DNA of 64,000 nt from Odiellus spinosus (lineage: Eukaryota > Arthropoda > Arachnida > Opiliones > Phalangiidae), in assembly GCA_963920705.1 (NCBI GenBank), contig OY987226.1, positions 11,348,501 through 11,412,500 on the forward strand, given 5' to 3'. Shown piece after piece: positions 1 to 64,000 of the stretch (positions are counted from its first letter, which is position 1; the number at the start of each line of letters is the position of its first letter). Below the pieces are notes generated by a model that worked only from the letters and a program-made list of their open reading frames with translations, was not told the DNA's origin and did not search any database. The translations under genes and the position numbers were made by a program.

Positions 1-374
1 ATATTTCTGGGCTTCAAAGGGCCTATATTAATTAACTCGAGAAATTAAAAAAAAAAAATGAATTTGAGTTATAGTTTAAAATCGTAAAATTAAAATTACC
101 CCTGAAGAGTGGTTTTCACAGTTGACACTGGTGCATTGCTACTTAAACATTTCTACAGGGGCTGGTAGGAAATACATTAGGTCATCTGTTCCTGTAGCAC
201 TTCTTTGCCGAGAACACTTCCTCGAACTTTGAAATAAATTAACCTGGGTTTTTCTTTCCAGCTTATTTAATTTTAATTAATATGTAAAATTAAATATAAA
301 TCTGAGGCAACTATCGACCCTGATTGATAGACTGTGTCGAAACACGTATAGAAAAGAGCTCCCGTTATTTAAAT
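1..374. repeat. AT-rich flank with dispersed repeat family I, copy 1
   Basis: AT-rich non-coding DNA. Positions about 120-235 contain a copy of a dispersed repeat marked by ACATTTCTACAGGGGCT and, about 50 bases later, CTTTGCCGAGAAC. The same two blocks recur in the same order near 44345-44465. Shorter versions of the first block lie at 50490-50565 and 63795-63868. No ends, target duplication or coding capacity can be defined, so the class is unknown. No gene is visible. Confidence 0.55.
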
Positions 375-1895
375 TTTTTAGAAATGCTCGAGGAAATTAA
401 ATGATCATGAGAAATTATTTAGAAATTATCAGTGAAAGTATTTAGAAATTATCAGGGAAATTATTTAGAAATTATCAGGGAAATTATTTAGAAATTATCA
501 GGGAAATTATTTAGAAATGATCAAGCAAATTATTTAGAAATAATCAGGGAAATTATTTAGAAATAATCAGGGAAATTATTTAGAAATAATCAGGGAAATT
601 ATTTAGAAATGATCAGGGAAATTATTTAGAAATGATCAGGGAAATTATTTAGAAATGATCAGGGAAATTATTTAGAAATGATCAGGGAAATTTTTTTTAG
701 AAATGATCAGGGAAATTTTTTTTAGAAATGATCAGGGAAATTATTTAGAAATGATCAGGGAAATTATTTAGAAATGATCAGGGAAATTATTTAGAAATGA
801 TCAGGGAAATTAGAAATGATCAGGGAAATTAGAAATGATCAGGGAAATTAGAAATGATCAGGGAAATTATTTAGAAATGATCAGGGAAATTATTTAGAAA
901 TGATCAGGGAAATTATTTAGAAATGATCAGGGAAATTATTTAGAAATGATCAGGGAAATTATTTAGAAATGATCAGGGAAATTATTTAGAAATGATCAGG
1001 GAAATTATTTAGAAATGATCAGGGAAATTATTTAGAAATGATCAGGGAAATTATTTAGAAATGATCAGGGAAATTATTTAGAAATGGTCGAGGAAATTAT
1101 TTAGAAATGGTCGAGGAAATGATTGAGAAATGGTCGAGGAAATGATTGAGAAATGGTCGAGGAAATGATTGAGAAATGGTCGAGGAAATTATTTAGAAAT
1201 GGTCGAGGAAATGATTGAGAAATGGTCGAGGAAATGATTGAGAAATGGTCGAGGAAATGATTGAGAAATGGTCGAGGAAATGATTGAGAAATGATCGGGG
1301 AAATGATTGAGAAATGATCGGGGAAATGATTGAGAAATGATCGGGGAAATGATTGAGAAATGATCGGGGAAATGATTGAGAAATGATCGGGGAAATGATT
1401 GAGAAATGATCGGGGAAATGATTGAGAAATGATCGGGGAAATGATTGAGAAATGATCGGGGAAATGATTGAGAAATGATCGGGGAAATTATTTAGAAATG
1501 ATCGGGGAAATTATTTAGAAATGATCGGGGAAATTATTTAGAAATGATCGGGGTAATTATTTAGAAATGATCGGGGAAATTATTTAGAAATGATCGGGGT
1601 AATTATTTAGAAATGATCGGGGTAATTATTTAGAAATGATCGGGGTAATTATTTAGAAATGATCGGGGAAATTATTTAGAAATGATCGGGGAAATTATTT
1701 AGAAATGATCGGGGAAATTATTTAGAAATGATCCGGGGAAATTATTTAGAAATGATCCGGGGAAATTATTTAGAAATGATCCGGGGAAATTATTTAGAAA
1801 TGATCCGGAAAAATTATCTAGAAATGATCCGGAAAAATTATCTAGAAATGGTCGAGGAAATGATTTATGAATGATCGAGGGAATTATTTAAAATA
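375..1895. repeat. Minisatellite 1, ~24-bp unit, about 1.5 kb
   Basis: Tandem array of roughly 60 units, typically GAAATTATTTAGAAATGATC followed by AGGG. Neighbouring units share private variants, so the array reads as ordered blocks: ATTATCAGGG, then AATAATCAGGG, then a long GATCAGGG block, then GGTCGAGG with GATTGAG, then GATCGGGG, then GATCCGGGG at the end. A run of shortened 20-bp units lacking four bases lies near 805-860, and two units near 690-725 have an expanded T tract. This block structure is what local slippage or unequal exchange produces. It is not coding and has no CRISPR-like unique spacers. Confidence 0.97.
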
Positions 1896-2525
1896 GTCAG
1901 GGAATCTCGCATAGAAAATTTTATATGGTCAGATTAATACAGGCTGCTATAAGCCGAAGTCCCTCTCAACGCGCACTGTTTCTAAAACAAATGTATTTTT
2001 TTCCTTCTTTTCATTAATAATTTATTTCACGTTGTCAAATATTTTCGTTTCCACACTTCCTTTAAAAGTAAAGTAAGGACAGACAGATACACTTTGGGTT
2101 TCTGAAAACTGGCAACCCAGCGTGGTCTACGGGTCTACTAGTTCTTCTCCCTCTGTCTCTCTCTTTTCTGTCCTCTGGATCTATATATTATAAAGCTGCC
2201 GGGATCTGTGGTGAATATAAGGACGGTATGGTGGTGCCGCAAATTCCTGGGGCCGGAAACCCCGTCTTTTTTTTATCCTTCGAAACGAGCCTAAATCATA
2301 AATCATAAAATACTTATACAGGTTTTATGTGGAAAAAACGCCACCCGAATTTTTTGTCCCCCGCGTCTGTCGAGACATTATGTGTTTTGAAATTCGGGTC
2401 TTGGTTGTATTTCTACAACAAGATACCCATTGGGACATTCGGTTCTAGTTTGAAGGTTTTGTATTTCATAGAAAATAAAGAAAGCCTATTATAATATAGT
2501 TTATAATATATGATTGCTTTTTAAT
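1896..2525. other. Spacer between two minisatellites, no gene seen
   Basis: Mixed-composition DNA between the arrays. It includes a somewhat GC-richer patch around 2195-2265 and a CT-rich patch near 2140-2170. I see no open frame, splice-bounded exon or RNA gene. Confidence 0.5.
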
Positions 2526-3251
2526 AGATCAATGGATGATATTTTTTTAATTGAGGGTAGGATGGATGATATTTTTAATGGAAGGTTGGATGGATGACTT
2601 TTTTTAATAGAAGGTTGGATGGATGACTTTTTTTAATAGAAGGTTGGATGGATGACTTTTTTTAATAGAAGGTTGGATGGATGACTTTTTTTAATAGAAG
2701 GTTGGATGGATGACTTTTTTTAATAGAAGGTTGGATGGATGACTTTTTTTAATAGAAGGTTGGATGGATGACTTTTTTTAATAGAAGGTTGGATGGATGA
2801 CTTTTTTTAATAGATGGTTGGATGGATGACATTTTTTAATAGAAGGTTGGATGGATGACATTTTTTATTAGAAGTTTGAATGGATGACAATTTTTTAATG
2901 GAAGGTTGGATGGATGACATTTTTTAATGGAAGGTTGGATGGATGACATTTTTTAATGGAAGGTTGGATGGATGACATTTTTTAATGGAAGGTTGGATGG
3001 ATGACATTTTTTAATGGAAGGTTGGATGGATGACATTTTTTAATGGAAGGTTGGATGGATGACATTTTTTAATGGAAGGTTGGATGGATGACATTTTTTA
3101 ATGGAAGGTTGGATGGATGACATTTTTTAATGGAAGGTTGGATGGATGACATTTTTTAAAAGAAGGTTGGATGGGTGACATTTTTTAATAGAAGGTTGGA
3201 TGGATAACATTTTTAATAGAAGATTGAATGGATTTCAATTTTTAATAAAAT
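2526..3251. repeat. Minisatellite 2 (left part), ~29-bp unit
   Basis: About 24 tandem copies of a 29-bp unit of the form TTGGATGGATGACATTTTTT followed by AATGGAAGG. The first block (about 2580-2815) uses GACTTTTTTTAATAGAAGG. The second (about 2880-3150) uses GACATTTTTTAATGGAAGG. As in the first array, variants are grouped, indicating local homogenisation. The array is interrupted by transposon M1 copy 1 and resumes on its far side. Confidence 0.96.
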
Positions 3252-3258
3252 GTTGGAT

Positions 3259-3601
3259 CAGAAGCCGATGAAACCCTCCTTTGAAGTCTATTACTCCCGG
3301 GTCTTGTCTACCCCTCTCTGTATGGGTTAGTTTCAAAAAGCGCGATTCGTACGCCTCCTAACGGTAGATATTTTCGGAGCGGGAGTTCGTCGAGCGAATA
3401 TCTCTAGCAGCCTTGGAGTTCGTCATAAAAACGTCGTCGTTTGTGGAGAGAGAGAATTTTCAATTTTCCATAGACAGGGGGGGGGGGTATGAAATAGGAC
3501 CCCTCCGATCTCGTAAAATTGTGAATTTTACCCATACAGAGAGGAGCGCTATATGGAACATTGGAGTAGTAGACTTCAAAGGAGGGTTTCTTCTACTTCT
3601 G
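3259..3601. mobile_element. MITE family M1, copy 1, inserted in minisatellite 2
   Basis: Non-autonomous DNA transposon of 343 bp. It begins CAGAAGCCGATGAAACCCTC, and its right end is the inverse but partly altered, reading TTTCTTCTACTTCTG instead of TTTCATCGGCTTCTG. An exact 7-bp target duplication, GTTGGAT, sits at 3252-3258 and 3602-3608, and it is part of the minisatellite unit. Inner inverted blocks TACTCC/GGAGTA and the CCTCTCTGTATGGGT block are also present. The internal frame at 3413-3643 runs out into the satellite and is not a gene. It is the most divergent of the four copies in the window, with a poly-G expansion near 3478-3487. Confidence 0.93.
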
Positions 3602-3715
3602 GTTGGATGGATGATATTTTTTAATGGAAGATTAAATGGATGACAATTTTTTAATGGAAGGTTGGATGGATGGCTTTTTTTAATGGAAGGTTAAACGGAT
3701 GACATTTTTTAATTT
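3602..3715. repeat. Minisatellite 2 (right part)
   Basis: About four further units of the TTGGATGGATGA...AATGGAAGG repeat directly follow the right target duplication of M1 copy 1. The array was therefore continuous before the insertion. These units are more diverged than those on the left (for example AGATTAAATGG). Confidence 0.93.
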
Positions 3716-5025
3716 GCACTAAACAGTAGTAGGGGCCAAAAGCTCCAAATAAAAAAGTAAAAACTTCAAAATTGATCTAGTAATAGTTCTTTATAGTATA
3801 GTTATTGCCAGCGCGATAAATAAACCCGAGTCAAAACCTTTGGACTAAAACGTAAATAGAAAACAATAGCAGTCTATATAATGAGCAAAAATAGTTAAAT
3901 TATAAACCCCTAATAGCTCTCCTATGCGGTCTTGTAAGATGCCGCGAATCTAAAATTCTACAATTATGGTCTAAATATTCTCCAATTTTCTGATAGGTTG
4001 ATTAATAACAATTTTCATACAAAGTTTCTACAAATTAAGAATATAATAATTATATTTTTTACGAGTACTTGATAGATTCGAATATATTTGCGATAACAAT
4101 TTAGATGAAATTTAAACCCAAAGTGAAAATTAAAACTTCAAATTTCTAATTACTTTTGTATATGTTTGTAGAAACTTTTCCATTGAAAAATAAGTCTTGT
4201 TTTAACTCGATTAACGCGTGTGCAGTGTGAGACTGTGGAATATTTACGATCGTAGCTAATTCTCCTTCACAAAGTCTAGTCCAATTAATTAAAAACGGAT
4301 TTTAAGCAGCCCGATGTCACTCTAACGGGAGAAACTGGGACGGACCCCTAGGCTTCGAGACTAGCTAGAAAACGGGGATTTTAGCATTGCTGGGGAATTA
4401 AAGGTAATTAATTATTTGAGGAGGGGACATTTTTATACCAACCCTTATTTGCCACCCTCCCCCTACCGAGTAGCTTCTACCCCACACTTTCCCTATGACT
4501 AAAACCGTTAATTATGATCCCATTTCACGCGCAGTCCGTCCTTTTCCCAGTTTTGTACGTCTCTTTGTTTTTACAATTCCAAAAGTTTTATGGCTAGGAG
4601 GTGATGAAATAAGATTTAATTAAGAACATTTTGAATTAATTTGGCGGAAATTGCCGTTGACGGTCTGGTTTTTAGGGCTATTTGTTAATTAAATATAGTT
4701 TTTGGAGGAATTTAGAATTTAATTAAGAATGATACATATCCGACTTTTGCTTCATCTATTATTTACAAAACTCCTCGTGCTAATAATGGGAGACTGCTTT
4801 AATTTATTTTCAGAAAGATCGCGCTTAAGCATCTGTCAGAATTTGATCTTCTGTTCTAAAGTATATTTGAAATCTTGTTGCTTTGATCTTAAAAGCTAGT
4901 ATACAAATTTTTTTGTACCTTAAAGGGAACATGCATGAAATGGAGTGTAATTTGTAGCGTAACATAATGTTTAGGTTTCAAACGACCCGAATATATGATC
5001 TGTAGTTAATAGTTTTATTACGGAA
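3716..5025. other. AT-rich intronic DNA, nothing recognised
   Basis: No open frame of note, no exon with convincing splice sites and no clear repeat was seen. A slightly GC-richer patch lies near 4320-4375 and a C-rich patch near 4450-4490. Confidence 0.5.
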
Positions 5026-5385
5026 AATCCATAGAAGGGCAATTTTCAACAAAAGTGGACCAAAGGCATTTAAAATTTTGATCCATTTTGGTCGAACTCA
5101 GGTTATTTCATTTGGTCTATTTCATCGAATTCAGTTGCAATTTTACAAGTTGGACAATTTTTGACGAAATTAAAAGATTTTGCCACATTTGAAAATTCGA
5201 TTTCTTTGCTTATTTTATTGGAGCGCATTTAAATGAAAATCAAACTATGACGTCACGCGCGTGTAAAAACAGCCTCGGTAATTTTTTCCAATTCTTGAAA
5301 ATGAAATTCACGTGTTTGGCGCGAGATCAATTTGAAGAGGCCCGAGCTGAGCCTGCTTTAAAGCTTCATATGCTTTTAATTTAGC
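5026..5385. repeat. Dispersed repeat family H, copy 1
   Basis: Shares blocks in the same order with 26495-26805 and 41400-41585: GACCAAAGGCATTT, then GAATTCAGTT/TTATTTCATTTGGT, and at the end GATCAATTTGAAGAGGCCCGA. A right-end fragment of the same family lies at about 44870-44945. The family is old and diverged, with no ends that I can define. A perfect CRE palindrome TGACGTCA lies inside this copy at 5248-5255. Confidence 0.55.
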
Positions 5386-6080
5386 GCAAGTTAAGGCAGA
5401 TTAATACATAACGCTCTTATGTATATGATGTTATCAACAAAAATTACGATATATATACAAAAGATAGTTTTCTCCTAGCTAGGTCGTTGTCACTTGTCCA
5501 TAGATGTGTGTTAACAATAATTGAATCACAAATAAGAAAAACCAAAGATGGTCTTGAACAGGATATTCCACTCATTGTGTGATGAATGAGGATGTAGGAC
5601 ACTCTGATATCGCTTTTTTTAAAAAAAGAAGATTTTTAATTAAGACAGATACGTTAAACATATGGACTACACTCCCTCAATCCAAATACACATTCTTATG
5701 TGTATGGACTCACAATAATTCTCAGTATTTTCTTGATAGTTAAGATTTGAATCCATTTAGCCTATAACATAATTTTCAGATTTGTAAAAATATCCGTTAA
5801 GTCTATTCCTATAATCAGTGCTTGAAATATTTTCGACGCTTTTTGTTGGCTGCAGAATTTTTTAAATTTGTATTCATCTTTCATCCTTATTTAAAATGGT
5901 GTAATTACGACTTCAAAACTGCTTAATTTATACAGTGTTAATAGTAAACTTTAACTTTTGAGTAGGCCCTAGTGGTTGATTTACTATAGTTTTATGTTTG
6001 CGTAAACAACGTACTTTATTTTCTTTTTCTTAAGTTTTAATTAACCCTAGTTAATTTACCTTTTAAACCCGCAATTGGTT
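5386..6080. other. AT-rich intronic DNA, nothing recognised
   Basis: No exon, RNA gene or repeat of known family was identified. A short poly-T/poly-A snap-back (TTTTTTTAAAAAAA) occurs near 5612-5627. Confidence 0.45.
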
Positions 6081-6084
6081 GTTG

Positions 6085-6375
6085 ATTAGGTGTGTGTAAA
6101 CAATCCTTTTTCCCCCCTCTTTACCTGCTGTGTATGTGGCGCGCGCGGTCGAGCTTTGACCCTTAAGACTTGGCTTTATAGTCTTTCTCCTACACACGGA
6201 TCCCTAGCCTCTTCCCCCGATCTTAAAGACTATTTTCTCTCTAGTCGGGGGCGGGGGGTGAGTGAGAGTAAGAATGGACCGGGGTGAGAGGGGAGAAGTG
6301 ATCTTCGCCTCGCCTCCTCATTGCGGGATGAATTCCCGCCTCTTGGCTTTAACTGCGCAGTCTCATTCACGTAAT
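6085..6375. other. GC-richer patch of unknown role
   Basis: Stands out from the AT-rich surroundings. It contains GGCGCGCGCGGTCGAG near 6138-6153, a G-rich stretch near 6243-6300 and several CpGs. Two short frames cross it, at 6090-6287 and 6262-6516, but they overlap in different frames and resemble no protein I know. It may be a regulatory element or an old insertion. Nothing in the sequence decides this. Confidence 0.35.
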
Positions 6376-6764
6376 GCCAATATAGCTTGTCCTTATTTGA
6401 CTGCAAAAACTAGTTATCCTTTAAAAGTAAAGTTTTCCACTATTTGGAAATTTTTGATTTTATTCCGCGTATCATTATATTGTATTTTACAATATCTTGA
6501 TCATATTTTATATTAAATATATAATTTATTTCAGATGTGATTTTAAGTTCTAATTTTCAAGGAATTTCTATAATTTTATGCATTTTACACATTTTTTATT
6601 TCCAAAAGACGAATTTTGGTCTAAAATCTGACCTGTAATTAGGCCTTTAATAAAACCCTAGTAAATATAATTAGTAATTTATAGATTTGTAGGGCAATAG
6701 TAATTTATGATTTTGTAGAGAGAGTTTTTCTTTCAAAATGACTTTTTATTCGGCTTTAGTTTCA

Positions 6765-7165
6765 AAATATTAGTAGTAATGGCTAAAGGTTTTTTTTTAT
6801 TTCAAAAATATGATCATGCAGTGACTTAAATTCTGGAGTTTAAAATATGAGCTGTAATTTCTCTAGTTAAAAAAATAGCAGTCATTTCTTTAGTTTAAAA
6901 CAAAAATACCGGTTATTTTTCTGAAGTTCAAAATATTAGCGGTACTTAAATTATGTAGTTCAAAAATATTAGCAGCTCTTAAATTTTGTAGTTCAAAAAT
7001 TTGTCCAGTTAAATTATGTATTTAAAAAAATTACCAGCTTTTAAATTCTGTTGAAACAAATTAGCTTTATAAATTCTGCAGTTCAAAAATACGACTAGTA
7101 CTTAGTTTCTGTAGTTCAAAAATATGACCTAAAGTACCTAACTTAAATTCTGTAGTTAATTTAGT
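6765..7165. repeat. Degenerate tandem repeat, ~35-40-bp unit
   Basis: About nine imperfect repeats built on CTTAAATTCTGTAGTTCAAA followed by AATATTAGCAG, with spacing drifting between about 35 and 60 bases. This is an old minisatellite decayed by substitutions and indels. It is not coding. Confidence 0.7.
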
Positions 7166-7299
7166 ACTTTTTTTACTTTAAGTAGGGACTTTATTTACAA
7201 ATGATAGGTATTATAATATAACTTGAACAACTAAAATTTACATTATTTAGTCAAAACAAAAACACAGTCTGCTTAGAAACGTGACTAAATGTTTTTACA

Positions 7300-7570
7300 A
7301 GAATTTCGGGTTTAGAGTATATTTGCTCTCACGTGGCAAATCTTCTTCCCAGGGATGGAGAGAGGATGGGGAGAAGGGGATGGAGAATGGGGGATGAGGT
7401 GGAGAAGAAGCCCAAGAGCGGAGTAGAGAGATCCGGTGATGCGACGGAGGCTGACTACTAGGCTTTTGGCGCGAGAACAAGCCCCGACTTAGTGAGATGG
7501 AGATCGTAACGGCCTTGCCTCTGAGAAAGTCGCTCCTAGTCGCGCGGACCCCCGGATGGCCCGTTCGGAT
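7300..7570. other. GC-richer patch with a C-free G-rich tract
   Basis: Positions 7351-7410 contain no cytosine on the + strand and carry four separate G runs of three to five bases (AGGGATG, ATGGGGAG, AAGGGGAT, ATGGGGGAT). This could form unusual structures, though the loops are long for a stable quadruplex. It is followed by a CpG-containing stretch up to about 7565. The minus-strand frame 7295-7480 is a low-complexity reflection of this tract, not a gene. Confidence 0.4.
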
Positions 7571-8645
7571 TTGATGTTGTTCTCGTAAAAATTCAAATTT
7601 AAATATTTTTCATTAGTTTAATTATCTCCTCTTTACGAAAAAAAAAATAATATAGTTTCTGTTTTTGGTTAGGATAAAAATTATCGCCCTTTAGAATTAT
7701 TGGAAGTCGTGTTATTAATCAAGATTTGTAAAATATATATTCGAAGGTTATTTAGGGATTATAACTGCCATAGTTAATTGGTTAATTATTAAAAAAGTTG
7801 TTTTAATTGTTATATATACGGTAACTAATAATATCATTTAACCGAAAGTTTCTTATAAAAAGCTAAAATTATGAAGTATTTAAAGTTTCAAAGTTACTTT
7901 CTTAGTTTAAGTGTTATCGTAAATTCGGTTCACCTTCTACCAGACAAAATTCCTATTGGTAAGAATTTTATATATATTATTGTTTCAATTTAATGTTTTA
8001 ATTTTAATTTGGGTGTAATTTCAATATTTCTTATGTGCGAATGCCTTCAATGCGCATATAAGCATGTTCTATATATTATTTTAATCATTTTGTAATTGAA
8101 GACTTAATTATAATTAAGACTTAATTATAATTAATTTAGTTTATGAGTTATAGTTTGAGTGATATGAAATTAATAAGACCTAAATTTGATGTCAGAAATT
8201 TTAACTAACCCTCTAGTAATAATTTTGCATGACATCATAAAAGTCTAAATATTTATTTAGTATAAAATAATTTAGTTAAATTTTAAAACCGTTATTCATA
8301 TATCTTTTCAGATATTTAATTTTCATTAAATCATTATTATTAATTATTAAAAATACAGCTTGGATATTCTAAAAATATAGTTGATATGGTTTATTTGAAG
8401 ATAAATATTGAAACTTTATCTATAATCTAGTAAGTCGTAGTCAAACGTATGAGAACGGATAATAGAATTCGTGTAAAATTAATATAGTTTAAGCTCATTA
8501 AATTCCCTCCAACAAATAAATAATCAATTCGAAGAAAATTAATAATTTGATAAATGCATCTATTTAGGTTTTATTTTTATTATTATTATTATTTTTTTTT
8601 TTGGCATTATTTTTCCAAATTTTGAAATATTCTTGTCATTTTCGG
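7571..8645. other. Very AT-rich intronic DNA, nothing recognised
   Basis: Long AT-rich stretch with an (ATT)n-like tract running into poly-T near 8575-8602. No exon or classifiable repeat was seen. Confidence 0.5.
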
Positions 8646-8652
8646 ATAAAAC

Positions 8653-8989
8653 CAGAAGCCGATGAAACCCTCCTTTGAAGTGTATTACTCCCGGGTCTTG
8701 TCTACCCCTCTCTGTATGGGTTATTCTCAAAAGTCGCGATTCGTACGCCTCCTAACGATAGATGTTTTCGGAGCGGGAGTTCGTCGAGCGAATATCTCTA
8801 GCAACCTTGGAGTTCGTCCAAAAAAGGTCGTCATTTGTGGAGAGAGAGAATTTCCAATTTTCCGTAGACAGGGGGGATGAAGTAGGACCCCTTCTAACTC
8901 GTAAAATTGGGAATTTTACCCATTCAGAGAGGAGCGCTATATGGAACATTGGAGTAGTAGACTTCAAAGGAGGGTTTCATCGGCTTCTG
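8653..8989. mobile_element. MITE family M1, copy 2
   Basis: Intact 337-bp element starting CAGAAGCCGATGAAACCCTC and ending with the inverse, GGGTTTCATCGGCTTCTG. The terminal inverted repeats extend about 39 bases, through the TACTCC/GGAGTA block. A second inverted block (CCTCTCTGTATGGGTTA against ACCCATTCAGAGAGG) lies further in. The exact 7-bp target duplication ATAAAAC is at 8646-8652 and 8990-8996. Open frames on both strands here (8662-8880, 8752-8967, 8762-9025) are shared with other copies only because the copies are similar. No transposase motif is present. Confidence 0.95.
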
Positions 8990-8996
8990 ATAAAAC

Positions 8997-9590
8997 TGAT
9001 ACGAATATTCTTTATCTTCGGATAAGATACTTCGATTGCAATAAAACGTCTAATTTAAAGCTGTTTATAATTCAGTACATCTTATCCAATTAATAAAAGT
9101 TATATCAACTGATAAACAAAAATATTTTCCTAAATAAAATTACTAATTTAAATTCAACTAGTACTTTCAACTCATCTGTTGCGATATTTGAACTGACCAA
9201 CTATATATGCTGGATTACTGATATCTGACAGTTATCCGAAAATAACATATTTTTTGTTTCAAAATAAGGAATAGTATTTTCATTTGATATAACCAGCATG
9301 TCTATGAGGATGTGCTATCTGATGTTTAACTGTTTTCATCAGATAACTGAGTATTTGCACATGATTTAAGGCTCTTTGATTAGCTGCAAATAATCTGAAA
9401 TTAGTTAGGTTTAACAGGCTGAAATTGCGACTTCACTAAATCGTCTTCATTAACCTTTTAATTAGTTCGTCTGAATGGAGAATCATAAAAATATGTTTCT
9501 GATATCAGATCCAAAAATTGAATCAACTGTAGAAGTTCTATAATACATGATATATATATATATATATTATATAGCCCCAAAAACACATTT
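8997..9590. other. AT-rich intronic DNA with a short (AT)n run
   Basis: No exon or known repeat was seen. A simple (AT)n microsatellite lies at about 9549-9567. Confidence 0.45.
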
Positions 9591-9593
9591 TTT

Positions 9594-9953
9594 TACAAGA
9601 CTTTAAAGTGATTTTTTTTATCGATTCCTTATCGTTAAAATAGGCCTAATCCAACAGTAAAGAAATTTAAAAACAAATATTCAACTAGAAATAAATTTAA
9701 AACTTACCATCAAAATAGGCTTAGCTACCAACCAATGACATTGATCATGGAGATCCTGCATTCAACGTATAAGAGCTATATGGGGAGTTCAGGATATATC
9801 CACGAATCCCGCTAAGCCTATTTTTGGGGAAAGTTTTAAATTTATTTGTAGTTTTATATTTCTTTTTAAAAATATTTCTGTTTGATTAGGCCTAATTAAA
9901 CTATAAGGAATCGATAAAACATCACTTGTTTTTAGGTTACATTCTCACTTTAC
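9594..9953. mobile_element. TTAA foldback MITE family T1, degraded copy
   Basis: Carries the T1 blocks in mirrored order: TTTTATCGATTCCTTATCG, AATAGGCCTAATCCAACAG and AATAGGCTTAGC on the left, and the inverse set on the right, ending GGTTACATTCTCACTTTA. Both extreme ends are eroded, so the TTAA duplication is no longer clean. The core is of the GACATTGATCATGGAGATCC type (sub-family A). It has no coding capacity. Confidence 0.85.
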
Positions 9954-10072
9954 AGAAAATTAAAATATTCCAATTTTTCTTATAATCAATCCCGAAATTA
10001 ATTAATGAATGGGCGGCTATCAAATTACCTTATAAATTGGTATGTATAGGAGAATTTAATCAATTCGCCTGA

Positions 10073-10378
10073 GTGTTATTCTACATTCCACACGTACATG
10101 CAAATATATCACCTAATATATTTGCAAAGAGCTCTCTATCTTCTCTACAACCTGGCATAGTTTCTGCAATATGTATAATGGCGTTTTCCAAATTGAAGGG
10201 AAAAGCCCAAGCACCTTTTGTAATTTACCAATATCCTTTTGTACAAGGATCTCATTTGATTGAAATTGCCAAATTAGATCACTTTAAAACTCTACCATTT
10301 ATAGTAAATTTTGGGAAACAGGAAGTGTTAAAATTCTTTATTGTAATTGAAGAGAGAATGCTACCTAAGAACAAGTGA
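10073..10378 (+). CDS. Uncertain 101-codon open frame
   Basis: An ATG-to-TGA frame of 101 codons lies between two T1 elements. Its composition is more even than that of most spurious frames here, with mixed hydrophobic and charged residues and no low-complexity run. However, I recognise no domain and see no promoter, splice site or poly-A signal tied to it. Its last ~10 codons lie inside the left terminal repeat of the next T1 element, so the stop codon is transposon-derived. Chance, or a fragment of a mobile-element or viral protein, are the likely alternatives. I would not treat it as a gene without transcript or homology evidence. Confidence 0.12.
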   Translation: MLFYIPHVHANISPNIFAKSSLSSLQPGIVSAICIMAFSKLKGKAQAPFVIYQYPFVQGSHLIEIAKLDHFKTLPFIVNFGKQEVLKFFIVIEERMLPKNK

Positions 10379-10788
10379 TTTTTTTATCGATTCCTTATTG
10401 TTTAAATAGGCCTAATCCACTAGTGAAAAAATTTACGAACAAATATTAAACTAGAAATAATTTCAAAACTTATCCGGAAAATAGACTTAGCGGGATTCAT
10501 GGAGATCCTGATTTCCTCGCGTATAAGGTCTAGCGACCAATCGAACGCGATTGTAAGTTTGGTGGAGATCTCGCGTGAACGACGGGCCTTCGCTCATTGG
10601 TCGCTAGACCTTACACGGAGGAAATTCAGGATCTCCATGAATCCCGCTAAGCCTATTTTCCGGGTGAGTTTTAAATTTATTTTTAGTTTAATATTTGTTT
10701 TGTAAACTTTTTATCGGTGGATTAAGCCTATTTAAACGATAAGGAATCTTTAAAAAATCACTTGTTATTAGGTTGCATTCTCCCTTCA
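10349..10788. mobile_element. TTAA foldback MITE family T1, sub-family B copy
   Basis: About 440 bp. Left end is GAGAGAATGCTACCTAAGAAC and right end is the inverse, GTTATTAGGTTGCATTCTCCC. The flanking TTAA sites are mutated (TTGA and TTCA). The terminal repeats are about 170 bases long. The core differs from sub-family A, carrying AATCGAACGCGATTGTAAG and GAACGACGGGCC. The frame at 10499-10705 is read through the element and is not a gene. Confidence 0.9.
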
Positions 10789-12110
10789 ACTTTTAATATA
10801 TATGTAGTTTGATATTTAATTTGGTTAAATTTTAGTTTTTGACGTAACCTGTAAAGTAGAAATAGTAGTGTTGTGTGGGCAGTGTTTTTGATTCAAGTTA
10901 TGTTTTCGCTTCTTTAAATGTACAATAGACCCTCCAGGCCCTTATACATCATCAACACCTCTTTTAGTATGTCTTAATCTGTCCAATTAAATATAGCACA
11001 ACGTATGTACACTTACACTAACATGACTTTTCTTACTATAAACCAACAATGTAACCAAACTTTACCACGATATCCGTTTGTCTCAAATCCCAATCACTTG
11101 TTGAAGACCATCTTACAGGATGGCCTAAAGTCTTCTACACAAGTCTCCTAGACAAACTATACAATCTTACGAAAGCATTACTTCCCTAACCCTCGTCTAA
11201 CCACTCAGAAAAGAGAGAACTTTAGCAAACACGTTAAGAAGTACCTTCGTTACCCATCTATCGGCGCTTTTTAGAGTTTTCGAGGGTTTTCGAGATCGTC
11301 GTCGTCAAAGTAGCCACCGTGATGAGGAGGTTTGGGTTTGGTGGTGGTGGTGGTATTGAGAAGAGTTGAGTATCTCTTTTAGAAGGATAGCGATATGTAC
11401 ACGCTTTTAATCTCGCCCAATGAGATTTGGTAATGACTACTTTTTTCTACGAGGTTGAACTCGTTGTATTAATACGCCTTAGTTTTGCCCTATTTTGACA
11501 ATTCCTCTTGAATAGAATTATACGAGGGGTAAAAGGATGCCAGGATAGGCTTATCGGGCTTTATGCAGATGAGAGGAAAGGCTAATGGATTCCCAAGTCA
11601 AACAAGCCTCAGGCGCTAACTCACCCCCCCCCCCCTCTCTCTCTTCTTTCTCTCTCTCTCAATTCGGGAACGTGGATAGATTGATAGGCCTATAGATGTG
11701 GAGAAAGTTGTACGTATCATCAGTCACCTTTTTGAAAGCAGATAGAGAGAAATATTTTGCTATAATAAACCATGTACCGTTTTGTTTGGAATTTTGGTGG
11801 GGTCATAAGGTAATACTAGTTCCCTGTAAGTTAAATAATCATATTAGAAAAAAAAGGTTGGATTAAATATGGTATATATACCATATATACCATATTTAGA
11901 GTTTCAAAATTATCATAATTTTGGGAATTTTGACTAAACAACCCTCACACTCTGGAAAAATTAAATTTTTTTCATGATAAATTTGCCCATCTTAGAGCAA
12001 AGTAACTTGGTTATTAGCATTCATGTTTAACGATCATTCCGAAATGCTAAATAAATTAAATTTGAGTGTATTTAAGACAAAATAAGTTAGTTATACCGCA
12101 ATCAATTTGG
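10789..12110. other. Intronic DNA with simple repeats
   Basis: No exon was recognised. A run of 12 C followed by CT-rich repeats lies at 11624-11660. A short perfect palindrome built from GGTATATATACC is at about 11869-11895. A moderately GC-richer stretch with GTGGTGGTGG lies near 11310-11355. Confidence 0.5.
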
Positions 12111-12114
12111 TAGA

Positions 12115-12268
12115 GATCGGGGTTTGGACAAAATAATCCAGTTAATCATAAAAAAATAATCGGAAAAATATTCGCGCTTTCATTGGATTTATTATAGACT
12201 TCCCTCAAAAAATTTCAAGTTATGAATAAAGATAAAATAATCAGAAATTTCTTGTCCAAACCCCGATC
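12115..12268. mobile_element. Small inverted-repeat element, family E, copy 1
   Basis: A 154-bp element whose ends are GATCGGGGTTTGGACAA and the exact inverse TTGTCCAAACCCCGATC. The interior includes AATAATCGGAAAA and TTATGAATAAAGATAAAATA. A reverse-oriented, one-end-truncated relative lies at about 58870-59018. No target duplication is clear. It is a MITE of unassigned superfamily. Confidence 0.75.
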
Positions 12269-13159
12269 TTTACAATTTGGAATGGTTTATTTTGCACCTT
12301 TATTTTTAATCATTTTTCTTAACAATAAAGTAACAGTCTCGAAAATTAATTTAATAATATTCTAAATGAATCAAGGTACATTAATCACCATGGTCCATAA
12401 GTTTTGTGTAAAGATTTGGTTTATTTTTCTGTATTTTAACTATATATAGAAAGTATGTGGTATACATTATTTGCTTATCAAATTTTATCGAAATTAATTA
12501 CATCAATAATTTTTATATATTTATAATTATTCGTGTTTAGGTGTCTGGAAAATTAACTTACACACTCTTGTAAGTTTAGACCTATCTCTGAAGATGCGCG
12601 GTATAATATTCCCCCGTAACCCAATCTAATTTGATAATTTAAACCGACTTGAAGTCTTCCAACGAAGATTCGGAGCTCCAATTAAGACCAGAGAGCTGAA
12701 CTTCAAAGTACAATGGAACTTATTTTTTTTTCTTACAAATATCTAGAATATTTTCACTCTAAATTGAATCTAAAGCGGAAATCCAGGGAAATATAATTCT
12801 CATTTTAAAATGGCTTGCCTCAACTTTTACTCTAGTAGAGTCTCTAATTTAAAAATGCTCTACTTTGCGTATAGTTAAGCGTTTAACAAGGAAGCAGGCT
12901 CGTAAAATAGTATCGTAAAACGCATCTATTCTAAATTGGAGAAGACCATGCATATATAAGGGTCGCTTTTAAGAGTTTCCTTCAATTAATTTAACGACCA
13001 GTATCACGGTATGTACCGAGATCGTATAAGGCGCAAGTTTTGGCGTCTAAAGATGCGCATCAGGCCTCGATATCATAGATAGAGCGGAGGAGTACTATTT
13101 CAAAATTTACCCTTATAAAGGGAGCGTGAAGTGCGAGGGGAAATTGGTAACAAATACTA

Positions 13160-13510
13160 GTTATTCATTGGGATAAGAAAAATTTAAACTCGAGTTTCTT
13201 CGCGGATTTGAACCCAAATTGAGATCTTGAAGCCAGAATGTTGTTACCTTTCAATTTAAATTATAATATAATTATTATTCATTCTACACGGCATTATCCG
13301 GTTGAATAAACGCGTAATTTGTTTATTAATCGAAAGCTTAAAATTTTATCTACGGATAATTCGTACCCATTTGATAAAATCTGTTAATATAATTTGTAGT
13401 TTTATATTAACAATTTATCTTAGATTAAAATATATGAAAAAGCCTAGTCAATGGATTATCCGATTCCGAGCTCTATTCCAATCCAGGATAGTAGTTAAAT
13501 TAAATATAAT
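13160..13510 (+). repeat. Dispersed repeat family G, copy 1
   Basis: Shares a long ordered series of blocks with 19975-20660: GATAAGAAAAATTTAAAC, AGTTTCTTCGC, GAACCCAAATTGAGATCTTG, TCTACACGG, ACGCGTAATTTGTTTATTA and TTATCCGATTCC. A reverse-oriented part lies at 14100-14270. The short frame at 13302-13520 falls in it and is not a gene. Ends and class are undefined. Confidence 0.65.
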
Positions 13511-13755
13511 TAAATACTAAAAATCTGGAATGTTTTATTTCACCACCTCTTTAATCTTCTATCTCAAACTTTTGTGGATCATAGAACAATGAGTTTAATA
13601 TAAGTTTACAAGAAAGAGAGGGAAGAATGGTTTTAGTTGCGCGATGGTAAGGGTAGGGTTAAGAATAATGGATAGAATCGTCCCGGGTTTTAACTACCGT
13701 CATACATTTTAATAGGGATAATGGCGGTAGCTATGCTTTTCCTTCCGTTTCTTCG

Positions 13756-13790
13756 TGAGAGAGAGAGAGAGACAAGAGAGAGAGAGATAG
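13756..13790. repeat. (GA)n microsatellite
   Basis: GA-rich simple repeat interrupted by ACAA, on the + strand. Confidence 0.85.
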
Positions 13791-14099
13791 ACTTCTCTAT
13801 CTTCCCTTAAGCTCGTATATTTATCCAACAATGTTTGTTTGGTCATTAAACTTAAAGAACGCGGAGAGGAAATTCAAAACTTGTTGGTGATATACTCAAA
13901 TATCATAGCCAAAAGTTTATAATAAAGAGAAATGTTCGGATAAAGTTTATAGTATGTCATGGAAATTTTGAATTATTCTAATAGCCTGACATCATATCAG
14001 ATGCCTCATATCAAATTCTAATTTATGAAACACGAAGGAAAATATAATCTAGGAGGATTAAAAGGAGAATGAAGAGTAAAATTAAGTGTTTTTTATTGA

Positions 14100-14270
14100 T
14101 TCTGCGCTTCTAAAAAAGATCGGACATGTTTACGGATAGCTTCAAGATCTCAATTTAAGGGTTAAAATCCGCAAAGAAACTCGGGTTTCAAATTTTTAAC
14201 TCGTATAACATATCAATTTCCTATAAGTACCAATAAAAAGCTTGCCTTACATTCAGATATGTTAACTCGA
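14100..14270 (-). repeat. Dispersed repeat family G, reverse copy
   Basis: Reads as the reverse complement of the left part of the copy at 19975-20110. Shared features include GAATGTAAGGCAA near the outer end, CGGGTTTCAAATTTTT (inverse of the AAATTTGAAACCC block) and CAAGATCTCAATTTAAGGG. Only the left ~170 bases of the family are present. Confidence 0.6.
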
Positions 14271-14439
14271 ATTAGAAATGGATATGTTTTTCGCGAACGA
14301 ATAATCTCTGATTGACATTCACGATGGTTTTATTCAATTAACGAAAGTTATACGAATCTACAATTGCTTTTACGCGAATTATTTTTACAATCAATATATT
14401 ATACTTACAGGTTTAAATATCATAGACTTATAATATTAC

Positions 14440-14756
14440 CAAGAATCCATTCAAGTTCCATAAGAATATGGGAGCATAGCTTTAGCCTCTGGTACCATCC
14501 TCCCAAACTTTATAACAAAAGTTCGTCCGCAATTTTCGCAACATTTGTACGCTTAGATCTTTTTTGGTCGGCTCCATTTTTATTACCCAAAATATTATGT
14601 CAAGGTCGTTAGTGGCGCGGGTTAATAATAGATGTCAGGAGCGATTTACTTGAAAAATAGATTCGAAGCAGACGAACTTTTGCTATACAAAGTTTGGGAG
14701 GATGGTTATTGAATCGCGGCCCTGCCATATTCTTATGGAACCTGAATGGATTCTTG
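14440..14756. mobile_element. MITE family M2, copy 1
   Basis: A 317-bp element with ends CAAGAATCCATTCAAGTTCC and GGAACCTGAATGGATTCTTG. An exact 7-bp target duplication ATATTAC is at 14433-14439 and 14757-14763. Repeated subterminal motifs are CCATCCTCCCAAACTTT and AAAGTTTGGGAGGATGG, in inverse orientation. It is nearly identical, in the opposite orientation, to the copy at 17107-17422. No coding capacity; the frame 14364-14612 merely overlaps it. Confidence 0.94.
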
Positions 14757-14763
14757 ATATTAC

Positions 14764-15555
14764 GTATTCAAAATACGCCCATTAGTAGAGCTGGAGATTT
14801 AGCTTACGCGACATTTTTTGTCTCACGAGTTGATATTTAATCATAAAGTCAGAAGGATTAAAAATTTCCCTTTCCAATTTGGTTGGTATGCCTTTATTAG
14901 AAAAGATTTAAGATTTTTCGCGGATTTTTAAGACCCGATTATAAAAAATGTCTCGTAATTTAAAAAATCCAAGCGTAATTTAAAAATATAAGCGCGTTTT
15001 CAGCGAAGGCACACATTGCCTTAAGGAAATTTTTCTAGAATATATTTTTTTTCTATTCTTTTAGTTTAAAGCTTTTTAATTCTTTCGTCTAGGCTTCTTA
15101 AAGGAAAAAAAAGTTCTATAAAAGCCTCCGGATTATTATTAAGTTTTTGAGACGCGCTTGAGATAGTTTAAACAAGTGATTTTTACATGCAGAGGCGGGT
15201 AAAGTCAGAATGGGTTTTTCACTCATTCTTTTGTTAAAATTCCTTAGTTAAACAATGGTTATGGAGGTCAAAAGTAAAACCAAGAAGTCGTTTAAGAAAG
15301 AAAAAAAAAAAAAAATTATATGGTCTCATTAAAACTAATGCCCATTATTTTTAATTTTTTTACGTACACCATATTTAATTCTTAAAAAAGGAACTAAAAC
15401 ACATGGTACGTAGGTTACTTATTCCAGCAGAAGCGCATGCGTCTAGAAATACACACCGGTAATGCTTTTATAACTCTAATCTCATTTATGCATTATTATT
15501 ATTTACCATGATAATCATCAAACACTATTTGTTTATAATGTCCCTATGTGCGTAC
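14764..15555. other. AT-rich intronic DNA, nothing recognised
   Basis: No exon or known repeat was identified. A poly-A run lies at about 15300-15314. Confidence 0.45.
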
Positions 15556-15559
15556 GTCC

Positions 15560-15785
15560 GTAACTTTTCTCAGAATGTTCTCGAAGTGTTCAGAAAAGTC
15601 TTTAGAGATCTAGACAATTCTGAAAAAATCTTGAAAGGAGTATAAAGTTTTGGAAAATTCTGGAAAATTCTTAATAAATTCTGGAAGACTCTAGAAAATT
15701 CTAGAAAAGTCTAGAAAAATCTTAAGCATTTTGGAAAATTCTATATAGGTTTAGAAAAATCATAAAAATTCTGGAGATAAAACAT
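15560..15785. repeat. Degenerate short tandem repeat (TTCTAGAAAA-like)
   Basis: About 15 imperfect copies of a 10-14-base motif such as TTCTGGAAAA or TCTAGAAAAG. TTCTAGAA is also the core of heat-shock elements, but here the periodic decay and the length point to an old simple repeat rather than a regulatory site. Confidence 0.6.
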
Positions 15786-16569
15786 TTATTAGAGATAAAA
15801 TTTTATTTAGGTCGTAAATAGACTTTTTCTATTTATCGGTAAATAATCAAAATTTCTATCGAAATTTGTCTGGATGAGCGCAAAATTATGGAAAACTAGG
15901 CGCGTAAATGGGTTGAAATTATAAGTTGCCCAAATCCCGACTATGATAGATAGATTTACAAGTAAAGATAAAAATGTCATAAAATTTCAGAAAGAATCAG
16001 TAAAACCTTAGTTTTTGTTTGGTTTGTCCAAAAGTGCGCGGTTTTGGGATATATATTTTTAGTAGTGAAAAAAAAAAAAGGGGGGGGGTGAAGAATTGGA
16101 TACCTCCGTAATTACAAACTAAACCCCTATAGACACCAAAAAATATATTAGTCTAAATTCCAGAAGACGAAAGACATTTAGGAAAACACCAGAAATCCAT
16201 TTGACTTCATCCCCTGCCTTTGGGCCTTTATCATCCGCTAAAAATCCCAAGCACTCAATGTACACGTCCATCTCAGAAAAAATCAAATAAAAAAAGGTCG
16301 CTAAATGAGACTAGAGGCTATAACCGTCAAGACTAATCGGGATAGATAGAAATAGTCAGGAATTGGAAGAAAGGATTAGACGAACATTAAAGGGAAAATA
16401 GGAGTTTTCGTATTCGAGAATTTTCTACAGTCATGATTGGGTGTTTAAATTAATTTAGAAAATTTAGTTTTAAGTTTTAATTTCAGTGACGCATAAAATC
16501 GGACTCAATCCCCCCTCCGTGTTCAACTGTAGGGATTTCCCATCATTTTAAAATCTGTCGACATTTCTT

Positions 16570-16792
16570 AAGAAGCTCAATCGCAATACTGTTGAAGAAT
16601 GAAATAATATGATTGGTCCGATTCTTTACTGAAGTTCAAACAAAACTAAACTATATAATTTAATTTAAAAAGTAAAATATCGCCAAAAGATTGTGGAAAA
16701 ATTCTAATATTCCTTGATTTCCGTGCATCAGATTCAGAAAATAATTTCAAAAGCTGTTCCATTTTTAGCTCGTAGTTTCTCTTTAAGTCTGG
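16570..16792. mobile_element. TTAA element family T3, right-half fragment
   Basis: Matches the right half of the T3 copies at 33577-33997 and 39177-39417: AATAATATGATTGGTCCGA, then AAAGCTGTTCCATTTTTAGC, then the terminal GTTTCTCTTTAA (expected GTTTCCCTTTAA). The TTAA is at 16793-16796. The left half is missing. Confidence 0.75.
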
Positions 16793-17106
16793 AAAGGGAT
16801 TCTCACTGTGATAAAATCAGTGACTTAGAGCTAATAGAGGGAAAGGTCTAAATTAAGAAAACTGATATAACGACGTCTGATGGGTTTTCCTTACTCTCTG
16901 GATGTTCCTTTGTTGTTTATAAGAGTTTGAACTAGTAGAGCAGGTAGCCATGGACGATGGATCTTAGAATCGAAGAGGGGCAAATATTTGCATTCTTAAT
17001 CACCGAAAAGAGGTTTCTAGAGTAAAGAGAAAGGGAAAGGGAAAAATTTAACACTTATGAAAACCAATGGAAATTATATAGTATTTTAAAAGGGTATACA
17101 TTCCAG

Positions 17107-17422
17107 CAAGAATTCATTCAGGTTACATAAGAATATGGGAGGGCCGCGATTCAATAACCATCCTCCCAAACTTTGTAGCAAAAGTTCGTCTGCTTCGAAT
17201 CGATTTTTTAAGTAAATCGCTCCTGGCATCTATTATTAACCCGCGCCACTAACGACCTTGACATAATATTTTGGGTAGTAAAAATGGAGCCGACCGAAAA
17301 ATGATCTAAGCGTACAAATGTTGCGAAAATTGCAGACGAACTTTTGTTACAAAGTTTGGGAGGATGGTACCAGAGGCTAAAGCTATGCTCCCATATTCTT
17401 ATGGAACCTGAATGGATTCTTG
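17107..17422. mobile_element. MITE family M2, copy 2 (opposite orientation)
   Basis: A 316-bp element starting CAAGAATTCATTCAGG and ending CCTGAATGGATTCTTG, flanked by an exact 7-bp target duplication ATTCCAG at 17100-17106 and 17423-17429. Its interior is the reverse complement of the copy at 14440-14756, with few differences (for example AAATGATCTAAGCG against CGCTTAGATCTTTT). Such similarity between two copies suggests fairly recent activity. Confidence 0.94.
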
Positions 17423-17429
17423 ATTCCAG

Positions 17430-18967
17430 GACATTCAGTTTTTCATCTTGGACAGAACTGTTTTATTTATTTATTTTTTAAGAGCTAGTCACGAATGATT
17501 CGGGTAAAATTAAATATTTAATTAGTGTCATTTTTTTGGATAACTTTGTGGATTTAAGATAAGATGTTTATTATCCTGTCTTCGTTTTTTAAATCCCCTT
17601 TAAAGTCTTGACCGTAAGAAATTGTATAGTCAAAGCTAGGCTGCGCGTGATGAAGGAAAGATCATTTTAAAGGGGCAATTTTCAGAGCAGCATTGAAATA
17701 GACGAGAATTATAGATTCACCATGTGCAATAAGTTCCTTTTTACGCGGCCGAACTTAAATTGTTAAATAAAACCCCGGCCAAAGTTACAAGTTGCAAAAA
17801 GGTTCGCCCTTTAATTACTATCCCTAATCCATGATTTTATGTCTAATCCTCTCTTGATTTTACGTCAGAGACCCGTGCTTCTGACAGTAAAGAATCTCTC
17901 TGACACTTTCGCGTAAGAATACCTGCATTTGACAAAACGAAGACGGCAATAGTGACTCTTAAATAAGTTTTCGCGTAACTTAAAGCATTTAATTTTCTTC
18001 TTTATCCTCCCTTTAATTGATTTAACTCTTATAAATTGAATAATATTTTCACCAAAATTGTGGGACTATCCCTTGAAAATTATGGTTTTTCTCTGCAGAA
18101 TACTTTTTCTCGGTAATGCTCCTCAACTAAGATTTTTTTTTTTTTTTTTTTTTGTTTAATCTATCAAGGAAAGAAAAGAATGAGAATTTGAGCAGATCAC
18201 CCAATTATTGAAAACTGGTCCCCTGGTTTTTTTCTCATTCCCTTTTTCGATCTTCTTTGCACTTTTATATCGCCTCGAGACACAAAATCTTTCAGGATTT
18301 TTACGAAGAAACGTCATAATTCAGTCTCGGTTATTGTTTGAAAAGGTTTTTTTTAACGCAATTTTCTCCCCTAAAGCTCTTTAACTACTTTAAAGGTGTA
18401 CCAAATGAAAAGTTGGTAATTTTTTTTTCCTGACGAGTTAAAATCGGATAATAGAAATCAAATTCAACTATTATTTTAAGCATTTCAATTTCACTTTAAA
18501 AAATCCAAGATTTTTCGCCTCGAGCTCAAATTTTACCCGTTACTCTCCCGATTAAACATTTAAAAAGATTAAATAGTTAGATTCAAGAAAGGTTTGCTGT
18601 CTATCTGTACTTAAGGCGGATGAACACTTAATGTTAAAACTCATAGATAAAAGTAGTTTTTCCAATTTTCTGTAGGAACGAAGTTTATAGGATTTTAAAA
18701 CCAAACGGTACCGTATAAAGAACTTTATTCTGTTTTAAACTCAAGTTTGCAAAGACTGTTTTATCCTTATGAGGTTTAATATTATGTATTCATACGCCTT
18801 ATCTTTAGTTAGTTTCCCAAATGTTCTTCAACTTGCTTGCTAGAATCATAGAAAATATTTTAAAAGGTTTGATCAGAAGAGTTAGAGATAAAAATTTAGT
18901 TCACGAAACAAATTTAAGAAAAACGGAAATTTAAAAAGGAAAATTCAATTGAACTATTTTCGTTGTA
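17430..18967. other. AT-rich intronic DNA, nothing recognised
   Basis: No exon with good splice sites, RNA gene or classifiable repeat. A poly-T tract lies at about 18129-18153. Confidence 0.5.
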
Positions 18968-18971
18968 TTAA

Positions 18972-19387
18972 AGGGAGTATGCAACCTAACAACAAATGAT
19001 TTTTTATCGATTCCTTATCGTTTAAATAGGCCTAATCCAAGAGTAAAAAATTTTACAAACAAATATTAAACTAGAAATAAATTAAAAATTAATTTACCAT
19101 CAAAAAAGGCTTAGCTGGATTCATAGAGATATCCTGAACTCCCGACCAATGACATTGATCATTGAGGTCCTGCATTCCCCATATAAGAGCAATCGATCAA
19201 TGTCATTGCTCGCTATACGGGAAGTTAAGGTGATTCACATGAATCCATCTAAGCCTATTTTGATTGTAAGTTTTAAATTTGTTTCTAATTTAATATTTAT
19301 TTTTATTTTTTTACTTTTGGATTAGAGCTATTTAAACGATAAGGAATCGTTAAAAAAATCACTTGTTTTTTAGGTTGCATTCTCCCT
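18972..19387. mobile_element. TTAA foldback MITE family T1, sub-family A copy
   Basis: About 416 bp between TTAA sites at 18968-18971 and about 19387-19390. Left end is AGGGAGTATGCAACCTAAC and right end is TTAGGTTGCATTCTCCCT. The core carries ATGACATTGATCATTGAGG and, inverted, ATCAATGTCATTGCTCGC. The terminal repeats cover most of the element, so a transcript would fold into one long hairpin. Confidence 0.93.
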
Positions 19388-19390
19388 TAA

Positions 19391-19974
19391 AAGCGTAAGT
19401 TAAATTTGGATTTCGATATCAAAACTGATTTCGTCTTGATATTTTCTACAAGTCGATTCATAACAAGTGCAGTCTAATGTGAACGTAATTTTCGAACCTT
19501 TCACTCTTATTCACAAACGATGAAAAGGGTTGCGAAAAAAATTTAACTATAGATCTCGAATAAAGACTTAACAAAAAGACGTTTGAATGCGTATATCTAA
19601 AAAGTGTTAACACTTGAGTGGTTGGGTATAATAAGCGGTAATATAATATTCATTCTCTAGTAGAGAACGGAGTTATACAGAGGACTTTAGCTTAGTTTAT
19701 TTAGAAGTCCTCTTTTAAAAGTATGATTACGAGCATTATATGTAATTTAAACATCCTTTCGAATCACGTATTCAATGTTAATTTAGGTTCTATATTACAA
19801 ACAAGCTTAATGTAGAGCAAATATCGTTATATACTAAAGTTCACCATGTCAAATATTCAGATTAAATTAGTCTTATGAATTTAAAATTATTTTTTAAATT
19901 AAAATAGAATAACTTACATAGTTTGTGTTATACAAACATAATAAATGCCATGCTACAAATGGAGTGTGCCCCCT
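19391..19974. other. AT-rich intronic DNA, nothing recognised
   Basis: No exon or repeat family recognised between the T1 and family G elements. Confidence 0.4.
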
Positions 19975-20660
19975 GTGCTCCATATCTGAATGTAAGGCAA
20001 ACTTTTTATTCGTACTCATTGATACGTTATGCGAGTGATTCGTTCCCCGATAAAAAAATTTGAAACCCAAGTTTCTTCGCCGATTTTAACCCAAATTGCG
20101 ATCTTGAAGCTAGAATGTAGTAATTTTGTTTGCTCCTTTCAATTTTGATTAAAATATAATTATATATAATTCTACACGGATTTCGAGAAACGTCATATTT
20201 AATCTTCCCATTATCCGTTTGAATTAACGCGTAATTTGTTTATTATGGATATCAGAAGCCGATGAAACCCTCCTTTGAAGTCTATTACTCCCGGGTCTTG
20301 TCTACCCCTCTCTGTATGGGTTATTCTCAAAAGGCGCGATTCGTACGCCTCCTAACGGTAGATGTTTTCGGAGCGGGAGTTCGTCGAGCGAATATCTCTA
20401 ACAGCCTTGGAGTTCGTCCAAAAACGTCGTCGTTTGTGGAGAGAGAGAATTTCCAATTTTCCGTAGACAGGGGGGATGAAGTAGGACCCCTTCTAACTCG
20501 TAAAATTGGGAATTTTACCCATACAGAGAGGTGCGCTATATGGAACATTGGAGTAGTAGACTTCAAAGGAGGGTTTCATCGGCTTCTGTGGATATCTTAA
20601 GTTATTTATTATCCGATTCCAATCTCTGAAGTTGCTGCCTTAATTGAAACCACGATTTTC
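19975..20660 (+). repeat. Dispersed repeat family G, copy 2, split by M1 copy 3
   Basis: Left part (19975-20252) matches 13170-13330 and, inverted, 14100-14270. The right part (about 20596-20660) continues with TTATTATCCGATTCCAATCTC, as at about 13454-13485. M1 copy 3 lies between the two parts and carries a clean target duplication, so family G was in place first. Confidence 0.65.
20253..20588. mobile_element. MITE family M1, copy 3, nested in family G
   Basis: Intact 336-bp element with perfect ends CAGAAGCCGATGAAACCCTC and the inverse. The exact 7-bp target duplication TGGATAT is at 20246-20252 and 20589-20595. The 112-codon frame at 20262-20600 runs across the whole element, including both terminal repeats. 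The other copies have shifted or broken versions of it, so it is not a conserved protein. Confidence 0.95.
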
Positions 20661-21395
20661 TAGCTGTGGCAACATTTTTGACAACAATTTTTATTGTATT
20701 TTTGATATAAACTCTAAAAATTCTTCAATCGTGTCGCTACTAATAAAATATTAAATTGTAGTTATCGGACGAGGAGTATTTGAGTTACAATTTCATGAAG
20801 AGTCGTATGTTTTACCGCATTAATTAATATTTCAAGAAAACATGTTCAATTAATAGCTAATTTGAAAACATTTGTAGCATTATCTTCGTTTTTGATCTGA
20901 AAAATAATTAGAAAAAAAAAAAAAAAACTAGTTTAAATTGAAAGAACCAGAAATATAACGAGCTTCAGCCATATAGTTCAAAAATTTGCATAATATTTTT
21001 ACATTGCAGAATCGGACTTCAAATGTCCTATGTTCATTAAGCAAATTTCCATCCCTCTTTAGTTTTTAAACGAAAATTTTTCCTAGAATCCTAATTACCC
21101 GTGCGGTCCCGCGTTAAAACATTTGGAGAAGCAAATGTCCCTGACACGTACCTCGAAAAAGTATTCGGCCGCATATATATTACACTCCTTTTATTATTCC
21201 TCCAATTTAAGCGTTGTACAGAGTGGAAAGGGGTAGAGGAGGTGACGTCATTTAAACTCCTTTTCGAATTACATCAGTGATGGCCCGAGCGAGAATTCGT
21301 GCCCACTCCATTTGCATTTTTCTCCGAGAGAAGTTCGCGCTAAAGTCGTATCAACTTGAGATTTCAGCTCGTATAAACCTATTTTACCCTTTATC
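20661..21395. other. Intronic DNA with a CRE palindrome
   Basis: No exon recognised. A poly-A run lies at about 20912-20927. TGACGTCA is at 21243-21250, in a slightly GC-richer patch (21220-21320). Confidence 0.45.
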
Positions 21396-21396
21396 G

Positions 21397-21580
21397 TAAG
21401 CTACGTTCACACTTGGCACTTTGGAACCGTTTTGAAACCGTTTCGAATGTTCAAATCGACTTTTTAAGATATTAATTTTGTTTCTTGATCCAAAATCTAC
21501 ACGATGACCCCAAAATTTTATAATTTGACCTTTCCAAAACGGTTAAAAATGGTTTCAACGCCTATAGTTTTACGCGTACT
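21397..21580. mobile_element. Inverted-repeat element family D, copy 1
   Basis: Left end is AGCTACGTTCACACTTGGC, followed by ACTTTGGAACCGTTTTGAAACC. The right arm carries the inverse (CCAAAACGGTTAAAAATGG) but its outer end is eroded. Related copies lie at 31739-31920, 46477-46652 and 51912-52306. The CGTTCACACT end is shared by all. It is a MITE of unassigned superfamily. Confidence 0.65.
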
Positions 21581-23169
21581 ATTTTTCACATTTTCACCTT
21601 TCAATTTCAGTAGACGCGTTAGCGTTTAATGTTATTACCTGGTTGTCATGTGTAATGCAATTTTAATGCGAACTCGCAAGGACTATGGTTTTAAAATAGA
21701 CTTGTAAATCGGTAATTTAATCCAGTTTTCACTTTTAAATTGACTACAAGTCTACATTTTAATAGTTATTCGTGTATGGCGCCGTTATAAGGACATCTTA
21801 ATGTAATGTTTAATGTCGGAGTCATTTTGCTCTATTAATGCAAAGTCAAATGATGAAGCGTATCTTGAAAAACATTGCATTGTTTTCTCGAGTTAATAGG
21901 GTTGTTTAGGCAGAAATAATAATTTTTAGGTATTTGAAAGGAAATTTCCGCACTTAAAATCACAGAAAAACAAATACCTGTAATTTACGCTATAGATTAC
22001 CACTTAATTTCCCAAAATTACTGTAATTTTAACTTTAGTTTAAAATATTTTCACTTCCACGCGCATAAATTATAATTTAGAAAAATAATAACTCATTAGT
22101 TCCGTACGTATAGGGAGTCCGCAAGGGAGACATTTCACGTCAGAGGTTTCTATTTCTCACCTCGGTGTCATCCTTCTTAGTGAGGGAGTTACAGTATTTG
22201 CCCTTACAAGGGTTCCCCAGTAAGGGGGTTCCATGACGTCAGGCTTTCTTTCCCCCTTTCTTTCTTTGCTGTCTCCCTATTGTGAATTCAAAGCGGATAT
22301 GTTTTAATGAAAATTGTTTTGAATTTTCTGAAACTGTATATGTCATTATTATTTCTAAGTTACTTTAATAACTAAATTAAGGGAGGATGTTGTGAGAAAA
22401 CTTTTTTCTCTACAAATAAATACGTCCGTATCCCTCCGCAGTATCTTTTCGGGTACTAAAAATTAGAACTTAATTTATATATGTACTCATGTTCGCTATT
22501 TTTTCTCAATATGGTTTAATAATATGTATTATTACGATACTTCAGCTCCCGCTTCGTTGTAAACTTTTATTTAAAAGGAATATTTAGTAAAATATAGCCT
22601 TTTTGTGTCGGAGTGGGGGATTTTTACAAGCCCTTTCCATTAACCTTATGTAACATTGAAAACCATTAAAATGGTATAGTATGCTTGATATATACTCGTA
22701 CAATAATTACCCAAGTCGATTTTGGACCCTCTATATTTTAATGCCTTTTAGAGGAAGAGGTCCCTAAAAAAGTTAAAGTTCAAGGTAATTGAGTAAGAAC
22801 TACTTTATGTCTGTGCTATTTAATGTTGTGTATTATTTCGCCTCATCTTTCAGCTATTATATCAAACTAATATTATCTCATAAAGCTATATATAGTACAT
22901 GATAATGCTTTTTAAGTTGTGACCATGTACTTACGTAACATACCAAGTTAATTCGAACCGTCCATGGCTTCTATTGGAATAAAGGGGTGCCGAGTTGCGT
23001 TGTAAGGGGAATGGTGTGGCGCATTGATATACAGTGTTAAAATGAGTAGGAGTTAAAAGTAGTTTTACAAATTGATCTTGGAGTGTAGTATATAATTTAA
23101 TACTCAAGGGAAGAAGTTAGAATAGAGTTCAATGATACAAAGAGTAGATTTCAATGTCGCTTTTATCTT
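21581..23169. other. AT-rich intronic DNA with a second CRE
   Basis: No exon, RNA gene or classifiable repeat was seen. TGACGTCA is at 22234-22241 next to a repeated GTAAGGGGGTTCC-like patch (22200-22232). Confidence 0.45.
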
Positions 23170-23173
23170 TTAA

Positions 23174-23445
23174 AGGGAGAGTGAAATGAAAATAAAGTAT
23201 TTTAAAGTGACGCAGTCACACTTTTTACTTGCGTGGCTGCTATGGATAAAAAATATCTTTGTTACAACGTTTGCCAATGCTTGCCGTTAAAGGACGCTAA
23301 TTAAGATAGGTGACTGCCCTTTGTTAATAGTCCTAGTTCAAACTCTTATGAACTCTGGCTTCAGCAAAGAGTTCGAAAATTTTGTACACCCGAGTAAGTC
23401 TCAGCTAACAGCTAGGGTCACTTTAAATAACTTTTCATCCTCCCT
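23174..23445. mobile_element. TTAA element family T2
   Basis: A 272-bp element between TTAA at 23170-23173 and TTAA at 23446-23449. Left end is AGGGAGAGTGAAATGAAAA and right end is CTTTTCATCCTCCCT. AAGTGAC/GTCACTTT blocks are inverted near both ends. It has the same AGGG...CCCT plus TTAA arrangement as T1 but a different interior. Confidence 0.8.
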
Positions 23446-23934
23446 TTAACTAAAGTACTATAGTAACGGCCATTGTAAGGTATCCGCGGAGATTTTTCGG
23501 GTCTTGTATTTCCACTCAAGAGTAGTTTGCACAATTGATAAGGATTAAGCGGATTAATACGACGTATTAAACGTTATTGTCATTAAAAGTAGTATTTATA
23601 AACTATTCTTGAACTGATTTTGGTAAGAGGAGAACATTACTGATAGTATATAGTATAGCATTGGAGAGAAGCCGGCTAGCTGGGGAAAATATCTCTCTCG
23701 GGACTGTGAAGATTGTCATCCCCGTTCGAATATATATATGTGTCGGGTTTCGTACAAAACAAGGAGATTAGGAACATGGATCTGCTCTTTCATTGTCTAA
23801 GATTCGAGTGCGTGAATATGGTAACTACTGTTTTAATAGCGCAAATGAGAGCTCAAAGTGACAATGAAGACGAGAGACTTCCGATTAGGAGCCTTAAAAT
23901 ACCCCCAAACAAAAATTAAATAAAAAGAACACCT

Positions 23935-24062
23935 GCCAGACGAGGCGTAACTTGCCGGTTTAATCAGATTTAACCGTGATTTAATCACAATTACCGAAGT
24001 TTATTGGACTGAAAGGGGAAGTGAAATCTGATTAAACCACGACCAATTACGCCTCGTTAGAA
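23935..24062. mobile_element. Short inverted-repeat element
   Basis: Arms GACGAGGCGTAACTTGCCGG and its near inverse ending TTACGCCTCGTT, plus inner GGTTTAATCAGATTT against AAATCTGATTAAACC. The total is about 125 bp. No target duplication is evident. Confidence 0.6.
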
Positions 24063-24084
24063 GAGGATATTAGGAACAGAAATA

Positions 24085-24275
24085 AGCATAGGACACTGGA
24101 CTTTGTCCAATATATTTTCCAAATGTCCCTTAACATTTCGTTTTTGAGAGGAGGTCACTGGAAATTTGTTCGATAAGAAAAATACTGATCCATTAAATAT
24201 GATAAAATGTCCTATAACTTTGAATTTGAGAAGTGGGATTACTGGACAATTGTCCAATAAGAAAATATTATTTCC
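24085..24275. repeat. Imperfect direct repeat ACTGGAC...TGTCCAATA
   Basis: ACTGGACTTTGTCCAATATA near 24096-24115 and ACTGGACAATTGTCCAATAA near 24241-24260 are related short hairpin motifs in direct orientation. The minus-strand frame 24057-24257 falls between them and looks spurious. Confidence 0.4.
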
Positions 24276-24851
24276 GTCCCTGCTCGCAGTGTAGGACTAG
24301 ACCGGCCGTCCTCCCTCTGTCCGTAGAAAACGACGAATCCCGTGTCCGCCCTCGTTCAAAGTTTAAATGAATGAGTTATATATATTTTAACTATTCATAG
24401 ATTAAAAAGAACACTTCATTCTCCCTTTAAAGACAAATATACTCAAAATTATAATGTGTTTTAATAATATTTTTACGAGCTTCTTAACTTCAGAATATTA
24501 ATTTTTGTGTTTGTTGGATAAATATTACTGTTTTGAGAATTTTATAAAATTACTATACAGTACATTAAATTTAATTAGGCCTAAAAGTTTTATAAGACGA
24601 TATTTGGAAAGTTTTATCGTCGAGATAACTAAATATTTCATAAATATTAATCACCATACCTTTATATAATTAGCCGCATATGGAACTGAAAAATCTCCTG
24701 AGGTACTGAAATAAGAAATATTATGAAAATTTAATTTAATTTACTTGACATATTTATCATACGATTTACTTCATAGTTATAATAACCTAGCTAATATCAA
24801 AAGTTCGTCACTTTATTCCATAAAGTAAGCAACGCCGCGTAGCTTAATACT

Positions 24852-24990
24852 ATCAGCAAAGGTCCAGTTTTACGTCATAGCCCATCACTTAAAAATAGCC
24901 AAATAAGTCACCACCCCTGTCTGGCTCGAGTGGTTTGGACTCTTCCACGATATTATGAGTTGGAAGAGAGGGACGGAATTTGAACTCTGG
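24852..24990 (+). mobile_element. Possible tRNA-derived SINE, copy 1
   Basis: About 140 bp shared with the reverse strand of 27775-27910. Inside is a box A-like sequence TGGCTCGAGTGG at 24922-24933, followed by TTTGGACTC, and a weak box B-like GGAATTTGAACTC at 24975-24987. The order and spacing resemble a serine or leucine tRNA. Upstream shared sequence (CCCATCACTTAAAAATAGCC) means the unit is not a simple tRNA. Both copies are diverged. RNA polymerase III origin is an inference. Confidence 0.45.
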
Positions 24991-25684
24991 TGAACAGCGA
25001 ATTCAAGAGTGTCGAACCCATCGATTTTATCATACTATTTCTAGTTACTTCATTGTGTTTCTACTCTTATCTTCGATGACGATGACCTGACTAATATCAG
25101 GCAAGACGAGTCTATATAGGGAATTATGGGGTGAAACTTGGCAACCCCTTACTTATTGTAACTTAGTAGTTAGCTGGCCCTTCTTATTCCCGTGGGAATA
25201 TTACTCTACAGAGATGGAGGGCGTTGGCGAAAAGAGATGGAGTGTATATACTATTTGAGGGCGCTTTTATGGGAGTCCTGGAATTAGACTGACATATTAG
25301 ACTACACTGAGGGCTCCCGATCTCTTATCTTGACACGCTTACGTGTAGCGTTTTGGCTACTATATAGCTTTTATACATTTGCAGCTCCTCTTTTACTCTA
25401 CATCATTTTCTCTCCTGCACCACATCGATTTTGCTCCCACATCATTCTGTCTCTCTTTATAGGATGTTGTAACATTATATCCACCCATTTTCTCTCTATC
25501 TTTCTACTACCATTGAATGTTCATGGCTTTAGAACGAAGGGTAAAATCACTCGCTTAATCCGGTGTACTCATTCGCCAATAATCTCTTTTTTTTAAAAAA
25601 AAAGGTCCAAAATAATTAAGAAAAAAAAAATTATTTGTAATACTGCTGAATACTGTTTTCACTAGAATTAAGGTACCCCCTTAC
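24991..25684. other. Intronic DNA, nothing recognised
   Basis: The 88-codon frame at 25330-25596 is rich in serine, phenylalanine and leucine from pyrimidine-rich DNA and resembles nothing I know. A snap-back of T8 and A9 lies near 25587-25604. Confidence 0.4.
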
Positions 25685-25688
25685 TTAA

Positions 25689-26081
25689 AGGGCGAATGCA
25701 ATCTAACAAGTGATTTTTTTATCGATTCCTTATCGTTTAAATAGGCCTAAACCAACTGTAAAAAAATTTAGAAACGAATATTAAACTAGAAATAAATTTA
25801 AAACTTACCATCAAAATAGGCTTAGCTCTATTCATGAAGATATCCTATAAGGACTAGCAACCAATGACATTGATCATGGAGATCCTGCATTCCCCATAAA
25901 AGAGCCATCGATCAATGTCATTGGTCGGTACTCCTTAGATGATCTCCATGAATCCAGCTAAGCCTATTTTCCGGGTAAGTTTTAAATTGAATTCTAGTTA
26001 AATTTTTTACTGTTGGATTAGGCCTATTTAAAAGATAAGGAATCGATCAAAAATCATTTGTTTTTAGGTTTCATTCTCCCT
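25689..26081. mobile_element. TTAA foldback MITE family T1, sub-family A copy
   Basis: A 393-bp element with clean TTAA at 25685-25688 and 26082-26085. Left end is AGGGCGAATGCAATCTAAC and right end is GGTTTCATTCTCCCT. The core ATGACATTGATCATGGAGAT is followed by its inverse ATCAATGTCATTGGTCGG. It has no coding capacity. Confidence 0.95.
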
Positions 26082-26494
26082 TTAAGAGTTTAGATCGACT
26101 TAAAACGTCTTACATGGAATTTAGATGATTCTTAAAAGCTCCAGCAATATTTCTCTATTTTGAGCGTATATCACCTAAGAAGTTGCAAATCCGTAGAATA
26201 TTTCACTTATCCTAAGTAAATATATTTATAGGATATAAGATATGAATTTTTGAAATTTCTTTTGGAAATTCGAGGTTTAAACTCCATGATCAAAAATTCC
26301 CGCGTGTTATTAAGAAACATCTCAACCGCAAGTGTGTTTATTACATGCTTCAAAACTATATTAAAGTCATTGCCAGAATTCCAAGCTCGCGAATTTAATC
26401 TTAAGAAAATTAATCTTAATATACTCACATAGATAACGAAAGAAATTGACTTTCCCCTTGCAGCAATCGGGAAAAAGAAAATGTTATTTGGTTA

Positions 26495-26538
26495 AAAATT
26501 GTCGAAATTGGAAAATTCTTTATGAATTCGACCAAATG

Positions 26539-26579
<41 letters not shown>

Positions 26580-26805
26580 CAAATTCAATAAAATGATTGG
26601 ACCAAAGACATTTTGTTGAATTGTTTTTTTCATTTTGTCTATATGGTTTGAATTCAGAAGGAATTATTCTTCAATTTGGATCATTTTGAATGAAATGAAA
26701 ACAGTCTCGTTAATATTTTTTTACATTTCTAAAGATTAACTTCGCCGCTAGCTTGGCGCTAGATCAATTTGATAAGGCCCGAAACGAGTTATGTTGCGTG
26801 TAGAC
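26495..26805. repeat. Dispersed repeat family H, copy 2, with a 38-base poly-A
   Basis: Shares GAATTCGACCAAATGAAA, GGACCAAAGACATTT and GATCAATTTGATAAGGCCCGA with family H elsewhere. An uninterrupted run of 38 A lies at 26539-26576 inside the repeat, which the other copies lack. This points to homopolymer expansion or a small insertion. Confidence 0.6.
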
Positions 26806-27770
26806 CTAGTAGTAGTAAACTGACCATGATATGGTAAAACAACGTGACATACTTTCGTTGTACTTAAACTTATAGGAAGAGCTAGTAATTAACTTATGTA
26901 TGGCTACAAATGTACAAAATTCTAAGGCGAACTTGTTTCCTGCCTGAAAAATTAATTATTATATACTTGGAAACGTATACTGAATTTTAGAGCTTTATCG
27001 ACTAATATATAGTGAATATACGAATCTGTTTTAAACTTTCTGCATCTAACTCGGCTTTTAACGAAGACAGATTTGACTTCGTGAGCTGCCTTTCCAGCGA
27101 AACAAGTTTTGATCAGACTTAACTAAGTAGCTATAAAGTGCAAAGTTTTGTTTACTTAGTTGTTAACAACGCTATCTCCCTAGAGTGGTTTGCATTTTCT
27201 GAAAACATATATGCTCGTGTTTTAGGAAGATATACATTTTACTTTACCTGGTGTTTATATAATACAAGTTCATTGTATAAACGATCTACAGAAATAATCT
27301 TGAATTGTCTATGGCAAAGAGTTGAGAAGTAAAAATAAAAGTTTGAAATATTACAATTACAAAATCCGTATTCAAAGTTAAAAGAGAAGATGAAAACTAC
27401 TTTTTTCTCAATGAGAATTTATATTGTGTATCAATTTGCCTTAGGTTTGGCTATTTATATCAACTACTTTTGAATATAAATAGACTAGGAATATTTTGAT
27501 GAAGGTCAATGAAGGAAAAGTCTCGTGATAAATCACTTTTAGATAACACTATTTACTTCTGTTCAAGGTCATTTTGCAAACTAGGTTAGCACTATCCCGG
27601 ATTAATACACTGTGTTAAAACTAGTAAGGAATTTGTAAGCAGGTTACAAATGAGAAGGAATTGAAGGCTGGTGCGTACTTACGTTTCCGATTGAGGGTAT
27701 GACATTACCCTTCAAAGATTTTTAGTTTTTAAAATTTTTGAGTGGTGAGGGAAGACAATATAGCCAAGCG
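26806..27770. other. AT-rich intronic DNA, nothing recognised
   Basis: No exon or classifiable repeat. The frame 27138-27332 has no recognisable feature. Confidence 0.45.
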
Positions 27771-27774
27771 CGGC

Positions 27775-27910
27775 CCGCCTAAATTCCGTCCCTCTCTCCC
27801 GACTCAAAATATCGAGGAAGAGTCCAAACCGCTCGAGCCAGACAGGGGCGATGACTTTTTTGGCTATTTTTAAGTGATGGGCAAGTACCTTTATCAGGCC
27901 CTTTGCTGAT
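27775..27910 (-). mobile_element. Possible tRNA-derived SINE, copy 2 (reverse)
   Basis: On the minus strand this reads CCCATCACTTAAAAATAGCC, then TGGCTCGAGCGGTTTGGACTC, then GGGACGGAATTTAGG, matching 24852-24990. The box B-like segment is disrupted after GGAATTT. Together the two copies form an inverted pair 2.8 kb apart. Confidence 0.45.
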
Positions 27911-28390
27911 TCTATGGACTTTTGTTATCTTGTTAAATTATAAAACAAAAATTATCTATCTGTTTATTACAACATCACGTTTCTTATTTAAATAGACATA
28001 CCATACATATTTCATTTAGTTTTAGTGTATTAGATTCCAATCTTGGCTTTACCAGAAAAAGGCGCGAAACAAAAAGTTAACGGAGTAAAAGCGGCGAGAA
28101 AATTGATGGAAAAACGTTACAAGCAGAACCCGAACCACTTAAAAATCTCTTCCAATATAATCTTGCACCCACGCGGGGGTTTTCTTTTTCCTCAACCCTA
28201 GCTGTAAAACCCCTTATCTGGCGCGTTTTTCGTCCCTGACTCTATAAAAACCAGAGAATATATTGGTGTTGGATGTTGGGCCTCATTCACCGCGAAGGCT
28301 ATAGCTGCTAACCCTAAAATATATCCACGACCATTTTGTGAATGAAGATAAAGCGGGGAAGGATTTTAAACAGCTACCCAATTGGAACTT
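27911..28390. other. Intronic DNA, nothing recognised
   Basis: No exon or repeat family recognised. A mildly GC-richer patch lies around 28160-28240. Confidence 0.4.
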
Positions 28391-28395
28391 GTTAT

Positions 28396-29203
28396 TAAAG
28401 TGAACATGAAATCTGACGAGCCATTTTCTATCCATTCCTTATTGTTTTAGGATGCATTGAATATTTAAAAAAAGGAGCAACGCAATTTTTTAAATGACGC
28501 AAAGGCAGGCGTTGCGCCAATTTTGCAATCGATAATAATTTAATTACGCCGTCAGAAAATTGAAAATTCCGCTAGACAGAATTATATACGTTTATTTTGT
28601 ATTTTTTATACCTAGGACTAATAATTTATACCTAGGACTACTAACAATGGACACCTGTCTTAAGAGATCAAGGTGATTAACAAAACCTCGCTTTAATAAT
28701 CTTCCTCTAGTGGCAAAAGTAGTAACTAAAAAAAGTTGCGCGTCAGCCACATTGCCACTTTTTTCCGTTATGAATGCTAGCTTTTGTTATTCATCTTTAT
28801 CAATTTTTAATAGTCCTAGATTCAACCCTAAATTAGCTTAATCCATTTGTTAAGAAATTAACTGCAATTATTAAGCTTGAAATAAATTTTACTTACTCTG
28901 AAACTAGGCTTAACAAGAATTTAGGTTTAAATCAAAATCGCGCCAACGATAGAAACCCTGCGCCTCTTAAGCTTAGTTGGAAACGGTTAAAGCTCATACT
29001 TTTCATTTGATTGGTCGGGCAATACCTCATGGCGATATTTTTATTGTAAACTCCACATTGATCCCAGTTAAGCCTAATTTCCTAGTAAGTTTAAAAATAT
29101 ATTTCTAGCTTAATATATGTTTGTAATTGTTTTTGCTTGTGGATTGGATTCGGTCTATTTGAACGATATAGAAAAGCATTTGTGAGGCTTCATTATCCCT
29201 TTA
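28396..29203. mobile_element. Old T1-like element, apparently interrupted
   Basis: The left end, TTAAAGTGAACATGAAATC with TCTATCCATTCCTTATTGTTT, resembles a worn T1 end. The 28800-29203 segment carries worn inner and right T1 blocks: TTAGCTTAATCCATT, CTAGGCTTAAC, TTAAGCCTAATTTCC and TTCATTATCCCTTTA. Between them (about 28450-28800) is unrelated DNA with AACAATGGACACCTGTCTTA and TCCTCTAGTGGCAAA. Those blocks recur near 50725-50780 and mark another old repeat. Confidence 0.5.
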
Positions 29204-29590
29204 CTCTTATTATATTATTTACAGTTTCACATGGAAGGCGAATAAACTATATTCGTACGATGAGTTAATGAAATTATTTTGGGTTGAGAAGAAATTTGGT
29301 ATAGAAAAATATACACCCCAGAACGTTATTCGGGTTAATTCAAAAACGTCGAACTGTACTACAAAAATAAGTAATTATTTAGAGTTAATGCAGAAATTTG
29401 ATATGACGCTACCATAGGAAAATACCGCAGCATTAACTTTAGGCGCGAATACGTTTTCCCTAAGACGTTCACGTTATTTGTGTTAATAATGTAATTCGAG
29501 TAGATGGCTTATTTAATACTCTTTAATTCCTAGCTTCGTAGACATTAACGGATAGAAGTCGAATAAGGAAGACTGGCGTTCATCAACTTG
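29204..29590. other. AT-rich intronic DNA, nothing recognised
   Basis: No exon, RNA gene or repeat recognised. Confidence 0.4.
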
Positions 29591-29634
29591 TATCTGGCTT
29601 TTCGCACTCCCCGATTTTCTAGTTTTGCCTTCGT

Positions 29635-29770
29635 TTCGGACCATTACCCTCTGAACGGCGAGCGCAGTGGCCGGGGATGTCCTGGGGTTCGCCGCCCGTG
29701 GGTTCCTCTTCCCGGCAGAGCCTTTCGCCGCCCCTGCTACGGTCGCTCGCCCGCCCGCCCTTCTCGATAA
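29635..29770. other. Short, very GC-rich island
   Basis: About 115 bases around 29655-29765 are strikingly GC-rich (GGCGAGCGCAGTGGCCGGGG, TTCGCCGCCC, CTCGCCCGCCCGCCC) in otherwise AT-rich DNA. Three overlapping open frames here exist because GC-rich DNA lacks stops. None resembles a known protein. It may be a CpG-rich regulatory site, a foreign insertion or a structured RNA. The sequence does not decide. Confidence 0.4.
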
Positions 29771-29994
29771 TAAAAGCGAGATTGCGAGAAGCCAGAGACT
29801 TTTCCAGACTATATTCAGTATTCAGGCACGTGGTTCCTTTGCTACTAGTTTTTCCCTAGAATTTTTCATAACCATTCAATTTCGGGGGACTCTTACTGAA
29901 CTGTCAGTCTTGGAAACTGAGGAAAATATACCGATTTTTAGGAGCTCGGGATTTGTATAACTTTTATTAATTTATCTACTGAATTAAATTCGTA

Positions 29995-30480
29995 TTTTTA
30001 TTATCCGTTTGGTTAAAAATAAACTATTTATCAATCCAGTTAACTTATCCAAAGATAAAAAAATAATACTCGTATCTCTTTCTATCCGAAAATGGCAACT
30101 TATCCTAGCATATTATCCGAGTTATACGTTCAGATAAGAACCATTTTCTCCTCATTTAACGAATAAAATTTAAACCTAAAAGTTTGGTTTTATTGTTTTA
30201 TTTATTTTCTTTGCATTTTAATTAAATTTGAAATGTATTTCTCTTATTTCCCACGAATTCGGAGAATGCGAATTTCTTTATCCATTGTTATACGTTTTAA
30301 TTCGAATAACTTGTTAATAGATAAAGCTTCAAGCGTTTATCTTCGGATTAACCCTATCCATTTAACTTCTATCAGAATTTACGACTTGCATTTGTTTATT
30401 CACAAACAATCAATCCGAAAATAAAATATCTGGAAAAAATATGAATAAATACAGAAGATAATGGTTATATCCGATTCGGA
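29995..30480. repeat. Possible family G relative
   Basis: TTATCCGTTTGGTTAAAAATAAACTATTTATC resembles the TTATCCGTTTGAATTAACGC block at 20213-20230 in part. ATATCCGATTCGGAGCTC near 30468-30485 matches TTATCCGATTCCGAGCTC at about 13456-13473. The sequence between is diverged and AT-rich. Confidence 0.35.
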
Positions 30481-30505
30481 GCTCAAGATGGAGCTATTTC
30501 TTTAA

Positions 30506-30926
30506 AGGGAGAATGCAACCTAAGAACTAGTGATTTTATTTATCGATTCATTATTTATTAAAGAGGCCTAATCCACTAGTGAAAATATTAACGAACAAAT
30601 ATTAAACTAGAAATAAATTTAAAACTTTCCCGGAAAATAGGCTTAGCGGGATTCGTGTAGATCCTGATTTCTTCGCGACCAATCGAATGCGATTGTAAGT
30701 CTCGTGTAGATCTCACGTGAACGACGTGCCTTTGCTCATTGGTCGCTAAACCTTACACATAGGCAATTCAGGAAGAACCCCATGAGTCCCGCTAAGCCTA
30801 TTTTCCCAAGTTTAAAATTTATTTTTAGTTTAATATTTGTTTTGTAAACTTTTTATTGATGGATTACACATATTTAAACCCAAAGGAATCGATAAAAAAT
30901 CACTTGTTATTAGTTTGCATTCCCCT
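30506..30926. mobile_element. TTAA foldback MITE family T1, sub-family B copy
   Basis: A 421-bp element between TTAA at 30502-30505 and 30927-30930. Left end is AGGGAGAATGCAACCTAAG and right end is TAGTTTGCATTCCCCT. The core AATCGAATGCGATTGTAAG with GAACGACGTGCC matches the copies at 10349 and 41591. Confidence 0.94.
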
Positions 30927-30930
30927 TTAA

Positions 30931-31735
30931 GTTAATTAATATATTATTTTGTTTTCGTGGGTTTTGAATCGTATCATAAATATTAAATAAATTTGAACCA
31001 TACCATATCAAACGCAAAACCATTTACATTCCCCTTAAGACATTTTCGTGGAAAGATGAAATGAATATTTACATTCTTTTCATATTTTTAGCATCAAAAT
31101 CGAGTTTAACTAAAGTCAGTGAGCAATCCAAGCTTGAAACATAGTATACATCGGGAGGGGGGAAATAATACCCGTAGCTTTCTCAATTTTGTTTTACGCC
31201 TAAAAGTTTTATTCCCGACGATTAGGTAGAGAGAGGTGTGTTTTAAATTGCTGAACGTTTTTTACCGCCTCCTCTTCCTGCCGGAGTAAAAACGCTCCTA
31301 AAAAAATAACGAGTTCTATTTTACAAAAATGGAGATCGATATTTTTCATTTTCCGGAAATGTGCCTCTTTTTATCTTGTATAACTCTTTTTTTTTACACC
31401 AGGGGAAACTAGGGGAACCTGAGGAGGAAAGGGGGTAGCAGTTATCTATAATATACTCTTCTTTCGCGTTAGTTTCGGTATACATGCCATGGAAAGTGTT
31501 CGGTAAACGCCAGAAATGTTTTATCGTTTTTTAGTTTTTTTTCTGCGCGCTCTGAAAAATTTTCATTTTCCGTTTTTTGATAAGAAAGGTATGCTTCGTT
31601 TGAATTGAAAATTATTTTTTAAAATTGGAAGTATAAATTCTTGTTATTTTAATCTAAAATTATCCATGTACCAACTTTTTTCTTCCTTATTCAAGACCTA
31701 TAAGCTTCCTAAAAACTATAAGAAGTTCGCGATAC
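30931..31735. other. Intronic DNA, nothing recognised
   Basis: No exon or repeat family recognised. Contains scattered poly-T tracts. Confidence 0.4.
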
Positions 31736-31738
31736 TTT

Positions 31739-31920
31739 AGCCGTGTTTACACTTGAGACTTTGAAACCGATTTGAACTGGGTTCGAAAGGTTAACTTTTA
31801 AAATGTCCTCGTCTCCCCTGTAAATCTTTGATCAAGAAATACGAGTAATATCTTTAATAGGCAATTTCATCCTTCAAAACGGTTGCAAACCGGCATCAAA
31901 GTTTGGAATGTGAACTTAAA
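31739..31920. mobile_element. Inverted-repeat element family D, copy 2
   Basis: Left end is AGCCGTGTTTACACTTGAG with ACTTTGAAACCGATTTGAAC. The right end is the inverse, AACGGTTGCAAACCGGCATC and AAAGTTTGGAATGTGAACTTA. About 180 bp, non-coding. Confidence 0.72.
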
Positions 31921-33025
31921 TATTCTATCTCACCTTGGTGACGTCGCGCGAGCAAAGAAGGCAGTTAATAGTTAATTTCACTGGGTGCTCTGGACTCTAG
32001 AGTAAGAGAAATCACTCTGATAGTGAGTTTTATATTCCACTGGGCGAGTCATATGCAGTAAAGATCAACTTGTTTGTATACTCTGAGAAAATCAAGAGAT
32101 CGCTAGGCAAGTTTTTTTGCTCTGTCATTTTCTAGAGAGCAAACGATTGAGAGCACGTTTTGTTTCTGATTTGATTGAAATGCTCTACATCGAGCGAGAG
32201 CACGAGCAATTAGGTTTTCAGAGAGATTCAGGCCACTCAGTGGAATACAGATATAAGGAAATCTCATCTGAGTGGCGTCATTTGTTTTTCTTGTGCTCAA
32301 AGTTTCATTTCATCCTGCGATTGAGACCCTTTAATTTATTAGCTATTAAATAACCCTTTACAATGGAGTAATTTTACACTGATCATCGAAGAAAGTACCG
32401 CATAATAAACACATTTTTATTACTCTGAAGAGAATTATTTATTTTAAAGTCCTTTTATCAGCTTTTTATATAGATTAAATATATTTTAATTGAGTAATTA
32501 TTCCTGCTAAGGCGTATGTATACCATAGTTGCCCAAAAGAAACCAATAATAAACCCATAAACTGATGTATGTGTGCCATTCGCTTCAATTTTCCATGTTT
32601 AGACTTTGATGAGATCAGTTGTAATTGGAAATAATAACATTAACATTCTAGCACCATGACAAAAATCAAATACTCCATGAGTTGTAATTGGTTTATTCTG
32701 TCTGACGACCTACGATCGTGATGTTTTTTGTATTGAAATTAGAATTGGAAATTTCTACGCTGCTGATGTAATTAAACCTTGCCTAATTGCAGTTTCTATA
32801 ATTATACGTTAGACAAGGCATTTTGAGCCCATGGATCAATACGCGATCTATCCTTGGTTAAATTACAAGAATATTTTTGCGAATTAGAGTACGCATATTT
32901 TTAATTTGTGCTGGTTAAACCATTTTAACGCAAAGTTATTAAAAATCAGATTTTTCCACGGAGAGAAATCTTAAGTCAACCTGATTGGGTAAAAATTATT
33001 GTATTCTAGTTCCTATGAAAACGTA
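31921..33025. other. Intronic DNA with small inverted motifs
   Basis: GCCACTCAGTGGAATAC near 32232 and ATCTGAGTGGCGTC near 32267 form a short hairpin. AGAGCACG motifs recur at 32150-32205. CCTTGCCTAATTG (32777) and GTTAGACAAGG (32808) form another small hairpin. The frames at 32103-32353 on both strands are chance reading through these. No exon was recognised. Confidence 0.4.
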
Positions 33026-33027
33026 AC

Positions 33028-33110
33028 ACAAATGTTAAGCAGGAAATGAGTATTTCAAATTGGTGCGAAATTACAAAACCGCATTTCCTGTTTAGCATTT
33101 GTTTTGATTT
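33028..33110. repeat. Small hairpin ACAAATGTTAAGCAGGAAATG
   Basis: ACACAAATGTTAAGCAGGAA at about 33028 and its near inverse TTCCTGTTTAGCATTTGT at about 33087-33104 flank a ~40-base loop. It could be a very small MITE. No target duplication was found. Confidence 0.5.
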
Positions 33111-33576
33111 TTCACATTAACTTGCTTGTGCAGGTTGTCGTCGTCGTCTTGCACCTTAACAGCGTGTCAAAGTCTAATTTTTAATAACCTTGCTTTAACG
33201 GTGCGCGGCTCTTTGTTACTTATTGATTTCCATTTCTCTGTGAACTCGAACTTCGTTTTTCCCGTGAAGTTTAAAAATTTATTTCCAATTAAACTTCTCA
33301 GCGTTTTGGAACTTTCCGTATCTGTAGAAGATACGTCTACCAATGAACAGTCGCTCCCACGCAATAGCTATTTCCAATTCGATGGAACTAAGTTTAAATT
33401 TTGTATGAACAGGTTTAGACGTACGTATTAGAAATTCTTTTTCAATTTGCTAAGAGTAAGAAGAGCTATTATATGTCACAAGAACTAATTCATGAATTCC
33501 GAGAATGTTGGAAGATTGGGCTGTACGAAATGTCAAAATTATTCCCATCATCTCAACACTCCTCCATTGTGATTAA

Positions 33577-33997
33577 AGGGAAACTTGGAGCTAAAAATTG
33601 AGCTGCTTTTGAATTTATTTTCGGAATCAACATTAAAAAACGTAATTAAGAATTTTTCAGAATTTTTAAACACGTTTTTGGTGTTTAATTTCTAAAGTTT
33701 GGTAAAATTTGAATAAAATTAAATATAAATTCGGACCAATCATATTATTTCAGCCTTCAACAACGCTTGTAATGTCCTAATATTAAAAGAATAGGCCAGC
33801 GTTTGACGCTTCTGACGTTGGGCATCAAAGGTCGGTCTGTTTTTTTAATGTAAGGACATTACAAGGCTGAAATAATATGATTTATATGTACTTTCTTAGA
33901 AACTTAACAAACTTTAGAAATTAATTTAAACAACAGAAACGTGGTGATTCCGTAAATAAATTCAATAGCAGGTCCATTTTTAGCTCCAAGTTTCCCT
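33577..33997. mobile_element. TTAA element family T3, intact copy
   Basis: A 421-bp element between TTAA at 33573-33576 and 33998-34001. Ends are AGGGAAACTTGGAGCTAAAA and the inverse TTTTAGCTCCAAGTTTCCCT. A second inner inverted pair, GTAATGTCC...GGACATTAC and ATCATATTATTTCAGCCTT...AAGGCTGAAATAATATGAT, lies around the centre. No coding capacity. It is the reference copy for the fragments at 16570, 38739, 40150 and about 48175. Confidence 0.92.
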
Positions 33998-34001
33998 TTA
34001 A

Positions 34002-35030
34002 TCCTCTATTTCTAATGATACTGATCGACTTCTCGAAAATAAAGAATATATTCTTGGGTTTTATAAATGATTTCCTGGTATATAAAAGTTTAATTTTTTT
34101 GAGAGCGCAGCTAGGGAAAACGGACATTAAACCCTAAGCTAAACTTATAAATAAAATCATAAAATCAGCTTGAAATTTCATTAAGCGTGATAGTATAAGC
34201 TTCCTTCAAACCTAAGAAATTAAATATATTTAGAAATATATTTAACTTCGTATATATAGTGATGAAAATTGAAAATTTTTCAGACTTTATTTTCCTTAAC
34301 TTTACAGTTTATACGAGTTTGCAATCTAAGAAGAAACCGTAACTTAAATTGGGTAAAACTCGCTTTTTCAATTAGAAATAGACCCTTTTCAGTTTGCCAT
34401 AAAATCCCACTCTTTACAGGGAATTTTTAACCATGCTGCTCCGTATACCGAAATCCAAAAATTCCGTGTCAAGTCGAGCTTGAATTCGTTTTGGCATTTG
34501 GAAAATGTCTTGGGAAGGCGCGATGTACGATGGTGTATATAGTGAAAGTTTTAGAGAAATCGTTTTAGTTTGACCCCGGTTATATGACCTTTATATCCTT
34601 TTTTTCGCGCACAACTAGCACCCCTCTTTACTACGAATAAGGACGCTTTGACCCGGACTTAATAACCCCCTTTTGAAATCCTCGCGCTCAAACGCTTCTC
34701 AAGCCTTTAGAAACCTTTTCAAAAAATAAAAATATTCGATGGTAATTAGTAATCGAAGGGCCCTTTTTTATTTTTGAACCTTTATAATTGGAAAAGAGCA
34801 TTAATTCTTAAAGTCTTTTGGGATTACGTTAGAATATTATTGGAATGTAGATTTGTTTTACGGTTTAATAGCGAAAGGGTTTAATTTGGGTCATTTTTTT
34901 TCTTCTAGAAGGTTCAGAAATTGTAATTATATTTTCCTGGTTTAATTGTAAGCCATTATTGGTAATATTGGGTAGGCTTATCTATCTAATTTTAGTACGA
35001 GAATTTGCCTATTCATAAGATTAAAGTGAA
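34002..35030. other. AT-rich intronic DNA, nothing recognised
   Basis: No exon or classifiable repeat was seen. Confidence 0.45.
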
Positions 35031-35034
35031 GCTG

Positions 35035-35200
35035 TCACGGCTTTTTTATGAACTCTAAATTGAGTAGCATTTACGGAAAAAAAATATATTCAATACAGCA
35101 ACAGTAAAAATACATATTTTATAATATCCATTTTCGAAATTGTTAAAGAAATATTCCCCGCAATACTACGTCATCACTACGATCGCGTGTATATTGATTC
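35035..35200. repeat. Dispersed repeat family F, copy 1
   Basis: Ordered blocks GAGTAGCATTTACGG, CAGTAAAAATACATATTTTA, CCATTTTCGAAATT and ATACTACGTCATCACTACG with CGCGTG. The same order recurs at 60880-61060, and the middle part at 59930-60000. Class unknown. Confidence 0.6.
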
Positions 35201-36936
35201 TCGCTCGTTCTGGTGATAAGGTCGCTTTCGCGGCGTCTTTTTCGTAAAAGTACTTAATTCAGATAGTAATTCGTCTGAAAATTATCGTTAATTATCTCCA
35301 AGATATAAACTACGTCATATATTTCATTTTCCATTTTGAAGTTTCCTAATAACGCGTGTTAATAGTATTATAAAACTAAAAATGATGACCTAGAGATTTA
35401 AATATCGATTTGATTTATCGTTTAAAATTGATTGATATTTATTCAAACGTTTTTATTAACGATCTTTCCGAAAATTCTACGCAAATTTCATTTGGAATCC
35501 ATGAAAAATCTGTGGCAGTATCACTTTAAATATTATCATTATCTATTAAATCAAAAAAATCTTATTAATTTTAGTAATTACATTAAGGTCCTGAATTTTA
35601 AATAAAAGCTGATAACATCTATAGCTGAGGTACAAAATAAATTCAATTTAATTAGAATGTCACGAAAACCATTAAAATCCACTAAAAAAATCAGCAAAAC
35701 ATTATTAAAATCCACTCGAAAGCCTCTCAACCAAATAAAATAAGACATTTGAAGACAACTTGATTAAAAACTGTCACTCAAGTTACTTTTACTCTTTATT
35801 TATTGTATACATACATTCCTAAAAATTAGGCAGTGTCGTAAATATAACTATAAAACCTTCAGATTTGTTTTTACGCGGAAATTTCATTTATTACCGACCG
35901 AGCCGTGCTATAAAATACGATGACATATTTCAAAAATTAAGATAAAAAAAAATTCGGGCATTTTATAGTTGTACCATGGAGGAATACGGTAGCGTTGTGG
36001 CCGATACAAATGGTCAGTCCATCAAGATTGCCAGTTAAGCAGTTTATCTACTAATTTGGGTGTTTTGAGCAACTTCGAAGTTTCGCAACTCCCAAAAAGA
36101 ATCCACTTTAAAATTGAAATACCAAATGATTAAACATCCTTAACTACGAAGCTTTTGTATTATTAGTTTTTTAGTCTTGAATTTAAATATATTCCGTCAA
36201 GTTCCACGAAAAATTGTTTCACCAATTCCATGAAATATATGTCAATGAAAACCAACCTTAACATAGATGCGCGTATAGGTGTTTGACTATGGTACTAAAC
36301 TTTTACCGACACTGAATCAGTTGTTGAAACCTTTACATTATTCCTCCAAGATTGTACAATATAGAGAGGTTATCTTTTTATATCTCCCGCATCTTCCGGT
36401 CGCAAAACCGAGCGAAATGTACTTGGCTTCTTCCCGAAGAACAATATTTTTTTCCAGAATGTCGTAAAAATATGACCCTTACATCTCGTAAAAAATGGAA
36501 ACTATGTATTCAGTTCATTCATTTAAACAAACTTAATAGAATGGAAGGTTAGATCGAATGAATTTCTCTAAGATTCAGCTTTCCCGACTATATTCCTTTC
36601 CCCTAACTTAGCTTCATTCGCATTTCTTTCTCGCACGTCCTATATTCAATTCCATCTTGAATTGTCAGCACGCGTAAAGTTTAAGACTTGCCGATATCTC
36701 CCCGAGTTTTTACTTATAGTGGGAAAGATATAACCTAGCCTGTATATCTGTTTTAGGTTTCAACTGGTACAGATTTAAGTTTTAACATTAAGAAAGCAAA
36801 TCTTTCAACGTGCACGCAAACATCTAATTATGACTTATGACCTTTTTTCGCGCCAAAATGTGATCTGTACATTAATGAGAGCTGTACAGTACGTTCAAAA
36901 ATCGAAATCAGTGGACATTTTTACAAATTCACTTCT
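35201..36936. other. AT-rich intronic DNA, nothing recognised
   Basis: The overlapping frames at 36279-36552 are in different phases, without splice or domain support. No repeat family recognised. Confidence 0.45.
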
Positions 36937-36940
36937 TTAA

Positions 36941-37360
36941 AGGGAGAATGCAACCTAAAAACCAGTGAATTTTTATCGATTTACTTATCGTTTAAATAGG
37001 CCTAATCAAACAGTAAAAAAATTAAAAACAAATATTAAACTAGACAAATTTAAAACTTGCCCTGAAAATAGGCTTAGCTGGATTCATGGAGATCACCTGA
37101 GCTCCCCGTATATAAGGACCAGCGACCTACATTGATCGATGGCTCTTATATAGGGAATGCAGGATCTCCATGATCAATGTCATTGGTCGCTAGTCCTTAT
37201 ACGGTGAGTTTATGATATCTCCATGAATCCAGCTAAGCCTATTTTGATGGTAAATTTCAAATTTATTTCTAGTTTAATATTTGTTTGCAATCAATTTTTT
37301 TTACTGTTGGATTAGGCCTATTTAAACGATGAGGAATCGGTGTTAGGTTGCATTCTCCCT
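36941..37360. mobile_element. TTAA foldback MITE family T1, sub-family A with inverted core
   Basis: A 420-bp element with clean TTAA at 36937-36940 and 37361-37364 and ends AGGGAGAATGCAACCTAAAA and GTTAGGTTGCATTCTCCCT. Its core reads TCGATGGCTCTTATATAGGG before GATCTCCATGATCAATGTCA, which is the reverse of the core order in the copy at 25689-26081. Confidence 0.95.
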
Positions 37361-37364
37361 TTAA

Positions 37365-38735
37365 AGAAGGATATGAATTTTAAATTTTTTTTCTTTATTT
37401 GGGAAATTTGAAATAAAATCCAGAATCTATCACGATGTTTTCATAATTATAATCTAATCTAAAATACATAATTCTGATTGGGCACGGAGTTAACTCTCAA
37501 GTTTTACAAATAAGGATGCGTGAAACTTAAAATTATCTTCTGTGGAATTGGTGAAATTTCAACGGGTTTGGTATAGTTTCAGGATACAACGAGTGTAAAG
37601 ACAAGAAAACTGAGTGGCTAGCTTTGTATATATTGCTAAATCATGATGGAATAGACATTGCATCCCGGAAAAGATTTTAGTGGGGTATTCTAACCAGTAA
37701 GGAAAAAACGCGATAACTGAACTAATACACATGCAGTGTTGCTGGGGAAATATAAAAATCTCTATTCTCTCTTTTTCTTTGATGGCCATCCGCCCTTCGT
37801 TTTTCTTTGTTTATGCTCAGTTGCCCACTATCATAACTTACTGATAAAAGTAATAAAATGTTGCGAGTGTTTTTCGTTTCTCCTTCTACCCCTGGTACCC
37901 CTGTAGTTATAAATGTAATCTTTTCTGTTACTTACAAAATGGTTATCTAGTATCCATAGAGCAAGGCCGAATAAAGATTAAAGCTCTAGGAGCTTGGTGG
38001 AAAAAATATTTTTATTTGTTTCTTAATATCCACGTGAAACTTCAACTCCTTCGTGCGCAGAATGTCACCCTAGTTAGTAGTAATAAGATTCCCAATAGTC
38101 CTATAACTCCTATTATTTAAAAATGATCCTATAAAAATTTCGGGGAAATTTTATCGAAATTTAAAACATGAAATTTTTAATTTAATTTTTATTTTTTCCC
38201 AATTTCCTATTCAAATAATGTCGGGTAGACTGATTTCAGCTTGGGTCATAAAGTTATCTGCTCACTAACGTGATTCGAGGTTTAAATAATCCACAAATTT
38301 GTTAATATACTCACAATTTATTAAGAAATTAGAGAACTTTAAAATTGACTTTAAGTTTTTCCTGTGAATATTGTTACTGTACTTTTTACCGTTAAGTTGT
38401 GTTGGCTGTATTGTAGTGTTATAATAATGAAATATTACAGCCTATATACTTGTTGCCAGCGAGAAAAACTCCCGTTATTTTTGACTCTCTTGAGGATATA
38501 TGATAGTAAAATTGGTTTTTACATCCAGTCATAAAAAGTCATTTTACTTTTACTAAAGGGTTTTGATATAATACAAGGTTATTCCATCTTGAATTAGCAA
38601 CAGTCACAAAACTAAGCTTCCTTTATATCCAAGAGAAAAAATCTGAGAAAATATAGTTTTGTACCTGATGTTGCAAATTTTCAAGATATTCATTTCCAAA
38701 TTTACGAAAGCTGAGATGGAACAATACATATACTA
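37365..38735. other. AT-rich intronic DNA, nothing recognised
   Basis: No exon recognised. The minus-strand frame 37559-37789 has no known domain. Confidence 0.45.
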
Positions 38736-38738
38736 TTC

Positions 38739-39417
38739 AAGGAAAACTTGGAGCTAAAAATTGAACTTTTAGACACTTTTTTGATATTTAAATTAATTTC
38801 TAAAGTTTGGAATTTTTTTATAAAAGTAAAATCAGAAGCCGATGAAACCCTCCTTTGAAGTCTATTACTCCCGGGTCTTGTCTACCCCTCTCTGTATGGG
38901 TTATTCTCAAAAGGCGCGATTCGTACGCCTCCTAACGGTAGATGTTTTCGGAGCGGGAGTTCATCGAGCGAATATCTCTAGCAGCCTTGGAGTTCGTCCA
39001 AAAAACGTCGTCGTTTGTGGAGAGAGAGAATTTCCAATTTTCCGTAGACAGGGGGGATGAAGTAGGACCCCTTCTAACTCGTAAAATTGGGAATTTTACC
39101 CATACAGAGAGGAGCGCTATATGGGACATTGGAGTAGTAGACTTCAAAGGAGGGTTTCATCGGCTTCTGGTAAAATCATATAATTTCACCCTTCAACAGT
39201 GCTTGTAATGTCTTACCATTAAAAGATTATGCCGGTGATTGATGCCCAACGTCTTACGCTGACCTATTTTTTTAATGTTAAGACATTACAAGCACTGTTG
39301 AAGACTAAAATAATATGATTGGTCCGAATTTAGATTTGCTATTATAGAAATTAATTAAAACACCTAAAACGAGTTTAAAAATTCAAAAGCTGTTCCATTT
39401 TTAGCTCCAAGTTTCCC
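38739..39417. mobile_element. TTAA element family T3, split by M1 copy 4
   Basis: Left T3 part is 38739-38832 (AGGAAAACTTGGAGCTAAAA, AATTAATTTCTAAAGTTTGG). The right part is 39177-39417 (CAACAGTGCTTGTAATGTC, its inverse GACATTACAAGCACTGTTG, and the end TTTTTAGCTCCAAGTTTCCCT). A TTAA follows at 39418-39421; the left TTAA is mutated to TTCA. Part of the left T3 sequence is missing compared with 33577-33997. It lies about 290 bp upstream of the receptor exon. Confidence 0.88.
38833..39169. mobile_element. MITE family M1, copy 4, nested in T3
   Basis: Intact 337-bp element with perfect CAGAAGCCGATGAAACCCTC ends and the exact 7-bp target duplication GTAAAAT at 38826-38832 and 39170-39176. It differs from copies 2 and 3 by only a few bases. 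Frames at 38842-39060 (+), 38932-39147 (-) and 38942-39208 (+) are reflections of the element and encode no recognisable protein. Confidence 0.95.
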
Positions 39418-39681
39418 TTAAGTTAAAATGTTTTTTATCCTGTCTTATAGCTTTAAAATATAAGACCTTTATGGATTCTCCACAAGATTCCCTTTAAACA
39501 GAATAACGATAAAAATAGTTTCGTAAATTAACGATTTAGGAACCTTATAAATTCCAACGAGATAAAGTGCTCGCAATTTCAATTACGCTAATACGGTTAC
39601 AATCCGATTAAATGGTAGCCTTTTGTTATCTGAATATTCTTTCTATATTGGTTGAAATATACAAATATAATCTAATGGTTA

Positions 39682-39707
39682 TCTTTTTCTGATATTTATT
39701 GTTTTAG
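39682..39707 (+). other. Splice acceptor of the receptor exon
   Basis: A pyrimidine-rich tract (TCTTTTTCTGATATTTATTG) leads to TTTTAG, with AG at 39706-39707. CTGAT at 39689-39693 is a plausible branch-point core, although rather close to the acceptor. Using this AG gives a reading frame that matches the receptor family. Confidence 0.85.
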
Positions 39708-39860
39708 GAGCCGTATTCACACCGGGTACTGAAGAAATGCAAACCGCATTCAAGTACGCCATTTACCTCCACAATACGAACGAAACTCAAGCCAGGTTTA
39801 AAGTTGAACCCATTATGGACGTCATAGACAGTGACGATGCCTTCAAAATTTCCAGAGTCC
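39708..39860 (+). CDS. Internal exon of an AMPA-type ionotropic glutamate receptor
   Basis: A 153-base exon, phase 1 at both ends: GA completes a glycine codon (G|GA) begun in the preceding exon, 50 full codons follow, and the last C opens the next codon. It reads GAVFTPGTEEMQTAFKYAI, then YLHNTNETQARFKVE, PIMDVIDSDDAFKISRV. This is the start of the extracellular amino-terminal (leucine/isoleucine/valine-binding-like) domain: first strand with GAVF, helix A with AFKYA, the RF-KVEP strand, and DAFKISR entering helix B, where a cysteine normally follows. From memory of the family, insect GluRIA/GluRIB (AFKYAM..HN, DVI...DAFK.SR) fit better than kainate, NMDA or Ir types. NETQ contains no N-glycosylation sequon, but NTNE and HNTN are adjacent: N-T-N and N-E-T, the latter (NET) being a sequon. 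The protein would act as a glutamate-gated cation-channel subunit in neurons or muscle. Length is a multiple of three, so skipping the exon would keep frame. The rest of the gene is not in view. Confidence 0.9.
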
Positions 39861-39866
39861 GTAAGT
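39861..39866 (+). other. Splice donor of the receptor exon
   Basis: GTAAGT directly follows GAGTCC, matching the metazoan donor consensus and closing the exon in phase 1. Confidence 0.88.
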
Positions 39867-40145
39867 ACATGTTTATTTTAATACCGTGTTTTAAGTGAGA
39901 AGCATTACGAATAAGGTTATTTGTCAAAGGCAGTTATTTTTAGTTTTATTTACCTTAGAGCTACTTTTTTTTTTATTCATAATATTTGACTTCGACTCTA
40001 TGAACAGACTTAATTATCAATATAAATGATTTAGGTAAGGTTGGGTTAGGTTCCGTCGTAGTCGGGGAGGTGATATTATTGTTACAGAGTTACCACATCT
40101 TTAAATCGTAAACCCTTTAAATTATTTTAAAAATAACACTAAATT
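39867..40145. other. Start of the downstream intron
   Basis: AT-rich DNA. It contains GGTAAGGTTGGGTTAGGTT near 40034-40052, which is too short and irregular to be telomeric. No exon is visible. The downstream intron runs at least to the end of the window, because I recognise no following exon in 24.1 kb. Confidence 0.5.
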
Positions 40146-40149
40146 TAAA

Positions 40150-40310
40150 CAATGAGCTAAAATTGGAACATCTTTTGAATTTATTTTCGGAATCACCGTG
40201 TCGAAAAACGTATTTCAGAATGTTTTCCCAAGTATTGGACACGTTTTAGGTGTTTTTAATTAATTTCTAAAGTTTGGTTAAGTGAAGTATAAAATCGAAC
40301 CAATCAAATG
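40150..40310. mobile_element. TTAA element family T3, left-half fragment
   Basis: GAGCTAAAATTGGAACATC, TTTTGAATTTATTTTCGGAATC, ACACGTTTTAGGTGTTTTTA, AATTTCTAAAGTTTGG and GAACCAATCA follow the left half of the intact copy at 33577-33760. The right half is absent. Confidence 0.75.
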
Positions 40311-41395
40311 AATCCAATGTACGGAAGCTTGTGGGTTCAAATATTTTTTTTTGCGGATGTGTGCATTCCACTCTATGCATAAATTACGTCCGACGTAAGA
40401 TTTTATTAAGTTATCACGACGTTAATTAATTGGTCAAGTAATTCAACTTCTTAAACCAATTTGGATATACTCATTTCTTTCTTAGTCACCCATTAATTCT
40501 TCTAGTTCCTTTAAAAATTTAATTATACGACCACGAACCTTTTATCACACCATTTAGTTTTGAACTGTGATGGAAATGAGGTTGGTATGATAGCTCCAAA
40601 CTCTTAAATCTTATCATCAATGAAGTTTTTTTTTTTGTTTAACCGACCATTTGACGATGACATTATTAATTAGCTGGAAGCGTTCTCGCGCCTCGTGGCC
40701 AAAAGCAAACTCAAACTCGCCCTTGTAGGGGCTTGGAAAATTCCCCTCGTATTAAACGTTATTAGCTTTAAGACGGGCAAGGCTTAGCTTTTTAAGCCTC
40801 GGCTCCTTCTCCGAACCTCGGAACTTCTCTCTTATATATCCGTGACATGATTAGTTTGCAAAACTATACTTTCATTCATTACGATGTATTAACTTTATTT
40901 ATTATCGCGCCGCGGCTTTTGTTACATTGCAAATTGATCTTGAATCGAGTGTATATAGCTCTTTCGTCGTTTGATATAAGCGCAATGTAAACAAGGACGC
41001 GAAAATCGTCCACCTATATCCCCATCCGCCTTGAAACCCGCGATTGTGTTGACATTGGGATCCCTACAGTTCCCAGACTCTCATCTTCCCTATATGAGCT
41101 GACTTTGTGTAGCTACACGTTTACTGGGAATATTTTGCCCTTCTGATTTGATACGCGCGTGGCTAATAGTCTTATCCAAGTCTTATTTACTCCAAAGGGA
41201 TTTTTTTTAACTCTTTTTATGTTAATTTTGTTTTTAATACGGTTGAAATCTATTTTATTTTTACGAAGGTGCTTGAATTTAATATCTTTTAATAAGCTCT
41301 TTCAAAATAAGTAATGTTATTTATAGAATGGAATGCTTATTTTATTCCGAAGGTTATCTAGAAAACATTCTTCTACTTTTAAAGGGAATTCGTAT
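40311..41395. other. Intronic DNA, nothing recognised
   Basis: Slightly GC-richer patches at 40680-40840 and 40980-41100. No frame bounded by splice sites matches the receptor family. Confidence 0.45.
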
Positions 41396-41399
41396 ATTA

Positions 41400-41586
41400 A
41401 GGTCGTTAATCGTCCAAATTACAAAATTCCAACAGAATTCAACCAAAATAGATCCTGGACCAAAATGTAAACGGCCTTTGATCCATTTTTGTTGAATTCA
41501 AGTTATTTCATTTGGTTGCATTTGGTTGAAATTTTCCCATTTGGACCATTTTTGACCAAACTATTCGATTTATTTTTCCATATTGG
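41400..41586. repeat. Dispersed repeat family H, copy 3 (right end cut)
   Basis: Contains GAATTCAACCAAAATAGATC, GGACCAAAATGTAAACGGCC, GATCCATTTTTGTTGAATTC and TTATTTCATTTGG, in the same order as 5026-5385. The family is cut off where the T1 element begins at 41591. Confidence 0.6.
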
Positions 41587-41590
41587 TTAA

Positions 41591-42020
41591 AGGTAGAATG
41601 CAACCTTACAAAAAGTAATTTTTTAATCGATTCATTATTGTTTAAATAGGTCTAACCCACTAGTGAAAAATTTACGAACAAATATTAATCTAGAAATAAA
41701 TTTAAAACTTACCCGGAAAATAGGCTTAGCGGGATTTATGGAGATCCTGATTTCTTCGCGTATAAGGTCTAGCGACCAATCGAACGCGATTGTAAGTTTC
41801 GTGGAAATCTCGCGTGAACGGCGGGCCTTTTCATTCGTCGCTAGACCTTACACGGAGGCAATCTAGGATCTCCGTGAATCCCGCTAAGCCTATTTTCCGG
41901 TAAAGTTTTAAATTTATTTCTAGTTTAATATTTGTATTGTAAACTTTTTATCGGTGGACTATGCCTATTTAAAACGATAAGGAATCTATTAAAAATTAAT
42001 TATTAGGTTGCATTCTTCCT
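41591..42020. mobile_element. TTAA foldback MITE family T1, sub-family B copy
   Basis: A 430-bp element with TTAA at 41587-41590 and 42021-42024. Left end is AGGTAGAATGCAACCTTAC and right end is TTAGGTTGCATTCTTCCT. The core AATCGAACGCGATTGTAAG and GAACGGCGGGCC is as at 10349. The frame 41663-41866 is read through it and is not a gene. Confidence 0.95.
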
Positions 42021-42024
42021 TTAA

Positions 42025-43160
42025 GCCTATATCTCAGGTTTTTCTATGGGAGTACATTGAGTTAAAAAAACTTAAAATCATATTTTTGATCAAACAAGAT
42101 ATTAATTTTTAACATTAGCTAGCCCAAATTCCTGTCGGTGAATAATGTTGCTAATTGATATGGTAAGGTTATAATTAGTCCCTTACAAACTTTATCATCA
42201 AAAATTAAAGCTGCAAAAAATATATAGAAGTAGGGTTTATCACTGGAATTTTAATAAAGCGAATTAAATTATTCAGCGAGAGAAAAAAAATCCTTTTATA
42301 TTCGTGTTTCAGCCTATGGGAATTGGTTTCGGCTATTCTCATTTATCCTACTTAACAGTAAACCTTCTGGAACAGAAGTGTAGATGGCCTGGAAAAATTC
42401 ATAGTTAAATTTTAATGGCATCTTTCTTTATGCAATACAGAAATTACCCGCTCAATTTCATAATATATATAAAAAGTTTCCTAGGATGGGATTATACATT
42501 AAACCATCGTGCAGGATTCCCCGCAGGAGTTATAAAAGAAGCTCTGCTAGGATGATAAGGTTCTAATCTGAACCAAATTACGATTTTTTTTTCCCCTTTA
42601 CCAAGGTTTAATATCATCGTGAAAGTGTGCAAGGCACTAGGATATATTTATATAAATATATATATATTTTTTTAGCTTCAAATTAAGCAAATGATGGATT
42701 GTGTATTTTAGCAGAATGGGTCCTGGTTTGGTCGCTGTATTAAAAAACATTCCCGGTGTATTTTTCTAGTCGTACCTCATCTTTCGGGGCGCTAGGGCAA
42801 ACTGACTTTATGTATAGAAGGCGAGCAAAGTTTTGTGTCTAGCTTTGGTGGGCGCTTAATGCCGCTTAAGCGATGCGGCTATAAATCATTCTCGCTTGAC
42901 TTGCCCGATTCTGGGCTACCGGAAAAAGCGAGCATTAATAACGCTACGCCGCGAGAAAAAAAAATAATAATAAAAAAGAAAAAAGCTATCATGGGATCCT
43001 AGTTTTTAATAAGAATGGGAGGTAAAAGGGGAAGAAAAACTAACTTTGCCGTGTTACGGGGGAAAGAGATATTTATTTTAACCTTGGTGTAAGCTTACCG
43101 TAGCTTATTAATATTTTACTTGGTTTTAAATTATGGTGCGTAAGCTCGTCGTATTTATTT
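42025..43160. other. Intronic DNA, nothing recognised
   Basis: No exon or classifiable repeat. A run of ATATAT with flanking T lies at about 42647-42675, and an A-rich stretch at 42955-42985. Confidence 0.45.
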
Positions 43161-43164
43161 AAGT

Positions 43165-43690
43165 ATATAGGCGTCACTAATTTTATTCATTTATTAATTT
43201 AATTATATCTTAAGTTTATATATCATTTAATGAACCCGAGCAAGCATTGAATTATTAGTTTTTACGATTGTATTCTAATTATTTTTAGATAAATATTTTA
43301 GCCCAATTTAAAATACTTTTTCCTGACCTTTATTTGTCCAAATATTTATATTTCTGACTTTAGTTTGAACCAAATTTCTTGGACCTTTAGGCATAAATTT
43401 AAAATTATCTGGTCTTTTGTCCCAAAATTTTAAATTTCCTGACCTTTGACTACAATATTTAAGCGTTACTAATTTTATTCATTTATTAATTCAATTATAT
43501 ATAAGTTAATGTATCATTTATTTTAATGAGCATAGTTTGAAAAATATAAATGAACCATACATTGAATTATTAGTCTTTTGGATGGTACTCTAAACCTTTT
43601 TAGATTAATATTTAATCCAATTTTTGAAATACTTTTTCCCGGTCGACATTTATTTGTCCACATATTTAAATTTCTGACTTTTCCCTGAAC
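43165..43690. repeat. Tandem duplication of a ~300-bp unit, two copies
   Basis: TCACTAATTTTATTCATTTA at about 43173 recurs as TTACTAATTTTATTCATTTA at about 43465. Both are followed in order by AATTATAT, TATCATTTA, CATTGAATTATTAGT, TAGAT..AATATTT, CCAATTT, AATACTTTTTCC, TTTATTTGTCCA and TTTCTGACTTT. Divergence between the halves shows that the duplication is old. Confidence 0.75.
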
Positions 43691-44060
43691 TTTAATTTGA
43701 CCCCAAATTTTAAAATTATCTGATCTTTTGCCCTAAAATTTTCAATTTTTAATTTTCTGACATTTTGTCCCAAATTTCCTGACATTTTGAACTATAATTT
43801 CCAAATTATATGTCCTTTTGTTCTAATATTCAAATTTTATTAGAATAATTATATTTTTAACAATCGGGCCAAGAAATTCGAACTTTTCCCGATCGTTTGT
43901 CCCAATATTTCAATTTTCCAGAGTATTCGATTAATTGTCTCCCAATATTAAATTTTTTTAGAACTTTCATTCATATTTTATCACAATATTCTAATTTTCC
44001 TGAATTTTTGTCCCAATATTTTAATTTTCCTCAAATTTCGGACGGTATTATAATTCACAA
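43310..44060. repeat. Degenerate tandem repeat around TTTGTCCCAATATTT
   Basis: More than fifteen imperfect repeats of ~25-35 bases built from TTTCTGACCTTTTGTCCCA or TTTGTCCCAATATTTTAATT. They overlap the end of the 300-bp duplication. The frame 43897-44082 is a direct reading of this repeat (serine/glutamine/tyrosine/asparagine/phenylalanine periodicity) and not a gene. Confidence 0.7.
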
Positions 44061-44339
44061 AGGAATAAGTTTTAATGCATAGGGCTAGTTCAATAATATT
44101 TATTATTCTTAAATGCTTATGTGTATTTTCAAATTACCTAAATATTGGCTCAATATTCACATTTCATACCTTCTTCGGGTTATCTGGGCTTCCTTGACCT
44201 CTAGCAACACCAAGTGATAACTTGTTGAGTGTTTTTTAGTAGCGTTAGTACTAAATACTCTTACTACTCTCAATTTTATCGAATATAGCTAATTAAGCAA
44301 TCAATTAAATGACATTCGCCAAAAATTAAAATTCTTTTA

Positions 44340-44470
44340 CTCCTGATGAGCAGCTTTGCTCTGCACACCAAAGTACTGCTAGTAGAACATTTCTACAGGG
44401 GCTCGTAAAAAATGCATTAGATGGTTTGCTCCTATGATTCGTCTTTGCCGAGAACGGTTCTGGGCGCTAA
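44340..44470. repeat. Dispersed repeat family I, copy 2
   Basis: The fullest copy: GCAGCTTTGCTCTGCACACC, AAAGTACTGCTAGTAGAACA, TTTCTACAGGGGCTCGTA and, further on, GTCTTTGCCGAGAACGGTTC. Compare 120-235, 50490-50565 and 63795-63868. Confidence 0.6.
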
Positions 44471-44869
44471 CCTTAAAATTAAATAACATTATTATCTAGA
44501 AAAATTACTAGCGCTTTTAATTTTTCCCTTGCTTTTTGTAATTAAATATAAACAATTTTTGATCAATTATTTAAATTAGAAAATAATACTTGAAACCTTT
44601 TTAGGCTTACCATTGCGCTTATATTTTAATGAAGCGACTTTTCGACCAATCAAGGGGTTGATTCTATTCCGCGATATTTTAGAATACAGAATGATTGAGA
44701 TCGTAAGACTCTCGATATAGCGAAGCTTTTTGAGATCCATTTAGTGTATTAACCTTCAAATTATAGTAACAGAAAACTGACGAATAGTTAATAAATTGTA
44801 GAAAGAAACGGCCAAAATTGCGCTAAGCCTAATTTTGAAATCGTACAAATTGAAAGTACAAAGTAAACA

Positions 44870-44945
44870 ATTTCAATTCTTGGAAATAAAATTCACGTGC
44901 TTGACTCGAAATTAATTTGACTAGGCCCGAATTTAATCTACTGTA
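44870..44945. repeat. Dispersed repeat family H, right-end fragment
   Basis: CAATTCTTGGAAATAAAATTC, ACGTGCTTGACTCGAAATTA and ATTTGACTAGGCCCGA match 5290-5345 near the right end of copy 1. Confidence 0.55.
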
Positions 44946-45590
44946 ATTTAATGGACTTTCAAATTTAATTTAAAAAAAAACGCATTGATTGGTCGTTGAA
45001 TGTTCTCATCAAAACATTATAAACGAAGTTAGACAAATTTTTCAAATTATTCCTGTATTAATGAGGCACATTATCAAACTTAACCTATATTTCGACTGAA
45101 AGAACTAAGCCTTGGTTACTCTTATTATGCCCTGAATCATGGCAATAAGTGGTAGTTCGAAGTTAAGTTTTAATATACCGATAGCGTGATAATTAATAAT
45201 TAATAAACCAAATTTAGTTGCTAAATATCTTGTATATATAATTTAAGATCCATCACTATTAACTTTACTTTCCACTGTCTTTAAATTTTTTAATAAAAAA
45301 ATCGAACATTTCGACCCATATAAAAGTCATAAAACTTTTAACTTAATTTTTTTTAGAGCGGAAAATATTTTTTTACTATTATTTTCGAACAATAATCGCA
45401 CCAAGTTCCTAAAAAGTTATAGATAGATGATTTTTTTCTCCCAAAGTTAAACGCTTATTGAACCCATTTTCCGAAAAAGAAAAAAAATATCGGCAGTCGG
45501 TAGACCAGGTTTTTCTTTTGCTTTAATATCTACTAGGCTAAAAAGCCAGAAATATTATTTGGAAAGAACGTAAAAAATAAATAAAAAAAG
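44946..45590. other. AT-rich intronic DNA, nothing recognised
   Basis: No exon, RNA gene or classifiable repeat. Confidence 0.4.
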
Positions 45591-45595
45591 CCTCG

Positions 45596-45919
45596 GGTTT
45601 AGTAAGGCGATGCCTTAGTAGAATGTCCCGAGTGGGGGGGGGGGGGGGGAGAAGGAGAGAAAAGGGGGGTCCATCCAATAGGAAGATGCCTGCGCACGTA
45701 CCTTCGCATCCGGGTCATTCCATGCCCCTCCGTTAGCCCCTTAGTTTAGCTTCTCACTAGGGCGCTCGCCCCCTCGCTACTAGCATCGAACGGAATTTTG
45801 GAACGTCCCGCTTCTCTTAGGGAAGTCTTGTAGGGAAGTTGTAAACGAAAATAAATTTTTTGAATCGATTTCCGGTAAATTCGAAATTTCTCGCAGTTAG
45901 GATCGCCAGAGCAGACTAC

Positions 45920-45950
<31 letters not shown>

Positions 45951-46030
45951 CCTTCTGTAATCTTAGTGGAATACCGTAATTTTGGAGAAATGACCGCTCT
46001 CCTCTCATACAAGAGCGCGAGCGACAAGGA
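45596..46030. other. Mixed GC-richer stretch with poly-G and poly-T runs
   Basis: Begins with a near-palindrome CTCGGGTTTAGTAAGGC/GATGCCTTAG...CCCGAG, then 16 G at 45634-45649, a GC-richer part (45660-45830) and 30 T at 45921-45950. The minus-strand frame 45746-46027 crosses the poly-T as a lysine run and is not credible as a gene. Confidence 0.5.
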
Positions 46031-46476
46031 GATTATTTAATTGAAATTATTCATATGAAACAATTAACTCTAAATTAACTGATGAATTTTATCTATACAT
46101 TAATTCATATATAAATAATAAATGGAATTAATGATTATCATATTGCCTTTACTGTATCCCGATACATAATTGACCTCTCTCGTCTTTAAAAACGTTTTAT
46201 TGGCTCTATTTAATTTACGTTTTGATGACGTTTCTCACTAGAGAAAAAAAGAATAACGAGACCGCTTCCCGCGAGCCTCGCGAAGCCGCCAATATCAAAA
46301 AGCTTTGCTGGGCTGCTAGAACGGATATTCTCTTTCCTACCCCCTTCTCATAGAAAAGGGTTAACTGAACTATGACGCCCATTCACTAAAGCCTGTTGAT
46401 CATTCGGGTCCATATTTATATATGAATATCTGATCTAATTGAAGTAGCAGTCTTGTAAATTAGTTTAATAATATTT

Positions 46477-46652
46477 TAGTCGCATTCACACTAGAGACTT
46501 TGAAATCTTTTTTAACCGTTTTATAAAAGGTCAAATTGTAAAATTTTGAGGTCAACTGTAAAGATCTAGGGTTAAAATATAAAATACTAGTTTGAAAAGT
46601 TGATTTGAACATTCGAAACAGTTAATAAACGTTACAAAAGTGTGAACGTATA
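46477..46652. mobile_element. Inverted-repeat element family D, copy 3
   Basis: Left end is TAGTCGCATTCACACTAGAG with ACTTTGAAATC; the right end is the inverse, ACAAAAGTGTGAACGTAT. Internal AACCGTTTTATAAAAGGTCA and GATTTGAACATTCGAAAC are shared with copy 1. Confidence 0.72.
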
Positions 46653-47139
46653 TTTTATGATAAAATTACGTTGCTGTCCTAAATACGATTTTGAACCTTA
46701 GAAGTCTTCTTAAAAGGGGGAGGGGGTGTATTTGTGGATATGGACCAACACTCTGTACACGTGAATCTATGTCAGTCGGCGATTTTGTTAAGGTTTAAGT
46801 ATATACCTAGAAATTATAGATATGAAACATATATTTGTTTTATCAAGTAGTATACTAAGAGAAATCATTGAAAATATTATCTTAATTTTCCAGAAGAAAA
46901 TGAGAATCGTCTTAAAGAAATTTACATTTTTGCGACGTAGGAAATGAATAACAAAACACGTAGCTTAAAATACCTGGAAATGATTTCAAAAAACCAGTTT
47001 TATATGTATAATTGAATATCTCGCTTAACACCGGGAATTCATATATCGATTCGATGTCTCTTGGTATTTTTCATTTCACGGATATTAAAAATAACTTTTA
47101 GTTTTTCATTAGACATTAGCATCCTCCCTTTAATCGTTT

Positions 47140-47750
47140 GAGCTAGGGGCTTGGGAGCGAGAGACGAGAGATTCTAGAAGAGAGAGCTGAGAAATATTCT
47201 ATTTTCCCCTCTAGGGTTCTGCCAAAAATTGGATAGGCTCCTCCCTTAAACGGGAAATGCCAACAAATCACAGGGCCGTCGCTATGGTAACCCTACCTGT
47301 CCCATAATCTAATAAGGGGTCCCCTTTTCGAGCCTATCTCTCATAGCGATGGAATGCGCGCTTTGCCATCAAGGGTTGGATGCTATACGCGTGAGTGGGT
47401 AGAAGGAAGGGGGCATTTTGGGAGATTGGCGCTCTGGAATGGCGGAGAGGTTTTTGGGGACCCGCGCGCGTTCCCTTGGCTATGGGTTCGGCATTCTCCG
47501 TCGTCGGCGTCACGTCGAAATCATCTTCTATTTTCTTCTCCCACAAATTTCCACCCACGTCTAAAAAGGCTTTTAGCTCGTGTCATACGACCTTTAGTGA
47601 AAAACTGTATTAAGTCGGACGTTTGACGGAACTCGCGTCGATAGGTCGAGGTGTAGGAGTAGTTATTTGCCAGATTGGGTCACAGATCGAATAGAATCTA
47701 TATGATCCCCTACATAACTTAGCCAAGAAAAGACTCGTGACGTCAAATTA
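47140..47750. promoter_or_regulatory. GC-richer island with X-box and CRE
   Basis: GC-richer than its surroundings and CpG-containing. It carries GTCGCTATGGTAAC (47278-47291) and TGACGTCA (47738-47745). Frames on both strands at 47334-47626 overlap and show no known domain. It could be an intronic enhancer or the promoter of an unrecognised transcript. No TATA-like or initiator element stands out, so the assignment is tentative. Confidence 0.35.
47278..47291. promoter_or_regulatory. Perfect X-box (RFX-type) motif
   Basis: GTCGCTATGGTAAC fits the RYYNYYATRRNRAC consensus bound by RFX factors, which in animals act on genes of ciliated sensory neurons among others. The match is seen directly; function is inferred. 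Confidence 0.45.
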
Positions 47751-48170
47751 ATCAAATTAAATGAAGTTACACGTGTTTTAATTTGATGTCACATCCGGAA
47801 GTAATTTCGTAAAACACCGTCCTTTGAAAGGTCAACGTCACTACGGTGCAATGAGTTTTGACGACCTTTGAACTCTGTTTTCACATGTTCAAGGGTAATT
47901 CTAAGAATGGTCTAAAACTGGGGACTGGGGCGAATAAAAAACCTAGTGCTTATATGGCTCCAAACAACATTACAGTTGTTCAGTTCTTAATTGTCTCCAG
48001 TATCAATACTGAAAGTTATTTTTTTTTTATTTAAAATGAAATTGGCCAAAAAATATTTTACCAATCTATTTCCTTTCATAATTAGAACAAAATAAATTAA
48101 AATTCATATCAAAACTAAGGAAATATTTCGGTATTTTCTGAAATAAATATGGTTAAAAATTGTAAACAAG
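47751..48170. other. Intronic DNA, nothing recognised
   Basis: No exon or classifiable repeat. Confidence 0.35.
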
Positions 48171-48174
48171 CATT

Positions 48175-48400
48175 AAGTTTATTTGGATATTAGAAAACGT
48201 ATTTGAGAAGTTTGCCCAATTATTTGTTTTTGGTTTTTAAATTAATTTCCAACGGCTCCTGACTTTAATTAACAGCACAGATTTACCGTGACTAATTCTT
48301 GAAAAGGCAGAAATAATATGATGGGGCCCTAATTTACCTAGTACTCTGAAATTCAAACCTAACTCAATTTCGGAATTTAATTTAAACACTAAAATGACAC
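48175..48400. mobile_element. Diverged relative of TTAA family T3
   Basis: Blocks AAAACGTATTTGAGAAG, TTTTTGGTTTTTAAATTAATTTC and GCAGAAATAATATGATGGGGCCC resemble T3 internal sequence in order. The ends are not recognisable. Confidence 0.4.
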
Positions 48401-50070
48401 CTAAGAGTTAAATGGAATTATTTTATTTAGACGTTTATGTGCAGATTCTGCAAATAAATATAAATTTTTTGCTATAGAGGCACAAATTCGTCTAGATTTC
48501 AAACTATCCAAGTGTATTAAAGTTAATTTCAAACTTAATGTATCATTTTCTAAGTAATGAATTAAATTTAACCACTAACGAGACCTTCATTATGCATTTA
48601 AGGATAATATTTCCCAATTAAGATGTTTATAAAAATAAATATAAAAATTACGTAACCGGAACGTTTATCATTTTGAAGTTCTTAACCTCGCAGACTTAGT
48701 ATCAGATTTTTTTTATTATATTAATTTAAAAGTTTGTGGAAAACTTTCTAAAATTCGGTAAATGATAAAAAAATAAATTTTAGAAAACACTTTAACTATA
48801 TTGACTTGAAACATTTTGCTTCTAAGTATTTGAACAACGCGCTTTAAAACCTAGTGCTTTTTTTCCTACTATACCGACATAATGAAAATTATTTTTCATC
48901 ATAAAAGTCGGGGAGATCTTTGGTATGAGAAAAAAAGCTCCGAAATTTCCAGAGTTAGTGTCGGAGGTTTTTTATTGGCCTCTTTTTCGTTCCTTTTAGG
49001 CTTTTAAAACCCATTTTAAACTGTATTCAATGTCTTAGATGGGGATTTTTTTTTATTTTACTCTCCACTCCCATGGTCCGTTGTTCCATTTTTTGTGCAT
49101 CAGTCTCTTCATAGCTTCTTTATTTCTCAGTCATTCGACTATCTCTTGAAAGAAAGAAAAAAAAAAAAAAGGAAAATTTTTATTAAGCTTTTTATTGTTT
49201 TAGTTTCGGCTTGGGTATCGTTAAATTCGGCCCTTACGCTTCGTTGCTATTGTTATACAGTTTGTTCACGATGTACAACGGAATGAAGCCACGTTAGGGG
49301 ATACAGAGATCGTGGGAAAGTCACGTTTAATACGGGAGTTTACACTTAGACTTAAATTTAATTCTTTGTTTCTTTAAGAATTCTTTCGACTTGAATTTAA
49401 GAGAAAGGTTATGAGTTTCTTAGTGTTTTTTATACTCCGTTTCAGGAGCGAATTGTAAAACTACTTTTATTATATACGAAGGTTTATATTATGTATTCAT
49501 CCGCCTTAGCTTTAGTTATTAATACAATGACTTATATCTTATAATATTTTTTTGTTCTCGAGTGCATGGATGGGGTATGATTTAATGTTTAGTTCATTCA
49601 TACTTTGAGACAATTCCGTATGTAATCCAAGGTTCAAGACTGATAGGGTCTATCTTTAGGGCTAATTTATATCCCCGCCTTTCTACTGTATTGCTTGTAA
49701 GTCGCTAGAAGTGGTGTATATATAATAAAGTTGGAAATATAAGGATTTTAAGACATAAGTTTTTATTTTTCTCCAAGTTTTGAAATTTTTGGAATAATGG
49801 CCATTATATAACGTGACACAAATATTTTTATTTCTCTCTTGTTTCGAAAAAATAATGATATAACCTAGCTGTGTGTGTTGGGAACTCTACGTGTCTAAAC
49901 TATAGCTTTTTATAGTACCAAGTTTATTACCAATCGGACCAAAAGCTCCCCCCCCCCCCTAAAATGCACAATAAATAAAAAATACGATTATGTTGGGCCA
50001 ATTTATCGACTGTTATATTTGTTAGACTATTTTATTTATTAGTAAACAGAATTGGAATGTCGAATAATTT
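48401..50070. other. AT-rich intronic DNA, nothing recognised
   Basis: A-rich (49148-49171) and C-rich (49949-49959) runs are present. The frame 49095-49286 crosses the A-run and is not credible. No receptor exon recognised. Confidence 0.45.
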
Positions 50071-50074
50071 ATCA

Positions 50075-50480
50075 AAGTGTTTTTTATCGATTCCTTAACG
50101 TTTAAATAGGAGTAATCCACCAGTAAAAAACTAATTTCAAACCAATGTTAAACTAGAAATAAATTAAAAACTTACCATGAAAAATAGGCTTAGCTGAATT
50201 CATGGAGGTCCTCGATTTCTTCGCATTGATGGGTCAGCGACCAATGAGGAAAGGCCCGTCGTTAAGGCGAGATTTCCATGAGACTTACAATAACATTTTG
50301 ATTGGTCGCTGACACACCAATACCAAGAATTTAAGGATCTACATGAATCTAGCTAAGCCTAATTTTCCGGGTTACTTTTAAATTTATTTCTAGTTTGTTC
50401 ATATTTTTTTATTGGTGAATTAGGCCTATTTAAACTATTAGGAATCGATAAAAAATCACCTGTTGTTAGGTTATATATTA
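50075..50480. mobile_element. TTAA foldback MITE family T1, sub-family B with reversed core
   Basis: T1 blocks TTTTATCGATTCCTTAACG, AATAGGCTTAGC and the inverse set, with worn ends (left end missing, right end GTTAGGTTATAT). The core reads GAAAGGCCCGTCGTT before GACTTACAATAACATTTTG, which is the reverse of the sub-family B core at 10349 and 41591. Confidence 0.85.
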
Positions 50481-50489
50481 CATTTGCTC

Positions 50490-50565
50490 CTGCTGACGTA
50501 GCTTCGCTGTGCACACCAAAGCAATCCTAATAGAACACTTTTACAGGGGCTTATAGTCTTTTGCT
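50490..50565. repeat. Dispersed repeat family I, copy 3
   Basis: GTAGCTTCGCTGTGCACACC, AAAGCAATCCTAATAGAACA and CTTTTACAGGGGCTTATA match the left half of the 44340 copy. It directly follows the worn right end of a T1 element. Confidence 0.55.
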
Positions 50566-51110
50566 GATGTTAAAGGGACCGTTAAAATATGATATAAAAA
50601 AACATAATTCAATCTTGCCAAAGGTTCCGAGGCATTTCACAGTTAATAATCAAAGCTACTAAATTCTTGTTGAAGAAATTTTAGATTGTAAAAGTTCAGA
50701 ATTGCTGATGTCTAGGATTTTTTAACAATGGACACCTTTCTTATCTGGTGTTCATAAGCGTCCTCTAATGGCAAATCGTGGCATAAATAACTATTTTAAA
50801 CTAATTACTAACAGTAATTAAATTCATGAGAATGAATTTGAAAGAATTCCATCACCACTTAAAAAAATATATATACAAACAGAATTTATATAAAAAAAAA
50901 TCGTTGCATCACCAGAACAAGGATGAGAATATTGGAAACAAGCATAAAAATACCATGTATAAAATAGCCTTAAGAACAAATAGAGAAATAAGATAGTTTC
51001 GTTTATCAGTTTAGTTCATTTTCCTCATCATATATATGATAGAAAAAATTCAAATTTTGGTTTTTCCCATTTTACGGCGCGACCACGTCTCTTTCTTTCA
51101 AGTCCCTAAA
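50566..51110. other. AT-rich intronic DNA with an old repeat block
   Basis: AACAATGGACACCTTTCTTA and TCCTCTAATGGCAAATCG (about 50726-50778) recur near 28643-28720 and mark an old dispersed repeat. TTAAAGGGACCG near 50572 resembles a TTAA-element end. No gene recognised. Confidence 0.45.
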
Positions 51111-51116
51111 TGCAAT

Positions 51117-51416
51117 TTATATTTGCATATATTTTTTTTTTTTTCTTCTTTTCATGATGGGGGTCAAATTTTGAATTGCAAATGAAATCAGAAAAATGGG
51201 GAGGGTTATAGCCCGCGAGCTTGAAGGTTCACCGTGTATGAAGCGTTCTTCGAAGCGTACAACCCCCGTGAACCCAAATTTCGTAGACTCCACGACCAGC
51301 AGCTGCACTTGGCGTTTCTCTTTTACAACCTTAAATTCAACTTTGACTCGCGAACGTGCTCCCCAGGGTATCATCTTCAATGATACCTCACTTTTTAACT
51401 CCTCCCCCTCACACAT
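51117..51416 (-). CDS. Uncertain 99-codon open frame or GC-richer conserved patch
   Basis: A minus-strand frame of 99 codons crosses a GC-richer stretch (about 51200-51410). Its middle alternates charged and beta-strand-like residues (RVKVEFKVVKEKRQVQLLVV) and is not low-complexity, unlike most frames here. An overlapping + frame (51196-51462) is serine/threonine-rich. I recognise no family and see no convincing splice sites. It could be an exon of a gene on the other strand, a decayed insertion or chance. Confidence 0.15.
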   Translation of the reverse strand: MCEGEELKSEVSLKMIPWGARSRVKVEFKVVKEKRQVQLLVVESTKFGFTGVVRFEERFIHGEPSSSRAITLPIFLISFAIQNLTPIMKRRKKKKYMQI

Positions 51417-51774
51417 TTTTCTTCTCCTTATTCTTAATCATAATGATGCGATCATGCACTGACAATTTTTCAATTTTCTAAGAAAATTAAGTAAGAAAAA
51501 AAAGGCAGATGAAGATTGATTTTTTTTTTTTTTTTCTTTTCAATTAAAGGAATGGTTTATGCTATTTAATACTTTTCAGTCTTCAAAGGAACCAAAAGTG
51601 CGTTTAAAAACCGGTTTTACTGTAGGAATTTACTCATTTCAAGGCTGTTAGCACATTTATATCTATAGCAACACGAAAATGTATTTGGATCCATAGAAAA
51701 TGTCAGACTTTATTCTGCCTTTAAGGTAAATAAATCGTCCTTCTCAAATTTTTTCTGTAAAACCCTTAAGGACC

Positions 51775-51800
51775 AAAAAAAAAAAAAAAAAAAAAAAAAA
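51775..51800. repeat. Poly-A run of 26
   Basis: Uninterrupted A tract. No retroposon body is recognisable immediately upstream. Confidence 0.9.
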
Positions 51801-51911
51801 TGTTTAACTTAAAATTCAAATATTTAGTTTAGAAATATCAGTTCACATACCCTTTCGTATTTAGTTTAGCGCTACTGTCAAACTATTTTTATAATAATTG
51901 GTATCAGGGCA

Positions 51912-52306
51912 TAGCTGCGTTCATACTAGATCTTGGAATCGATTTAAACCGTTTCAAAACGTTTCGCCGGAGTTGTGTGAACGGGAAATCGTCTTTTCTC
52001 GAATCGATTTGATTCGATTTCTCGAATCCGCTTCGGGAACCAGTTCCAATAAATCGATTTATAAAGATGATGCGTGAACACGTGACGTTTAAAACGACTC
52101 CTGACGATTTGAATATCGCGGTTTGATTTTACGATTTCAAATCGATTAAGAAATGATAGTGTGACCATACTTTTGAAACCTTGTTGAACCGTTATGGAAA
52201 AATCAAATTTTAAAATTATAGGGTCACCAATATAAATCTTTGATCGAGAAACACAGACGATATGATCCAATAAAAGTATTTTAAAGTGTCAAGTGTGAAC
52301 GTAGCT
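51912..52306. mobile_element. Inverted-repeat element family D, long copy
   Basis: Left end is TAGCTGCGTTCATACTAGAT and right end is the inverse, GTGTCAAGTGTGAACGTAGCT. Inside, AACCGTTTCAAAACGTTTC and CTTGTTGAACCGTTATGG match family D. The middle (about 51970-52150) is extra, rich in AATCGATTTGA-like motifs and with its own GTGTGAAC/GTGAACAC. It may be a second related element inserted within the first. The minus-strand frame 51944-52270 is read through it and is not a gene. Confidence 0.7.
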
Positions 52307-53065
52307 TTTGTTATCCTTTCTGAGTTGGGTTTAATTGTTATGGGATTTAGTACTTGTTTTCCTTTAAATTACTACAGTTTTGAGTACGTTTGCAATTACG
52401 TAAATGTTTTTTCTTTCCTTATTTTTTTATTTTTAAACTTCCATTTGTAAATTAAAAATATATACAAGGAATTTAAACTAGTTCAAAAGCTCTTTATATC
52501 AACAGAATACCATAATAGAGCGTTTGTTCAAATGGGAGATAACATTTTTCATGAATTATTCAATATTCTTATAATATTATCAAATGTCTATCACTTTATT
52601 ACATAAAAGTAAACAACGCAATGTATAGCTTAACTTGAAAGCTACAGAATTCGGTAACGAATTTATATTTGTGGTCTATGTTATATATCTTGAAAGTTTC
52701 CCCGAGTTCTATAAATTTAACTCCATTATAGAATACGAAATTTTAATAACCCAACTTTATGTTAATAGTCTGGTACATGGTTAGACAATATGTACGATCA
52801 TTAATCTTTTAATGGCTATTGTATCCTATACCTTATTGAATTTTATATACATTGTTCTTAAAAAAGATACAATACACTCAGGAACAAGTTATTTTCAATC
52901 GATTTGGCCTTTTAAAATATGCTTTAAAATATTATCAAAACTAGCAAAAGGTTTCGTAATAGTTCTTGGTTAATTACCTGAAGAAATTTCAGATCTAAAT
53001 GAAAGAACATTATAAAAGTTCGTCTTTGAAATAGCGCCTGAATCCGAGGGGCTAATCACTTTCGG
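52307..53065. other. AT-rich intronic DNA, nothing recognised
   Basis: No exon or classifiable repeat. Confidence 0.4.
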
Positions 53066-53068
53066 ATT

Positions 53069-53240
53069 CCCTGTACACCGATTACGGATTACGCGTCGCT
53101 TTAGTACAATCTAGGGTACAGCCTGTACACCGATTACGCTAAAAGCAGATGCACACAGACCAGTTTTCTTGCCCATAGACCTCTATGAGCGCACGAGCGT
53201 GAAATGCGCGCGAAAATGGTCTGTGTGCATCCGCCTTTAG
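53069..53240. mobile_element. Compact hairpin element with adjacent 17-bp direct repeats
   Basis: CCTGTACACCGATTACG occurs at about 53070-53086 and 53122-53138. Immediately after the second copy, a 102-bp hairpin begins CTAAAAGCAGATGCACACAG (53139) and ends with the near inverse CTGTGTGCATCCGCCTTTAG (53240). The arms are about 28 bases and the loop about 45. It is a very short MITE or a structured RNA source. No transposase or homolog known to me. Confidence 0.65.
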
Positions 53241-53396
53241 TGACTGGCACCTCACCTGAATCAATGAAGATGGTAGTTTAAAATTGTTCCTGGCGCTATA
53301 GCAGAAGTTAATAGGTAAAGTAGGTAAGATCTCCTTTAACTATACTGAGTTACGTCAATTGTATCTAAAAAAACGCGCCTGAAAATTTTGAATTTA

Positions 53397-53494
53397 GCTT
53401 TTGGCGGGAAACTGCAACTGAATCACTTAACTCTACTGTCAAAGATTCGCGCACTAGTTTTCGTGATTTCACCCGCGGTTTCCCGCCAAAAGCT
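53397..53494. repeat. Hairpin GCTTTTGGCGGGAAACTGC
   Basis: GCTTTTGGCGGGAAACTGC at 53397-53415 is mirrored by GCGGTTTCCCGCCAAAAGC at 53475-53493. A ~60-base spacer separates them. Only one mismatch is visible in 19 bases. TTTGGCGGGAAA is also an ideal E2F site, present twice in opposite orientation (see findings). Confidence 0.7.
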
Positions 53495-54370
53495 TTAAAA
53501 AACTTTAAAGGCGCCAAACAAAATTGCTAAAGGTTATGGATTACCTACTTCCCAACTATTTACTTCTGTTTATAGTTAAATTGGTTCGTGCGCTGCAATT
53601 TTTATATACGATATTTCATTGTCATCAGCAATTCCGAGAATGTTTATACACTCTAAAATTCATTTTAGGCTTAGCTAGTCGAGTTCGCAACATGGATTTA
53701 ATTAACTGAAAATTACAAAGAAAACTTTGAGTAGTTTTGATATGGTTTTAACAATCCAAGTAAATTAAAAGTAACTGATTTTTCAGAGTCTATTATCCAT
53801 TTTAGTGTCAAATGGGAATAACACGAGAATAAAGACTCAATTTATAAACAAAGTTACCTTTTAAATATTATCTTCGAAGTATAAGCAAACAAAAGGTTCT
53901 TTAATTGACCATATATGTTGTTTAGTTTGAACAATACCCGGTTTTCCGGTACATCAATAAATTGACACCTGAAGCCTTAGAAGTTTACTAAACAAAGACT
54001 ATATAGCTGTATACCCACCTTTTGATTTTATCGTGGGAATAGAAGTTTCAATATTAAACTCTATTATTAAATTTTATATCATTTTACTAAGTTTCCTAAG
54101 ATTGACGAATAATATTTCGGTTTATTATTAAATAAAAATTGGATCGGTAAATCAAAAAGGCACGCTGCCTCGAGCAGCTTTCTTTCAATATCCATCGAAA
54201 CCCCTGATCATAACCCGAGCTCACCACAAACCCCCTTTCATTTTATTAGACAATCAAAACTAGAAAATCCCATTAATTTCCTACTTTGGGAGTGAGGAAA
54301 ACTTGATTTTATTTAAGGCCCGTTCGCACAAACTAACGTAGTCTTTAAAACGAATTATCTACAATCTCTT
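53495..54370. other. AT-rich intronic DNA, nothing recognised
   Basis: The frame 53524-53709 is leucine-rich with no splice or family support. No classifiable repeat. Confidence 0.4.
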
Positions 54371-54764
54371 GAGAGAAACCAACCTTTTTATATCAATTCC
54401 TTATAGTTTAAATAGGCCTAATCCATCCGTAAAAAAATTACAAACGAATATTAAAATAGAAATAAATTTAAAACTTACTATCAAAATAGACCTAGCTGAT
54501 CATGAACTCCCCGTATAAGGACTAGCGACCAATGATATTGATCATGGAGATCCTGCATTCCTCATATAAGAGCCATCGATCAATGTCATTGGTCGCTATT
54601 CCTTATATAGGGAGTTCAGTTTATCTCCATGAATCCAGCTAAGCCTATTTTCTGGGTAAGTTTTAAATTTATTTCTAGTTTAATATTTGTTTATAAATAT
54701 TTTCAGTAGTTGATTAGGCCTATTTCACTTGCAAAATCACTTGTTGTTAGGTTGCATTCTCCCT
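54371..54764. mobile_element. TTAA foldback MITE family T1, sub-family A copy
   Basis: Right end TTAGGTTGCATTCTCCCT is followed by TTAA at 54765-54768. The left end is worn (GAGAGAAACCAACC). The core AATGATATTGATCATGGAGA and ATCAATGTCATTGGTCGC is as at 25689. Part of the right inner arm is deleted before TTTCACTTGCAAAATCACTT. Confidence 0.88.
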
Positions 54765-54768
54765 TTAA

Positions 54769-56930
54769 TATGTTTTCGATAAAATGAATGTAGAAAGGCT
54801 TTTCTGTATACAGTCGTTTGAATGGGCCTTATCATTGAAATATAATATTATCGAAGTTCGATGCAGGGTGCATGTTCCCCTTGACGCTCCCTAAGCTATT
54901 TCGGCTCCTCAGTCCTTTTGATTCTTTAAAATCTCGTTATAACATCAAGATCATTAATTCGGGGTTCCAAACAAGAGAAATCAGGTGGAAGGGGTGTTGG
55001 GGTTTTGCGAAAGGACATACATTCTGGTTTCAATTTTCAATTTTAGCATTTATGAGCGAGCGAGAGGCATTGTTTCGACATAAAAGAGACGGGCGCGTCT
55101 ATCGGCGCTCCGTTTAACAGCGGGTGGTGCTAGAGTGATTTAGCTTTCAGTTTAACCAAGAGGTTTTAACGACTCGCTCGTATATACGACACATAAGTAT
55201 GGTTTCCCACGTTTCTCCGAGCTGCTATTCGGAGACTCGTTTTGCTCGGACTTTCTCTTAAAGCTCTTAGGCAACTTTAACCGATTCAATGTTATTGTAA
55301 CATTTTATGGAAGTGTAAATATACGCTTGATATTTGAACTAAAATGATATCCTTGTTTGTTTTAGTATGTTTGACAAAAATTAATATTTAGAATATTTTA
55401 TTTTGTATCCCTCTAACTTTTCAAATGTTTATTTTGTAACCTAGGGTTACAGGCAATCACAAAAGGCAATGCCTCTGAGCTATATACCAAGGTTAATATA
55501 TACTGTGACGTAAGTGATATCACACTCTCTCTATTTCTCGTACTTCCTCGGGCATGAAAATTTAGGGGGTCGATACTGTACTCTTGCAGCATCCCTCTTC
55601 AGATGCGCCCAATTTAGCTGTTTAATATTTTTTAACCGAGGTTAACATAATATTATTAAGGCTCGTTTTATAAGAGCGATTTGTAAGAGAAATCAACAGC
55701 AATTTGTGAGAAAAACTCCAAACAATAGCGTGAGAAATTTTATTTAACGTTTTTAGTTCTACGAATAATCTATATTTACGCGAAGACTTGTTTTTAAGTC
55801 ACCGTCTGAAAATTCATTCCAAGGCCTAGTATGAACGCAGCTTTTGTGAAACACGGCTCCAGCGATTCGGAACTGTCGAATAGTTATCGTATACTTCACT
55901 AAATACTCGACATTATCACTCGCTGCCCTTTTATGAGAACGGAAAGTATTGGCGACAGACCCTTTCCATTTTTGGGGCTTGTTAGGACCAGCTGCTACCT
56001 CCCGCATTACCAGGACGACGCGGGTTAAGGCGTTAAATCATAGAGCAGACCTCATCTTGACAGTAGGGTTCCTTGGGTGGGGGTCATAGCCTAGCTCGAC
56101 TCATAGGTGCTATAGCCACTATTACAAACCATATCCCGACAACTCGTCGAATCAGAAGAACTAATACGTACTAACCCTTTAGTATAAGCGAGTGGCCTTT
56201 TAGCTACATTCTACCTCACTTTTCCCCTTCCCCCAAAGTTACCTCATTAACTGAAACACATCAAACGAACAAGTAGTCAGAAACAGTGAGTGTTTTCAGC
56301 GCGTTCAAAGGTAATTAATACGTCCTCGTATTTGTATTCTTTGATATAAAGGAAAGCCTGTCCTTAATGTAAACTCAGAATGGAGGATACGCTTTATTTG
56401 GAACGATGTCGAGTTTTCAGCACGTGTAAAGCTGTATTTTATTTACAAAAGTACATTATCAGCGTTTCTGAAGTTAAAATTTAAAGTTACTATTTTAAAA
56501 GATGATGCAAGTTGACCTCATCTCTTAAATAAACCGGAAATAATTATTCCTACGTGATTTCAAACAAGGGGAATTAATAGTTAAATTTCACAAAGATTCA
56601 AGTTTCCCGTCAAAATTTGATTATGATATTTAAAAAAAAATCTGAAAAATTGTTTAATCCACTAAAATATTCATATCTTTATTTATTAACCAATTATGAA
56701 GCCATTGATCTAATTGTGAAGCTGTTATTCTGCTCTAAGAATATATTATTATAAATATAATATTAAAATGCAATCCTATACACGTAAGGCATTTGAAGCT
56801 AGCCACTTCTATTAGTGAACTTCTTATATCCCGTATTTAAGAAACCAAAATGTAAGGTTGGTTTGTACGAAATGAAAACATAACGTGACTTTGATTATGA
56901 GCTTGGTTATAGAAACAAAACCGCCGATTG
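54769..56930. other. Intronic DNA with GC-richer patches, nothing assigned
   Basis: GC-richer patches occur near 55070-55130 and 55890-56110. The frames at 54872-55117 (+) and 55759-56007 (-) show no family resemblance. A family D-like end, AGTATGAACGCAGCTTTTGTG, lies near 55830. No receptor exon recognised. Confidence 0.4.
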
Positions 56931-57935
56931 GCTTACGTCAGTCGTCAGCTGCGACTTATTAGCTTCTATCGCTTACTTGTTCGCCTTCCCAAATCGTTTA
57001 CTGATATCGAACCAAAGGATGAGGAAGGCAAATAGAGAGAGAATCGAGTAATGATTACGTTCGCTTAACTAATATAGACTCCATGCCTTTCATTTCATTG
57101 CTTATTCGACAGTGAACGTTCTGTATTTCTATCCCACTCTATCTCGGATCGCGGCTCACTCTTTTTATCATCAACTCTACGTTCTCAGATGTCTGCGTGG
57201 ATGCTAGACATGTACTTGCACTATATGTATTAGGATGGAGGCAGATTGAGAGATGTATCATATTCTTAATATCACTCTTGCTCTTGTTCTTCTTTTTCTT
57301 TTTTTTTTTCGTTGGCTTCTCTCGATCTCTCTGTCTCTCATCATCTTCCTTTCTGGTCGTTTCCGTTTCCTATTTCTTTCATTATTGTTGGTTCAAGAAA
57401 GATCAGATCATCAAAACCAACATCGGGCTATTGTTTCAATGATCATTAAGTGATTTTGATGAATGGATGGGAAACTCTTATATGATATTGAATTGATAGT
57501 GAATTGTTTTATGCTATCGAGACAATATAAAATGTATACCATGTCCATACATGCTTTGATTAATCTTTGCGTGATATATTGCAATAACGGGCTAATTGGT
57601 TAATTGGATTGAATTATACTCGAGGTGTTTAATTGAATATTAATGCAATCAGAGATTGTATTTTTAACTGATTCATTTTTAAATGGGAAGTCAGTTTAGT
57701 TAATTCAGAAAACATGATATTGTCTTCAACTTGTTACGATAAAAATAAAAGGGACCAAAAATTGTGTCTTTAGTAAATTAGTTTTAATTACGATTAAACG
57801 ATATTCAAAAAAGGATACTTTTAGAATTATGTTTTTGATATTTCCTTCAGGCTCCCATTAAACCCAGGAAAAATAAAGGGTTTTCACTATTTAATAATTA
57901 AATTTTAACCTCGAGTTAATTAGTTACCTCCCGAC
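56931..57935. other. Intronic DNA with a pyrimidine-rich tract
   Basis: 57260-57400 is very pyrimidine-rich (CTCTTGCTCTTGTTCTTCTTTTTC and 10 or more T). The frames at 57197-57453 reflect this low complexity. CCGATTGGCTTACGTCAG near 56923-56940 combines an inverted CCAAT box with a CRE-like half, noted without functional support. Confidence 0.45.
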
Positions 57936-57939
57936 TAAT

Positions 57940-58018
57940 TTTTTAAATAGTGGATTAGGCCTATTTAAACAATAAGGAATCGATAAAAAATCACTTGTTG
58001 TTAGGTTGCATCCTCCCT
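57940..58018. mobile_element. T1 right-end fragment
   Basis: TGGATTAGGCCTATTTAAAC, AATAAGGAATCGATAAAAAA, TCACTTGTTGTTAGGTTGCA and CTCCCT, then TTAA at 58019-58022. Only the outer ~80 bases of the right arm remain. No left arm was found within 1 kb upstream. Confidence 0.85.
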
Positions 58019-58022
58019 TTAA

Positions 58023-58865
58023 GGGGCTGTTTAAATTTTATACATATACAATAAGTAGACTACCGTTTTAATCTTATTTTAAGTATACAAGTGTTGCATT
58101 TGATTATTTATACTTTTATAAAGTTTCTATGTACTATCATATACGTAAAGATAGGTATAATAGATAACAAAATAAACAACTCCGTTATGTTCCCTTCGTA
58201 CCTCGAGTCTTTTAAAATTAATTACCAAGTTCTGGCGCACCTTTTCGAATAAATTAAAATTTATTTGAAGTTCAAAGAGTGTGCGTGTGTGTGCGTACGG
58301 AGAGTACCGGGTGGTCGACCCCGCCGTAGCAATATTCTCGTTAATTCAATTGTAATTAAGCTGACTAGGCGACGACGCGGCCTCTCTTCCTTACCACTAT
58401 TCCAACCTTCACCCATCTTCTCGTATACACTTTTCAACTTTTCCCATCAATACCAAAATAAAATATTAATTTTTCAAAAGCCGTAGAGTCAAGGGGCACA
58501 TATATAGGAAGCATGAGGCAATTTTAAAGGGACTGTCAAAAGGAAAAATTTTCAAGATTCCATTTTGCTGTGAATAAACCTTACCTACTGATATGATTTA
58601 GTAGATGGTCATTGCGCATAATCAATGTACAAGCCTGGGTGGTTATTGCGTAAGCATTTAGATACGCCGTTTTCGATCGAAATCTTACAGTTTATCGACT
58701 TCGAAATCGAGAATTTAAATGATTGTATTCGGTAAATAGATTTCGATCGAGAAGACTATTTATTGGAAATCTGAATGATTCATCGAAGTCGATTTCAACA
58801 AGGAAAGGGTTGTCGAGATCGATATCAAGATATAGAAAAACTCCCCCCATAGTATTTTTAACTGT
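58023..58865. other. Intronic DNA, nothing recognised
   Basis: A short (GT)n run lies near 58280-58294. TTTCGATCGAAATC-type motifs recur at about 58671, 58740 and 58790. TTAAAGGGACTG near 58524 resembles a TTAA-element end without a partner. The frame 58265-58486 shows no family resemblance. Confidence 0.4.
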
Positions 58866-58869
58866 ATTT

Positions 58870-59018
58870 ATTAGATTATTTTATCTTTATTCATAACTTA
58901 AAATTTTTCGAGGAAAGTCTATGATAAATCCAATGTAATCGTGAATAATTTTCCGATTATTTTTTTATGATTAACTGATTAACTGATAGTTGTGGATTAT
59001 TTTGTCCAAACCCCGATG
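58870..59018 (-). mobile_element. Small inverted-repeat element family E, copy 2 (truncated)
   Basis: On the minus strand this begins ATCGGGGTTTGGACAAAATA and continues ATCATAAAAAAATAATCGG, GGATTTATCATAGACTTTCC and TTATGAATAAAGATAAAATA, matching 12115-12240. The far terminal repeat is missing. Confidence 0.7.
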
Positions 59019-59925
59019 TCTAGTATTTATTCTAGCGATTACGTCAGTACGTATTTAGCATTACTAAAGGCAGGAATCGGGTGCGCAAATTTCACGAAAA
59101 AGACTAATCCCTGGACATGGCCCGGTTTGATTTCATTTGAATATGCACAACCTTATTTTATTTTCCTTTTCACCCATCGTTTTAAAACTCTTCCCGTTCG
59201 TGGATCGGTTTCCGTAGTATCTCGTAGCGCGCTTTCTCTCATCTCGTGATATATTCTCTTCCCTGGCGTCTTGTATTCAATAATTAATTCTCCAACCTTT
59301 TCGAGACTCTTCGCTCTCTCGGGGGAGGTGCCGCCTGAAGCTAATCGATAATTTTGCTTGGTGCGCGCGTATACTAAGAGTGGGACCCTCGCGAAAGTAA
59401 ACAGATTAATATCTGAATATATTCATTCGAAAGGTCTGGCTGTTACGTTATAATATAAACAACTCTTTGAAGTAGATACAATTTTTAAATATTCACCCTC
59501 TTTCATATATCTCCCATTTTTTCTTTTTTTAAGTTGAAATACTATTGAAGAATTCATCCAATTCTATAAGCTTGTTAATTTTTTTTTATTTTTTTTATTC
59601 TCCTTTCAGTTTAATGATGTGAAATATATTCAAGGCTTATCTGTAGTTAAGGTCTAGATAAAGCAGCCTTGGGAAGGGGGTTTGTAGTTTTCGATATGCA
59701 ATCAGTTTTTGGACTTTTTCAAGATAGGGTGCTCTATTTTAAATATTTTAGGACTTAAAAAAGTAATAGACAACATTTCAATGCTTGCAGAAAGATTATT
59801 TTTACTTAAAAGGAATGTAATTAAATTAATTTAAACGCGATTAAAGTTATAAAAATTCCTAATTCCAATGCATACTTATCTTTCTGTCGTTCAGATTAAA
59901 TGGAGGCTGTCCAAATTATAATTAC
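59019..59925. other. Intronic DNA, nothing recognised
   Basis: A moderately GC-richer stretch lies at 59100-59400. The frame 58992-59249 shows no family resemblance and its start lies in the family E element. Confidence 0.4.
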
Positions 59926-59929
59926 CTCG

Positions 59930-60000
59930 ACAGTAAAAATACATATTTTATAATCACCATTTTCGAAATTATAATATTACGTGTGGCTATTGTTACTGTT
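59930..60000. repeat. Dispersed repeat family F, partial copy
   Basis: CAGTAAAAATACATATTTTA, TAATCACCATTTTCGAAATT and CGTGTGGCTATTGTTACTG. The ACTACGTCATCACTA block found in the other two copies is missing. Confidence 0.55.
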
Positions 60001-60865
60001 TTAAACACTACTAGCTTTAGGAAGAGCTAGAAAATAACTCATTCCAAAAGAAGGCAGCTCTGGTTAGTTTTTTTTACTATTACTGTGGTAATAAGTAACC
60101 TGTATTCATCCTTTGAAAATTAATCAATATAAATATATACATGTACACCGTGAAATATATGGAAATATGGAACCAGATTATCTTACATTTTTAAAAATCG
60201 AGAAATTCGTGGAATTATTTTAATTTAAAACTTCGAATCTCCATATTGTTGAATATCTCCCTGACAAAAAAATGAAAGGTTCATGTTTAAGTCAAATCTT
60301 CGAGAGTCACGTTACGCTTCGCGTCTTTTCTTCTCGAGAAAATGAAGAAGCATGGAGAAGAAAAGAAAATTCGTGGGTGGAAAATAAAAAAAGCTCTTTA
60401 AAAACCTGCTTGGCATCAAAAATGCATTTCTATCCAGAGTTTGCTTGACAGAAAATGGCATTTTTTTCATTTCGTGAATGTTTACCAAGCGACTATTCTA
60501 TGACTATATACCCTGGTCTTTCAACTTTTCCATTGCTTGAAAAAGAACTAAAATATTTATGGATTAATCAGGGTTATACGCCATAAATATTAAATACTCT
60601 CTGAACTGAATAGGTTTTTTTTTTCTTTTCTTTTTCTTTGTAAGGCAGTCTACATTATTCAAGATTAAAGGGAGGGTGTTGTGTAACATATTAAGATTTA
60701 CTTGGAATAAGATTTTTTTTAATATATATTTTTATATAATTATAATATTGGTACCTGTAGTTAAAAGTAATTTGAAATAATGGAAAAATAAAATAATTTT
60801 CGTTAATTAGTGTATATACTAATGAAGGAAAATTATATAATATTTCTTAAAATAAGGCTTGATGA
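60001..60865. other. AT-rich intronic DNA, nothing recognised
   Basis: TTAAAGGGAGGGTGTTGTG near 60664 resembles a TTAA-element left end; no matching right end was found. No exon recognised. Confidence 0.4.
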
Positions 60866-60869
60866 ATTT

Positions 60870-61062
60870 TTATCAACTCCAAATGGAAATTAAGTAGCAT
60901 TTTCGGAAATGTCGTTAAAAAATGATTATAAAAGTATGTCATAAAAATATTACCCTTACAGTAAAAATACATAAATTTTATAATCACCATTTTCGAAATT
61001 TTTAAAATAAAAATTTCACCGCCATACTACGTCATCACTATCGTCGCGTGGCTATTGTTGCG
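60870..61062. repeat. Dispersed repeat family F, copy 2
   Basis: AAGTAGCATTTTCGG, CAGTAAAAATACATAAATTTT, CACCATTTTCGAAATT, ATACTACGTCATCACTATCG and CGCGTGGCTATTGTTGCGCC follow the order of 35035-35200. Confidence 0.6.
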
Positions 61063-61070
61063 CCTACAAT

Positions 61071-61378
61071 CAAGGATTAGTCAACCTCACAGGGATAATT
61101 CACTCTGGTACGATTTGCTATACTAGTAGTTGAAGATGTTTGTTTCAAACATGGCTGCCAGACATTTTATCCGGCCCCTCAATTTTACCCTCTTACCGAT
61201 ACAAATCCGGAAGTAATCCATGAGAGCATCGTCTGCCTTAGAGTTTTTTCCCCTCCAATATTTCACCCCGTATATCGGTAGCTAGAACTTCCGGTGTAGA
61301 CAATTTTCGTCACCAGGGTGCGATTCGAACAATCATTTTACCAAAGTGAATTATCCCTGTGAGGTTGATTAATCCATG
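61071..61378. mobile_element. MITE family M3
   Basis: A 308-bp element starting CAAGGATTAGTCAACCTCAC and ending with the near inverse GTGAGGTTGATTAATCCATG. The arms of about 45 bases continue through AGGGATAATTCACT and TGGTA. The exact 7-bp target duplication CTACAAT is at 61064-61070 and 61379-61385. The interior is GC-richer (CCGGAAGTAATCC, CTTCCGGTGTAG). No coding capacity. It sits against the end of a family F repeat. Confidence 0.9.
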
Positions 61379-61572
61379 CTACAATTGATTCTTGTCCTTT
61401 CTGGCACGCCCTACTAAAGTTCACTCGGAGAGGTAAAAACATATATAGTTTAGATCACAATATTTACCCAATGAATTCTTTCCTGACAAACCCGTTTACA
61501 AATTTAATGTTTTCTAATATACAATCCTTCATAGAATTTTCTTTTAATACCAATTGGTTTCTCTTTTTAAAA

Positions 61573-61835
61573 AATAATTCCTTCGAAGAGTTTATAATTA
61601 TTACTTAAATACTAATTTAAAATTAATAAGTCCGGGTAATTACATAACCCAACTTCCTTCAATTTAAAATAATTAACTAAAAATACACTGAAGTAATGCT
61701 GGCTGGCTATGTCCAACCAGTGTCGTTTTAGTTAATTATTCTAACTTTAAGGAAGTTGGGTCATTTAATTTCCCGGATTAATTAATTTTAAATTAGCATT
61801 TAAGTATTATTTATGCAATCTTCAAAGGAATAATT
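61573..61835. mobile_element. Long foldback element
   Basis: Two arms of about 110 bases face each other around a ~45-base loop (CACTGAAGTAATGCTGGCTG...). Left: AATAATTCCTTCGAAGAG, TACTTAAATACTAATTTAAA, ACCCAACTTCCTT, AATAATTAACTAAAA. Right: the inverse, ending CAAAGGAATAATT. Arm differences are scattered substitutions. A transcript would make a long hairpin. Ends and target site are not clear. Confidence 0.8.
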
Positions 61836-61951
61836 AATAAGAGATCTTACTGTGTACGATATATATTCCAAAAAAAAACAAAAAAAAACTTCAAACATTA
61901 ATAAGAATAATTTAAATCATTGAAAATTAAATTTCAACCTACTTTTATTAA

Positions 61952-62120
61952 AGGGACAATGAAGTGGATCGTGTTTTTATACGATTTAAAAAATTAATAG
62001 TAAAACTAATAAAAAATCTATAACTTTAAATATCATTTTAAAGTCGTGTACTTCAAGCTATAAGTTTTATAATTAGGTTTTATCACTTAAAAATGTTTTT
62101 CATATCAGTTCTTTAACCCT
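61952..62120. mobile_element. Short TTAA element family T4
   Basis: About 169 bp between TTAA at 61948-61951 and TTAA at 62121-62124. Ends AGGGACAATGAAGTGG and TTCTTTAACCCT agree only over about four bases, so it may be worn or may owe its right boundary to the neighbour. TTTTAAAGTCG and ACGATTTAAAA are internal inverse motifs. Confidence 0.45.
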
Positions 62121-62124
62121 TTAA

Positions 62125-62515
62125 AGGGAGGTTTGCAACCTAACAACAAGTGATTTACTTTATCGATTCCTTATCGTTTAAATAGGCTTAATCAATCAGT
62201 AAGAAATTTGCAAACCAATATTAAGCTAGAAATAAATTAAAAACTTACCCATAAAATAGGCTTAGATAGATTCGTATTGAAGGTTCAGCGACCAATCGAA
62301 TGTTATTGGACGGGCCTTTTCTCATTGGTCGATGGCACGTTAATACGAAGAAAGTCAGGATCTTCACGAATCCAACTAAGCCTATTTTCCTGCTAAGTTA
62401 TAATTTTATTTCTAGTTTAATATTTGTTTGTAAAATGATATAGTGGTGGATTAGGCCTATTTAGACGATAATGAATCGATAAAAAAATCCCTTGTTCGTA
62501 CGTTGCATTCTCCCT
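62125..62515. mobile_element. TTAA foldback MITE family T1, short sub-family B copy
   Basis: A 391-bp element with TTAA at 62121-62124 and 62516-62519. Left end is AGGGAGGTTTGCAACCTAAC and right end is GTACGTTGCATTCTCCCT. The shortened core AATCGAATGTTATTGGACGG is followed by CATTGGTCG. Confidence 0.93.
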
Positions 62516-62519
62516 TTAA

Positions 62520-63790
62520 GATACCTCTTTTAAAAATTAAAAACTCTACAGTCTCCCTTCGAAAATATATGAAAATAAATTCCTGAAAAATCTATACAGC
62601 TCAGTTTCGTAATAAATATTACTTGTAAAGGATATATTTACATATTGGTTTTATTATTTCTTCGAAAACAGTTTTTTGGCAACGCCAAACAATTTTTCAA
62701 TCTCTCGAAGCCTATGCCTAAGTTATATATTTTCGGCGCGGATGAAACCGTGAAAGATAAATCTTAGTTTATCTACGAAGAATCACGTAGCTAAGTTGCT
62801 AAGAAGGAGAAGAAAACTTTTTCTCGAAATACGAAACTATGAGGAAAAGAAAAAAAAGAAATGATTTACTATACCCTTCAAATTTTTTCCTACTTCAACT
62901 TTCAACTTCACACACGAGGATTTTTATCCCTCCTTTTCGATATCGGCGGGGTGTCTTGAAATAATATGACCGAGAAATACCGTAGAACGGCAAAACTAAA
63001 TCCGGTTACCCTTAGTTACGCCCGCTACGTTAGGCCTTAAGGATCTGTTCACATTAGATAACATTTAGCCTATAAGTGAAATAAAATTTGAACAATCTCG
63101 AAAACATGATTTCAAATATACTGATAAAATACCTTTTCACTCTAATTTATCGAGTACGTTCCTGTAGCATCTTTTCCCGTCAAATCAAAAGGAATTTTCC
63201 AATTACAAATTCCTGCTAATTATTTTCCAACCAATTTCCGATAACTTAAAACAGTTTTGTGCTGTGTATATGATTGTTTTTAAAGAAAACTAGACACTAA
63301 AACCAAGATATTTTTAATCGATTTGGACTGTTAAAATATGCCTAAAACATTAATTAATTAGATTCGTTAAATCTAGATCCGTTTTAAAGAAATTTCAGAC
63401 TAAGCATTCTCCAGAAATTTGAGTTGTTGACAGTTCCAATATGAGATACCTTCCAAAATTGGAGAGTGAATCTATTTAAATCTAAATTTAAAGCGCCCCA
63501 TCTTTTGTTCGTGAACGCGTCTTTTCCAAGACAAACTTTCATTTAATGTCCAAACATATTAAAAATATCATGTTTCTACAAAATTCCATAACACCTGTAA
63601 ATTATGAAGTTATTTTAATTGTAATTTTCGATTCGTGGGTAAAGGTCAGATGTTTTCAAAACAGCGGTTTCTCTAAACCTAACCCAACCTAGCCAAAAAA
63701 CTCTTGTTTGGCTAAGCGCTGATTTTTATAACCGCTTTTTTACGTACATACCTACCTAATTTGCATTATATGTGTATGTAAAAATTAATT
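62520..63790. other. AT-rich intronic DNA, nothing recognised
   Basis: No exon or classifiable repeat. CTAACCCAACCTAGCC near 63680 is too short and irregular for a telomeric repeat. Confidence 0.4.
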
Positions 63791-63794
63791 TGCC

Positions 63795-63868
63795 CCTAGA
63801 TAGTAGCTCTGCTGGGAGCACCATTGTACGGCAGATGAAACATTTTTACAGGCGTTCGCTAGAAATAC
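63795..63868. repeat. Dispersed repeat family I, copy 4
   Basis: GTAGCTCTGCTGGGAGCACC, GAAACATTTTTACAGGCGTTCG resemble the left half of the 44340 copy. Confidence 0.5.
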
Positions 63869-64000
63869 CTAAACTTTAATTTTCTATTATACATTTTCCC
63901 CTACATGGGAACAATCACATAATTCACATTTCCAATATTTTTAAAAACATTGTGCCAATATCAATAATTGTATTTGAAAGACGGTTACGCGATCTATACA

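Follow-up and report, generated by a model that had tools for sequence, protein, structure and literature searches.

The three MITE families present in the window (the entire 64,000-nucleotide stretch of Odiellus spinosus DNA analyzed here), designated M1, M2, and M3, are probably mobilized by transposases from the 7-bp, 1360/Galileo-like branch of the P superfamily. They are best read as three independent families of a kind already known from 1360/Galileo-type P elements. The MITE ends, the length of the target duplications, the palindrome at the target sites, and P elements with 7-bp duplications were all observed directly in the same genome.

All seven complete copies in the window (Table 1) are flanked by exact 7-bp duplications, with the CA start of the element next to the left duplication and its TG end next to the right one, as the original prediction had stated. 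Its description of the three families as mutually unrelated holds as well, the best between-family blastn match having an E value of 0.35. The elements are 308 to 343 bp long, with inverted repeats of 39 bp in M1, about 90 bp (78 to 79% identity) in M2, and about 40 bp in M3. None of these window elements contains a transposase gene of its own, the longest open frame over any copy being a stop-to-stop stretch of 121 codons across M1 at positions 20235-20600; this excludes classification as autonomous P elements and leaves that as P-mobilized MITEs standing. At random positions spaced 300 to 344 bp apart, exact identity of the 7-bp flanks occurs at a rate of only 0.000685, so that seven duplications in seven copies are beyond chance. 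The left end of the M3 copy in the window, CAAGG, is a variant of the CATGG that starts the 20 other fetched M3 copies. A scan of the window for inverted repeats (arms separated by 80 to 2999 bp and pairing at 16 or more of 20 bases) returned eight rows with 7 bp as the longest duplication, namely, the seven M1-M3 copies and a row at 39358-40255, the 7-bp flank of which, TTAATTA, is AT-rich. An 8-bp duplication was seen in eight rows of the same scan, mostly in a different, palindromic repeat family.

Table 1. Complete M1-M3 copies in the window and delimited P elements of the Odiellus spinosus genome
Feature	Position	Strand	Element	Target duplication	Similarity
M1 copy	3252..3608	+	3259-3601	GTTGGAT at 3252/3602	91.5% identity to the 8653 copy
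M1 copy	8646..8996	+	8653-8989	ATAAAAC at 8646/8990	
M1 copy	20246..20595	+	20253-20588	TGGATAT at 20246/20589	
M1 copy	38826..39176	+	38833-39169	GTAAAAT at 38826/39170	
M2 copy	14433..14763	+	14440-14756	ATATTAC at 14433/14757	
M2 copy	17100..17429	-	17107-17422	ATTCCAG (its own) at 17100/17423	Inverted relative to the 14433 copy, 95.6% identity
M3 copy	61064..61385	+	61071-61378	CTACAAT at 61064/61379	
P element L066	636-5953			7 bp, GTAGAAT	
P element L063	1186-5611			8 bp, GTTATAAC	
P element L057/L061 place	C1:7167009-7170785			7 bp, CTTCAAA	
P element L070	909-4856			7 bp, ATTAAAT	
P element L078	766-4905			7 bp, ATCCGAC	
P element L079	341-4921			7 bp, GTTTATA	

A search of the genome (443 Mb in 286 contigs, with the window at C2:11348501-11412500) returned 3113 first-look candidates for M1 (with a query that included flanking sequence), 1191 for M2, and 369 for M3, and 40 of each family were scored. 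The best-scoring copies read comprise 20 of the 40 scored for M2, 20 of the 40 scored for M3, and, for M1, 27 from the scored list plus a second copy in locus L005. Exact 7-bp duplications flank 77 of the 86 complete copies examined, and exact 8-bp duplications, the mark of the canonical P element, flank none; the predominance of 8-bp or variable duplications that the original prediction had named as the outcome contrary to it was looked for and did not appear. By family, the duplication is exactly 7 bp in 38 of 41 M1 copies (30 of 32 distinct copies and 8 of 9 in a second sample of complete copies, picked for unusual subterminal sequence), 20 of 23 M2 copies (both in the window, 17 of 20 fetched, and the one in L131), and 19 of 22 M3 copies (the one in the window, 17 of 20 fetched, and the one in L131). 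Among the nine other copies, the duplication is one base off in 7 in L004, L082, L090, L092, L112, and L125 and two bases off in 7 in L114; the flanks of L026 and L103 are unrelated. These counts enter L001, which is the window copy, only once and leave out three incomplete cases (L088, L130, and a partial M1 inside L079); three wider M1 pairings across unrelated ends were dropped. The insertion sites of L115 and L127 lie within simple repeats, and that of L115 (an M2 copy), inside a GTA repeat, also shows 4- and 10-bp flank matches.

Because most of the copies read are the best-scoring ones, young copies are overrepresented among them, and because the M2 and M3 loci were trimmed to the query's own ends, the presence of CA...TG in 20 of 20 fetched copies of these families is partly by choice. 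Divergence from the consensus, for the 20 copies read per family from among the best scoring, has a median of 0.6% in M2 and 1.0% in M3, which suggests recent activity. The rows at ∼42% in the M1 consensus table are not divergences, since both orientations of M1 are mixed there.

The duplicated target of M1-M3 is a palindrome in which position 2 is mostly T and position 6 mostly A. This T2/A6 pattern is found, with both strands read, in 57 of 60 readings for M1 (30 sites), 27 of 32 for M2 (16 sites, L115 excluded), and 26 of 34 for M3 (17 sites). The M2 target is GTANTAC-like, tending to A at position 3 and T at position 5, and the M3 target is GTTNAAC-like, tending to T at position 3 and A at position 5 with an open center; the interior of the M1 target is A/T-rich and conforms to RTWWWAY only. 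A palindromic target, as in the 7-bp branch of the P superfamily, is therefore present in all three families, for M1 in that form alone. The preference at position 2 is weakest in M3.

The premise of the original prediction, that P elements make 8-bp duplications and that 7 bp would be out of the ordinary for them, proves wrong. In Drosophila melanogaster, the modal duplication of 1360 is 7 bp (274 of 279 sites, with the motif GTTNAAC), and that of the P-element is 8 bp in 1207 of 1226 cases (excerpt of PMC3276498). Galileo makes mostly 7-bp duplications, with GTATTAC in D. willistoni, GTANTAC over six genomes, and 8 bp in three copies (excerpt of PMC4168063; 7 bp with GTANTAC also in an excerpt of PMC2775673), and its amplified short derivatives have been proposed as MITEs (excerpt of PMC10990002). 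Since duplications of 7 bp are already documented in the P superfamily, the main ground for surprise falls, and no less-known transposase is needed. Among the movers originally put forward (P-like, Dada-like, or less known), the P-like one stands, in agreement with the 7-bp length, the target palindrome, and the genomic P elements with 7-bp duplications, and the Dada-like one is disfavored.

As far as its published description goes (excerpt of PMC3276498), 1360 (Hoppel/ProtoP) shares the 7-bp duplication with M1-M3, and its GTTNAAC is resembled by the M3 target, but it encodes a transposase, whereas M1-M3 measure only 308 to 343 bp. Galileo, in the excerpts cited above, is similar in its mostly 7-bp duplication, in its GTANTAC, which the M2 target resembles, and in having short MITE-like derivatives, but its inverted repeats are long and internally repetitive, unlike those of M1-M3, which span 39 to about 90 bp. 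The P-MITEs of Anopheles gambiae are also short P-related elements with inverted repeats, but they, like the Anopheles P elements, have 8-bp duplications, and their ends are common to identified P elements (excerpt of PMC1562414), whereas the search for a parent of this sort yielded none for M1 and M3 among the pattern matches read.

In the Odiellus spinosus genome, 386 candidates for the PF21787 domain gave 150 scored matches, all 150 above the curated cutoff. Ends could be delimited in 6 of the 21 P regions read from these 150 (L059, L060, L062-L069, L070-L079, and the L057 place with its flank L061) and could not be delimited in the other 15. The duplication is 7 bp in five of the six delimited elements and 8 bp in L063, with the scan covering only 7 or 8 bp in the batch of L066 and L063 and 6 to 9 bp in the batch of L070, L078, and L079. 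In L068, a good inverted repeat is accompanied by neither a 7- nor an 8-bp duplication. In Pfam comparisons, PF21787 is present in all six delimited elements, and both THAP and, above the cutoff, PF21788 were found in L066, L057, L078, and L079. PF21788 falls below the cutoff in L070, the first frame of which has no Pfam match, and was not found in the single frame of L063 scanned. Across their main stretches, the proteins of L057, L070, L078, and L079 share 45 to 53% identity; L066 and L063 show 22 to 28% identity to the remaining P elements and to each other (23 to 28% between L066 and the other four 7-bp elements). The four proteins compared with the Drosophila P transposase 6p5a all match it, with E values of 3.3e-21 for L057, 1.2e-19 for L079, 2.4e-12 for L066, and 2.3e-5 for L063.

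The ends of M1-M3 were found in none of the six delimited P elements, the first 16 bases matching at 3 to 10 of the 16 places. The lone 8-bp element, L063, comes closest to each of the three MITEs (9, 7, and 10 places), which is a mild point against the assignment to 7-bp P elements. L070 and L078 start with CA and end with TG; because three of the five 7-bp elements start with CT or CG, and the 8-bp L063 both starts with CA and is the nearest, CA...TG ends are no pointer to the 7-bp kind.

The search for a full-length element that the original prediction had proposed was run with the ends of M1 and M3 and came back empty among the pattern matches read, the patterns being built to exclude the MITE interior and by design missing a parent with inner ends equal to those of the MITE. 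Ten of at least 195 matches to the M1-end pattern and two of three matches to the M3-end pattern were read, with no autonomous element among them. Nine of the M1 matches were rejected as parents as each is a complete M1 copy. The tenth, L088, is M1-like over 115 bp at 71%, lacks a second end within 5 kb, matches none of the six P proteins, and is taken to be an old M1 fragment because of its single end, its diverged interior, and the lack of a P protein over 5 kb. The two M3 matches, also rejected, are an internally deleted M3 that has a 7-bp duplication (L131) and an M3 fragment without the right end (L130). The M1-end matches, among those listed, are not near PF21787 places when compared by eye; one M1-like terminus, at position 1506 of L074, does occur beside a P transposase, but it falls within an open frame, lacks a partner end, and is therefore ascribed to chance. 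As the pattern matches read yielded no autonomous parent for M1 or M3, the link to P elements is drawn from the duplication length, the target motif, the inverted repeats, and the presence of a fitting transposase in the genome.

According to the proposed mechanism, P-superfamily transposases (THAP plus RNase-H-like) that make a 7-bp staggered cut, as in 1360 and Galileo, would pair the terminal inverted repeats of M1-M3 and then excise the element. It would be joined to the target over the 7-bp stagger, within the palindrome with T2 and A6, and gap repair would yield the 7-bp duplication. The role of a P transposase as the mover of M1-M3 in particular is presumed, and so are the cutting and repair steps, which follow known P-element biology.

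The ends of hAT elements often start with CA, a point in favor of a hAT7-like mover, namely, a transposase of the hAT superfamily making a 7-bp stagger, which is nonetheless improbable. Rust fungi do have hAT families with 7-bp duplications, but 8 bp is usual for hAT, and fungal hAT7, for all its shared duplication length, is a class defined by its hAT transposase (excerpt of PMC12730594). The hobo motif GTNCGNAC likewise has T at position 2 and the mirrored A (excerpt of PMC3276498); the target centers TTNAA and TANTA, on the other hand, are those published for 1360 and Galileo, and P elements with 7-bp duplications are present in this genome. Mobilization of all three families by another or an unknown lineage (Kyakuja/KDZ, Dada, or a new one) is very improbable, even with the M1 and M3 parents not found among the pattern matches read. 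Fungal Kyakuja combines 7-bp duplications with CA...TG ends, and Dada makes duplications of 6 to 7 bp, but both Kyakuja and the described Dada families are without terminal inverted repeats (excerpts of PMC12730594 and PMC3706591, respectively). The terminal repeats of M1-M3, 39 to about 90 bp long, speak against Kyakuja as so described, and Dada, which sits in small RNA genes (excerpt of PMC3706591), is disfavored by these repeats together with the M1-M3 sites, a varied and mostly AT-rich set of sequences. That the 7-bp duplications arose by chance or through the way copies were picked has practically no probability: some sites are in simple repeats (L115, L127) and the copies read are mostly the best scoring, but 77 of 86 against the random rate already refutes it.

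With 7-bp P-superfamily transposases as the preferred movers of M1-M3, the rule of thumb that P elements make 8-bp duplications, under which such MITEs would be misfiled, is corrected. Because 7 bp is used by five of the six delimited P elements, including the divergent L066, and by three MITE families with differing target centers, a tentative possibility is that a 7-bp stagger is the common and perhaps the original state in the P superfamily, with the canonical 8-bp P element as an exception. If so, stagger length and target center would vary independently. The coexistence of 7-bp and 8-bp P elements in one genome would allow tests, through comparison of relatives, of what makes P transposases differ in stagger length.

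Besides M1, M2 and M3, the window holds another MITE family, the fourth, which is larger and whose ends resemble TTAAAGGGAGAATGCAACCT. TTAA at its edge is suggestive of a putative Kolobok- or piggyBac-like TTAA element. A sequence akin to the short element with an 8-bp duplication lies at ∼58874-59022. GC skew is strong across the first 4 kb of the window, which take in the tandem arrays.

Coordinates of additional features in the window and in the P element L066
Feature	Sequence	Position	Strand
Long tandem repeat arrays, 23-bp then 29-bp units	Window	260 to about 3365	
Repetitive open frame, 128 codons	Window	1101-1487	minus
Fourth MITE family, copies	Window	10347-10789, 18968-19391, 25685-26085, 36937-37364, 41587-42024	
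Fourth MITE family, additional ends	Window	as far as 62519	
Short element, TAGAGATCGGGGTT ends, 8-bp duplication CAATTTGG	Window	12111-12272	
Second frame, near right end	L066	5416-5715	minus

Elsewhere in the genome, the M1 copies in loci L081, L082, and L087 carry the terminus CAGAAGTAGATG in place of CAGAAGCCGATG and represent a possible M1 subfamily. In L066, one of the delimited P elements with a 7-bp duplication, the second frame lies on the strand opposite to the element's own THAP frame, to which it shows a likeness judged by eye; L066 is possibly a composite element. The ends of the element encoding the 856-codon P transposase were not found at its loci (L039, whose place L060 covers; L040; L041; and L043). 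Three copies of this frame differ by <0.1%, and the fourth contains a stop; the 856-codon P transposase has therefore spread very recently.
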